From positions 1,229,501 to 1,293,500 of the forward strand of contig NC_037598.1 in the NCBI RefSeq assembly GCF_003073045.1: a stretch of 64,000 nt of DNA, given 5' to 3'. Position 1 is the first letter of the stretch; each line of letters begins with the position of its first letter. The notes under the pieces were generated by a model. It ran no database searches. It worked only from the letters and a program-made list of their open reading frames with translations, and was not told the DNA's origin. Position numbers and translations under genes: made by a program. Source of the DNA: Pomacea canaliculata (lineage: Eukaryota; Mollusca; Gastropoda; Architaenioglossa; Ampullariidae). This document shows positions 1 to 64,000 of this stretch, piece by piece.

Positions 1-176
1 GTCAATCATGTCAGTCATGTCAGTCATGTCAGTCATGCCAGTGATGTCAGTCATGTCATTCATGTCAGTCATGCCAGTGATGTCAGTCATGTCAATCATG
101 TCAGTCATGTCAGTCATGTCAGTCAAGTCAGTGATGTCAGTGATGTCAGTCAAGTCAGTCATGTCAGTCATGCCAT
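1..176. repeat. 9-bp satellite in intron 1 of CAP-ShKT copy 1
   Basis: About twenty copies of a nonamer close to gtcagtcat, with variants ending in gat or caa, run up to the acceptor of the exon at 195. The same repeat sits at the same intron position in copies 2 and 3. The unit is a multiple of three without stops, so long open frames appear on both strands, but they are repeat artefacts. Confidence 0.95.
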
Positions 177-663
177 GTCCGACGAAACTTGCAGGTATGG
201 GACGCAACTCTTGAAGCTGAAGCCGCCCAGTGGGCCGGCGGTTGTCGTTTCGAGCATCAGATGAAAACCCGAGGCGAGAACCTGGCCTGGAACTCTCAGA
301 TCGACAAACCAGAGACGGAGTTGATCGACATCGCAATGAAGCACTTTTATGACGAAAAACTCCGCTACAGCTACGGTCAAAGGTCATGTGGCTCATCCTC
401 CGCCTGCCACTACACGCAGGTAAGTGGTCAGTCGGGTCTAGTCACCTGGCGCAGCTCTCTCTCACCTGTCACAGTTAGTAATTAGTAATACAAAAATGCC
501 GCAGAGAAATGTAAATTTATTGATTCTCTGATTGCTTATCTATTTATATATCTCTCCAAGTTATGAATTTATTTTCCAAGCCTCATCAATAGGTTTAAAT
601 AAATCTTTTGTAGGTTTCTTTGACTTTAGTGTTGCTTCTAACGTAAAAGTGACCTCAGTGAAT

Positions 664-781
664 TGAAAATTACATGTCTGTGTGTTTGTCTGTGTTTGTC
701 TGTGTTTGTCTGTGTGTTTGTCTGTGTGTTTGTCTGTGTTTGTCTGTGTGTTTGTCTGTGTGTTTGTCTCTGTGTGTGTGT
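664..781. repeat. TG-rich microsatellite before exon 3 of copy 1
   Basis: Interspersed tgtgtttgtc and tgtgtg units run directly into the acceptor at 787. Copies 2 and 3 have their own length variants at 13183-13250 and 18385-18548. Predicted Cys/Val-rich peptides here are repeat artefacts. Confidence 0.9.
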
Positions 782-1151
782 GTTCAGCTCGTGTGGGCCA
801 AGACCCGGCGGGTGGGCTGTGCTTCCCGTCTGTGTACCCCTCTTGCCAACGCCTACAACAAGGCCTGGTACCTCGTCTGCTTCTACGACCCCAAGTGAGT
901 CCCTCCTGGCCCCGTATGCAAGAAACACCGTTAGCCAATCGTCGCGATAGAGCCTTTCGGTCCGAAAGCTATAGCAGCGATAGTCTCCCCACTAACGTGG
1001 TATGCAGGGGCACACCGATAGAGCTCCACTAGCTTTCGGCGCGGGAAGGCAGTTCTATAAATAGAATCCGGGTAGGCCCGAATTTCATGCGCTACTGCGC
1101 ATGTGTTTGTTTTAAAAGTAGCGTTTACTTTTTCTCCCTGACGATGTCCTT

Positions 1152-1440
1152 TTGCAGAAAAACGGGAAACAAAACATATGCGACAAACAAAACAAAAACA
1201 AAAAAAAATTTGGAAAAAAAAATTGCGGCCAAGGTGTTGGCAAGCAGGGTGGCTGTTCTGTACCAGAAATAAAAGATAAATGGATCTACAAAAATAGACA
1301 AGGCTTCAAAAAAAAAAAACAAAAAACGAGGCAAATAAAATAGTTGGAGACAAGGGAATGCCACCACCTAAATATGAAGAGGCTGTTGCTGCGATCCTTG
1401 GCAATAACACCTACCCTGATCAGTGGTATTGGAGGTAAGT
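1152..1440 (+). other. possible Myb/SANT-like accessory ORF of the Harbinger element
   Basis: A lysine-rich stretch contains EIKDKW and, after a frame change, PPKYEEAVAAILG and YPDQWYW before a gtaagt. Harbinger elements usually encode a second Myb/SANT-like DNA-binding protein, and this is the expected place for it. The similarity is weak and low-complexity lysine codons inflate it, so the call is tentative. Confidence 0.25.
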
Positions 1441-2554
1441 GAACATTAACTGGCTAAAAAAAGTATATGAAAACAGTAATGACAGAATAATTACTTATTT
1501 TTATTTATATTTTTATGAAATTATAATAGAAATGTGATTATGTTTTGCAAATCAGCTGGATGTAGGGAGGGGAGCAGTGAAACATATTGTATGCGTTGGA
1601 TGTTTAAATCACGCTTATAATTGTTAATATTACACGCTTTCATTCTTGGTAACTGGGGACACAGCACACAGGTTGAAATGGGTTGGTTTTAATCTTGCCT
1701 CAAATGCAACCATTATTTACTTTTCTTTTATTGTTTTATACATCAGCTATATGCTTGTTGATTAAATGAAGTACAATTTTTAAAACATGTTTTTTTATTC
1801 CAGTGAATGGTCCAGATTCACAGGAGGTAAGCAGGCTGAATGAATTCATGTTTTACGGTGGCTCTATTGTGAACTTTGCGCGCAGAATCTGTGTTCTGAA
1901 GTTTGTGTGCAACATGTTGCCATCTCAACAAGTAATACACAATATCTTAAAATTTACATAGTGACATTTATTTTACTCTCAAACAGTCACAATCACACAT
2001 TTTAAAACAAAAGCAAAATGAAAAGTGAATAATTGCATCCAAACACAAATATATATATATCCACATTTAAATGATATTTTCTGTCCATTTTTGCAGGATT
2101 GATAATTTTCTGACACTTTACACTAAATCAGTTTGTGGATAACATCACTTTTCTTTAGAAAGCTATTGATGTATATGCAGAGATCTAATTGCCACTCTTG
2201 CAACCATCATTTACTACATATTTTTCTTTGCTCTGCCACAGAATATTTCAAGTCCTTCAAATCGTTGACAAACTTCTATCCGTCAACACCACCCCTGGAC
2301 AACTAGAAAACCCTTAGAATGAAAAAAAGAAAAACAGCCAGCAAAGGAGATACAGAGCAACAGCTCATGATATAACATTTCAAAGACCAAAAAGCAGTCT
2401 ATTATAAGCCAAATGGAACTAGAAATTAAAATCTCAAACTAGAAGTCTGGCTGCTAAACGCTAAATAAGCAAGATAGACAAACAGATAAATCATAATTAA
2501 AACTAGCAGTACTGCCAGTGTATGCATTTTTGTATATTAGAGTGGATCTGTATA

Positions 2555-3200
2555 CAATTAAAAAATGTGGGTTACAGTACAAAGCATCAACACACACAAA
2601 CTCACACACCTGCAACACATATTCTGAAGTGAGATACAATGCAAAATGAAAAAATGTGGGTGACAGTACAAAGTCACACCCCCCCCCTGCAACAGCTACT
2701 AAAAGTGAGATGCAATGCAAACTAAAAAATGTGGGTTACAGTACAAAGCATCAACACACAAACTCATTCACCTGCAACACATATTCTGAAGTGAGATGCA
2801 ATGTGAAATTTAAAAAAAATGTGGGTTACAGTAATAGTCTCAAACACACACACACACTCACTGTAACAGGTATTCAGAAGTGAGATGCAATGCAAAAAAA
2901 AAAGGGGGTTACATTAAAAAGCATCAACACACACACACCCTGCAACAGGTATTTAGCAGTGAGATGCAATGCAAAATAAAATTTGTGTACAGTACAAAGC
3001 CTCAACACAAACAAACTCACACACCTGCAACACATATTCTGAAGTGAGATGCAAAGCAAAATGAAAAAATGTGGGTGACAGTACAAAGTCTCAACACACA
3101 CACAACCCCTGCAACAGGTATTCAGCAGTGCAAACTAAAATTTTTGTGTTACAGTACAAAGCCTCAACACACACAAACTCTCTCACACAATGCAATCCTA
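2555..3200. repeat. tandem repeat of about 75-90 bp inside the Harbinger element
   Basis: About eight diverged units, each containing an A-run, tgtgggttacagtacaaag, a ca-rich stretch, cctgcaacacatattc and gaagtgagatgcaatgc. Units begin near 2562, 2649, 2725, 2815, 2900, 2980, 3064 and 3138. The array occupies the part where transposase catalytic exons would be expected. Confidence 0.85.
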
Positions 3201-3344
3201 TGTCAAAAACTAGAAGGTTTGACTGTCACATTACAGTCATGTTAGTCTGCACAATACCTAAGCTAGGATGTTAATTTTGCCTTTTTCAAATTTAAAATAT
3301 CATTTAAAAAGCAACTAATCACGGCTAAAATCAAATAGACAACA

Positions 3345-3652
3345 AGCTGAACAAGTTTTATCAGCAGATTAATAACTGATTTATTCAGTACCTGTAACAG
3401 TGGAGAAAGCGACGCACGTCGATTCGATGATTCGATTGCTGCTGCAATGTCATTTGTCAGTTCTAAAACATCATGTCTTCTAAATTTATATTTCTGGTAA
3501 AGTTCTTGGTCGCTGTACCGGTCCAGGGGAGGTTTCCTGTCCCGAAAAACAAGTTCGTGGCGCAAACAGCGTAGAATACGGTCCCCGAACATCCAGTCCG
3601 CCATCTTGTGCTTTCGGTACGATAGCGAGCTAACGGAGGGGTGAGGCTCCAT
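3345..3652 (-). pseudogene. HARBI1-like transposase, N-terminal exon only
   Basis: The frame starts at an ATG at 3652 and contains ELVFRDRKPPLDRYSDQEL, then YKFRRHDVLELT and SLSPLLQ before a gtactg donor-like site. These match the N-terminal region of animal Harbinger transposases (typically DRxxPLExYxDEEL, then YRFxR). The usual continuation after that donor, with the DDE catalytic core, is absent; the rest of the element is repeat. Position close to the right end, pointing inward, is normal for the superfamily. Confidence 0.7.
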
Positions 3653-5309
3653 TAGCCGTAGAGCTACGATAGCCGGCTATCTGCGGTCCCTGCATGCGAA
3701 TTTTCCCGCGCTATCGTGACGAAAGGGATATCGTACCTTTAGCGGCGCTATCGGTGTTCCCTGCATACGGGGCCTGAACTCCTCCAACACGATAACAGAC
3801 TGTACACAAATTTAGGGCGGTAAATGAGAACACCTCAGATAAATCACACTACAAGTACTCACTGGGTGGAGGAAAAGCGAATCTTGTTCAAACAGAAGAC
3901 AAGTGCATTCTCTTGTAGACACCCAGACACAGTTTGCTCAACGGTTGAAGCTAATCTCGATGGTCAGTTCATTTAATGAGATTGAACTAGTGCTTCTCAG
4001 ACTTAGGCCTTATTACTAAAGTTTGACAGTGTAGACAAGTCTCTCTTGCATGTTAATCTCACAAAAATAAAATTATCACATTTTCAATTTGAACTTACAA
4101 CTTTTCTCTGTCAGTGCATTCACTGCTCACATCCCTTCCTGTCGAAACATCCAAGTCTTTCTGAGTAGTTTGTACTAACACTTATATTGTACTAAATCCT
4201 CTACACCATCACATAAATAACACTGTCGATGTCGATGACAGGGGCAACTGGAATGGCGAGAAGCCTTTCGAGAAGGGACCAGCATGCAGCGGGTGCAGTG
4301 GTGGCACCTGTGAGGCCAACCTGTGTGTAGGTGAGCATCTCCATCTTCATCAACAACCAAAACTTTTTATTTTGGAATTGTTTTAATTTTTTCGGATTAT
4401 GGAAATTTGTTTGTTTGTGTGTTTGGAATTATCCATGATCTTTGTGCTTTCTCGCTTCAGGTGCCAGTGACGACAGCAGTGCAGGTATGTTGATTACCTT
4501 GTTTGTTTGTGTGTCCGTGCGTCCAGTCTGTCCATCTACTCTCTTTTGTCCAACTTTCTTCTTTTTCTAAAATCTACTTTTTTCCGACATTTATCACCTG
4601 ATGTATAGTTTGTATCCCACTGTGTGCCTGCACATTGCTAGAGACTGTACTATTATTTTGATGTACCCTGTACAAGTTTCTCCTGTGTCCTGTGTACAAG
4701 TCGCCTCCGCAGCTTTGTGGTGTTTACCTGTGTGTCGCTGGGTCACAGGTAAGCCGTGTGAGGACACCAACCCTCCTGCTCCACCTGGGCCTCCAACACC
4801 AGTGTGTCAGCAACCCCGTGTACATGAAGAGCAACTGCGCCAAGTCCTGCGGCATCTGTGGAGGTCAGTGAGCTTGACCTTTCAGGTCACAGGTGACCAT
4901 GTGTATGTCTAGTCACAAACACCTACTATGCATGCAGACATGCAAACACACAATCGCACAATTGTTATTGTAATTAAAACGCCGGGGTGTAAGTCACAAG
5001 GAGGGTGAAATTCTGACTGCACCGTTTTATTGAAACAAGATATATTAAGACAAATATTTGTCCTTTTATTCTAACAAAATATTATTGTTTCTCTCAGAGC
5101 AGATTTAAGCTCACCTTTGCCCCAATGATGTATTTCATTGGTAGCCTTACAAATGATCTTTTGTCCTGAATGGAAAGATTATGGTTTCAGAAAAACCAGG
5201 GTGTCAGGATCAAAGCCCGCAGTGCGCGGAATGGGCCAAGAGAGGGGAGTGTGCATCCAACCCTGCCTACATGAACACCAGTTGTGCCAAGTCCTGTGGC
5301 AAATGTTAG

Positions 5310-6462
5310 CTCGTCTACCTGTATACTACCTGTAGTTTGTACTAGTCATTAGCTGTAACTAGTAGTTTGTAGAAGTGTAGCACTACTTTTGTTTCTTTAA
5401 ACTTTTTTGCATTTTTTGTGGTGCGAGGAGGTTTGACTGTTTGCTAAAATGCTCAAAATGATTTATGTTGAGACACACCAGTGTATCATGGTGTCCATCA
5501 TGTACAACACAGGCTCAGGGATGTTGCAATAATGTGTTTAAAAGAGAAACAGTGAGGATTTTGTTTGAAACATTGATGTTTAATGTTAGTTTTACTGCTA
5601 CACGTAGACTTTGGAAAATAAATGTTAATTTTTAAAATTAAAATTGTGTATTTGTTATTGACAGTCATCCTCAGGGTGAGCGTGTGTGTGCGTGTGTAAG
5701 TGTGTATGTAAGTGTGGAACACATGCAGTACACATGTATATCTCCACACCTGTCTTTCAAACAACAAAACACGAAGATTTGCCTGAAATTTTGTTCTCCA
5801 GTCCGAGGTTTCTCCTTCCTCCTATCTTTAAGTTATCTAAAACAAATAAACAAAATACAGTCATAATACATCTTCATACAAAGTTAGTTCAACAAACACA
5901 TCACGCAGATATTTTTTCCTGAAACTCTCAGACTATTATTCATACTCTTCTCAACTCATCAAGCTCCACAGTCCGAGACTCGATATCCACATCTCACAGT
6001 TTCCAGAATTAAATTCCTTTAGAAAGATTTTCTTCAACCAGTCGTACAGTCCTCCCCACGTCTATTCAGAAAACTAATCATGCGAAACATTCCTGATGTA
6101 GATACATAATATGAGTAGGAATATAATTCCAAAACAAATAATGATTGTTTGTCTTACCCCCCCCCCCAATTGTCTGTAACAGTCTTATCTGTCTCTCTGA
6201 CCCTTATTATCTCTAACAGTTCTACTCTGATTTTCTCTCTCACCCCTGATTGTCTCTAACTGATTTTGTTACCTCTGTCTGTGTTACACTTGATGGTCTC
6301 CTCCAGTCCTAACCCTAACTGCCTCAGTTTCCCATGATTGTTTTATTCATCCCTGCCAGCAAGAAGGAAGCAGAGAGAAGGAACCAGGACACATGTACAT
6401 CCGGGCACCGCCGACACACCCAGACGCCGACATCCTATGAGCTCTGTTGTAGTCACACAACA
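5310..6462. other. 3' UTR of copy 1 and spacer to the truncated EGF exon
   Basis: No coding signal. A polyadenylation signal AATAAA is at 5617-5622 in a block conserved in all three copies. The rest is AT-rich spacer with short CT-rich stretches, closely matching 14929-16078 and 20131-21383 apart from small indels and a deletion near the EGF first exon. Confidence 0.8.
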
Positions 6463-6534
6463 ATGGCTGCCTGGGTCTCATGTCTGGTGATCGCCGTGCT
6501 TGGCCTTCTGACCACCAGAAGGGGCAAAGGTTAA
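6463..6534 (+). pseudogene. truncated first exon of the EGF-stack receptor gene (fragment 1)
   Basis: Encodes MAAWVSCLVIAVLGLLTT and soon stops. It matches the signal-peptide exon of EGF gene 1 at 21384, but the second half of the exon and its donor are missing. The matching piece after it corresponds to the middle of EGF gene 1 intron 1. Homology to that intron ends at about 6931, just before its exon 2, where CAP upstream sequence takes over. The fragment cannot give an EGF protein and is a by-product of the tandem duplication. Confidence 0.8.
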
Positions 6535-6986
6535 GGCAACGACTACCCGATCAGGTCCTGCTTGGGAGACCTGTTTACATTGTCAAGTATGCAAACTCAT
6601 ATCAGTTATTTATGCTCAGACCAAGTGTCTGCATAATTAAATTCAACTTCCTATTCGTCTGCATAATTAAATTCAACTTCCTATTCGGACTTCTATTCAG
6701 GTTCCTGTTCACATCCAAAGTTCACATTTAACATCCAGATTGAAGTTTATCTTTAAATGATGTGAGTTCTACATATTCTTCTCTCTCTCTCTCAGAGGGA
6801 GAGACGAACACACACAAATATATAAATTTACTAGTCCTAGGCATCTTCCACAGGTCTAGACAGATGTAGTCTTCATCAGTTGCACAGATGGCAGCAGCAT
6901 CTGGCGTGGCAATATACTCTTGTAACGGGTGGCTTACAGACAATCTCCTGCTATAATTTTTATGCTAATTACAGTCACACAGATAC

Positions 6987-6994
6987 TATAAAAG
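6987..6994 (+). promoter_or_regulatory. TATA box of CAP-ShKT copy 2
   Basis: TATAAAAG lies about 55 bp after the duplication junction. Transcription should start near 7018. A 5' UTR exon would then end at 7142 before gtaggt, and a 107-bp UTR intron (7143-7249) precedes the ATG at 7259. The same arrangement recurs in copy 3. Confidence 0.6.
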
Positions 6995-7831
6995 TGGCCA
7001 TCCAGCAGACACTCAGCAACTGCCATCGACTCTGCCAGAGGATCTTCAGACTGTGGACCGTCAGGAAACTCGTCTTCCGACCAAACACCCGCCAGCCATC
7101 GCTGATCTTCTGTTTGTCCTTGTCGACTGCTTCATCCTCAGGGTAGGTTCTGCTGGAAGTTCTTTTTCTGTTTTGTGCCTGAATACGTATGTGAGATTAG
7201 CAAATATACTGGAAACATATTTTCAAAAGATCATATTTGTTGTACACAGTCTCCAAACATGGCGGCATCGTGTCTCTCGCTGTTCGTCCTGGTGACGGTC
7301 GTCATGGCGCAGTCTGTCATTGGTCTCGACCAGGCCATGAAGGACTACATCCTGGGTGTTCACAACAAGTATCGCGGAGGACAAGGGGCCTCCAACATGC
7401 ACTTACTGGTGAGTGACTGAACTTTTTCTCTATTTTCGCTCTTTGTTTATATTTATCTATTTTGCTTGTTCGTTCTTCCTTTCCTTCTTTCCTTGTTTTA
7501 TTTTAATGCATTCTTGATCGTTATTTATTCTCCGCTGTATCTCCTCCCTAATGATGATCGCCTGTTATTCTGGAAGTTACTGAATTGTAATCCGAAATCT
7601 TAATTTACTTCCTTTTTCAGAAAGGGTTTTAGTTAACCAGAAAACTAACATTTCACAGTTGACTGTTGACAGGCTGTCTGGAACACTTAAAGGCTATTGG
7701 TGGTCGCATGGGAGGTCTTCAGCTGGACTTTCAGTTAAGCCCAAGGTCTAGACCAAACTTGAGAACGGTGACAAGACTTATTGACCTTCCATGCAACCTG
7801 GTCCTGAAGTTGTCGGTTATATTTATATATG

Positions 7832-8142
7832 ACAGTGATGTCGGTAATGTTAGTCATGTCAGTGATGTCAGTCATGTCAGTCATGTCAGTCAAGTCAGTG
7901 ATGTTAGTGATGTCAGTGATGTCAGTCAAGTCAGTGAGGTCAGTCAAGTCAGTGATGTCAGTTATGTCAGTCAAGTCAATGATGTCAGTGATGTCAGTCA
8001 TGTCAGTCAAGTCAGTGATGTCAGTCATGTCAGTCAAGTCAATGATGTCAGTGATGTCAGTCATGTCAGTCAAGTCAGTGATGTCAGTCATGTCAGTCAA
8101 GTCAATGATGTCAGTGATGTCAGTCATGTCAGTCATGCCATG
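7832..8142. repeat. 9-bp satellite in intron 1 of CAP copy 2
   Basis: About 34 units of the nonamer gtcagtgat/gtcagtcat/gtcagtcaa end just before the acceptor of the next exon. The copy-3 array is longer by 117 bp, exactly 13 units. No stop occurs in several frames because the period is nine. Confidence 0.95.
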
Positions 8143-8681
8143 TACGACGAAACTTGCAGGTAGGACGCAACTCTTGAAGCTGAAGCCGCCAGTGGGCCGG
8201 CGGTTGTCGTTTCGAGCATCAGATGAAAACCCGAGGCGAGAACCTGGCCTGGAACTCTCAGATCGACAAACCAGAGACGGAGTTGATCGACATCGCAATG
8301 AAGCACTTTTATGACGAAAAACTCCGCTACAGCTACGGTCAAAGGTCATGTGGCTCATCCTCCGCCTGCCACTACACACAGGTAAGTGGTCAGTCGGGTC
8401 TAGTCACCTGGCGCAGCTCTCGTCTGATCTGTCGCAGTTAGTAATTAGTAATACAATGATGCCGCAGAGAAATGTAAATTTATTGATTCTCTGATTGCTT
8501 ATCTATTTATATATCTCTCCAAGTTGTTATGAATTTATTTTCCAAGCCTCATCAATAGGTTTAAATAAATCTTTTGTAGGTTTCTTTGATAGCGCTTTCC
8601 TGGGTTACTAAAAATAGATTGTGACGTCACGCAGCAGAGCATCATGGGATTGCTCTGCAAACAAACACTGCACGTTGTTCT

Positions 8682-10290
8682 GTGTATTCTACGCTACGGC
8701 GACTGACAAAAAGCGACATTTTTATATTAATCTCTGAAACAATGCTGACACTGGAGGAACCAAACACTGCTGTTGGGGTTTATGTAAATCGGACTCAAGA
8801 TATCCAGAGCGATTACCGGAGGGACGTTTTTTATTCCATTTCCAAGCCTGGTAAGACCAGTGACAAAATGACCCAGTGGGAAAGAGAACAGGCCAAGTTA
8901 AAGACTGAGAAGCAAAGCGCTGGCAGTTTTTATGTGGGCGATCTGATTTCCAAAATGTGGAGAAAATAACCAGGGGCACATATATCTGCTCTCTGCATTT
9001 TCTTGGTGGAAAAGGCCCAACATCTGAGAGCGACGAACCAATATTAGCGACGCTTACAGACGAGGAAACACAAAAGCGACAGAGACGTAAAAGGAAGGCT
9101 CCAGCGCAACGTGGCGACCAACCTGCACATTGTCAACGTGAACGTGGGAGAAAAAGGCTTCGCAAAGAAAACTCATCATTTCCAGAATCCTCAGAACAAA
9201 GTGACAACATAACACTTGAAGACGCAGGCGAAGCCGTGGCTGAGAGTGCATCTGCTGAATGTATGTCGCTAGCCCAAACCACAAAGCTACACAAACATCT
9301 TATGATCAGTACATGCTTGCAGCTAAAATCGAAACTATGATCATGAGAAAACGCTGCTGCAGTGAAAAATGATAGAAGTGAACCAGAATTTAACAACAGG
9401 ATGGACCCAAGCTTTGTTTTAAAAGACAGGAAGAATACAAAGTTTTTAGTTGGACTATTTCCCGAGCAGTTTGACATTTTGTACAAATTTCTTGGTCCAG
9501 CAAAATACAACCTTCATACTGGGACTCCAAGGTAAATACAGAGAAACCAATGGGACAAATGAGAAGAAACTGGTCCATCTAGGCGTTTTACCCCAAAAGA
9601 GGAACTTTTCATTACACTTCTGAGACTGCGAAGAGGACTTTCACTGAAAATGATTGCCTACATGTTTGACACATCTAAATCGTTAGTAAGCACAATTTTA
9701 TCACATGGATTCAGTTTATGTTCCTACACTTCAAGTCTATGAATGTCCTATGTTCCCAACAAAAAGATATAGTTAAACATCTTTGCAAGAGTGTTTAGAC
9801 AGTTTAAAAATGTCAGATGCTCTGTAGACTGCACAGAATTCTTTTGTCAGACACCCAGGGATTATGGGCAGCAAGGCAATGCATATTCCTCTTACAAGCA
9901 CCACACCACAATGAAAGGACTGATTGCAGTCACCCCTAAAGGTGCTGCATGTTTTGTCTCAGATCTGTATGGGAAGTGTAGTGATGTTGATATATTTGAG
10001 AAATGTGGCATCTACAACACATTGAACCAGGAGATGTTTTGCTTGTGGACAAAGGGTTTTAAAGTGCAGGATGTGCTTTTGTCAAGACAGGCTACTATAA
10101 AAATCCCTGCATTTCTAGGTAGCGAGCTAGCCTGTCAGCAGAAGAGGAGATGGATACAAGGAGGGTAGCCAAGGCAAGAATTCATGTAGAACGCTTTAAT
10201 GAAAGACTGAAAAAGTTCATGCTTCTCAGTAGAACTATCCCTAAGTCTCAGTTGTTGCCTCCCAAATGGTTTTTGTTGGATGCTGTTTGG
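8682..10290 (+). pseudogene. ISL2EU transposase (THAP-like, HTH and DDE_Tnp_4), degraded
   Basis: In order: GTYICSLHFLGGKGPT near 8978-9025, as in the THAP-like region of these elements; a basic stretch (KRQRRKRKAP); a helix-turn-helix block from 9583 with FTPKEELFITLLRLRRGLS and MIAYMFDTSKSLVSTI; then the DDE domain from 9791 with VDCTEFF (first Asp), [13 protein letters not shown] (second Asp), DKGFKV and HVERFNERLK (final Glu). These motifs fit the DDE_Tnp_4 family. They lie in different frames with stops between, for example after MWRK at 8967, so no full protein can be made. Confidence 0.8.
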
Positions 10291-10594
10291 TAAATTTTCA
10301 GAGTAGCTTATGTATTTAAAAGCAGTGAAATGATAATGTACCACATGTATTGGTCAAAGACAGAAATGTGGGAGTATTTTTACCAAAACAGACTGAAAAG
10401 AATTTTTGATGTTAAAATGATGGTCAACCTATCAATTCATTCAGGGGCATATGACAGAACAGAAATAAAATCTGTATAGTAATTAATATTATAGGTTACA
10501 AGTACTGTTCTGCTTCATAGTAAAAAAGTGAAAAATAAAATAAAAAAACTGCATCTGATTGCAAATGCTCTTTGAATTGTAACCGATATTTCAA

Positions 10595-10995
10595 AATAAC
10601 AATAACAATAATAATAACAACCAACTTTATTAGTCCAATGGGCAAATTTAAATGGGAGGTGTGCTCTGTTTCCAATTTTTTTTAAAAATCATTCCCATGC
10701 ACACCTACACATCACATCACAGAATTTCCAGAGTGTAGGAATGTGCTCTGAGTCAAGAGAGAGTTGAAAGAGGTGTTGAAACACTCCACCCAGTTGAACA
10801 GCACACCAATGCAAAACCTGCCCACAGATTCCATCTGGCCCTTGCGCCTTGTTAACCCTAACCCGCTTAAGCTGTTTTTGTCACATCAACTTGAGAAATT
10901 ACTGTATTATCATTAGGGACAAGTGACTGTCTGAGTTCCCTAACTTTATCAGAAAAATTATTATTCTCAAAACGCGCATAAGAGTTGTTCAAAAC
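10595..10995 (-). mobile_element. non-LTR retrotransposon (LINE) fragment nested in the ISL2EU element
   Basis: Read on the minus strand, 10990-10690 encodes NSYARFENNNFSDKV and then ARGPDGICGQVLHWCA followed by FQLSLDSEHIPTLWK. This matches the start of the reverse-transcriptase domain of Jockey/CR1-like LINEs (YARF, GPDGI, then a LW or PxxWK motif). The minus-strand end at about 10600 has AATAAA and a TTATTG-type tail, as expected for a 3' end. The RT core between is missing, so it is a short, deleted copy. It lies between the transposase and nuclease genes. Confidence 0.65.
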
Positions 10996-11113
10996 ATTTG
11001 GCAACAATGAAACATTAAAAATATCTATATTGCACATACATTTGAATAGGCATTTTCACCTGCACACAAATGCCACCTGTCTCAGTGTGGTTAGCTACAT
11101 TCATGGTTTGGAT

Positions 11114-13051
11114 TTACAACACAAATGGAAGAAGGCGCCTTGGTACACGCATTTCAAAAACCTCTGGTGCCATAACTTTGTGCCAAAATGCAGATAAACT
11201 ATGTCTCAACCTGTTCAGAAGTTGATCGTTTCTTGTGATTCTTTCAACCGATGGCGGGCCTTTAGGGGAGTGCAACACAAAGTCCCAGTGAGCCAAATCA
11301 GTTACCAACAATAATAACTGTACTTGGTAATAGTACATATGGTTTGTACGCAGCTTTAACTCCCCATCACTGATCCTGAAGCACTGTCTGTTTAGTATTA
11401 CATTCGGGATTTTGGCATCTTTGTGCTGCTGCAGGAGATCACTGACTGACTTATCCCTTAGGATTTCAGACACTTAATCTCAACTCCTACAGTGTTACCA
11501 TCAGAATCTGTAGCAAGGCCATCTGGACTGGCACCCAGATAAGGAAACTTTCTGTTCACCCACAGTCCTGTTTCTCTAACTTTGTTTCCAGTGGCCTTGG
11601 TATATGCCTCTCTGGCTTTTGGCTCCTCTGAGAGCCATACTGCATGTCACATGTCTGCACAACTTTAGGTGACCAAAGGTTATTAGAAAGCCAATGAAAA
11701 TACTTCCATGTTAAATTATAGCCTCTGTTTTCAACTATTTTGTCTCCGAGGAAACACACTTCTTTGCATTTTGAGGCAGTTATTCTGTACTGCCTCTCTT
11801 GAATCCACAGAGGTGACATGCTTTGTTCTTGTGTCCCTAGTAATTCAAAAGCACCATAAGCTGACATTTGTTTTGCTGAAATATTCATTTGGAATAAGTG
11901 ACTCTTCTAACTGCTGTACATGATTAAGCAGAGTTTTCTTTCGCTCACTTCAAGGTCATAGTCTTCATATAAAATCCTGAGTGAAGTCTCCCACATAGAC
12001 TCCTCTTGTGTAGATGCACTGATATTTTTGAAGGTCAATATAAAGTCATTTATCTGTCTGTTAGTTAAACTCCCCCTGTGCTCCTTTGGTCTGGGGTCCC
12101 ACTTATAAACACGATCACCAGCAAATTTCTTAGACTTGTATTCTGCCTCATGCAGAGGCTTGGGGTTTTTTGACCGTTTTTTTCCCTCTGTTCCAAACAC
12201 CAAGGTTGTGAAGTGGATGGTGTTGTCACTCGATGCCCATGTTTTTCAACGTGCTCACCAGTTTCAGAAGTAGTGCTGCAACATGCACACATCTTCCCAG
12301 GGCTGAGGACTTACAGTTACAACTGGCCCTGGACACAAATCCACTGATATTACTTAAAACTATCGATACATCTAATGGGTACTCGTTTTTTCATAGAGTG
12401 CTGGATGTGTGCTCGCAAAAGTAATCAGTTTTGCTTCTATTGTCTTGTATGTCGTCAATGAACTCACTTTCCATAAGCTTTTTCCCCTTTCTGAGCGGCT
12501 TCATGGTAGTAGTATATGATCCATTGTTGTCAGAATCCCCGTCACTGCTGTCGCTATTATATTTGTGTCCAAAGTGAGCAATGGATTCAATCAGATAGTG
12601 GTAAGCAGAACCATAATTAAACATCTCCGGGATGTCCACAGACGGGAATGTTGTCCAGCGTTGTCGGGCGCTGTAATGGCGGTATCCACTTTAGGTGTCG
12701 TTTTGTTACTGATCCCCCTCCTTTTCAGCTCATACCATTTACCGTTGTCTACCCCTGGATTAACTTTTATACCCAATGCAATACACGCACGAACTTTTTC
12801 AACTGCCTCTCGTAAAGTCACATTCTTACTCTGTCGTGGCATTCGAGCCATCGTTTCAGTTCTGTTAGCCGGTATTCAGAGGGATCGCCGACAAGGAAGG
12901 CTCCAGGTACGTCTTTCTCCGTTAAAACCACCGCTCCATTTGCATTTTTCCAATTTGAAACTGTATTTTTTACACGCTCACGTTTTGTTTTGTTTTTTGG
13001 AACAAAAAACTGCACAGCAACGCACTCGCTGCAAACGCTAGTGTAGTACAT
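11114..13051 (-). pseudogene. ISL2EU YqaJ-type nuclease gene (SAP-like N-terminus), degraded
   Basis: Reading on the minus strand, an N-terminal piece has YRLTELKRWLECHD, like a SAP motif. Further on come ERQYRITASKCKEV, the entry to the YqaJ fold, then PYLGASPDGLATD near 11530 and GVEIKC near 11485, the metal-binding Asp and Glu-x-Lys motifs of this PD-(D/E)XK nuclease family. NHMYYYQVQLLLLV, DFVL and ERI near 11390-11230 are the usual C-terminal motifs. Stops and frame changes separate the pieces. ISL2EU elements are known to carry such a nuclease; its role in transposition is not settled. Confidence 0.8.
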
Positions 13052-13181
13052 GCGGGGAATATATTTGTCTGCTTTGCATTCCCAGAAGCCCTTGCGCGGC
13101 TAGACTGTGACGTCATCTGTGGAACGCGCTATTCTAGTGTTGCTTCTAACGTAAAAGTGACCTCAGTGAATTGAAAATTAC

Positions 13182-13182
<1 letters not shown>

Positions 13183-13213
<31 letters not shown>

Positions 13214-13252
13214 CTCTGTGTGTGTGTCTGTCTCTGTGTGTGTGTGTGTGTT
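13183..13252. repeat. TG microsatellite before exon 3 of CAP copy 2
   Basis: Mostly (TG)n with tctctg interruptions, forming the 3' end of the intron up to the acceptor at 13255. Confidence 0.95.
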
Positions 13253-14928
13253 CAGCTCGTGTGGGCCAAGACCCGGCGGGTGGGCTGTGCCTCCCGTCTG
13301 TGTACCCCTCTTGCCAACGCCTACAACAAGGCCTGGTACCTCGTCTGCTTCTACGACCCCAAGTGAGTCCCTCCTGAACTCCTCCAACACGATAACAGAC
13401 TGTACACAAAATTAGGGCGGAAAATGAGAACACCTCAGATAACTCACACTACAAGTACTCACTGGGTGGAGGAAAAGCGAACCTTGTTCAAACAGAAGAC
13501 AAGTGCATTCTCTTGTAGACATCCAGACACAGTTTGCTCAACGGTTGAAGCTAATCTCGGTGGTCAGTTCATTTAATGAGATTGAACTAATGCTTCTCAG
13601 ACTTAGGCCCTATTACATGGTCTCTAAAGTATGACAGTGTAGACAAGTCTCTCTTGCATGTTAATCTCACAAAAATAAAATTATCACATTTTCAATTTGA
13701 ACTTACAACTTTTCTCTGTCAGTGCATTCACTGCTCACATCCCTTCCTGTCGAAACATCCAAGTCTTTCTGAGTAGTTTGTACTAACACTTACATTGTAC
13801 TAAATCCTCTACACCATCACATAATAACACTGTCGATGTCGATGACAGGGGCAACTGGAATGGCGAGAAGCCTTTCGAGAAGGGACCAGCATGCAGCGGG
13901 TGCAGTGGTGGCACCTGTGAGGCCAACCTGTGTGTAGGTGAGCATCTCCATCTTCATCAACAACCTAAGTTTTCATTTTGGAATTGTTTTAATTTTTTCG
14001 GATTATGGAAATTTGTTTGTTTTTTTGTTTGGAATTATCCATGATCTTTGTGTTTTCACCTTTCAGGTGCCAGTGATGACAGCAGTGCAGGTATGTTGAT
14101 TACCTTGTTTGTTTGTGTGTCCGTGCGTCCAGTCTGTCCATCTACTCTCTTTTGTCCAACTTTCCTTCATTTTTTCTAAAATCTACTTTTTTCCAACCAT
14201 TTATCACCTGATGTATAGTTTGTATCCCACGGTGTGCCTGCACAATTGCTAGAGACTGTACCTATTATTTTGATGTACCCTGTACAAGTTTCTCCTGTGT
14301 CCCTGTGTACAAGTCGCCTCCTCAGCTTTGTGGTGTTTACCTGTGTGTCGCTGGGTCACAGGTAAGCCGTGTGAGGACACCAACCCCTCCTGCTCCACCT
14401 GGGCCTCCAACAACCAGTGTGTCAGCAACCCCGTGTACATGAAGAGCAACTGCGCCAAGTCCTGCGGCATCTGTGGAGGTCAGTGAGCTTGACCTTTCAG
14501 GTCACCGGTGACCATGTGTATGTCTAGTCACAAACACCTACTATGCACGTAGACATGCAAACACACAATCGCACAATTGTTATTGTAATTAAAACGCCGG
14601 GGTTTAAGTCACAAGGAGGGCGAAACTCTGACTACACCGTTTTATTGAAACAAGATAATTATATTAAGACAAATATTTGTCCTTTTATTCTAACAAAATA
14701 TTATTGTTTCTCTCAGAGCAGATTTAAGCTCACCATTGCCCCAATGATGTATTTCATTGGTCGCCTTACAAATGATCTTTTGTCCTGAATGGAAAGTTGA
14801 TGGTTTCAGAAAAACCAGGGTGTCAGGATCAAAGCCCGCAGTGCGCGGAGTGGGCCAAAAGAGGGGAGTGTGCATCCAACCCTGCCTACATGAACACCAG
14901 TTGTGCCAAGTCCTGTGGCAAATGTTAG

Positions 14929-16078
14929 CTCGTCTACCTGTATACTACCTGTAGTTTGTACTAGTCATTAGCTGTAACTAGTAGTTTGTAGAAGTGTAGC
15001 ACTACTTTTGTTTCTTAAAACTTTTTTGCATGTTTTGTGGTGTGAGGAGGTTTGACTGTTTGCTAAAATGCTCAAAATGATTTATGTTGAGACACACCAG
15101 TGTATCATGGTGTCCATCATGTACAACACAGGCTCAGGGATGTTGCAATAATGTGTTTAAAAGAGAAACAGTGAAGATTTTGTTTGAAACAATGATGTTT
15201 AATGTTAGTTTTACTACTACACGTAGACTTTGGAAAATAAATGTTAATTTTTAAAATTAAAATTGTGTATTTGTTATTAACATTCATCCGCTGGGTGAGC
15301 GTGTGTGTACGTGTGTGTGTGTGTGTAAGTGTGGAACACATGCAGTACACATGTATATCTCCACACCTGTCTTTCAAACAACAAAACACGAAGATTTGCC
15401 TGAAATTTTGTTCTCCCACCCGATGTTTTTCTTTCCTCCTATCTTTAAGTTATCTAAAACAAATAAACAAAATACAGTCATAATGCATCTTCATACAAAG
15501 TTAGTTCAACAAACACATCACTCAGATATTTTTTACTGAAACTCTCAGACTATTATTCATACTCTACTCAACTCATAAACTCTACAGTCCGAGACTCAAT
15601 ATCCACATCTCACAGTTTCCAGAATTAAATTCCTTTAGAAAGATTAACTTTCCTCAACCAGTCGTACAGTCCTCCCCACGTCTATTCACAAAACTAATCA
15701 TGCGAAACATTCCTGATGCAGATACATAATCTGAGTAGGAATAATAACCCCAAAACAAATTATGATTGTTTGTCTTACCCCCAATTGTCTGTAACAGTCT
15801 TATCTGTCTCTCTAACCCTTATTATCTCTAACAGTTCTACCCCTGATTTTCTCTCTCACCCCTGATTGTCTCTGATTGCTTTTGTTACCTCTGTCTATGT
15901 TACACCTGATGGTCGCCTCCAGTCCTAACCCTAACTGCCTCAGTTTCACCTGATTGTCTTATTCATCCCTGCCAGCAACAAGGAAGCAGAGAGAAGGAAC
16001 CAGGACACATGTACATCCGGGCACCGCCGACACGCCCAGACGCCGACATCCTATGAGCTCTGTTGTAGTCACACAACA
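14929..16078. other. 3' UTR of copy 2 and spacer
   Basis: Noncoding, matching 5310-6462. AATAAA at 15236-15241. A short tg repeat at 15300-15335 differs in length among copies. Nothing else recognisable. Confidence 0.8.
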
Positions 16079-16150
16079 ATGGCTGCCTGGGTCTCATGTC
16101 TGGTGATCGCCGTGCTTGGCCTTCTGACCACCAGAAGGGGCAAAGGTTAA
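16079..16150 (+). pseudogene. truncated first exon of the EGF-stack receptor gene (fragment 2)
   Basis: Same truncated signal-peptide exon as at 6463, with the same internal deletion and early stop, so both fragments descend from one event that was then copied with the unit. Confidence 0.8.
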
Positions 16151-16596
16151 GGCAACGACTACCCGATCAGGTCCTGCTTGGGAGACCTGTTTACATTGTC
16201 AAGTATGCAAACTCATATCAGTTATTTATGCTCAGACAAGTGTCTGCATAATTAAATTCAACTTCCTATTCGTCTGCATAATTAAATTCAACTTCCTATT
16301 CGGACTTCGATTCAGGTTCCTGTTCATCCAAAGTTCACATTTAACATCAGATTGAAGTTTATCTTTAAATGATGTGAGTTCTACATATTCTTCTCTCTCT
16401 CTCAGAGGGAGAGACGAACACACACAAATATATAAATTTACTAGTCCTAGGCATCTTCCACAGGTCTAGACAGATGTAGTCTTCATCAGTTGCACAGATG
16501 GCAGCAGCATCTGGCGTGGCAATATACTCTTGTAACGGGTGGCTTACAGACAATCTCCTGCTATAATTTTTATGCTAATTACAGTCACACAGATAC

Positions 16597-16604
16597 TATA
16601 AAAG
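16597..16604 (+). promoter_or_regulatory. TATA box of CAP-ShKT copy 3
   Basis: TATAAAAG, identical in sequence and surroundings to the copy 2 site. The likely start site is near 16628, the 5' UTR intron is 16753-16859, and the ATG is at 16869. Confidence 0.6.
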
Positions 16605-16868
16605 TGGCCATCCAGCAGACACTCAGCAACTGCCATCGACTCTGCCAGAGGATCTTCAGACTGTGGACCGTCAGGAAACTCGTCTTCCGACCAAACACCC
16701 GCCAGCCATCGCTGATCTTCTGTTTGTCCTTGTCGACTGCTTCATCCTCAGGGTAGGTTCTGCTGGAAGTTCTTTTTCTGTTTTGTGCCTGAATACGTAT
16801 GTGAGATTAGCAAATATACTGGAAACATATTTTCAAAAGATCATATTTGTTGTACACAGTCTCCAAAC

Positions 16869-18418
16869 ATGGCGGCATCGTGTCTCAAGCTGTTCGTCCT
16901 GGTGACGGTCGTCATGGCGCAGTCTGTCATTGGTCTCGACCAGGCCATGAAGGACTACATCCTGGGTGTTCACAACAAGTATCGCGGAGGACAAGGGGCC
17001 TCCAACATGCACTCACTGGTGAGTGACTGAACTTTTTCTCTATTTTCGCTCTTTGTTTATATTTATCTATTTTGCTTGTTCGTTCTTCCTTTCCTTCTTT
17101 CCTTGTTTTATTTTTAATGCATTCTTGATCGTTATTTATTCTCCGCTGTATCTCCTCCCTAATGATGATCGCTCCTGTTATTCTGGAAGTTACTGAATTG
17201 TAAATCCGAATCTTAATTTACTTCCTTTTTCAGAAAGGGTTTTAGTTAACCAGAAAACTAACATTTCACAGTTGACTGTTGACAGGCTGTCTGGAACACT
17301 TAAAGGCTATTGGTGGTCGCATGGGAGGTCTTCAGCTGGACTTTCAGTTAAGCCCAAGGTCTAGACCAAACTTGAGAACGGTGACAAGACTTATTGACCT
17401 TCCATGCAACCTGGTCCTGAAGTTGTCGGTTATATTTATATATGACAGTGATGTCGGTAATGTTAGTCATGTCAGTGATGTCAGTCATGTCAGTCATGTC
17501 AGTCAAGTCAGTGATGTTAGTGATGTCAGTGATGTCAGTCAAGTCAGTGAGGTCAGTCAAGTCAGTGATGTCAGTGATGTCAGTCATGTCAGTCAAGTCA
17601 GTGATGTCAGTCATGTCAGTCAAGTCAGTGATGTTAGTGATGTCAGTGATGTCAGTCAAGTCAGTGAGGTCAGTCAAGTCAGTGATGTCAGTTATGTCAG
17701 TCAAGTCAATGATGTCAGTGATGTCAGTCATGTCAGTCAAGTCAGTGATGTCAGTCATGTCAGTCAAGTCAATGATGTCAGTGATGTCAGTCATGTCAGT
17801 CAAGTCAGTGATGTCAGTCATGTCAGTCAAGTCAATGATGTCAGTGATGTCAGTCATGTCAGTCATGCCATGTCCGACGAAACTTGCAGGTATGGGACGC
17901 AACTCTTGAAGCTGAAGCCGCCCAGTGGGCCGGCGGTTGTCGTTTCGAGCATCAGATGAAAACCCGAGGCGAGAACCTGGCCTGGAACTCTCAGATCGAC
18001 AAACCAGAGACGGAGTTGATCGACATCGCAATGAAGCACTTTTATGACGAAAAACTCCGCTACAGCTACGGTCAAAGGTCATGTGGCTCATCCTCCGCCT
18101 GCCACTACACACAGGTAAGTGGTCAGTCGGGTCTAGTCACCTGGCGCAGCTCTCGTCTGATCTGTCGCAGTTAGTAATTAGTAATACAATGGTGAGAGAT
18201 ATGCCGGAGAGAAATGTAAATCTATTGATTCTATGATTGCTTATCTATTTATACATCTCTCCAAGTTGTTTGTTATAAATTTATTTTCCAAGCCTCATCA
18301 ATAGGTTTATTTAAATCTTTTGTAGGTTTCTTTGCTTCTAGTGTTGCTTATAACGTAAAAGTGACCTCAGTGAATTGAAAATTACATGTGTGTGTGTTTG
18401 TCTGTGTGTTTGTCTGTG

Positions 18419-18516
<98 letters not shown>

Positions 18517-20130
18517 TCTGTGTGTTTGTCTGTTCGCGTGTGTGTGTTCAGCTCGTGTGGGCCAAGACCCGGCGGGTGGGCTGTGCGTCCCGTCTGTGTA
18601 CCCCTCTTGCCAACGCCTACAACAAGGCCTGGTACCTCGTCTGCTTCTACGACCCCAAGTGAGTCCCTCCTGAACTCCTCCAACACGATAACAGACTGTA
18701 CACAAATTTAGGGCGGAAAATGAGAACACCTCAGATAAATCACACTACAAGTACTCACTGGGTGGAGGAAAAGCGAATCTTGTTCAAACAGAAGACAAGT
18801 GCATTCTCTTGTAGACACCCAGACACAGTTTGCTCAACGGTTGAAGCTAATCTCGATGGTCAGTTCATTTAATGAGATTGAACTAGTGCTTCTCAGACTT
18901 AGGCCTTATTACTAAAGTATGACAGTGTAGACAAGTCTCTCTTGCATATCTCACAAAAATAAAATTATCACATTTTCAATTTGCACTTACAACTTTTCTC
19001 TGTCAGTGCATTCACTGCTCACATCCCTTCCTGTCGAAACATCCAAGTCTTTCTGAGTAGTTTGTACTAACACTTATATTGTACTAAATCCTCTACACCA
19101 TCACATAATAACACTGTCGATGTCGATGACAGGGGCAACTGGAATGGCGAGAAGCCTTTCGAGAAGGGACCAGCATGCAGCGGGTGCAGTGGTGGCACCT
19201 GTGAGGCCAATCTGTGTGTAGGTGAGCATCTTCATCTTCATCCAACAGCCAAAGTTTTCATTTTGGAATTGTTTTAATTTTTTCGGATTATGGAAATTTG
19301 TTTGTTTGTGTGTTTGGAATTATCCATAATCTTTGTGTTTTCTCGTTTCAGGTGCCAGTGATGACAGCAGTGCAGGTATGTTGATTACACCTTGTTTGTC
19401 TACTTTTTTCCAACCATTTATCACCTGATGTATAGTTTGTATCCCACTGTGTGCCTGCACAATTGCTAGAGACTGTACCTATTATTTTGATGTACCCTGT
19501 ACAAGTTTCTCCTGTGTCCCTGTGTACAAGTCGCCTCCGCAGCTTTGTGGTGTTTACCTGTGTGTCGCTGGGTCACAGGTAAGCCGTGTGAGGACACCAA
19601 CCCCTCCTGCTCCACCTGGGCCTCCAACAACCAGTGTGTCAGCAACCCCGTGTACATGAAGAGCAACTGCGCCAAGTCCTGCGGCATCTGTGGAGGTCAG
19701 TGAGCTTGACCTTTCAGGTCACAGGTGACCATGTGTATGTCTAGTCACAAACACCTACTATGCATGCAGGCCTGCGAACACACAATCGCACAATTGTTAT
19801 TGTAATTAAAACGCCGGGGTTTAAGTCACAAGGAGGGCGAAACTCTGACTGCACCGTTTTATTGAAACGATAATTATATTAAGACAAATATTTGTCCTTT
19901 TTTATTCTAATAAAATATTATTGTTTCTCTCAGAGCAGATTAAACCTTACCATTGTCATTGGTCGCCTTACAAACGATCTTTTGTCCTGAATGGAAAGTT
20001 TATGGTTTCAGAAAAACCAGGGTGTCAGGATCAAAGCCCGCAGTGCGCGGAGTGGGCCAAGAGAGGGGAGTGTGCATCCAACCCTGCCTACATGAACACC
20101 AGTTGTGCCAAGTCCTGTGGCAAATGTTAG
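16869..20130 (+). CDS. secreted CAP protein with two ShKT domains, copy 3 (intact)
   Basis: Seven exons: 16869-17018, 17890-18114, 18552-18658, 19133-19221, 19352-19375, 19579-19695, 20012-20130. All junctions are GT-AG and in phase, giving 276 residues. Residues 1-22 form a signal peptide. The CAP domain follows, with the tetrad His35 (GVHNKYR), Glu78 (RGENLAW), Glu104 (FYDE) and His122 (CHYTQ), plus the signatures LVWAKTRRVGCA and WYLVCFYDPKGNW. A short Cys-rich hinge and Ser/Asp linker lead to two six-cysteine ShKT domains, ending CAKSCGIC and CAKSCGKC. The Lys-Tyr dyad of channel-blocking ShK peptides is not evident. CAP proteins act outside the cell, some binding sterols or channels; the target here is unknown. 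It is the only copy with an open frame. AATAAA lies at 20436. Confidence 0.9.
17445..17871. repeat. 9-bp satellite in intron 1 of CAP copy 3
   Basis: About 47 units of the gtcagtNat-type nonamer with a visible higher-order block: a run including gatgttagtgatgtcagtg and caagtcagtgaggtcag occurs twice here but once in copy 2, which accounts for the extra 117 bp. Confidence 0.95.
18385..18548. repeat. long TG microsatellite before exon 3 of CAP copy 3
   Basis: Pure (TG)n over about 85 bp flanked by tgtgtttgtc units, ending in the acceptor at 18551. It is the longest of the three alleles-like versions in the array. Confidence 0.95.
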
Positions 20131-21383
20131 CTCGTCTACCTGTATACTACCTGTAGTTTGTACTAGTCATTAGCTGTAACTAGTAGTTTGTAGAAGTGTA
20201 GCACTACTTTTGTTTCTTAAAACTTTTTTGCATGTTTTGTGGTGTGAGGAGGTTTGACTGTTTGCTAAAATGCTCAAAATGATTTATGTTCAGACACCAG
20301 TGTATCATGGTGTCCATCATGTACAACACAGGCTCAGGGATGTTGCAATAATGTGTTTAAAAGAGAAACAGTGAGGATCTTGTTTGAAACATTGATGTTT
20401 AATGTTAGTTTTACTACTACACGTAGACTTTGGAAAATAAATGTTAATTTTTAAAATTAAAATTGTGCATTTGTTATTATCATTCATCCGCTGGGTGAGC
20501 GCGTGTGCGTGTGTAAGTGTGTATGTAAGTGTGGGACACATGCAGTACACATGTATATCTCCACACCTGTCTTTCAAACAACAAAACACGAAGATTTGCC
20601 TTAAATTTTGTTTTCCAGCCCGAGGTTTTCTCCTTACTCCTGTCTTTAAGTTATCTAAAACAAATAAACAGAATACACTCGTAATACATCTTCATACAAA
20701 GTTAGTTCAACAAACACATCACTCAGATATTTTTTCCTGAAACTCTCAGACTATTATTCATACTCTACTCAACTCATAAGCTCTACAGTCCGAGACTCAA
20801 TATCCACATCTCACAGTTTGCAGAACTATATTCCTTTAGAAAGATTTTCTTCAACCAGTCGTACAGTCCTCCCCACGTCTATTCAGAAAACTAATCAAGC
20901 GAAACATTCCTGATGTAGATACATAATCTGAGTAGGAATATAATTCCAAAACAAATTATGATTGTTTGTCTTACCCCCAATTGTCTGTAACAGTCTTATC
21001 TGTCTCTCTAACCCTTATTATCTCTAACAGTTCTACCCCTGATTTTCTCTCTCACCCCTGATTGTCTCTGATTGCTTTTGTTACCTCTGTCTGTGTTACA
21101 CCTGATGGTCTCCTCCAGTCCTAACCCTAACTGCCTCAGTTTCCCATGATTGTCTTATTCATCCCTGCCAGCAACAAGGAAGCAGAGAGGAGCAACCAGG
21201 ACACATGTACATCCGGGAACCGCCGACGCGCCCAGACGCTGACATCCGGTGAGCTCTTGACCCCAGGCTGAGAAGGAAGGTCAGCTGACACTGTACACAA
21301 GCTGAGCACCACAACATGTTTATGTGTGTGAAGTGTAACACAAGAGGAGACTGACGACTGCCCTCAGTTGTAGTCACACAACA
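20131..21383. other. 3' UTR of copy 3 and 5' region of EGF gene 1
   Basis: AATAAA at 20436-20441 ends the CAP transcript. The following kilobase is the spacer also seen after copies 1 and 2. Near 21249 a gtgagc and at 21360-21369 a ccctcag suggest a 5' UTR intron for the EGF gene; about 120 bp of this stretch is missing from the two truncated fragments. Confidence 0.6.
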
Positions 21384-24300
21384 ATGGCTGCCTGGGTCAC
21401 ATGCCTGGTGACAACCGTGCTTGGCCTTCTGACCACAGCATCTGGGGCTGGACCTACCACTGCTGCAGGGACCAGTGAGTTGCTTTATCTTAGTGCTTAC
21501 AACGGGGGTAGTCTTTGGACAAAATAGGAAATGACATATAGGATTACTTTAAAAAACAAAACATGAACCTAGTTGTAAAAATCCTAAAGTAATTCAATCA
21601 GATCCTGTTTCGCTGTAATCTGTCTTTATTTGTCTGTCTCTCGTTCTTCACCCTGGGAAGTTGGCTTTGACTAATAGTACCCTCAAACCTTAGTGACCTG
21701 ACCTCTGGAGATCACAAATATTGTTCCTTGTAATAAACCTCGTTAGAACCACGCGCAGTTTCAAACAGCAAAACTCAGTCCACTGGGTTTATTGTGTTTA
21801 CCCAGGTAGTCAGTCGGCATGGACATGCGTCGCTAGGAGATAAGAACAACATACCCACTGGGGGCATTGTAATTCATTGGAAAATGTAGTTTATGTCAGG
21901 AAAATAGTGGTTTCTTATGGAAAAAGGGAATTCAGCTTCCTTGTGGGTAGAAGGGCAAAGGTTAAGGCAACGACTACCCGATCAGGCTTGGGAGACCTGT
22001 TTACATTGTCAAGTATGCAAACTCATATCAGTTATTTATGCTCAGACTTCTATTCAGGTTCCTGTTCACATCCAAAGTTCACGTTTAACAACCAGATTGA
22101 AGTTTATCTTTAGATGATGTGAGTTCTACATACTCTTCTCTCTCTCTCAGAGGGAGAGACGAACACACACAAATATATAAATTTACTAGTCCTAGGCATC
22201 CCCCACAGGTCTAGACAGATGTGTAGTCTTCATCAGTTGCACAGATGGCAGCAGCATCTTGCGAGGCAATATACTCTTGTAACGGGTGGCTTACCTTCCT
22301 CACAGTCCAGTGCCAACCCACCCAGTACCTGAAGGGTAGCACCTGCAGTCCTTGCGGCAACTGCGCAGGTAACAAGACATGTGACAGTAAGACGGGCAGG
22401 TGTCTTTGGGGCTGCTTACCTGGCTTCAAAATCTCTCCGGACACATGCACCGTAGGTGAGACGTTTTTACAACGTAGAAACAACGTAAAGTAACTCCACC
22501 CTTACAGTTAAAACTTATCATATAGAAAAAGACAAAGAGGAAATGATGCAAGCTGACTAGTTCTCTGACTGACCGACAGCCAACCAAACATAAACTAGAG
22601 TATACTCAATTTTAAATTATAAGAACTAATCACGAAATGTATATATCATGAGCAATTAATTTTGAGACTTATGAAAGATAATTTTATATTAATTTTTTCG
22701 AAGCTTGTGACAATGGGAAATATGGACAGAACTGTTCCCAGACCTGTGGTCAGTGCAAGAATAGAGCAGCATGCCACACGGTCAGTGGCAGTTGTGCCTC
22801 CTGTGAACCTGGGTATCAAGCTCCACTATGCAAATTAGGTAAGGTCATCGTGTCGGATGGAGAGAAAGTTGGTCTTGAACTGCGAGAAAGTAGAAGCATG
22901 CAACTCTGTTAACGGTATCTGTAAATCCTGTCAGCCTGGCTACCAAAAGTCATTCTGCATGTTAGTCAAGACCTCAGAATTGGATGGCAGATGGCTGTGT
23001 GGGTGGCTGAGTATCTTGAGAGTTGTCTGACGGGTGGACGTCCTTGTCCCTGCAGCTTGTGTTGCCGGAAGATACGGAGACAACTGCGGGCAAAGCTGCG
23101 GCCGCTGTGCGGGCAATCAGTCGTGCACTCACACCAACGGAAGCTGCTTGCAATGCCAAGCCAACCACCAGCCTCCTCTCTGCAAAGGTCGGTCTGTAGA
23201 ATATTATGGTTTGAACTGTTTAGCAACATGTACAGGTCGCGACATGTCTAGCGAGGTGTGTTTCTGTGAGTATCAGCCACGTGGCACCACGTGTGTTCTG
23301 TGTTTAGTAAACTATTTCTGTCATAATGTGTCAGTACCTTGATATAGGTAGTACATTGTGAGGATATTAACCTTATTGTTGTCAACATGTTCTTGCCTCA
23401 GACTGCACCGCGGGTCACTGGGGTGCAACATGTGGTCAGCAGTGTGGTCAGTGCGCCAGTGGACGATGTGATCGCAACACCGGGTGGTGTTCATCGCCCT
23501 TGTGTAAACCAGGATGGAGAGGACCGTCCTGTAACGAGAGTGAGTAGTCATCACACCTTGCTGCAGTGAATGTGAGTAATAATCAGGCTTGCCAGAATGA
23601 GAAACAATTAGGTCTCGCTGAAGTGAGAGACAAATAACGAGGGCTTGCCTGAGAGAGAGAGAAGCGGGTAGCGGAGAGAGTGAGCGGAAGTCAGAAGAAT
23701 AAAGTGAGAATCAGTGATATGTATCGATATATTGCAGTATATGAGTCTATCAATGATATATCGCCGCTTGGTATACTTTGCTGTGTATGAGTTTACCCAC
23801 ACTGTGTGGGAGGACTAGCCCGCCATCAATGGCTTACTGGACACAGGTTGGAACTCATCAGATTCGTCTCTCGAAATAGAAAATCTCGATGAGTACCTCA
23901 AATTACTTTTGCAGCTTGTGGAAATCACAGGTATGGACAGAACTGCTCCATCACCTGTGGTCAGTGCAAGAAAGGAGCAGCGTGCCACCAGGTCAGTGGC
24001 TACTGTGCCGTCTGTGAACCCGGCTATCAGGCACCACTATGCAAATTAGGTGAGGTCATCGGGTCGATCTTGCTGAACTACAATTAACTAGTCTTTTGAT
24101 GTGACCGTCCTCAAAAACTGAGAAAAAGCTTGTCTGTCTCTGTGTGTTTTTTCTGAGGGGGAGGGGTTGAGTGTGTGTGGGTGTGTGTGTGAGAAAGTAA
24201 AGAGTTGTCACTTTAGGTATAAATGACTGAGTGATGGTAATATCTTTTTTTTATATTTTACAGCAGGAAGATGTACTCCAACTAAATTGGTCTTTTGGTA

Positions 24301-25972
24301 TATTAATAACAAGTTGTCTTGTCTTGTCTAGTTATGTCATAAGACAGAGAGAAAACGATTATTGCTACCAGATAAAAACAAAATCAAAACAGAAATCATT
24401 CCCCCCGCCAACAAAAAAAAAAACAAAGAAAAGAAAACAAAAATAAAAGGAAAATGCAGTGGCACAACTGCAGAGTAAAAAGATTGGTCTTGATTCTAAT
24501 TGAAAAGCTTTAACCCATGCGATATTGCACGTGCTCATCCACCCACTGGATTACTGATTATCCATCAGTGGATAACAGATTATCCGCCCAGTGGATAATC
24601 CCCGCTGATAATCACCACTGATGGCGTTTCGCTGTCTCCATGGTGTGTTGCAGTCTGTCCAGGAGGTCGACACGGAGAAAATTGTTCCAAAGCTTGCGGC
24701 CACTGCTCTGAGGGGAAAGCATGTGACCCTGTGAGCGGAAACTGTTGGCAGTGCGCAGACAACTTCCTGCTTCCGCTGTGCACAGGTCAGTAACTGCTGC
24801 TCTCTACGTCACGTGACGTGCGCTCTCTGAGTCACGTGACCTCTTGGGTGAGCTGACATTCGTCTGGCTCTACAGGCTGGTCCACACAGCATGACACACT
24901 CAAGACAGACTCTCTTTCTTTATCATCATCGGAAACTGACTTCATCGAAATTCACATCAGTGATAAGGAAGACACAAGCTTTTGGACTGTAGTCATTGCC
25001 GTCCTTCTCTCTGTCTGTCTCTCACTCACACATACACTTTATATAGATATAGACACATTGTTGGTACTTTCTTATGAATCTTATGTATATGCCTGTGCAT
25101 CACGGGTAAATTGTGGACAGAAGTAAACCTCAAGGTTTGGAATCAGCTGGTCATGAATATGAAATAGTTTGGACTGTTGAACCTGTCCATCTGATGACAA
25201 GCTTTCTGGTGCCAGACTGTGTTGCCGGTCAGTGGGGTCCCACCTGTGGTCAGCGGTGTGGTCACTGCACGGGTGGACAGTGTGGCCGCTACACTGGGAC
25301 ATGTACCCAGACAGAGTGTCAGGACGGGTGGACGGACGCCTCGTGTCAGAAAAGTAAGAAGTGTTTGGTTCATTGGGTTGTCTAGTGGGGTGTGATGGGG
25401 TTGACATGGATGTGACTCTGATACAGACTGGACACAGACATGACATGTGGAGATGATATGATGACACTGTAACTCTGACACAGACATGACATGTCGAGGT
25501 GATATGATGACACTGTAACTCTGACACAGACATGACATGTGGAGATGATATGATGACACTGTAACTCTGACACAGACATGACACAAGTCAAGATGAGACG
25601 ATGTCATACACGGGACTCTTACACAAAGATTACAACAGTCAAGATAGGATCGTTTCTTCACTCATTCCATCAAGTAGCTTGAGATGTTTTCTGAGTCTTT
25701 GTACAAATACAGTGACCTGTTCATTCACTAGAAGATACGATTGTCATACTGTCATCAGTAGCAGCATATCTGTACAGAATGTCCCTCGGGTACATACGGC
25801 GCTAACTGCTCACACACCTGCGGCCATTGCTATGCAAACACTAGCTGTCGCCATGACAACGGAATATGTGAATCAGACTGCCAAGATGGCTTTTTCGGAA
25901 TTCTCTGTAAAAGTAAGAATTTTTTTAATTTTTTTACATTTTGTGTTAATTTTATTCTTGTTTTTTCTTATT

Positions 25973-26028
<56 letters not shown>

Positions 26029-27235
26029 AGTATCACAAAGACCTGCAACACACTGTGAACCACTCACTGGCCAAGCACAACATCTGGTGACACAGAGATC
26101 GTACAAGATGAGTTGTAGTCGCCCAACTACACACTGTGAACCACTCACTGGTCAAGCACAACGTCTTTGCGATACTGACATGTAAACAATGGTGTTGTCA
26201 TGTGTTGTGCTGGGCCCCTGCATGTTGCCCTGTGTTGTTGTGATGTCTATGTTGTGGTTGTTTGCTGGTTGTTGTCGTGGATGACTCCTACTATGTTACA
26301 GGGAGGAGTGAGGACCTGAAGGTTGTCGTCGCCGGATCGGTGGTTGGTGCAGCGACCTTAATATCGGTGACCATCGTCTGTATCTGCTGGTAAATAACAT
26401 CTCATAAATGAGAAAAATCTCTATGTAAACATAATCTGTACTTAATTATGGACAAAGCAATAAATTCTAAAAGAGCGTAAAATGAGTCCACCAAAATTAT
26501 TTCATTTTCTCTAATTTTTTTTATTGATTACCTTATTTTGAGTTATCTCCAAATAGATTAGGTGAGGATGTTGTGAATTAATCAACTTCCGTTATATTCT
26601 TTTCTTTTGTTTTGTTTTCCGCTGCAGCATTCTCCACAGGAAGAAGAAATATGACAATACTTCTAAAGGTGCGGATAGGTTGCAAGGTATGGAGCTTGTT
26701 GCTAATTACAGGGTGTGTTGTAAATATTCTGTATATTATCTGATAATATTCAGATCATGACCTTCGCTAATTCTGGTTATGACCCCTTGAAACCCTGATT
26801 AGGTCTTCAGTCGATGACATACTGATCATCCTCTCCCTGTCTCACGCAATGAATGATGGGATTCCTTATCTAAAACCCTCTAAAAACGATCTCTCTGGCC
26901 TCCGACACCTGCTGAGCATGATGTGTCCACATCTCTGTGCAGACCACAGGGGCAGAGAGGAGGAGACCCCGGAGAAGTCCAGTGAATCACCTGACTCCGA
27001 GAACAACCAGCTCCGGTGCTCTTCTACCTCGCGCATGCGCAGTGATCCCGCCTATGACCCCTTGAACGTGAACCCAGGAGCCATTCACCTGTATGAGACC
27101 TACTTCCGGTCACGTGCTCTCCATGGCGTTGACCCCGATGACCCGGCTGAGCCTGCTGCCAGAGAGGCTGAGGGAGAGCCAGAAGACATGTACCAGAATA
27201 TAAACATTGCGAGCATGCACAACAACTTTGTTTGA
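21384..27235 (+). CDS. EGF-stack single-pass receptor, gene 1
   Basis: Twelve exons: 21384-21474, 22306-22455, 22704-22838, 23056-23187, 23402-23539, 23915-24049, 24654-24785, 25216-25353, 25778-25912, 26302-26389, 26628-26686, 26943-27235. Phases agree throughout, giving 541 residues. Exon 1 is a signal peptide (MAAWVTCLVTTVLGLLTT). Each of the next eight exons is one phase 1-1 Cys-rich EGF/MEGF-like module, with patterns such as NCGQSCGRC and CQDGWTDASC. Exon 10 gives a transmembrane helix (about residues 402-425, AGSVVGAATLISVTIVCICW) and exon 11 a basic stop-transfer HRKKK. The tail has YDPL, HLYETYF and MYQNI. Exon 2 could instead begin upstream at 22245 in the same frame. The protein should be a plasma-membrane receptor or adhesion protein; the ligand is unknown. 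Resembles MEGF/scavenger-type receptors. Confidence 0.85.
22885..22966 (+). pseudogene. decayed EGF-like exon in intron 3 of EGF gene 1
   Basis: Encodes CNSVNGICKSCQPGYQKSFCML, like the second half of the modules at 22704 and 23915 (which end SCEPGYQAPLCKL). The first half has no clear counterpart and the expected tag-gt donor is altered, so it is probably not spliced in. Confidence 0.55.
24562..24624. repeat. imperfect palindrome just before exon 7 of EGF gene 1
   Basis: ccatcagtgg at 24562-24571 is the exact reverse complement of ccactgatgg at 24615-24624. Between them gtggataatc and related gattatcc units repeat. It ends about 30 bp before the acceptor at 24653, where the branch point is expected. 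Confidence 0.6.
25431..25582. repeat. 46-bp tandem repeat in EGF gene 1 intron 8
   Basis: About three and a half units containing acatgacatgtggagatg and atgatgacactgtaactct. Open minus-strand frames here come from the repeat. Confidence 0.85.
25976..26028. repeat. (GTT)n microsatellite in EGF gene 1 intron 9
   Basis: About 17 perfect GTT units. Beyond it a sequence containing cactgtgaaccactcactgg is repeated twice (26049 and 26130). Confidence 0.95.
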
Positions 27236-30200
27236 TATACTTCAACGTAGAACTGGAGAAAGAAGGCAGATGAATTCTCACGTTCACTTCCAGAACGAGG
27301 CTTTTGAAAATGACCTTAACACTCACTATCAACACAAACAGGACGGAGGTACATAAGCTCAAGCTTTTGGTCTGAAATGGTTTCGGTTTATTTGTTGTAC
27401 AGGGGAAGTAGAAGCCTTTTGCGAATAAATAAATTAATTAATTAATTAATAAACAAACAGTCACCACGCAACACAACTCTGCCAACAATACTGCTAACAG
27501 TAAGTCTGATTCCGGACATTAGCTTTCAAAGGACTCATCAACGCTTGACATCTGACCCCTTGGTGAATAAGCTCACCACCAGAGTCAGGTGAGGCTGGGT
27601 GTGTTTAGACTGAAGAGACAGGTACAGTGTTGTCCTATCGTTTTGTCCAAAGAAAGTCTACCTGATGGCTTACAGGTGATAAGCAGGTGGAGTCAGATGG
27701 ACGTACATTGCATTAGTCGTCCGTCCGTCAGGTGTGGGAACTCTTCACTGCACTGTCCCATAGTTTGTTGATTGCTACAGTTCGGCTCGTTAAGAACAAC
27801 AGAAAAAACATCTGCAGCATTAATTTACCTTTGACCTCTAATTAAGGAGGGGAAGTGTCTGTTACATATGTCTGCTTCACCCACAACTGACGCCGATGAC
27901 ATTCTATGATGTGTGTCATGTGTGTCATGTCCTGCTACTAATGACAATATTGAGAGATGTGGCCAGTGAATCTGAACAGAAACTTCAGGAAGACGAGAGT
28001 GTAGTCAGCTGCTAATGTACATTAGTTTTAATTGTACTTCTACTATTAATATTAGTAACAGAAGATGACAGAACAAAAATGCATTTGAGATTTTGCGCTC
28101 ATCTGAGAATTTGAGGTTTGAAGAATGACGGAAGTCAGGTAGGAGGTATTTATCTTATCACATTCTTTGTAAGCAGTATTTAAATCGTATTTTAGTTAAG
28201 GTTTAGTTGTTGTTATAGATATGTGTTATAGTTTCGCGAGTATTTATTATTCTGGTCAGAGCTAGTTTCATAATATTTTGTCCAAGAGCTCGTTGAGAAA
28301 TCAGTTGTCAGAAGTGATTTTGGGAAATATTTTTTGTGAAAACTGTCAGAGTTAAAATTTGTCCCAGTATGCACGCATGAATTTTTACTTAATCTCTAAT
28401 CAGTTTTATTTGTATCCGGATGTTTTGGTGGCTACACGAATATTGATGTTGACATCAAGTGTCATCAATGTCGCTTTATCGCACATCTTACAGATCTGAC
28501 ACTTCTGACAAGTTCCGCCTGTAACAGGAGGGTTGTCCTCTTCTTGGCTGTAAGCAATGTCACCTGTATACATTGCCTCCAGTCCTTTAGCTTTTGCACC
28601 TGATCAAAGTGTGGTATGTGAGTTGAAATATCAAGTTCTTCACGAAAATTAAACAAGAACTCTCGTCAACCTGAGAAACAGAGAAAAAAAGGGTTAACCC
28701 AGATTGGTTGGCACTGAACGGGACCTTTGACCCTTGACAAATCATTCTGTTTGATGGCCGACTCACACATTAGTTTAATATTAATGTTAAATATTGGTTA
28801 TCAAGAGTCATGACCTGTACAACAAGAAGCAGCAATGAATGTTTGACTAGTCACTGAGGCCAGGCGCACCACGCAGTACAAAGTCGCGCCGTGTGTGCAG
28901 GCCTTTAGTAGCTGCAGGCCGCTGTGTGTGTACACTCTGTACTCTATACACTGTCTGACCTACATCGCTCCTCAAATGGGTCACAAATATTTGTTGGGGC
29001 TGGTGCTCTGGTGGTGCACGTGACCTGACGTATGTTGTGGGCTGACGAGGGCTCACGTGACCTGACGTATGCTGTGGGCTCACGTGGGCTGAAGTGGGCA
29101 CGTGAACTGAAACAGAGTCACTTGTTTGACAGGAGGGAACCAACAGCGGACACTCGCTGTACCCCGCGTTTCCATGCCGGGTGGGTCTACGGACACGAGG
29201 AGCGTGAGGACGCTAGCAGTACGACTATTGTGTCGGAAAATCCGATTGGATGAACCTCATCTTCATATGATCAATAATGATATTTTATTGCATGACTTTG
29301 CATTATCTGAGGATATTAAAACTCTGTAATAATATTAAAAATCAGTATGCTAGTGTCTTAAAAGTTATACTAATAAACTGCAAGAAGGAAGTTACTTGGT
29401 TCTGGGGTGTGTCGCCTCTGGAGAAATTTCGTCTGCGATAAGACTGTTTATTCTTGGTGTTGAGGACCCTTGCGATGCATTTTTGAAGTTGGTGTGTGGC
29501 TACAAACTGATTATGAGCAGTCACACCTGTCATTTGTGTGGCACTGACAAGACTTAGCACAGAAATGAGCGACAGAAGCCAGGTGCTTCAACACAGGTAT
29601 CGGGTGTGATCCTACTAAACACAGATGTCGGGTACGTGGTGGAGAACAAAGCACACTGACAGAGGAGAGGGATTGTTTACCTGTGTGCTGTTATCTGGTA
29701 CCGGCTCTAAAACAAACTAACATAACAACACATCTACAGGGGTAGGCTCTAAGGAGATGACCCTGCAGGTCACTTCTTCAGTCTGTCAAGTGTCCTCAGT
29801 CTCGTGCTGGTGAAACCGGTTTTTAATGATTCTGTTTATGTCGACAGATTTTTATATCACTTTTATTTTTTATTTCATGCAAAGGACAGTAATAATTACA
29901 AGTCAAGAGTTGCAACACTTTCTTTCTGACACTAACTCTCAGACATTGTGGTGCTCACGACAATTTTTATATTTGCATTTTTTCAAAATAGCTACAGTAT
30001 TTTCGTTATGAAATATTTACAGTATTTTTATATCTACACAGAGTATTCATGTATTAAATATATGCGGTGTTATCATACGAAATAAATACATTGTAAAACA
30101 TATACAAAGTGTTCTTGAATAAAAAATATACATTTTTTTTGGTATGAAATATATGTCTGGTCGTATGAAGTAAATACGATATTTTTGTGTAAAAAAAACA

Positions 30201-31616
30201 CTGGCTACCTCGGGTGTCTTGTCACGTGTCTGATATCATGGTAATGTCTGTGGTAAGCTGGTAAATACATGATGTTACATTGTGACAGTATACATGTCAT
30301 TTATGGCATTTATGCCCATATTTGTGCAATATTCTTGAGCTGGGTTTGAGCATCCTTGCCCTCCAGCTCCCACCACACGGCATCAGACCTGCCTCGTTCT
30401 GGAATCAAGCAAAGGCTCTCAAGCGTGACACATCATTGAGCATGGCACAGACACACGTGGGCTCCAACAAACTTGAAGTCTCCACGATTTCATTAAAAGA
30501 TGTATGAACACGGGTGGGACACTACCTCCGTACGTCCCCCTCAAATCACTGACCCTGACGATGTGCAAGACACCGACCTGCAAAAGCGAGCGTCTGGTGC
30601 GAGCGGAGGTACCATGTGCGAGGGCAAAGGTCAGCTCCAGCCGGTTACAAATATTACACAAAAAGCTTTACGATATTCGATCATAAATTATTTATGACTA
30701 CCCACTGTTATAACAGTTGTTATCTCACTCCAGAGATCGGTAGTGTTTCACTTCAAGAACAGTACAGTACCAAATAATCCTTTAAGTCTTTTCAAAGGTC
30801 AAAGCGAACAGAACCGGTTTGACCCTGTGGACCACTTACAGGTGGGCAAACACTGAGTTTGTGGGGGAGAGTGCGACAAGACACACTTCAACTGGCAGTG
30901 AATTCGAGCACGGCAGTGCACAGGTCATCATCACCCTCGCAGGTCATGAACTGTCAAAGTCTGTCATTTTAGGATCGAATCATACTCGAGTGTTTGCCTC
31001 TCTGAGTGACCCTTGCCCTCCCCGCCTCTCCTTCATCCTGGGTAGCGAGCGATATCACTGACCATGACGACACAGGGGGCGAGCTGGTGAATACATCTTG
31101 CATTCTTGGAGGAGGAGGAGGAGGAGGAGGAGGAGGAGGAGGAGGAGGAGGAGGAGGAGGCCACTGTAGGCACATCATTGGCTGCCAGACAAGGAAGCAG
31201 GAAGGACGAAAACAGTGGGAGGTAACTCAGTTTTTCGGAAACCACAAACTGCCGATGGCCGCTCCTTCTGTAACCACCCTTGGTGTACTCCAAAGCCCTA
31301 AGGTAGGCGTGTGTGTGCGTGTGTGTGTGTCTTGACTGCTACCTCTAAGATCGTGGCGGGCGGGGAGCAAGAAGGAAGTATAATGTCTGTCAAACAATCC
31401 GGGAAAGGGCCGGCGACATCTCACACTCGCCCACAGGACTGAGGGCCACAAATCCGTCGATCGTTGTGGTAGTAGTGGTGTAGCTGTGTACCTGGCGCCA
31501 GATCTCACATTACGTCACAACATGTAACAAGATACAGGTGTACTGACAACCACCCTGGAATGTACTGTCATTGTGAACACCTGAAATATATCTTACCTGG
31601 ATGTAGACCAACAAGA
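27236..31616. other. intergenic region between the two EGF-stack genes
   Basis: The 3' UTR of gene 1 has AATAAA at 27424-27429, followed by an att-rich run. The rest shows no conserved coding frame. Around 28990-29105 there are clustered cacgtga motifs. A GGA repeat lies at 31108-31160. I see no transposon ends. A promoter for gene 2 must lie in the last part, but no TATA box stands out. Confidence 0.6.
31108..31160. repeat. (GGA)n microsatellite upstream of EGF gene 2
   Basis: About 17 GGA units about 460 bp before the ATG. The poly-Gly and poly-Pro frames across it are artefacts. Confidence 0.95.
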
Positions 31617-34600
31617 ATGACAGTCTCGTCGGTGCTGGATTTGTGTATAAAACTTCTCCTTTTAATCATACCTGCATGTCTGGCAACCTCAACTACACCT
31701 GCACCTGCACCAGGTGAGTCGTTATGGTACCCACCTCTCTCTCTCTGTCACTCCATTTTCTTTTAGTTCTCTCTCTTCTCTATCTCTCGCTTCCTCAATC
31801 TCTCTCTCTTACCCACTCCCATATTTTCTACTCATCACCCTAAGGCTCTCTCTCTCAAGTACCTTCCTCCTCTGTGGTTGTTTTTGTCAAAACATCCGGG
31901 TACAGCGACAAGTGGACAGACGTCATGCGTGTCCTGCCCCCAACGAACAAGAGACAGACATCACATCACGAAAACACACACACACACCCTTCCTCCCCTC
32001 CCCCCACAGCGCACACACGTCATGTATGTCCTCCTGCAAACAATAAACATATCACATCACACATACACACACACTAACATGCATGTACACACAGCTGTTT
32101 GTCCCCACCTTCTCTCTCTCCTCCCCGCACACAGAATGGCGTTCACACGAGTTGCGACGCATGAACGCCTCTGACTGGCCTCCGATGTCAGAGACCAGGT
32201 GCACTGCGACCCTGGCGTGGCAGGTGAATGGTTAGCACCTAGCACGCCGTGGCAATAGTATATATCCTATATATTTGTAGAGGTTTGACTGTAGATGTGT
32301 GTAGTCTGTGGTCTGTAGACATTATATATATATTTGTAGATGTGTGACTGTAGATGTCTGTAGTCTGTCTGCGGTCTGTAGACATCATATATATTTGTAG
32401 AGGTTTGACTGTAGATGTGTGTAGTCTGTGGTCTGTAGGTATCGTATATATTTGTAGAGGTTTGACTGTAGATGTGTGTAGACGTCTGTAGTCTGTCTAA
32501 GGTCTGTAGATATCATATATACTTGTAGATGTTTAACTGTAGATGTGTGTAGATGTTTGTAGTCTGTGGTCTGTAGACATTATATATATACTTGTAGATG
32601 TGTGACTGTAGATGTCTGTAGTCTGTCTGCGGTCTGTAGATATCGTATATATTTGTAGATGTGTGACTGTAGATGTGTGTAGATGTCTGTAGTCTGTGGT
32701 CTCTCGACATCATATATACTTTTAGATGTGTGACTGTAGATGTCTGTAGTCTGTCTGCGGTCTGTAGATATCGTATATATTTGTAGAGGTTTGACTGTAG
32801 ATGTCTGTAGTCTGTGGTCTGTAGACATCATATATATTTGTAGATGTGTGACTGTAGATGTCTATGTGCTAAGAACTACCGCTTATCTAAGCTCTCAGCC
32901 GGAGACCACAAAGTAATCACGTGATGTACCTCCACAGTGACGTGTCCCCCGAAGACTTACAACCCCCCTACCTGCACCGCGTGTGGACAGTGCGCAGGAG
33001 GCGCGCAATGTGACGTCAACAGCGGTATCTGCCATTCCGGATGTCAACCTGGATACATGAATAGTGACTGTAAAACAGGTGAGACAGGTACACCTGTAAA
33101 TTACAGTAAATGGTGTGTGAGACAACTAAAGGTTTAATTAACATCGTCTCTCACACACAAACACCACAACACACACACCGCGACACACACGCACGCACAT
33201 ACAAACACACACACACACACGCACGCACACACACAGAAAGAGAAGTGCAAGCAAGAACAGGTTTAACAGAAATATTATCCCACAAAAAACATGATTGACT
33301 ACCAGTCACGGTATAAATGTGTACAGTACTCATGCTGTACTGTGGTGTTGTACTCATTATTGGGTGGACAGCGGGGTAGGCAGGTAGATATCACTGGAGC
33401 TCACGTTTGATGAATCACAAAAGCATACCACGTAAATATATGATGGTGAAGATACAAACCCATCTACATGCGAGAACAGGATTTTGTGTCTTTTATATCA
33501 CGACAGGATTTCACGTGTAGAGAAGCTATTTCGTTCCTGAACTTTGACTTCTATCCTCCCATACAACAGATGTGTATACTACACACCTTTGCTACACTCG
33601 TCACAGGTTGTATCACCATGTATCACCTGTCCACACTTCCTGCTCTTCTCCGTACTTAGTAATCCGTGACCTTTAACCTCGTCACACTGATGTCACGTAG
33701 AGTCTCGTAGTTGTGCGATGAGAGCGATGAGAGTCCTGTTGTCTTTAAGACAAAGAGATTTTAAAGGGACTACAACAGGTGACTGGTTCAGGCAATTAGA
33801 GACAGAAATTAATAAGTGATGACAAATTGTGTCACACAAAACTGTCAGGTTACTCAAACCGCCATGTCACACAAGACTGTCAGGCTGCACATAGGTGCGG
33901 AAGTGACGTAGGTTTACATACATGGCTGTGGTACACACCCTACATCTCAGAGCGAGGCTGGATGAAAGATGTGTGAAGCTGTCAATAGCGATCGTGCTTT
34001 ACTTAGAAGAGAAATATTTACTCTTCGTGACTTAGAGGATGGGAGGACATCTGTGCACGAGAAGCCGAGACTCGTAATAGACAAGAAGACAAGAAACTGG
34101 AATAGACAAAGAGGCAAAGAAGACAACGAGACTGAGAGGGAGAGACAGAGACACCAGTAGAGGGAGAGAAGTTTATCTACATCCGTCAGAAGGCCTGAGC
34201 CGTGTCCCGTGGATGGTCTGAGGTCCTGTAGTCACGGATTACCGGGTGAACCCACATATAGGTGTTCCGGCTACAGGGGTCCTGGGGTCACAGGTCAGTC
34301 GGACCATCGTGCAAAATGGCGTCTTGAGGCTGCAAACATGTACACAGTGTGTCTACCATTATGTACCTACTGTGTCTGTAAACATGTACACAGTGTCCAC
34401 AAACATTACATTCTGTATACACATTATGCAATGTATGTACAAAGGTGTACACAATGTGTATACAAACAATGTGTGTACATATGTATACACATAATACACA
34501 ACATGTCTACAAAACATGTTCACAATGGGTTGCTATAAACACAAAAACAAACCCAAAACAGGCATGAGCGATATTAGAAGAGAACAATTCAATGAAATGG

Positions 34601-37600
34601 AAATAACGATGAATGACACACATACATAAATAAAACATAAGCAAAATGTGAAATAATATATTTATATCTTATGTTGTTTTATTTAAAATAACATACGCTG
34701 TTATCACTTTTATCTATGATTGTGACTGAGGATCATGTTATGAAATCACTTACTGGTTATAGAAAATGAAATAAAAAACAGTGTTGTGGTGTAGACACGA
34801 GCCACCATCTTTGTTGTACAGCACGCACATCACGTGCATTATGTTGTATATATGTTTTATATATATTACTTTCAGAGTGATCTGTTCTTAGAGACTATTT
34901 TATTATTGCATCGTTCATTAAAAACTTGTACAATCATAGAATTTATGTGTGTGTAGACTGTAGAGCAGTCTTTTTTTCTGCAGCTTGTCCCAATGGATTC
35001 TATGGCAATTGTACGATGAAGTGTGGTAACTGTAAAGATGGAGTACCGTGTGATAAGGTCATCGGAAGTTGTTCCCAGTGCAATGGAAACTACCAGCTTC
35101 CCTTGTGTACAGGTAGGTCCATCACCATCTGTGATGTTGTGGTGAATGTGTTATCTGCTGATGTCATCATCATCTGTGTGTCATCCTCTATACTTCACTA
35201 GTCATCATCATCATCTGTGTGTGTCATCTCTATCTCACTACTAGTCATCACCAGCTGTTTGTGTCATCCTCTATACTTCACTGTGATGTGAACAACACAC
35301 TAACTGTTGTATATAGTTTCCATGGTATGTAGAGCCACAGAAGTCATAAACATAAGTGGATATATTGTAAAGAATGTGTGTTTATACTCCTGTGTGTGCG
35401 TTGATGTGAGACTGAGATGAGGAAAGCATGTTACAGTCAGACACAGTAACATTCTGTGTGGAGACATGATGTACTTATGGTTGGTGTGAGTGTATGTAGT
35501 GTGTGACACATCTACCTACATGTCTGTACTCTCACACAAAGTGTGTCACAGCAGATTCCGTGTTTTGCAGTTTGCATCAATGGATACTACGGCACCGCGT
35601 GCTCCAACCCCTGTGGTAACTGTAAAGATGGACTACCGTGTGATAAGACCACCGGAAATTGTCTCCAGTGCCGTGGAAACTACCAGGGTCCTTTTTGTAC
35701 AGGTTGGTCCATCACCATGTGTGATGTGGTGAATGCTGTCATCTGTTGATGTCACCACCATCTGTGATGTTATGGTGAATGTTGCCATCTGTTGATGTCA
35801 TCACCATCTGTGATGTGGTGAATGTTGTCATCTGCTGATGTCATCACCATCTGTGATGTTATGGTGAATGTTGTTATCTGTTGATGTCATGTCAGGCTTC
35901 ACATGGCCTCAAGTCAAGCAGTCGCCCACCTCACCTCCGACATGGCTCTTGTCAGGACTAGTGATAGTAATAGTCTCTTCTCTTGGTCTGTGAGGGTCGT
36001 GTATAGAGACTGTAGATATAGTGAGGGTTGTGTATAGTGGCTGTAGATATAGTGAGGGTCGTGTATAGTATGGGTTGTGTATTGTGAATGTCATACATAG
36101 TAAGGGTCGTGCATAGAGAGGGTCATTCATATACAGTGCGCGTATGCGAGCGAACATCCTTAATATGTGTCCGATCCCATATGTCACTTGGTATCTATGG
36201 TGACTGACGTGTATGGATAGTGGGTAGTAAGTAATAGAGATTTATAGTGTTTATAGTGTATAGTGTTTGGGTAGTGCATAGTTTATGTTATAGTGTATGT
36301 GGGTAGTGTTTAGTGTACGTGTATAGTGCATTTAGGTAGTATATAGGGTAGCCAGGTAGTGTATAGTGTGTGTGGGTAGTGTATAGTGCAGAGCTGGGCA
36401 AAGGCCGGCCCGCGGGCCGGATCCGGCCCGCCTCCTGTCTCTGACCGGCCCGCCCGCTGGCCCGCCCGCCAGTTTATATACTATATATACAATATTGGGT
36501 AAAACTGAGTTAACTTTATTAGTCCGGCCCTCTAAAACCATCCCAGTTTCTCATGCGGCCCCTTGGAAAAATTAATTGCCCACCCCTGGTATAGTGCATT
36601 TAGGTAGTGTATAGTGTAGGCAGGTAGTTTATAGTGTATGTGGGTAGTGTATAGTGCATTTAGGTAGTGTATAGTGTAGGCAGGTAGTTTATAGTGTGTG
36701 TGGGTAGTGTATGTTTATAGTGTATAGTGTCTCGGGGTATAGTGTATAGTGTATGTGGGCAGTGTAAAGTGTAGGAAGAGATTGTAGAGTGTTGTTTGGG
36801 TTGTATGTGTGTTAGGTTTTTGTTGAGCAAGGGCTGACCACCATCAAATTAAACTTCTAGTGTAATTTCAATTGTAATTTTTTTCCTGAGTAAACATTTG
36901 TCGACATCCGTGCTAAGTATACATCCACTCGACATTCATGTTCAACACAAGCCATGTAGACATTGCTGCTACAACTACATGGAAGTTGTACCCAGTGTCG
37001 TGGACACCATCAGCCTGTCAAGCTACGACCCATGGTTGCCTGCTCCAGTCTGTTTACACCTTGTGTACATTGGTGACCCTTCACTATCTCTGGTGACCTC
37101 ACTGTCAGCTGTTTGACGACTGTTAAGTTTATGTTTGGACAATGGCTTGCCGTCTCTTGTCTGTCGGTGAATGGTGGTGTCAGGGAGAGACAGACAGAGG
37201 AAGATCCTGCCATTGGAGTTTTGCACCTGACGCGTTTTCAATCAAGTAAACACAACACCTGAATGCGGATGTACAAACCAGTTTCTACATGACCACATGA
37301 AGCTACTTCCTTCTTTCACTGCTTTCCTCCCAAGCTACACCCTCATATACTTCGCTAGCCTCGTCACTCATGTTGCATCGCCAGTCCTCACTTCCTTGTC
37401 TTCTCTGTGTTTAGTAATCCCTGACCCTTGACCTCGTCACGCTGATGGTTACGGGAGTCTCGTAGTTGTGTGATGAGAGCGAGACAAGTTTTTTTGTATT
37501 TCACACAAAGGATTTTTATTTGGTCTGGATTTATGATTATCAAGTATTTGACTGTCTAGATATTTTTTGTTTGTTCATGCGACAATATTCTGTGGACTTA

Positions 37601-40600
37601 GGACTGTGGAGATAGTACTGTGGAGATAGGACTGTGGAGTTATGGTTCCTTGGAGATAAGTATCCAGTTCGGAATCCTCATATGTACATACATCGAAGCC
37701 AGTCCCTCCCCGCCTCAATGTGTGTTGAAGGGTTGAAGGTGGGGTAGGGGAGGCGTGCTCGAGTTTTCCTCCTAGGTGGAGCATCTGGCGTATTTTCCGG
37801 GTGTAGGACAAGGGCACACAACTCCTGAAAAAGACTTCAGTACAGGGGCGACAATCGAGTCTTCAAAATTTACAAAACTTCGTTGTTGATGTGTGGACAA
37901 TGACCCAGCACTGGTATCAGCATCGCCCTACCTCTAACCAGTCAAGTTTCATCAAAATAAGGAAATTCTGCTTCGCGAAGATAGAACGAGGAAGATTATG
38001 AAGGCAAAATGGAGAAAAGTGGGACAGGTCATCATTGTATGCTTGTCATTTAGTCCAGATGACATCACAGGAGATCAGGTCAAACTTAAGATCAGTTAAA
38101 GGAAAAGATATAAAAGATATTATAGCCATGTAGTGGAGGTAACAGGCGACTGTCAGGTGTTTTTCCACACAAGGTAGAAGGTGGAGCTTGAACCCTTTGT
38201 TCTGATTTGTAACTTTCCTTAAAATACTTTTCTTGAGCCTCACTCAAGTGCAGGAAACTACCGGTCACACTCTTGCTTATTGTGTGACAAACACGAGCAT
38301 TGTGGGTAGTTACAGATGACCTGCACCTGCTCATTATTTGTGGAGCGATTAAAGACATTTCTATAGTTATATACTACAGTGTCTGTTTATTTGTATATTA
38401 TACTTTATATACATTGTATTGTATTACGGAGCGCCAAGGGGGGAATTTTCTCTAATTTTAATTGAACTGTATAAATATAGAATGAATTATATAGGTATAT
38501 AATGCATTGTATAGCTTCAGAATGAATTCTATGAGTGTAAAGTGCATTGTATAGAGCGAAAATTAGAGAAAATTCACATTTTGTGCCCCATATAGTATAC
38601 TATACAATGTAGACTATACTGTCTATATATATATATTGTAATCGACATAGTATTTAAGACAGACGTGTTTAATGTATTAGATAAGGATATATGCACATTT
38701 CTGTGTTTGCAAGACTCCATCAGTTGCATGTCCCCACACCTGGTGTTTTGCAGTTTGCAACAATGGATTCTATGACGACAACTGCTCCAGCTCGTGCGGT
38801 CAGTGTAAAGATGGCGAAGTGTGTAATAAGGCTACTGGGAGCTGTAGTCAGTGCCGTGACAACTACCAGCTTCCCTTGTGTAAAGGTGAGTCACGTGACT
38901 GCATGGTCCTGACGGTTATACACCTTATGTACCTGTGTGACCTTTGACTGTCTGTGTCACATGTCACTGGTGCTTGAAGAACTTCTAATATATTTCAATG
39001 TCTGAGGGTTTTCAATATTTTCACTTGGTATTTCTAGTTTAACATTTTAAATTTGTTCCTTAATATTTACTTTTCTTATTTCTGTTTGTTTATTCCTGTC
39101 TGTTTTTGAACTCTTGTTTCCTCTCTGTCTTTTTAATTCGTTGTATCCTCTGTTTATTTAATTCGTTATTTCTAGTTTATTAATTCGTTATTTCTGGGTC
39201 TTTTATAAATTATTTCCAGTTTATTTATTATAATTGTTACATTTCATTTTACTATTTTTATCTCGTTACCTACCTGACTCATTTTTCCTCTTGTTTTCTT
39301 ATATTTTTCCTAAGAACAACTCACTTTTTCCAGTAGTTAGCTCATTATTTCTACTATTGAACTCATTATTGCGAGTAGTTCACTCATTGTTTCCCTGTGC
39401 CACTGCCTCTTACCCAGACTGCATCGCGGGTCAGTGGGGGGCAGCTTGCGGTCAGCGGTGTGGTCAGTGTGGGGGGGACGGAGAGTGCAACCGTACGACT
39501 GGACAGTGTCTTCAGGCTGCGTGTCTGGATGGCTGGACGGGAGACTCGTGCTCTGAGAGTAAGTCTCGGGGGTTTGTTTGTTTGTTTGTTTGTTTGTTTG
39601 TGTTTGTTTGTGTGTGTTTGTTTGTTTGTTTGTTTGTTTGTTTGTTTGTTTGTTTGTGTTTGTTTGTTTGTTTGTTTGCTTGTTTGTTTGTTTGTAGCAG
39701 AATTTTCTAATGCTAACACTAAGGTTTCCCAGCAGTGACAAAACTGTTAGACCATCATAAACTTGAAATAATTTTGAAGGTGATGTATGTGAAGCAAATC
39801 ATGTTTATCCACATTGCACATCATGTCTGAAAGACCCTAGGGGCGGATTTTTGTAAAAATTGTGAAACGTACTCAGTCAATCAAACCTCTGGTCCTTAGA
39901 GACATGGAGGTGGTCACTTAGGACACAAGGGGAGAAGAAGGAAAGAGAGATAGGGAGAGACAGAGAGAAAGACAAAAGAAAGACAGGTGAATAGGCCGAT
40001 CACCACGAAGGCAGACTAACACACTGAGAAATTAAGTGAATAAAAAAAAGGAGATGATAACTCATTAGCGATCTTTTCTACTCAATGAACAGCCTGATTA
40101 CTGTGAACACCCTGATTACTGTGAACACCCTGATTACTGTGAACACCCTGATTACTCTGTAGAACTATTTCTCTGTCAGAGTGTCCAGGGGGTTCCTACG
40201 GCCCAAAGTGTTCCAAGTCCTGCAGTAACTGTCGTGGTAACAGCAACTGTCGTCATGACAACGGTCTTTGTGAAGCTGGTTGCAGTGATGGCTTCGAAGG
40301 TGTTTTGTGTGACGGTGAGTACATGTGACAGTGACAGTGACAGTGAGTTGACAGTGACAGTGAGTACATGTTGTGACAGTGACAGTGAGTTATGTTGTGA
40401 CAGTGACAGTGAGTTGACAGTGACAGTGAGTACATGTGACAGTGACAGTGACAGTGACAGTGAGTTGACAGTGACAGTGAGTACATATTGTGACAGTGAC
40501 AGTGAGTTATGTTGTGACAGTGACAGTGAGTTGACAGTGACAGTGAGTACATGTGACAGTGACAGTGAGTTATGTTGTGACAGTGACAGAGAGTACTGTA

Positions 40601-43474
40601 TAAAGGTGTTTGTGTGACAGTGAGTACCATTTTGTGACAGTGACAGTGAGTACATGTTGTGACAGTGACTACTGTATAAAGGTGTTGGTGTGACAATCGG
40701 TGTGAGAGTGAGTACATGTTGTGACAGTGACAGTGAGTTGACAGTGACAGTGAGTACATGTTGTGACAGTGACAGTGAGTACTGTATAAAGGTGTTGGTG
40801 TGACAATCGGTGTGAGAGTGAGTACAGAAAGGAAAGTGATGAATGCTGACACTTTATTTTTAGACAGAGAGTGGACATTCTCACCCATGCTCTCTACATT
40901 TTCTTTCTACTCAGATAAAAACTTTTTTTAAAACCTGAATTAAGAAATATAATGTCCCAAAGTATTTAACCAAAAATGATTAACGTACTATTAAAATAAT
41001 ACTCAATAATTTACATTTGAAACATTTGCATCATATAAATGTAACAATCATAGATGCAATTTACGTAATTTTGTAAACGGCTTACAGATTGAAGAAGAAT
41101 AAAAAATTGAAAAAACAAAAATTCAGAACATAACTGAATCAGAATCAAACTACACATCGTTTTCAAGCGAGTACATGTCACTCGTCTAGCAAGTGTGGTC
41201 AGCATTTAACACAACAACGAGGTCAAGGGGGAGACTACCCCAGATACATAAAAGTGCGAAGAAAGGAATTCGAACCCTCTGCCCCCAACTCTCGCAACGT
41301 GTTGGTGGAGCCGCTCAGTGACGCGCTACACCGAGGAAAACTCTGGGTCACGAGGGGCTCACAGCCCCGCACATCGGACCCGCAATCTTCTTTGTTTTCC
41401 GTTTCCTCCGAGCTTCATAAAATTGTTTTTAATAAACCAGATTTATGACAGATAACAAAAAGACAGCAAGAAAGACACAAACTGACTGACATGGTGACAG
41501 AGAAGATGAAGGCTGCTTTGCATGGAGCAGACGACAGATGTGACTGTGTTATCTCCTGTAATTGTAGGAAACTCCTTCAGACGGGTTGCGCTTATAAAAA
41601 AAAAAAAAAATTTTAAAAGCGGAAGACTTCCTGAAAACGAAAGGTTTACAAACACAGTTTTGTTTCCTGGTGAGCGTTTACGCATATCAGAACCCGAATC
41701 ACATCCCTTGTACTCTGTTGTTGCTGTAACCACTCTGAAATTCTCACGTACAGGCGCACGCAAACATTCACACACACACACAGACACACACAGTAAGAAC
41801 TAATGATCTTGCAATTAACTCATGTTTGTGTACTATGAATTCTTTCAACTGTTATCTTACAAATACACTGAATTCCACAGAGGAACGGGTGGACTTGCGT
41901 GGAGCGGTGGCGGGGTCGGTGATGGGTGCAGCTGTACTCATATCAGCATCTGTGGTGGGCATCCTGGTGTAAGTATCCAGGCTCTCGTTTCCAACGGTTG
42001 TTTTTAACCGGGCAAAGCGCAGAAACGTTCACAATCCGAAATTCTCCAAATACCTATCGTACTGCTAAATGCTCTGGCAATGTACTAAGAAACAATTCTG
42101 GATTCAGCATGTTGACCACATTTCCAAGGCCCTATACGCTGGCCCCAAATCATTTTTTTCGTGACCTTTGACACCACATCCCGCAAAACAAACGGGCTTC
42201 AACCTTCCACGATACTCGCCTGGTTAAAAAGGACTTTTTTTTACATCAAGGCCATTAGTGCTGATAGTATGTAGGATTTGCCAAAAAAAAAAAACAAAAA
42301 AAAAAAAAAAACCAAGCACCATTTGTTTATGCTTTTTTGCAGTAAAAATAAACATAGTTTAAATTATTATTTAACACCACTCACAAGCGATCTTCATGAA
42401 TAGTCAATGTTTATCAAACCTTCCACGGTTCATAATAAAATTTCGCAAATATTTTACAGGAATCCACAGATGATAATTTATTTACACTCCATTAAAGTAA
42501 AAGCGTGGTTTACCTGTGTTTATGCATATTTCAGGTCAAATAAAAAACAATTTGCAGAATTTTATTTTCAGCTGTAGTTTGCGAGATAATATTATGTTTG
42601 AAGTAAGGATGTCTGTCATTGTGTTATATCAGTTTATTGTAAAAACTATTAATTCAAACCGTGTTTTTCGTGCAGATTTCTTCACTTTCGGTCCCGGGGC
42701 CTGAAGTATACTACTAAAGGTACTTGAATTTCAACATAATAACGGTTTTGTTATAATATATTTTCTGATATTGACATTAGGTTATATACCAGACATTGCC
42801 GTAGTTACTCTACATACCGAACATTGAAGACGAACAAAATTCTCTTACATATCACAGTTCATGGTCATTTGAAGGAATCTTTTGATAGTTTAAGGTAATG
42901 AGTAATGATTATAGTTGATGAGTATTTGACAATTCTTTTGAATACTGTTCTTTCTATATTTGTTGAAGCTTGATACTTATATTCCATCACAATTTCAAAA
43001 TGTTTGAGAACTGTATGACCATTAGACCATGAAACTTTGTTGTTTTATTGGAGATGTTGATAATTTGTGGCGAACACTACTGAGTAATGAGACTGAAGAT
43101 ATGCGATCACAGTGTTCGATCCTCATCATGATATTTTGTACAACTGTTGTCCAGGTGTCCGTCATAACGACGCAGACGACAATCTTGAGAACGCTGGCTA
43201 CTCGGACAGTCCACTCGCTGCCCGCTCCACCCCGGGTGAGGTGCCGTTCTATGACCCTCTCGACCCGAGCAAGAGAGACCTTCACCTGTACGAAGGTCAG
43301 GCCCAGTCCGGTCACAACGTGGCCTTGCCACTGGGCTCCCGTGACGTCACTTCCGGTGATGCCACCTACCAGAACGTGGACCTACCCCAAGAGACATCAA
43401 AGTACCCCAAGGGTAAAAGACACGTGAAAGGAAACTCTGCTGGTCTTCCGGAGAACGTGTATGGCAACACGTGA
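31617..43474 (+). CDS. EGF-stack single-pass receptor, gene 2
   Basis: Ten exons: 31617-31713, 32938-33078, 34984-35112, 35571-35702, 38754-38885, 39418-39558, 40180-40314, 41881-41968, 42676-42719, 43155-43474. All phases agree, giving 452 residues. Exon 1 is a signal peptide (LLLLIIPACLATSTTPAPAP). Six one-exon EGF-like modules follow; the last two are of the same types as the last two of gene 1 (DCIAGQWGAACGQRCGQC and ECPGGSYGPKCSKSC). The transmembrane exon has the same length as in gene 1, 88 nt (AGSVMGAAVLISASVVGILV). The tail contains FYDPL, HLYE, ATYQNV and NVYGNT. It is a paralogue of gene 1, in the same orientation, with fewer modules and longer introns full of minisatellites. Probably a cell-surface receptor signalling through tail tyrosines. 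Confidence 0.85.
32260..32870. repeat. minisatellite in intron 1 of EGF gene 2
   Basis: About ten units of 55-65 bp built from tttgtagatgtgtgactg, tagatgtctgtagtctg and ggtctgtagacatcatatat. Units vary in the number of ata steps and in an optional tctgcggtc. Confidence 0.9.
33586..33733. repeat. intronic segment duplicated within EGF gene 2 (left copy)
   Basis: Contains ctcgtcacactgatg, gagtctcgtagttgtg and gatgagagcga, all found again in the same order at 37351-37485. It shows that an exon duplication in this gene carried flanking intron with it. Confidence 0.7.
35703..35893. repeat. tandem repeat directly after exon 4 of EGF gene 2
   Basis: About three units containing catcaccatctgtgatg, atggtgaatgttgtcatct and gttgatgt. 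A diverged form follows exon 3 at 35117-35270, so the repeat seed was probably duplicated with the exon. Confidence 0.75.
36230..36800. repeat. gtagtgtatagtg minisatellite in EGF gene 2 intron 4
   Basis: Short units such as gggtagtgtatagtg, gcatttaggtagtgtata and gtaggcaggtagtttata. It is interrupted by a 200-bp hAT-type MITE. Confidence 0.9.
36389..36588. mobile_element. hAT-type MITE, 200 bp
   Basis: Ends are CAGAGCTGGGCAAA and the near complement TTGCCCACCCCTG, with GC-rich ggccggcccgcgggccgg inside. It is flanked by gtatagtg on both sides (36381-36388 and 36589-36596), an 8-bp duplication as expected for hAT, although the host minisatellite itself contains this octamer. No coding capacity. 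Confidence 0.8.
36979..37023 (+). pseudogene. decayed EGF-like exon fragment in EGF gene 2
   Basis: Encodes HGSCTQCRGHHQPVK, close to GSCSQCRDNYQLPLCK of the neighbouring exon at 38754. The cysteine-rich first half and splice sites are not recognisable. It lies between exons 4 and 5, beside the duplicated intron segment at 37351. Confidence 0.5.
37351..37485. repeat. intronic segment duplicated within EGF gene 2 (right copy)
   Basis: Right partner of 33586-33733; shares cctcgtcac, gagtctcgtagttgtg and atgagagcgag in the same order. Confidence 0.7.
38443..38575. mobile_element. short inverted-repeat element, possible MITE
   Basis: A perfect 17-bp inverted repeat: gaattttctctaatttt at 38443-38459 and its complement at 38559-38575. 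The inner part holds direct repeats of tgcattgtatag. No clear target duplication was found, so the exact ends and family are open. Confidence 0.55.
39572..39697. repeat. (GTTT)n microsatellite in EGF gene 2 intron 6
   Basis: About 30 GTTT units with a few gtgt and gctt interruptions, beginning just after the donor of exon 6. Confidence 0.95.
40092..40155. repeat. 18-bp tandem repeat before exon 7 of EGF gene 2
   Basis: Units of cctgattactgtgaacac repeated about three and a half times, about 25 bp before the acceptor of exon 7. Confidence 0.9.
40315..40830. repeat. gacagtgacagtgagt minisatellite made of donor-like units
   Basis: The array starts at the splice donor of exon 7 itself (GTGAGTACATG) and repeats gacagtgacagtgagt with tacatg, tatgttg or ttgaca spacers. 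I count about nineteen gtgagt copies. Read through, the exon frame meets a stop after a few codons. Confidence 0.9.
41240..41350 (-). repeat. tRNA-related SINE fragment (tentative)
   Basis: On the minus strand gtgtagcgcgtcactgagcgg resembles an A box and gagggttcgaattcc a B box, about 50 nt apart. Acceptor and anticodon stems do not fold convincingly, so this is more likely a tRNA-derived SINE remnant than a tRNA gene. Confidence 0.35.
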
Positions 43475-44402
43475 CCTGACAGCCGATGTAGTGCGTGCTG
43501 GTGTGTGTCTGTGTGTACATGTGAGGTGCAGAGGATGACGTCAGTGTGCACGTGCTGCACACAAGATTTGTGTACCTGACTGGCGCAATAGTTATCAGTA
43601 AGTGTAACTACCGATGGATTCATTTGGATATGATGAAGCAAAATTCCTGACATTTTTCACGTTTTTAAGACATTTAAACCTTAATATCCATCAGAAACAT
43701 AAAATACATGACATAATTATTTCTGTGCTGGTGATTTTTGCTAAAACTGATTGATAGACTACAATGGTAGGAACCACCAGGGGGCAGGGTTGTCACTCAG
43801 GACTGGAGGCAATACAATTGTTAAATACTCTCACACATCTCTCTCTTCTGTAAGTAACTCAGACTTGAAGCTCTGTCGAGGCTACGTGTACATTTCGTCT
43901 TTTTGTTCCAAGTGAACAATTCCCTCATGCTAGAAGCTGCTGCCCCCGGGGTTGGTGGTCTAGCAAGCCTGTCATGACAGGTGCTGCTGTCTCTACAGTC
44001 ATAGTCGGGTACCTCTCACGTGACTCAGTGCCAGACACGCTCTGGTGGCTCTCACGCCTCAGTCGTTCACCCTTTGTCTTACCCCACTGAGGTCCAGTTT
44101 CTCGTAACTGTCAATACAGAGAAGACTCTCATCAAGGGAGAGCACCAGACAGAACAATGATTTGTCTGCAGTTACTTCCCTTAATAGACTTGATAGAGAG
44201 AGAAGGAGGAAGCTTTCAGGGCGAGTCTCTCACTCTCTGTCTGACTTCCACTGTCGGTAACCGCAATCCATTAGTTGATTATAAGAAGGTCGGCTCTAGC
44301 TCAGGAGCTACTCTTCCATTTTCTTACAAAAGACTTTAAGACTTCCGTGTTTTCTGAGATGTTTGCTGGTCATTGCGGAAAGTGTGCCGAGATGCCAATG
44401 TT

Positions 44403-44512
44403 TATTTAATAATAAAAATATAATACTACTACTGCTAATAATACATGTAATAATAAATGCGTGATTTGTATAGCGCATACTCAGGCACTTGGAAGAGGGT
44501 CTGCACATCACA
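44403..44512. repeat. dispersed-repeat fragment with aataat tail
   Basis: A run of aataat/tactac units followed by gcgtgatttgtatagcgc and atactcaggcacttgg. This resembles the 3' tail of a common invertebrate interspersed repeat with a simple-sequence end. The family cannot be fixed without a repeat library. Confidence 0.4.
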
Positions 44513-47500
44513 TGTTTGACTATATTTGAACTCCATCTTTTTCTAATAAAATAATAAAATATTTTTCTACAGTTTATTTGAGTTCAGTGGATAAATATAT
44601 TTTTAAGAAACTTGTGCTTCTCTACCCTATTTTAATTCGTAAATTTCCATGTTGTTCACTTCTCCTCCTTCATGCACGAAATGCACGAAGACAAAGAAAA
44701 AGATTCATGCAGGGTAAAGCACAAAATGCTCTTTACAAGTGTATGTACATTGTGTATGTATTTAGTAGTATGCTTATATGGTTATGTGTTTAAACACAAC
44801 ACAGCTGTGTGCCAACACCACGAACTGTTGCTGTAGTAGAATGTTCACTGTTCAGTGTCTGTGTTATGAGAAAATTATGAACTAGTTCATTTTGATCGCA
44901 ATATTTGTCTGGCTCACAAATTTTTATTTCTTTCATTTTATTTTTTCATGGGAAAGTGCTCATACGCATTGTCAGGCCCTCCCAAAATTACAAATCTTTC
45001 TGCAGACTGTGAAATTTTCAAAACTTGTCCATATATAGAAAACGGTTTTCCGTTTGTTTGTTTTTTCAAAAGTTGGTCAGCCTTTCAAACCTGTGTAGGA
45101 ACTGAGTAGTAAATATGTGGTGTGTAGACTGCCATGATGTACACATGACTGACAGCCACACAAAGCTGGGGTGAGTTATCACCAGACTTGTAGTGTACCA
45201 CCCTTACTTGTCATCTTGAAAGAGTGGACCTTACAATCTTTTAATGATTTAATTGTAATTTATGAGATATTCAACACTGTCTCTGTTATTTCTCTGTTAT
45301 TTCTTATTGGAAGTTTATTGCTCATAATTTATATTTTTAATTATTCATTGAAGTTGCATTTTTATAAAGTTGTAAATAATCTGCAATGTTGGTAATTTTG
45401 GATAATTTTGAGAAAAAGATAAAGGTAATTTTTTTTAAAGTCTATTGGATGCAGGTCTTTCTGTGACATGATAACACTGCATGTTAGAGAAGCAAATTGC
45501 AGTCAATACAATCATATGTCAACTGAACAAATTGCTTATATGCTTCCTTCATTCACCATGATTCCTGGAGTATGCAAGTGGGGCAAAAGCATCTATAATT
45601 TCTGGAATAAATTTGACGTTAAGTTAAAAGTTCAACCCAATCCCATGGTAATGGTTCTTTACAAATATTCCTTGAAAGTTCTGTACTTAGTGATGCACGT
45701 GTAAACCCACACAGCACTGACAAAGAAGGAACGCATCTTCGGACATGGATCAAGAGGCCTGTTCCAGTCAATTATTTGATTATTAAACAGACAAATATCT
45801 AGAACCTAGCAGGAAAATAAAGCATGTTTAGCAACACAGTTTAATGACATTTTTAGCAAAATGTAATGATACTAAGAGGCTAGTTTAGTTAGTTGTTCAT
45901 TGTCCACTTTGCTACGTGCTTTAATATCCTTTATTTATTTCCATGAAGTGGCTCAGCGTTGACCAATATTTGCTAAAAAGAATGATTTTAGAAAGAGTAC
46001 AGATCCATTTGTCGAAGGCCATATTGACTGACCATGACCTAGCAAACATCCACGTGACTGACAAGCCGTCTGCTTGTTTAATAAGAAGGTCAAGGTGCAA
46101 GAAAACCCATCCTCTTCAAATTCATGGTAAAGATTAAAGGAAGATCCCTAACTTTTTGCACGTTGGGCATTTTTTGGGAGCTGACTTAGTTGGGGAGAGT
46201 AGTGGATGGTAGGTTGGTCATATCCTGTCTGTCACTGCTTTCCTCTCCTCAGTCTTCTATTGAGTCAGTGACGTATTTCCAACATCGGGGTCAACTTGGT
46301 TCGCTGCACCACAATGGTATTGAACCGGCCTGCCTTGGAGTTTGGACGCCAATGGTGTAAGGCTTGTGTCAAGTGGGTTAGGATGACACAAAATCGTTTG
46401 TCTTCAATATCGCCACCGACAGTCTTTGAGTGCTTTGGCGCAAGGTGAACATTAAACAACACGTGACATTAGCAACGAGAAGCTGGGTGATTGATGTTCC
46501 TATGGACCACACACCCTGACAGAATGTCCACACCCTCACTGAAGACTCCACTGAAAACTATGTACATCAAGACTGAAATTCATTAAGTAGCGGGAGATTT
46601 TGTGAAATATATGTTATACACAAACAAGGACGTGTAGTTTCTTGGTGTATGATACGTGTTTCTACTGATCGCTGGTACATAAGAAAGTTGCCGGTCTGTG
46701 GTGCATGTGAAATGTGAAAAGAAATCTGAGCCCATTGTGTACCCGGCACGTATGAGATGGACATTGATTTATTTCAAGTGTAAAAGAAGTGAAATGAGAG
46801 TATAGTTGATTTCCCCCTTCATTTTGAATGTAGTTTCTGGTTTCACGCGTGCAACGTTTTGCAAGTGGCCCATCATTTTCCAGGAGTATAGTTTCGAAGC
46901 CAACATGATTGTCATGGTTTTTGTTTTGGTTTTTTTACAACAGTTTTTTTTTCTTTGCTGTGACTGTAGGTTAGTTTATTGTAATCATTTGGAGAAATAG
47001 GTTAGACTTTACTTTTGTGATGACTGAAAAGTTCCATGCAACTTTTGATTGAAGAAAAAGGTGACATGTCTGCACCTTCAAGTGATCCTGGGATGAAAAT
47101 ACTTTTTTTAGTTGCTTATCCTTCCGCGACTGTTTAGAGACTTTCTGAGGGCGTAGATGTATTAAACCTGTAATTTGCTTGTTGTGTTCTGAATTATTGA
47201 TGTAGATATCAGTGTGGGTGTGCATCATGATGAATGATTTACATTCAAACATACATCCATACACATACATGATGCACACACGCACACACATGACACATAC
47301 AAGATTGAGGCGCTGCACACATCTGATGAAGACAGCGTGGGTTGGGGAGATAAGGATGAGAGAAAGAGCAGATAAACAATATAAACCAGCACCAGCTTCT
47401 CGCTTACACCAGCACCAGCTGGATGGATGTTCATCTGGATGGCCAGAATGACGAGTAAAGTCTAATCCACGTACATGTGCATGCACGGCATCGCTCTGTA

Positions 47501-48487
47501 CAAGATGACATCCTATCTCCAGAGCAGGCTGCTGTCTTACAGATGACCCTGATACGCCATGTCACGCTCAACCTGCTGCTGGCAACCTGTGACATCACGC
47601 TCAACCTGCTGCTTGAAAGTACCTGGGGACACTAGGTGAAGTGGGTATTCAATAAACGAAATATGTTCGCAGTGGCTCCAAGTGCATGTGAATATTTGTT
47701 TCATGCTAACTTGCGAAAGTTTACAGTCAAACTGGATGGACTGCTTACTTACAGGATTGAAGACAAATATTCGCTTTCTCGAGACAGTTCAAGGTTTACA
47801 CGCTCGACCCGAAAAAGGAATTTCGATTTCATTGTACATTTTCAATAGCAAAAAAAAAACAACAACAAAAACTAACAGCTTTAATATACCCCCAATTTAT
47901 TTAAGAGAGTTTGTTTTAATCGCGGTCTCAAGTGCAAGTCGAGGTTTGGTCTGGAAGGTCGACTTTACCGTTTGCGACCAGCGACTTCAGACTTTAATAC
48001 AAAAGGTGTTTAAAGCGAGTGTAGACTGAACACAATGAACGCCATTTCTCCCACGAATTCTGAGAGTTCTCGCTATTTATATTATTTATTCAAAAGCTTT
48101 GACAGACTCCTGCGAAATAAAGAGGATAGGGTGAACAACAGAAGGATCGAACAAAAGAAAGAGAGATAGGACTGATGAAAGAGAGAGAGGGGTGTAATGA
48201 AAGAGAGAAAAGCGAAGGAAAGATACGGCCATGAAAGATAGAGAGTAGTGTAGCAAAGAGAGAGAGAAAGGAGTGAATGAAACGGATAAAAAGAGCGAGA
48301 GAAGTTGAAGTGGATTATAAACAATATGGCTTCCGTCATTTCGACCATGAGATCAATAGCAAACCTGTTAACAGGTTATTGACAATCTTGAAAGACGTTG
48401 ATACAAAGGAATGTTTGCTGTAAATATTGCCAGGAAGCAGAGCACTCACTCACTCAATGGTCTGATCTCAAGGTTGTAGTCATGTGA

Positions 48488-48500
48488 GACGTCACGTGAC
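48488..48500. promoter_or_regulatory. overlapping CRE and E-box upstream of the lectin-like gene
   Basis: gacgtcacgtgac joins a TGACGTCA-like core to a CACGTG palindrome, about 65 bp before the ATG at 48566. It may be a bZIP or bHLH binding site. Function is inferred only from motif and position. Confidence 0.35.
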
Positions 48501-48565
48501 ACTCCTCCATCACTAGAGCAGTCAACACACTGCTGGCATTTGTACCAGGGGAGGAGAGACGAGCG

Positions 48566-50293
48566 ATGATGGGAGCCTCAGGAAGGAAAACATCGCCGAG
48601 CATGATCATCTTCTCTCTACTTCCTCTACTAGTGGGTGAGTAACTGCTTTTGTCGCTATTTACTTATTTTTTCCCAAAACATTTCAGAATGTGACTGTGT
48701 TTCAGCCTCAAGCAACTTGGCTTTAAAGAAACCAGCTCAGCAGGTCTCGGACTTCTCGACCATAGGTCTGGCTGGCAATGCCGTGGATGGATACAACGAT
48801 GGTCTCTACAACACAGGCTCGTGTTCTCACACTAATGACATCAAAGATAACTGGTGGAAAGTGGACCTCAAGGGCTACTATACTGTCACCCAAGTGGACA
48901 TCTTCTCTCGCATTGAAGTCTGCTGCGGTAGGTAGGAAACACGAAACAGAAATAAGTTCTCGCAAAACCCGTTATTTTCAAATCTTGTCTTGTCTCTAAA
49001 GCTGACTTGGTGTTCAAATGGCATCTCGTCTGATGACAGTATGAGGCAATAAAGAGGTTAAAGGTCGTTTTCGTTGCTTCATCAACAGGAAGCATTACTG
49101 TGCCAAGTGCTGTATATTATTGTTTACACCTGTTTTGCAGCATATCGGTTGCAGCAGTTTGAGGTGCGGGTGTCCGTTAAGAATCCCACAACATTTCCCT
49201 CCACTGAAGGCCATCGATGTGCGTTCTACCCAGATATTGTACCCCTGAACGGCACCTCACTGACCTGCGATCGACCAATCACAGGCCGCTTCGTCAGCGT
49301 CTTCAAAGCTGCCTATGATCACCTGGAAATCTGCGAGCTCCGCGTCTTTGGAGACAGAAGTCTGGGTATTTCCACATGTTACTCACCTTCTTATCTAGAA
49401 TAATTTGTTCTCAAAATATCTATTTTTGTCTTTAGCTTCATTGTAATTATTTACATTTCCTTTTGTGGTTGTGTTGTTTTCAGGCTCTGTTCTCTTACTC
49501 CCATCTCAGGAATTAGGAGAGTATTTTGTGCGGTTACCTACTAGTATAAAATTCGTAATGAATAAATTAATTGAAAGATATTTAGAAACTGAGAATACAC
49601 AGAAACTATGATGATAAATTAGATAATGAACATTAAAATTATTGTAAAAGTCACAGAGATTAGCTGATAATCAGTATCGTCTTTCCCCTAAAAAATAAGA
49701 CCGGGACTTTTTTCTCCAAAAGAGGAGTTAGGACATAATTTTATGAGATTTTGTTTACGTGTGCAAAAGTAAACATTTATTTAAGTACAAAAATCTTTAT
49801 TTCATCTAATACAGTCATGTCTCTTCTTTTGAAACATCGTCATAAATAAAGTTGCTCATTTATGATAGTACTACTTTGTAATTCAATTCGTTCGTCCTGT
49901 GTTTCAACGGACAAACAAAATCCGTCCATCTTAAACAGGGTTTATATCACAAGCATCCTGAAAAAAAAAAGTATTCTAGGGCTTTCTTTCTGGGAAACAC
50001 GGTAGGAGGAGGATAGTCCAGCAACTGTATCCGACACTCGTTGTGTTTCAGGTGTCTATGAGAAACTGTCAGAAAATTCCATCATCAACGGTCCTGTTCG
50101 ACGAAGCCTGCAGTCAGCCTCTCTTCTCAGCTGCGGAATGGAATGCGAGTCTGACCTGGACTGCGTGGCTTTCAATGTTCTAGACACATCTTCCCGACCT
50201 TTGACCTGCGAGTTGATTGGCCTGCAGGACTTCACGGACCCCACACAAAGCACGCGGACTGGCTGGACGGCCTTCCAGCGCCTGACCTCTTAG
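48566..50293 (+). CDS. secreted F-type lectin-like protein with a PAN/apple-like C-terminus
   Basis: Four exons: 48566-48635, 48688-48927, 49141-49365, 50052-50293; all phases agree and give 258 residues. A signal peptide (MIIFSLLPLLVG) is followed by an F-type lectin/fucolectin fold: NLALKKPAQQVS, NAVDGYNDGLYNTGSCSHT, NWWKVDL, QVDIFSRIEVCC, QQFEVRV and LEICELRVFGD. The usual fucose site, His then RxD before the paired cysteines, is altered: the His is present, but the RGDCC-type motif reads RIEVCC. The last exon has SCGMECESDLDCVAFNV and a later TCEL, like a PAN/apple module. An alternative acceptor at 48705 would shorten the protein by six residues. Expected to be extracellular; sugar binding is uncertain. 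Confidence 0.85.
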
Positions 50294-52309
50294 CCCAGCT
50301 TCAATTAATTAGCTCCGTGGTTTAGCTTTAGCCATCGTCATTTGGTGACGAAGTGAACTTGAATGCTTTGGATGCTGTGATAACAAATATAACACCTGCT
50401 GCTTTAGCGAAAGTCTTGTCTACTTACAGCTCTTGGTGATACAGAGAAATCTTAGAAGAAAAGAAGTCTTAACCATGGATGTGTATATAGGTGGACTGCT
50501 GTCTGTCGGAGAACCTAAGCAATGAATGTGATTAAACCGGAAGCTTTGTAGTCTCGTGCCTCCTTTTAGTAGTTAATCCGAAATGTGAATAAACCGGAAG
50601 CTATCTAGTCTCGTGCCTCGTTTTAGTAGTCTACTACTGGAAAAAGTCTACTGCCAGCTGTCCAGTAATACAAGTTCGTGGACTTAGCCTGTCACGTTAA
50701 ACGGTTTGCCTATAATCTGTCTGAGTACTATTTTCGCCAGTTCATTTGTTGTTTTGTTTTGTCGTTGTCGCTTACAGCTTTACTGTCGTGAATACTAGAT
50801 TAAAACACCAACCAAAAAATTTCAATAATCTGATGTATTAGATAGTCAAGAAGCAAAATGCTTAACTTATCTTACATGAAAACACACTACAGTAAATCCC
50901 TCTCCACGGCAAAATCTTTGATCGGCGATCTACCCGACTACCCGCTGTCTCCTATTATTACACGATGAATTCCTGTCTCCAGATAATTTCGAAAACAGCT
51001 TTAGTGCTTAATCAGCTGTCATCAAGAGGGTGTTGAGTAATGCAGTGGCCGTTGGTGCGCTAAATGCTGGCTGGCACACCCGGGTCTCAGTCAATATTGT
51101 CTCTGCCTGAGTTCATTTTGCTCTGTTCCACAAACACAACAAAAAGAGTCTGGCAGTTGAGCATGAACACGGTAACAAGTTCGATCAGCACAGTTCCTTC
51201 AGGCGAAAAGTACTTTATTTTGTTGGGTCAATGGTTGATGACCATGTCTATAAGGCAAGTGGCTGACAACATGGCAAGAGGGAACGAACGCTTAGCAACG
51301 CCATCAACACTGAGTTCAGGCGAGGTTACATCAGTGTTAGTAATATCTGAGCACACTTCACACTTCACATCCGTGCAACTCAAACTGATTTATTCATCTC
51401 TGATGTGGATTTTATGATTAAGAAAAACAATAGAAAATTAAAAGCCTATTTTGGAAAAAAAATACTGTATTTCATGGACTGCCTCCCCGGCCTCGGTAGC
51501 TCTCAAGGAAAAAAACGACTTGGGTGGGTTAGTTGAATATATATATATACAGCTGCTTGGATCACCAGGATAAAATTTAAAGACCAAAATATTTCAAAAA
51601 CTGCTAAACTGTTTACAAACCCAGCTTCTCGATGCAACAGGTTCATAGCTTAACATTGCATGTCCTAATACTTATTTACATACATAACATAGCCATGCAG
51701 AAAATCATCGCCGCTCGTCATTGGCTTACTGAAGTAAGCTCAACAGCGAGTGATTGAGGTCCTGATTGTCATTTAAAACATTGACAGCTCTCAGTAACCT
51801 ATGACAAATATTATTTTGATGCCTCTTTTATCCTGTCTTCAATCTGTTATTTCTTCAACTTTAGTCTTATACGTCTGTGGGTATTTTTTTCTTTTGAAAT
51901 GTTTGTGACAGCGAATCAGTCAACACTTGTCTGGTCCCTGCAATTCCCCTCAAACAGTTTTACCTTTAATCAGTTTTGGCCAATAGTTCCCAGAATTACA
52001 ATCATGCTGTGAAAATCTGCCATCATTATCTTGAAGTTGCTCTGTGTCGCCCTGTCTGAGCCCTGAGGTTTTGTTCTTATCTCCATCTAAATGTTCTCGT
52101 TCTCTAAAGGTTTAGAGGTCTCAAACATCTTTGGGGACATGCGATGTAAACCAAATGTTTTTATGCCAAGATCGTTCAGACGGAAATATGTTCATGTTCC
52201 TGTGAAGACTACAGAGACTGTCCATAGCCTGTCTTCTTAAAATCAAAATATAGACAAATACACAGATGAAGTCTTCAAAAGACTTGGAAGCTGCAATCGC
52301 CGGCAGGTG
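50294..52309. other. convergent spacer between the lectin-like and phosphatase genes
   Basis: Holds the 3' UTRs of two genes pointing at each other. AATAAA occurs near 50589 in a sequence duplicated at about 50524-50632 (attaaaccggaagct, then tctcgtgcctc). The frame at 51064-51417 shows no family motif. An ata run lies at 51539-51550. Confidence 0.6.
50524..50632. repeat. direct duplication of about 55 bp in the lectin-like gene 3' UTR
   Basis: Two adjacent copies of a segment with aatgtga(t/a)taaaccgg, tagtctcgtgcct and ttttagtag. The second copy creates an AATAAA where the first has ATTAAA, so duplication may have supplied the better polyadenylation signal. Confidence 0.7.
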
Positions 52310-55300
52310 TCACATGCAGGTGTTGGCGTAGATGGCCTCACCTCTGATGTACTCCTCAACAGCCTCGTACAAGTATCTGTACTGAACCTGTGTAAGAAAG
52401 TTACAACGAGGAGTTAGCCATACTATGACAAACATTACCTCCAGGATAAGATGATATAAAAATTCACTTATTGACCAGAAGATAGGACACGAGGAATTTG
52501 AAGGGGTGATGGTCGCCTAATAACTATCGATGATACATCCATCCCCATCAATTACCTCCATGTACACAGGCACATACACACACTACATCCTTTCTTGTGT
52601 GCTGTCGTTTCCACACCACTTTTCTATCACAGACACGCCCACATTGTCTGAACATGACTCACACACTTCAGACCCACAGTAGATAGAAAGTGGAGGCGTT
52701 TCTGGTCCTACATGTACACTGATGTCCAAGATGAATGATGCAGCCATACCACAACAAACAAACAAACATCAGCAGGAGGATGTTGACATGCCCTGACATA
52801 ATCTGTAGAATTAATGTCAATACAGCCCAGGAATGGAAGCAACGGGGACATAATGACAAGGTAGTGTAACCTGGGTGTCCACGCTCTGGGGTCGCACCAC
52901 GTGCAGTTTGCGGACCGTTGTGTACACGTCCAGCTCGCGGTCGTACTTCACGCGACTGATGACGTCACACAGGGCGCAGAAGAGTCCGCTCCTGAAGGCT
53001 CCATCACTGTGACAGAGGAGACAAAACACTTTAGACACCAGACATCTTTTCTCTCCTGATGACATGTGATTGCACCTTTGAAATCATCAGAAGAAAGATA
53101 AAAGTACTCAAAGACTAGGGGTGAGAGCAGCAATCAACGACACTTCAATCTACTGCGTTATATTTCATAAAGGTGAAAATGTCGATTTGTGTTTGTTTCT
53201 GATATCTGAAGAAGTAGCTTTCTCACAACAAAACAAGGTGGTTGTGTAATTATTGAGACTTACATGCACTGCACTAGTACAGGGGGAACCACTTGCTCTT
53301 CCTCAGAGCCGGCCAGAAGTTCGGCGAGCTTCAGGACGTCTGGTGTCGTGCAGGGTAGGTCATGTGACCAGTTTCCCAGGTGATAGAGGCGAACTTTCTG
53401 GGGAGGTTCTTTCTAAAACCGACACAATCCAGACTTCATGGCACCATCTCAGGTCAAAGCTTGCAGTTAAAGTTTATCTAACACTGACTACAAGATAAAC
53501 AGGTAGACAACAGAACTCTTGGTGCTGACTAAAAGAAAATAAAGATGTGTTTTTAACACCCCTCCCTCAAACAAAAACAAAAAAACAGAAGGTAGATGGG
53601 TATTTCATTTACAAAATACACACAGGTTACACTGACGTCATACGTTGTACTTAAAGTTTACAGTAAACAACTGAAAATATTGCATTTAAAGACACAGACA
53701 GGGCATACACCTCGTGGTGCAATGTCTACTCGCTGACCTCATAGGTTAGAGTCAGGTCATACACGTGACCCTCTTCCCCAAACTCCGCGTGAGAAACCAG
53801 GGAGACCTCAAAAGAGTCAAACAGCCTTTGTTCCTCCATCTGGCGGGGCCAGTAGCAGCCGTTCTGTATTTAAAAACAAAATTTACATGAGACTGGCATA
53901 TAAAAGAGAGATGGAGTTATTATCCAATTTTATGAATTCTTTTTTAACCTAGGCAAGCGTAAATGGGATAAAAGTATGGAGTGAAGTGTAGCTATGAATA
54001 AGCTTTAGACGACCGAAAACAAAATAAAACATATATATATATACAAATACACAAGCACAAAGTTACATAAACACTGATACATACATATAATTATACCCTC
54101 AAAAAGACACACACACCTGAACGCACGCACGCGCGCAGCTATGAAGTCCGTTAGAAAGCTTAGATAACAAAAATAAACACTGCTTAAAAGAATTAAAAAC
54201 TCCAAAAGTAATTAAAAAGAAACGATTACAATTGTTTCGAACGGACTGGACAAGCACTTTGCCACACTCGCTGTAAGAACTGACTTCTGGACTGTCGGCC
54301 TCAGGTCCCAGGGAGACGATGGTGGTGATGCCGGCCCCCTGCACCAGTCGCCACACATCCACAACCGTGTCCGGCAGAGGGAGCTGAGTGAGGATCCAAC
54401 CATTCCAGTCTGCAAACGACTGCAATTTCAAACAGAAAAAATAGTAGTAGCTCACAGTGTCCAGGCCTGTAGGGAAGACATAGCTGACCTGCGCCAACCA
54501 TCTTAACAAATGTCGCAAATCTTACATGTTGAAGTATAATGTGAAAGTCGTATTCTTGTTGTTATTAGGTAAACAATAAACCTTCGTCTGTCAAGACATG
54601 CATTGCAGTGTATCTCTGTCTGTCAGACATGCATTGCAGTGTATCTCTGTCTGTCAGACATGCATTGCAGTGTATCTCTGTCTGTCAGACACATTTTCAA
54701 ATCCCTTTCTTCCAGCTTGACTGACTTTGACTCTTGACTTGTTCTTCGCCTTCCAGAAACACTGAAGTGTACAATCCTGACTTTTTGCAGACTGGTTATA
54801 TATACAAAACTTATGAGGAGAGGTATTAAGCCTACATTTAAAGTTCACAGAATATTTTTGTCAACCATACATTTGATAAGACTTACCGACAGGTAAACGG
54901 CATTGATATATTGGTTGCGGTCTGCCACCCGACAGGTCAGGTACACAAGGTAGTTTTCATCTGAGACAAACATTCAAGGATTCACAAAAGACTGTAATGT
55001 GCTTAGATTGTAGATTGTGAATGTTTGTCCTGATAGCCTCGCTCATGTTTGTCTTTATGTTCTCACTCATGTTTGTCTTTGTCTTGAACTATATCCACAG
55101 TCCCTAAAGCTGTCAAGGTGTTGCGTCCTGTTGTCCTCAGACTCGAGTTCTGTTGTGTACTGCGTATCTCTCGTCTCGAGGCGAAGATAAATCTTTCGGA
55201 GGACTTTGTTTCTCTTGTATTGTTGGCTTTAACCTTAATACTTAACCCAGTTGTAAATAGCTCACCTGTCTTACTGACCGACCTGACTAGTCCAAATATT

Positions 55301-56643
55301 TCCTCTTTATTACATGTTTTATTCGTACTTTGTCGAAGTAAATAAAATTATAGTTTTTTTTCTATTTTGGTATTTCTTGACCATTAGGTCAAGATATATT
55401 GAAGACTGACTAACCTCAATGTCTTATCTAAATAGTTCTAATGTTCTTGCTTCGTTAACTTTCTACAGCATAGTCAGACAATAAACATGTCGAAAAATAT
55501 TACTCAATTTTTTTACCTGGCAATACTTCAATGTTTCTATTCTTGTTAATGTTCTCGTCAGACCTTGCCGAAGTGTAGACTGGTTTTCGGTCCAGTTTCT
55601 TCATCTGTAACAGCATCTGTAACCGGACAGCAACTATTACAACAGGTCCCCTGGGAGTCAAACAGTTGCAGTCAACTGATGATGATGATAGGATTGATGC
55701 TTGTCAAACCCATCGTTAATAATCTGATTTGATTTTTAGAAAAAGTCCCACACAACAATTGTAACTAACACATTATGGTTAAATTAATTGTCTGACGATG
55801 AGCTGCCAGGTCAGGTATTCTCATGAGTCTGGTGACGGCAACAGGCGACACTTCAGTGTTCACTTGCTTGTCAGGTCTACACACATGACTCGAGTGATCA
55901 GCGTTCACTCACCTGTAGGTTCGACACACGTCACGTGACCTCACTGCTCACTTACCTGTAACTCGGCGTCCACTTGTTCGTACAACGATTCACTCAGGAA
56001 TGGTAAGACAATGTTAGAGCCGTCTAGAAGGACTCTGCTGCTGTACCCGGAGTACGCCTCTAGAACCGCCTTGTACACGAACTGGTACTGATCCTGCCGC
56101 CAAGACACAAATGGCATCGACATCACGGTGACATCACATAATGGGTCTTTCACACACACGCACACACGCACGGGTACCTATGTGACACCTGGGTAGGGTG
56201 AACGACTTGTTAGTTGCAGAACAATGTTAATGTGGTTTTGGAACTGAGTGTACGACACCCTTCTACTCTGGCTTATTGACAGGTAAACATACAGTTGCAT
56301 ACAGGTAAACCGTGAAGCAACCAGGACCCGTGTGTACACACCTGTGCACCTTAGTTACGAGGAGCTATAGAGGCTATCAGCCTCATTCACCTGCCAGCTG
56401 TGTACCTTAACTAGAAACAAGGAGAAAGGTGATGGGGTATACCTACCTTAGCTTGCACCATGTTACACCGATCTTTTCTCAGCTCCACGACGACCTGAGG
56501 TACATTGATCTCCCCTTCCTCCAGCGCCTGGTCCATGAGGATGTCGAGAGCGATGAAGGTCCCGGTCCTACCTACTCCGGCACTTGAAACACACACACAC
56601 ACAGGCACACACACACACACACGCACACACACGCACGCACACA

Positions 56644-56684
<41 letters not shown>

Positions 56685-59600
56685 AATTAATTTTCTTCTT
56701 CTACTCGTTAAAATCTAGAGATTCTCGCTAGGTGCACTTGCCAGATAATTTGATCGTCGGACACAAGACTACTTATCTAAAAGTCAGAATCATCTTTGAC
56801 GTCAGTTTAAGGCCAGACACCGGTCGAAAAAAAAAGTTTTTTGTTTCACGGGATAGCGCGGATTTTTTTTTACCAGCTGTTTAGCCTTTGAATGAAGTTT
56901 AAAAAAATTGTTTTACTGCACTCGTCGCGCGATCGGTTGCCATGGAAACAATCCAAAATGGCGCCCAAACAAACATTTTAAAAAGCTTATAACTTTGCCA
57001 ATTTTGTGAGTAGACTCAAAATTCTGTTTGAAATAGTTACCTAAAAGTAAGATCTACAAACGTAGGAGGGGGATTTTGCAAAATCGGCTTAGTTTTTTTT
57101 TTATGAATTTTTTTGTAAAACACTGTGTTAAATTTTAAGAAATTTTGATTTAAAACGGTATAACTACCAAAATACTAAATATTTTGTAAAAAGCTCTCCT
57201 ACAAATGTTTAAATTTGTATGAAGAAAAGCTCAACCAAATTGCAGATCTATATCTCTTGTCAAAAAGAAGGAGTTAGCTTTTGAAGTAAACAGTCTCTAA
57301 CCAAAACAAGAAGCTGAGAAAACGAGGAAAGAAAAACTGAAAGCTTAGTAACTTCTAAACTACTCAATATTTTTTTAAAAGCTCTCATAGAATTGTTTAA
57401 ATATGAATAAAGAAAACTTCAACCTAATTTTAGGCCTGTATCACATGCCAATATAAAGTTATAAGCTTTTGAACTAAACAAGCTTACTAAAACAAGAAAC
57501 TGAAAAGGCGAAGGAAAACAAAGTGAAAGCTTAGTAACTACTAAACCACTAAATATTTTTTAAAAAGCTCTCACTGAAATGTTTACATATGTATGTAGAA
57601 AACTTCATTCAAATTTTAGGCCTGTATCACATGTCAATATAAAGTTATAGGGATTTTAAGTAAACTAACTGTAACAAAAACAATGAATGGAAAAAGCGCG
57701 AGCAGAAATATCAAGCTTAGTAACTTTGTTTTCTCTAAGCCTTTCATGTAATTTACCTGCTGAATGAAAAATATAACCATCTTTCAATGTGTTACTACAT
57801 ATAACTTTAACATTACTAATAAAATTAATTATTTTATTCACTTTTAGAAAAGTCAACATGGTTGTGTTGTGTACCCAACTGCTGACCAGGCTTCAGAGAA
57901 GTACACAGTAATAAAAACAATGGTGTTTGCAAACATTGAGCTACACAGTTATAGGTTTAGTTAGTTATATAGAAGTTCAGTGTCCACTAGCTTCATGGTT
58001 TTTGCCATCTTTGGTCTTTTGTTATCTAACATTTAGTGATGATGTCGCATATTGCTTCCAATTTTTGCGAGCATCTACTGAAGTAGCAGCATTAGTAGGA
58101 AACACTCTCATCTTTCTTAGCCTTCAGTTGCAGGGTGATGGGATGAACATCAATTAAAGAAATTATTTCAAAAGCTTATAGGGGAGTATAACCAATTCTT
58201 GCAGCCCTATGCTCCACTGGGGGCGAATAGGAATAAGAATAACCTATTCATGAAATCTAGAGATACATCACTGACTGCACCAGAATTTAAGCAGCTGCTC
58301 ATGTTCTGTTCCTCTGTATGCTAGGATTATTTTATGAATTACCTCTGTAGTCACATGGATTAAAGATGGTTGATTTTTGTAGCCAGGGGGTATCTTATTT
58401 TCTGTCAAAGATTTCTGGGAAAAGCACCAGCTGTCTGCATGGCCTTTTAGGGGGCTGACAATGATGTGTTCTCTAGACACTGAATGGCTTCAAACTTGAC
58501 TAGATAGCAGTTTTCATTGTTTGTTAGGAATGCTATACATAATTGTCTTCACATTCTGTTACATTTGGTTGGAGTAAGACCATCCAACCCCCACCCAACC
58601 TTTGTTTTCTGTGCAAATGATGTAAGCTCTGTTTCCCTACATTCCTGACAAAGTACATAAATAACTAGCATTGCAAGTTGACTCAAATGTGTAAATGTTC
58701 GCATCTAGTTGTGATTACTACCGAGGTTTGCAGCAGAAATGAAAACTTCGCTTTATTTTCAGCTCGCTTACCACATGACTGATGGTGTTTTCGACAGTCG
58801 AATTCGGTTCACTAAGTTACTTTTTTTAGCTGCTACGACGGTCTAAGAATGTCCACGTGGTTTTTATTTTTTTGCACGTGGTATTGTGAGAAGAAATGAG
58901 CGTCTGACAGGCACAATGAACATGTAATATTAACGTTAATGTCTTAGAAAAGAAAATATCCCAGAACAAGCTTTGACTTGCTGTCGCCATTGTTTACACA
59001 TCCGGAGGCCATGACAGTTGCCTTGTGGGATACCCGAGCACAGCCGAAGCGTGTTCGTGTGCCCTATGACCCCGTCTAGGTCGGCATTAGTGAATTCTGA
59101 TTGGCTATATGCAAAGTATGTTACGCATGCGTCCATATAAGGAAGTTTCCGACCCTTTGTGTCGTCTAGAAAAGAGCTTGTATCATAGCTTGGGGCCTTC
59201 TAAGGGTTTTGACTCAGCCTTTGTTTGAAAATTCATGTCCTGACCTTTCGACCGATATACGATGTGACACAGTTGCCCACGTGGCGAGGTGTGTTGCTAT
59301 GTCTCAAACATTCTCTATTCTCGCTAATTCTGCGCTCGGGAAAAGTAAATAGGATAGAAGTAGATGTTTTCATTGACAAAATAGACATATTTCTAGATTA
59401 TTCTATGAAAAACCACTTGGCGAGTGAATAGAAACAAAATATGAACTTTGACAGTATGAAGTAATCTGAAAATGGCCAAAATGTAAAATTTTTGACAATT
59501 TTTCGACCGGTGTCTGGCCTTAAACCGTTTAATATTCATAAACAAGTTTAGATTAACTTTTTTCTGACAAAGAAGACTGACAGCTGTAATGGTGTAGACT

Positions 59601-62600
59601 ATTTCTTTACTTGTTTACATCTTAAGATAATGTCAATTTATCGCCAATTTATCAAATCAGAGACAGCGGTGGTGGTTAGTCTCTGTTTCTGTTTTCAGTT
59701 GTCTAGGCTGTAGCATTCTTCGATCTCTCTATCTACTGGAAAAACTTCAAAGGGTTCAGAATAATGCTGCTTGTGTTGTCATCGAATGAGAAAAGCGAAC
59801 ATGCTATCATCTCCCTCCTCCTCCTCCCCCTCCTCCTCCAGCTTCACTGGCTGTGACTTCGCATTGATTACAAGATCCCTGGTTGATTGCACGATCACTG
59901 GTTGATAACAAAATCACTGGTTGATTACACGATCACTGGTTGATTACATGATCACTAGTTGATTACCAGATGGTCAACGTACCTGCAGTGCACCAGCAAG
60001 GGGCTGCCGTGTTCGTTCATCACGTGATAGTCAATCCTCACTCGCCTCCAGAAGTCCACCAAGTCCGTCACCTTAGGGGTGGAGTGGTCTGCCCACGTGA
60101 CATAGTGGTACTGAACCACCCGACGTTTCTCCTTCCAAGTCATATGAAAGGTCAATGAGAATTAGTGTTCATACCTGGTCAAGGTGTGAGTGAGGTCAGA
60201 GGTTGGTAAGGTCGATAGCATCAAGTTGGGTTATTGTGTTCCTAATGCAGGATGTTAAGCTCGTGTAATGAACAATTAATAAACAAAAGGGAATACCTGA
60301 TGAGGCATCAAACTAGTGTGTGTCTATGATCTCAGTGGAAGCATCCTGCCGCCTTATTTTTCTGGTATATAGAGAAAAGACTAACATTTGCTAATTTATT
60401 TCTCTGGTATGTAGAGAAGAGACTCACACCCTGTTGGTTTATTTCAAATGTCCTGATCTCGTAGTCAGCTCTGTCGACTACCTCCAGACCCATGATGATG
60501 AAAGCTCCGTGCTCCATCCCAGCACCCGCCGGGGGCCAGTACTCGTCACACTTATCCTGAGGCAGACCATCACATTCCATTTGGTCACATGATCTTTTAC
60601 TCTCGATTTCATTTCTTATCCTGAGGTTCAGTGATTGGTGCGTGACCGAGCTTGCAGTGACATGTCCTGACATTCTACTACATGACATGTTTGGTGAATT
60701 CATGAGCACATTTCACTTTCAATTGATCACGTGATTGATGCTGAAAATTGCATCACCTCATTTAATGTTTTTTTACTTTAAATAGTGAGCCACGTTAAAG
60801 GAACAATGCATGACATTAGACATAAAATAAAACGCAAGGCGGCACAAAAAGATGAGAAAACAGAGGAAAAGACGAAAAGCTAGAGGTCGCCACACACTCA
60901 CTCTCTTGCCCTCCTCACAGTTGGTGAGCATGACGATGTGAGTTATCCGCTCCTGCCACACCATTCTCCAAAAATCAGTTGTAGTGTTTTCCTTTGGTCC
61001 TGAAATTTCGTAATGTTTTTGGTTTGGCCAGTAAGTGTGAAATTACATTTCATTGGTCAAACTTATTTACAATACTCAATACTCATTTACGCCATTGGCT
61101 TGTTTGCATTAAACTGACATTTTATTCCTGCTTGTGAGGTTTGCAAGTTTAATTTTATTTGAATTACGCCTCTTCATTCAAAGATTTAGTAAACTCTCTC
61201 GCTTCCTTCTTTCTGTCAGTTCTCACCACTCCACTCGCCTACCTCACCCACTCACAATCACCGTTGTATAAATGTGTAAATTCAGCAACTTTGACGGCAT
61301 TGTAAGTGTTTCGAATGTACAGAAACTTACCCTGTGCTGCGATGTACTTTTTTTCTTGCTTGTAACCCTAGTTACACAGGATACAGTGATATTGTTAACA
61401 TTTCCTGCAGTTTTAGTAATACATAAGGTTTTTAATTCACTTACACTGATATGAAATTCATTTTTTTTAAAGAAAACTTCATGAAGCTTACCAGACAAGT
61501 AAGATAATATGAATCAATAATCCACAGACTTTTTATAGAGAAAATACAAGTTTACTAGCAAAACATTTTCGAGGGAGAGGGGAGGTAATTGGTGTTTTAC
61601 TCCGAACCTTCAACTATATCAAGGGAGAGCATCCAGAAGAGTGATGGAGTGAGCGAGCGAGTGAGATAAAATGTGTTTGTAGCAGTTTTTACATGATGAG
61701 CCACACTACTGTGAACTTGACATACTTGTAGTTATAGTTTGTTACAAGTAAATTTTCTATAAATCCTTAGAGGGACATGCCGCATGTGTACACAGGTAGC
61801 TTTGTGCTATGAACAGTGAGCGCGCTCACAGCAGTACCCTGATGTAGTTGGCGTTGATGTAGTCGTTACTGTTGCAGTCCCCGAACTCTCGGAGAACAAC
61901 TCTCGTTTCTTCATCTGCAACAAGGCTAGAGGTCACGATTCTGCTCATAGAAAAGTTCTTTCGATAACAACGGAGAAAAATGAGAATGCTGGTAAAATAC
62001 GTGAGTTAGAAACACCAGAAGTGACACGTTTGTCAACAAATACAAGTCTTCCAGCGTTGTTCTAAACATCTAATGACATCAAAAATTTAAATAAAAAATA
62101 GCGTTCTCACGTTTTGATAAGTCTCGAATATCGACATTCTAACACATCGCAAGATATATCACTATTATATAAACATTTATGTCAGATTCCCAGACAGCAA
62201 CAGATGTACAACCCGAAGGATAGATAAGGGTAGATACTTCAGGAAGCGTCTGACAAGTCACGTGTTTCTCAAAGATGAATTATGCTACCTGTGATATTGA
62301 AAGGAAGCCAACTTACACGGCAGAATGCTTTTGAATCTGTTCTTGTTGAGGTTTTCCATGGACAAGCCGCTATTGTGAGGTTTTTCCAAGCCGAGAGGAA
62401 TATTCTGGAACGAAAGATTTTCGATACAAAGACAAAGTCAACGGAGTTTGGCAGTTCAACTCTTTTCTTTACCGATAACTGGTTGTATTGGTTGTCTTGG
62501 TTACATGTTGCCAGCAGTTTCTTTTTATTCCAAAATTCTTTAACTACTAATACAATGATAATTCTTTATTACGAGAGGTAAATTAACCAAGACATTTTTT

Positions 62601-64000
62601 TATTTATCCCTCGCTCTGTACGAGGTAAGAATAAACTACGTAATGAACTAAATACTAAAAAATAATTATTAATAAACATAACATAAAATCAAAAGAGAGT
62701 GGATGGTAAGTATGTGCAATATTTAAAGGGTTCCTGTCTGGAACATAGCTGGTGAACAAATGCTATGATTTGTGAACAGTTCCTCACATACTTTCTTTGT
62801 TTCAACAAACGAGCGCCGCTCAAAACAAACCCGCAAAAAACAAACAACAAATTTAAAAATAAAATCGTCTTTGGTTAATTGAGGAGGTTAATTTTCAACG
62901 TGCTCGTCACAACAGTTTTCCTTATTCGAGAAACTTTAGCGATAGGTATCCTGTCAGAAACTAAGCCTAAACTTTAGGATAGGTATCCTGTCAGAAACTA
63001 AGCCTAATTTTTGTTTTTGTATGTTTTGTTTGTTTTTTAGAAAAAGGTTTTTGTCGGAAGTTTTTAGAACGGTGTTCATTGCATGGGGATCGTTGTAACA
63101 TGTTCCCCTTAGTTCACAAAAGGAATTGACTAGCCTTACTACAGAGCAGGCCTGGCATTGTACAGTGAACTGTTCACTGAGGGACGCACTGGGGTCAGTG
63201 TACAGGGAAGTTGCAGTCACCACGATGACATTTGACACTCCATACTTCTCAAATCTTTCCTGGAGCCACTCAAATTTAGGCCCAGCGAAAGTGTAGACAA
63301 AGTGTAGACAAGATTATGAAGAAGTCCGAAAGTATGAAAACATTAGTTCGACATTACCGCGACTGGAGAGACACGAGTGATGATAACATATTATAACAGA
63401 CGGGATGGTCAGAGATGTATAATGATTGTTTAAAGTATGTGTGCCTGTGTGGGGAAATCTTGCTTTTGTCTGCCATTTGTGTTTTCTTTGTGCATATTAA
63501 CATCAAAATGCCTTCTTTGACTTTTCTACCACTGATACAGCTGCTTCAACCATCATATGAAGACCGATGTTTATTATGCTTCCACTCTACATCACATTCT
63601 GAGCATGTTATGAAAAGAACAACAGTTGTCTGTTGGGCAAACAGTCGTCAAGCAGAAGCTGTACTCACCTCAAATTCTGCTTCCAGACTGTCTTTGGCGT
63701 TTAGCATGGACAAGAGTGACCGCTGCACTGGGTCCCACAGGTCCAGGCTGCACATGTTGGCATACTCCATTCTTCCCTCCATCTCGTCTGCCTCCCTTGG
63801 TGCGCACGCTTCCTCCGGCCTGCCGCTGCTGTTGCTGCTGATGCGCAGCAAGGTCCTGGCTCGTGAGGAGATGCGGAGGGAAGCCACGTCCTGTCCCCTG
63901 CACGTGCACAGTGTGTTCGTCCGCAGCGTTCCGCTCTGCCGGACATGAGGCTTCACCGTGGCTGTGGGTCGGAACCCCAGACCTGCGACCCCACAAGTCC
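52310..64000 (-). CDS. receptor-type tyrosine phosphatase, cytoplasmic D1-D2 part (N-terminus outside window)
   Basis: Exons on the minus strand: 64000(open)-63669, 62404-62317, 61914-61838, 61367-61331, 60999-60902, 60556-60428, 60131-59983, 56582-56447, 56093-55956, 55604-55517, 54960-54887, 54419-54285, 53863-53738, 53412-53264, 53009-52871, 52387-52310. Phases agree across all junctions. D1 shows NLNKNRFKSILP, DYINANYI, DFWRMVWQERITHIVML, CDEYWPP, WADHSTPK (the WPD loop with Pro replaced by Ala) and the P-loop HCSAGVGRTG, split between two exons. D2 shows NINKNRNIEVLP, DVWRLV, CYWP and QCIDGAFRSG (His replaced by Gln), with NWSHD in place of WPD, so D2 is probably inactive. The protein removes phosphate from phosphotyrosine under the plasma membrane. 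Its membrane helix and ectodomain must lie upstream, beyond the window. Confidence 0.9.
54583..54690. repeat. 38-bp tandem repeat in a phosphatase intron
   Basis: Three nearly identical units of acatgcattgcagtg followed by tatctctgtctgtcag. Confidence 0.9.
56584..56685. repeat. CA/ACGC microsatellite beside the D1 P-loop exon
   Basis: cacacaca grading into acgcacgc, starting about 10 bp before the acceptor of the exon at 56582-56447 on the minus strand. Confidence 0.95.
56811..59519. mobile_element. TTAA-flanked DNA transposon (Kolobok-like or piggyBac-like), 2.7 kb
   Basis: GGCCAGACACCGGTCG at 56811 recurs as its exact complement at the right end (the match extends over a following A-run), and TTAA flanks both sides (56807-56810 and 59520-59523). 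It lies in the phosphatase intron between exons 60131-59983 and 56582-56447. On the minus strand 58480-58268 encodes HADSWCFSQKSLTENK and PPGYKNQ, resembling the DSWCxxQ region of the Mutator-like transposase domain I associate with Kolobok. This is from memory and tentative. Near 57150-57700 are three or four diverged units with gcttagtaacta and aggcctgtatcacatg. No full transposase frame exists. Confidence 0.8.
59883..59963. repeat. 20-bp tandem repeat in a phosphatase intron
   Basis: About four units of ttgattacacgatcactgg, just before the exon at 59983 (its donor side on the minus strand). A (ctcctc)n run lies at 59815-59840. Confidence 0.85.
62941..63007. repeat. perfect 30-bp direct repeat in a phosphatase intron
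   Basis: gataggtatcctgtcagaaa followed by ctaagcctaa occurs at 62941-62970 and again at 62978-63007, separated by seven bases. Confidence 0.95.

Follow-up and report, generated by a model that had tools for sequence, protein, structure and literature searches.

A probable SudRes1-kind cluster of EGF-stack receptor, F-lectin-like and receptor phosphatase genes in Pomacea canaliculata

SudRes1, described in Biomphalaria sudanica, is a region tied to schistosome resistance that carries MEGF and MEGF/GBD-RPTP genes. In the part of the published account available to us, 10 of its 23 genes are MEGF genes that stand together with MEGF/GBD-RPTPs, so that in this disease-carrying snail a resistance locus holds both MEGF genes and receptor phosphatases with lectin domains (PMC12297450). 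As far as the accessible portions of other accounts go, oyster agranulocytes are enriched in receptor PTP and MEGF/draper transcripts, the granulocyte genes also include draper-like and EGF scavenger transcripts (PMC13070813), and expansions of MEGF and fucolectin genes are on record in a mollusc (PMC7895826). The Biomphalaria PTC paper (PMC7494358) makes no mention of tyrosine phosphatase, EGF, extracellular domain, lectin or MEGF, so no link is drawn to it, and PMC10875847 likewise contains none of five such terms. Here, we report a locus of Pomacea canaliculata (contig NC_037598.1, 1,229,501-1,293,500; the whole 64,000-nt stretch analysed is called the window, and the reading was extended past its end at 64000) that is probably the edge of a SudRes1-kind MEGF/F-lectin-like/RPTP cluster. 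The first-pass annotation had named this place the best candidate for an undescribed system in the window; since SudRes1 is already published, the cluster type is not undescribed, to judge from the available part of that account. In searches of an open-access library, we found no report of a lectin-receptor array that adjoins an RPTP devoid of lectin exons. If these families are likewise concentrated on a single chromosome in a second mollusc, the recognition system would be a more general one among gastropods.

Table 1. Coordinates of the genes and exons in and next to the window (window numbering)
Feature	Positions	Strand	Remarks
Gene A, type I EGF-stack receptor	21384-27235	+	12 exons, 558 aa, open frame
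Gene A exons	21384-21474, 22237-22455, 22704-22838, 23056-23187, 23402-23539, 23915-24049, 24654-24785, 25216-25353, 25778-25912, 26302-26389 (TM), 26628-26668, 26943-27235 (tyrosine tail)	+
Relic EGF half-module	22839-23027	+	open frame between gene A exons 3 and 4, outside the gene model; module model E 1e-8; cysteine pattern
Gene B, paralogue of A	31617-43474	+	10 exons, 452 aa, open frame
Gene B exons	31617-31713, 32938-33078, 34984-35112, 35571-35702, 38754-38885, 39418-39558, 40180-40314, 41881-41968 (TM), 42676-42719, 43155-43474 (tail)	+
Gene C, secreted F-lectin-like protein, possible PAN-like C-terminus	48566-50293	+	4 exons, 256 aa
Gene C exons	48566-48635, 48688-48927, 49141-49359, 50052-50293	+
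Gene D, tandem receptor phosphatase, cytoplasmic part	63782-52310	-	16 exons, 583 aa within the window; Pfam, PDB
Gene D exons, high to low	63782-63669 (juxtamembrane, start conservative), 62404-62317, 61914-61838, 61367-61331, 60999-60902, 60556-60428, 60131-59983, 56582-56447 (SAGVGRTG), 56093-55956, 55604-55517, 54960-54887, 54419-54285, 53863-53738, 53412-53264, 53006-52871 (DGAFRSG of D2), 52387-52310	-
D TM exon, beyond the window	65927-66040	-
D signal exon, beyond the window	67571-67663	-

All four genes predicted by the first-pass annotation are present as open-frame models. Please note that the models were made by hand and the splice sites picked by eye, so GT-AG borders are there by construction; the frames without breaks and the constant phase 1-1 in all EGF exons are not. 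The two predicted EGF-stack receptors with tyrosine tails are genes A and B, which by sequence are paralogues: their TM-plus-tail parts align with E 1e-12 in a two-sequence comparison, the TM exon runs from phase 1 to 2, and the tails have YDPL, LHLYE and YQN[I/V] in common. Exactly eight cysteines are found in 13 of the 14 EGF modules and ten in the other, which has an N-terminal extension. Pfam recognises the modules poorly (gene A, no EGF match at E 0.1; gene B, EGF_laminin at 23.7 bits against a cut-off of 21, E 5.5e-5, with no single stretch significant), and the EGF assignment derives from the repetition, the cysteine spacing and a model made from the modules themselves. Both proteins resemble MEGF10/Draper/SREC-type receptors in their tandem eight-cysteine EGF modules, single TM and tyrosine tail. 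They differ in the EMI domain, for which Pfam gave no match at E 0.1, and for this reason we class them only as EGF-stack receptors. The difference extends to the tail motifs NPxY, YxxL/I and ITAM: by eye, the tails of A and B are without NPxY, and their YxxL/I is not at ITAM spacing.

Gene C was predicted to be an F-type lectin-like/PAN protein, of which the lectin part holds. It matches Pfam F5_F8_type_C_2 (E 2.1e-15, 57.5 bits against a cut-off of 27.8) and aligns over the lectin domain with the F-type lectins FBP32 (E 5e-29) and eel agglutinin 1k12 (E 2.6e-15) in the PDB, i.e., it has an F-type fold domain by sequence. The PAN part reaches 13.3 bits with PAN_1 (E 0.077), under the gathering score of 21.4. 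The fucose motif of F-type lectins is given as H...RXDX4(R/K) in the consulted part of PMC5712786. When gene C is set against the sugar motif of 1k12, the His and both Arg align; it differs in a Glu for the Asp and in one inserted residue, which makes sugar binding by C doubtful.

Gene D is the tandem-domain receptor phosphatase that had been predicted, with two Pfam Y_phosphatase stretches (E 4.9e-120) and two-domain matches in the PDB, where PTPRS and LAR are the nearest solved structures. Catalytic D1 domains are marked by the HCX5R loop and the WPD acid loop. The first domain (D1) has an intact active-site loop, HCSAGVGRTG, as in LAR/PTPRS-type phosphatases, and D likewise has a second domain (D2) that is degenerate in sequence; it differs from that type in reading WAD for WPD in D1 (the Asp is kept), in the D2 loop QCIDGAFRSG, in WSH where WPD is expected in D2 and in that no Ig/FN3 ectodomain is seen. 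D-like DNA was also sought in viral contigs, with no pattern match, and in prokaryote contigs, where nine stretches fit the pattern and none was confirmed.

D leaves the window with its ectodomain side, as the first-pass annotation stated. The signal and TM exons beyond 64000 would be joined to the PTP exons; the TM and juxtamembrane exons have matches at this locus only (2 of 2 matches). Upstream exons were sought by eye and by homology, the tools being aimed only at EGF and F-lectin relatives, and the 1.5 kb between signal and TM exons gave no lectin or EGF exon by homology search and reading; when read by eye, it also held nothing convincing as a phase 1-1 exon. The simplest reading of D is a signal peptide, a TM and PTP-PTP with almost no ectodomain, and D is not classed as an MEGF/GBD-RPTP, since neither half of the F-lectin/GBD and EGF stack which such a PTP polypeptide carries was found between these exons. 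The proposal that an ectodomain with such modules be sought past 64000 turned out partly right: they are there, in four separate adjoining genes. These genes (c1-c4) lie in tandem upstream of D on its strand, and each consists of a signal peptide, an F-lectin-like domain, a short EGF module, a TM and an acidic tyrosine-free tail, without a phosphatase; in c3, which contains a 5 kb assembly gap, the EGF exon next to the gap was not found. In Pfam scans of c1, c2 and c4, the lectin domains score 17.6, 26.1 and 23.4 bits, under the cut-off of 27.8. By eye, the c1-c4 translations are without the His of the fucose motif, so that their sugar binding is doubtful.

Exon orders that fit receptor phosphatases with EGF-like or lectin-like ectodomains, which the first-pass annotation had noted for some molluscs, do occur in this genome. 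A compact gene on C7, read as open frames, carries an F-lectin followed by six EGF modules, a TM and the PTP exons, and at 7.54-7.565 Mb on C9 an F-lectin, eight EGF modules and a TM precede the PTP, with 5 kb within the interval unread. A hand count among the matches listed gives 16 loci where an EGF match precedes a PTP match of the same strand by about 3-9 kb on the upstream side. The suggestion that the neighbours of D are pieces split off from it is not supported, A, B and C being whole genes and not D fragments; a kinship to such receptors is supported, as the last EGF modules of A and of B both find their best match in the C7 gene, in its last module (48-49% identity, E ~4e-19 and 5e-19). 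C9, which makes up 6.2% of the assembly, holds a concentration of matches to all three families (EGF, F-lectin and PTP): among those listed, 94 of 106 for the end of B, 43 of 49 for the lectin and 76 of 121 for D1 are on this chromosome (90/102, 35/41 and 68/113 without the present locus), counts which are lower bounds obtained by subtracting hand-counted rows off C9, with queries that themselves come from C9.

D lies on one chromosome in a cluster with MEGF and GBD genes. In this the locus resembles SudRes1 as its available description has it, with MEGF receptor, galactose-binding-domain and tandem RPTP genes on one chromosome, paralogous copies and ectodomain divergence, the likeness being drawn from the MEGF, GBD and RPTP genes; SudRes1 is described with antistasin neighbours as well. 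The locus differs from what is accessible of SudRes1 in that neither lectin nor EGF exons are seen in the window RPTP itself and in that its lectin-like receptors, whose tails are acidic and tyrosine-free, stand as an array of four genes; in the same portion, some MEGF or MEGF/GBD genes of SudRes1 are not described as RPTPs either.

In the reading that we consider probable, the cluster would have grown by tandem duplication and exon shuffling, from EGF and lectin exons of phase 1-1 and the TM exon of phase 1 to 2. Extracellular binding of ligands or particles is likely for A and B, which may recruit SH2 proteins via the conserved YQN[I/V] and YDPL tyrosines; C would be a soluble lectin-like protein, D a phosphatase with an intact D1 loop, a degenerate D2 and almost no ectodomain, and c1-c4 PTP-less lectin-EGF-TM receptors with apparently diversifying ectodomains. 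D could counteract kinase signalling of its neighbours on the same cell, and a recognition and immune role may be supposed for the cluster. The earlier interpretation is partly supported overall; its idea that the phosphatase could act on the receptor tails is not among the supported parts. It is conceivable, if unlikely, that the locus is a split, diversifying recognition system, in which the fast-evolving, enzyme-less c1-c4 ectodomains and the lectin-less D are joined on the cell, by alternative splicing of a lectin gene onto D or by membrane association of the proteins, and A and B are the phosphotyrosine side tuned by D.

Simple co-residence has to be weighed against a common function, i.e., large one-chromosome families that are neighbours through their duplication history, with no phosphatase-receptor pairing. 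This is compatible with the family assignment, and we regard it as a tentative but real possibility, in line with the concentration of all three families on C9, with A, B and C lying on the strand opposite D, and with the published mollusc expansions (PMC7895826, available part); the co-enrichment of the families in oyster haemocytes (PMC13070813) and the like cluster tied to resistance in Biomphalaria (PMC12297450), each known to us from a portion of the account, suggest a common setting instead. Two further explanations concern the ectodomain of D. That D is an ordinary RPTP with another kind of ectodomain, its exons missed between the signal and TM exons or further off, we think improbable: a search by eye and with tools for only two families leaves room for it, against which stands the 1.5 kb interval with its lack of EGF/F-lectin matches and convincing phase 1-1 exons. 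Quite improbably, D may borrow a lectin ectodomain, if a transcript starts at an upstream lectin gene, skips its TM and tail and joins the D TM exon to give lectin-EGF-TM-PTP isoforms that could differ in the ectodomain chosen. The phase would fit, since EGF exons end and the D TM exon starts in phase 1; there is one TM/PTP set for four ectodomain sets, and F-lectin and EGF exons do stand ahead of PTP at other loci. However, each of c1-c4 already includes a TM exon and a stop-bearing acidic tail exon, with AATAAA beside the tail exon in c1-c3 (the three shown), and D has its own signal-peptide exon, so ectodomain sharing is not required. A protocadherin-like arrangement of four ectodomain cassettes and one common TM/phosphatase was cut down on account of the same TM and tail exons and is kept only in this low-probability form.

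Across c1-c4 the signal exons are identical and 31 of 42 flanks are alike at 85% or more, whereas the lectin exons are only 73-91% identical and so diverge more than most flanks; one flank comparison was confined to flanks more than 70% identical (49 of 54 over six pairs), and its flank figure is lowered by this choice. At the second lectin exon, likeness among the 5' flanks is only 74-94%, and for the EGF exon five of six values show flanks conserved no better than the exon itself. Codon tests favour diversifying selection (omega 2.2; custom code run on four sequences made up of the Cys-rich, lectin and EGF exons, the last lacking in c3), although the tests cover four sequences and gene conversion can inflate them. 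The ectodomains look to be diversifying under selection, as far as these comparisons go. Rather unlikely, in our opinion, is that unseen donors, through gene conversion or shuffling, produced the excess divergence instead: the closest pairs vary by exon (c2-c3 for the first lectin exon, several about equal for the second), for which the array looks mosaic, yet dN exceeds dS in all six pairs with the Cys-rich exon left out, the frames are intact, and no close donor is seen, F-lectin matches outside the array being at most 50% identical to the query among the matches listed. About eight stops were expected and none was seen, an indicative value only, since the substitution numbers were roughly chosen. 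The idea that a mid-exon separates the two lectin exons was dropped, the divergence there being mainly simple-sequence and length change. With identical signal exons, mostly similar introns and diverged lectin exons, the array offers a clean test case for the residues under selection.

We found an array of four tandem genes encoding lectin-EGF-TM receptors (c1–c4) beside and upstream of a tandem-domain receptor phosphatase gene (D) in which no lectin exons were seen, on the same strand as D; this arrangement, of which no earlier account was found, is what is new here. The first-pass annotation had placed two EGF-stack receptors with tyrosine tails (A and B), an F-type lectin-like/PAN protein (C) and this phosphatase within 43 kb and proposed them as the best candidate in the window for an undescribed system; its observation is confirmed and its interpretation is partly supported. 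Briefly, the assembly comprises 440,159,624 bases in 24 contigs, 6.2% of it in chromosome C9; the window occupies C9:1229501-1293500, and C9 was read about 160 kb past the window end and 40 kb ahead of its start. Splice sites of models A–D were picked by eye, and their GT-AG introns are by choice; the open frames throughout and the one constant phase of the EGF exons are not, and no pseudogene signs were seen in these four models.

Genes and exons of the cluster; numbers above 64000 continue the window numbering
Feature	Position	Strand	Description
A, EGF-stack receptor	21384-27235	+	12 exons, 558 aa
B, EGF-stack receptor	31617-43474	+	10 exons, 452 aa
C, F-lectin-like	48566-50293	+	4 exons, 256 aa
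D, receptor phosphatase	63782-52310	-	16 exons, 583 aa within window
D, probable TM exon	65927-66040	-	beyond window
D, probable signal-peptide exon	67571-67663	-	beyond window
c1, lectin receptor	72178-86699	-	
c2, lectin receptor	88867-107295	-	
c3, lectin receptor	115034-137451	-	
c4, lectin receptor	about 141.5-153.2 kb	-	

The type of cluster is already known from SudRes1, so as a type it is not an undescribed system. As excerpted from the published report, SudRes1 of Biomphalaria sudanica, associated with schistosome resistance, contains 23 genes. MEGF domains occur in 10, and three of these 10 are MEGF/GBD receptor phosphatases; of 14 others of that kind, 13 cluster close by (PMC12297450). 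Excerpts of other reports describe enrichment of receptor PTP, draper-like and MEGF transcripts in oyster agranulocytes, some draper-like and EGF transcripts being also on the granulocyte list (PMC13070813); name MEGF and fucolectin as expanded in a vent snail, with PTPRK among the abbreviations of the same legend (PMC7895826); and list receptor PTPs in snail hemocyte proteomes (PMC6281880).

Both EGF-stack receptors are present as annotated, each with a signal peptide and EGF-like modules that occupy one exon apiece (phase 1-1); the TM exon (phase 1 to 2) comes next, then an exon of 41-44 bases and finally the tail exon. Of these, 13 of the 14 EGF modules have exactly eight cysteines. Judged by sequence, A and B are paralogues: modules A7-B5 and A8-B6 are 62% and 57% identical, comparison of the TM-plus-tail regions gives E 1e-12, and the tails have the tyrosines of YDPL, LHLYE and YQN[I/V] in common. 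Modules A2 and A5 are 80% identical to each other, an internal duplication. A gave no match in a Pfam scan at E 0.1, and its nearest solved structure is the angiopoietin-1 receptor (E 3e-7); B has an EGF_laminin match slightly over the Pfam cut-off. Since an EMI domain was not found in either, we assign them to neither the MEGF10 nor the Draper type. Tandem repeats with pieces of CAP-domain and ShK-domain genes lie at 3773-8135, 13373-17739 and 18669-22294, the first two units being 96.5% identical; the third extends into gene A, and therefore parts of A's exons 1 and 2 share 92-95% identity with truncated copies located in units one and two. The sequence at 8.6-13.1 kb, which has no match in the other repeat units and contains a DDE_Tnp_4 transposase piece (E 1.6e-20) and opposite-strand ORFs, is a DNA transposon, probably ISL2EU/Harbinger-like.

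Gene C encodes a signal peptide followed by an F-lectin-like domain (E 2.1e-15 in Pfam; FBP32 E 5e-29; 1k12 E 2.6e-15) and an 80-residue C-terminus. The lectin part of its annotation thus stands, and the PAN part is weak (PAN_1 E 0.077, under the cut-off). Its product is probably secreted, because the stop comes without any TM. His and both Arg of the 1k12 sugar motif align with C; however, C has Glu for Asp and one extra residue.

Phosphatase D is a tandem-domain receptor phosphatase as annotated, with PTPRS and LAR nearest in PDB. Its first PTP domain (D1) keeps HCSAGVGRTG and has WAD in place of WPD (59983-60131); the second (D2) is probably inactive, because its loop is QCIDGAFRSG, with Gln replacing the active-site His, and WSH stands for WPD (53264-53412). 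Within the window D has neither a TM exon nor an ectodomain exon, and its frame runs toward 64000. Beyond lie its probable signal and TM exons, and the 1.5 kb separating them revealed neither EGF nor lectin exons. The TM and juxtamembrane exons matched the genome twice, both at the D locus; no further exons resembling D's cytoplasmic part were found in 64000-223500, and the D1 matches listed for other loci cover short exons and reach no more than 66% identity.

Each array gene begins with a signal exon (identical peptide and DNA in all four), a small Cys-rich exon and two F-lectin-like exons, and ends with a TM exon followed by a short, acidic tail exon that lacks tyrosine. A six-cysteine EGF exon is present in three of them; that of c3 was not found, and the interval expected to hold it includes 5 kb of N. 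Past the stop, c1-c3 carry AATAAA. The F-type lectin motif His is absent from all four translations, so we call them lectin-like only, and no signaling motif was recognized. Between the EGF and TM exons is a minisatellite whose minus strand reads LILIKTFIG (73.2-73.7 kb in c1, 90.0-90.3 kb in c2), with similar sequence in c3 (116.2-116.3 kb).

The lectin exons of the array differ more than most of their flanks. Flanks are at least 85% identical in 31 of 42 values, most of those above 92%; identity is 76-91% in the first lectin exon against 96-99% in its 5' flank, and 73-84% in the second against 97-98% in its 3' flank. The EGF exon is 72-82% identical, with flanks mostly no better conserved. 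Pooled, the Cys-rich, lectin and EGF exons show 17-25% differences against 6-10% in retained flanks (>70% identical; six of six pairs, z 5 to 9), and exon lengths differ by multiples of three bases. In all six gene pairs dN is above dS (ratio 1.5 to 2.7), and in codon models of these exons (four sequences, c3 without EGF) omega 2.2 beats omega 1 (2dlnL 17, p 3e-5 to 4e-5), with half of the codons in a class with omega 5.7 (2dlnL 55), all values that gene conversion or recombination can inflate.

From these gene structures we infer how the cluster might work: A and B would bind something outside the cell and signal via phosphotyrosines, D would take off phosphates near the membrane, and C and c1-c4 would touch foreign or self surfaces, the latter requiring a partner. 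A or B are possible targets of D.

The idea that some receptor phosphatases carry lectin or EGF ectodomains holds for this genome's phosphatase family, because such exons precede PTPs at loci on C7 and C9. One 9.5 kb stretch of C7 opens, in unspliced open frames, with a Cys-rich N-terminal exon and an F-lectin domain; six EGF modules of eight cysteines each come next, then TM, a juxtamembrane exon and the beginning of a PTP. Its last EGF module is the best match for the final module of both A and B (48-49%). C9 at 7.54-7.565 Mb, read up to 7551 kb and from 7556 kb on, has two F-lectin sets, eight consecutive EGF modules and TM ahead of the next PTP. Among the matches listed, 16 loci combine EGF matches with PTP matches that follow 3-9 kb downstream on that strand. 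At least 94 of 106 B-end matches, 43 of 49 lectin matches and 76 of 121 D1 matches fall on C9, lower bounds obtained as totals minus hand-counted off-C9 rows, for queries themselves from C9. C9:8.70-8.78 Mb has about 14 F-lectin exon matches, spread over both strands and with no PTP nearby among the matches listed; this is perhaps a separate F-lectin gene cluster. Five more, on a single strand at C9:7.506-7.566 Mb, lie ahead of the next PTP match, with at least one lectin-EGF set upstream of the PTP-nearest set; this may be a second array of the c1-c4 kind.
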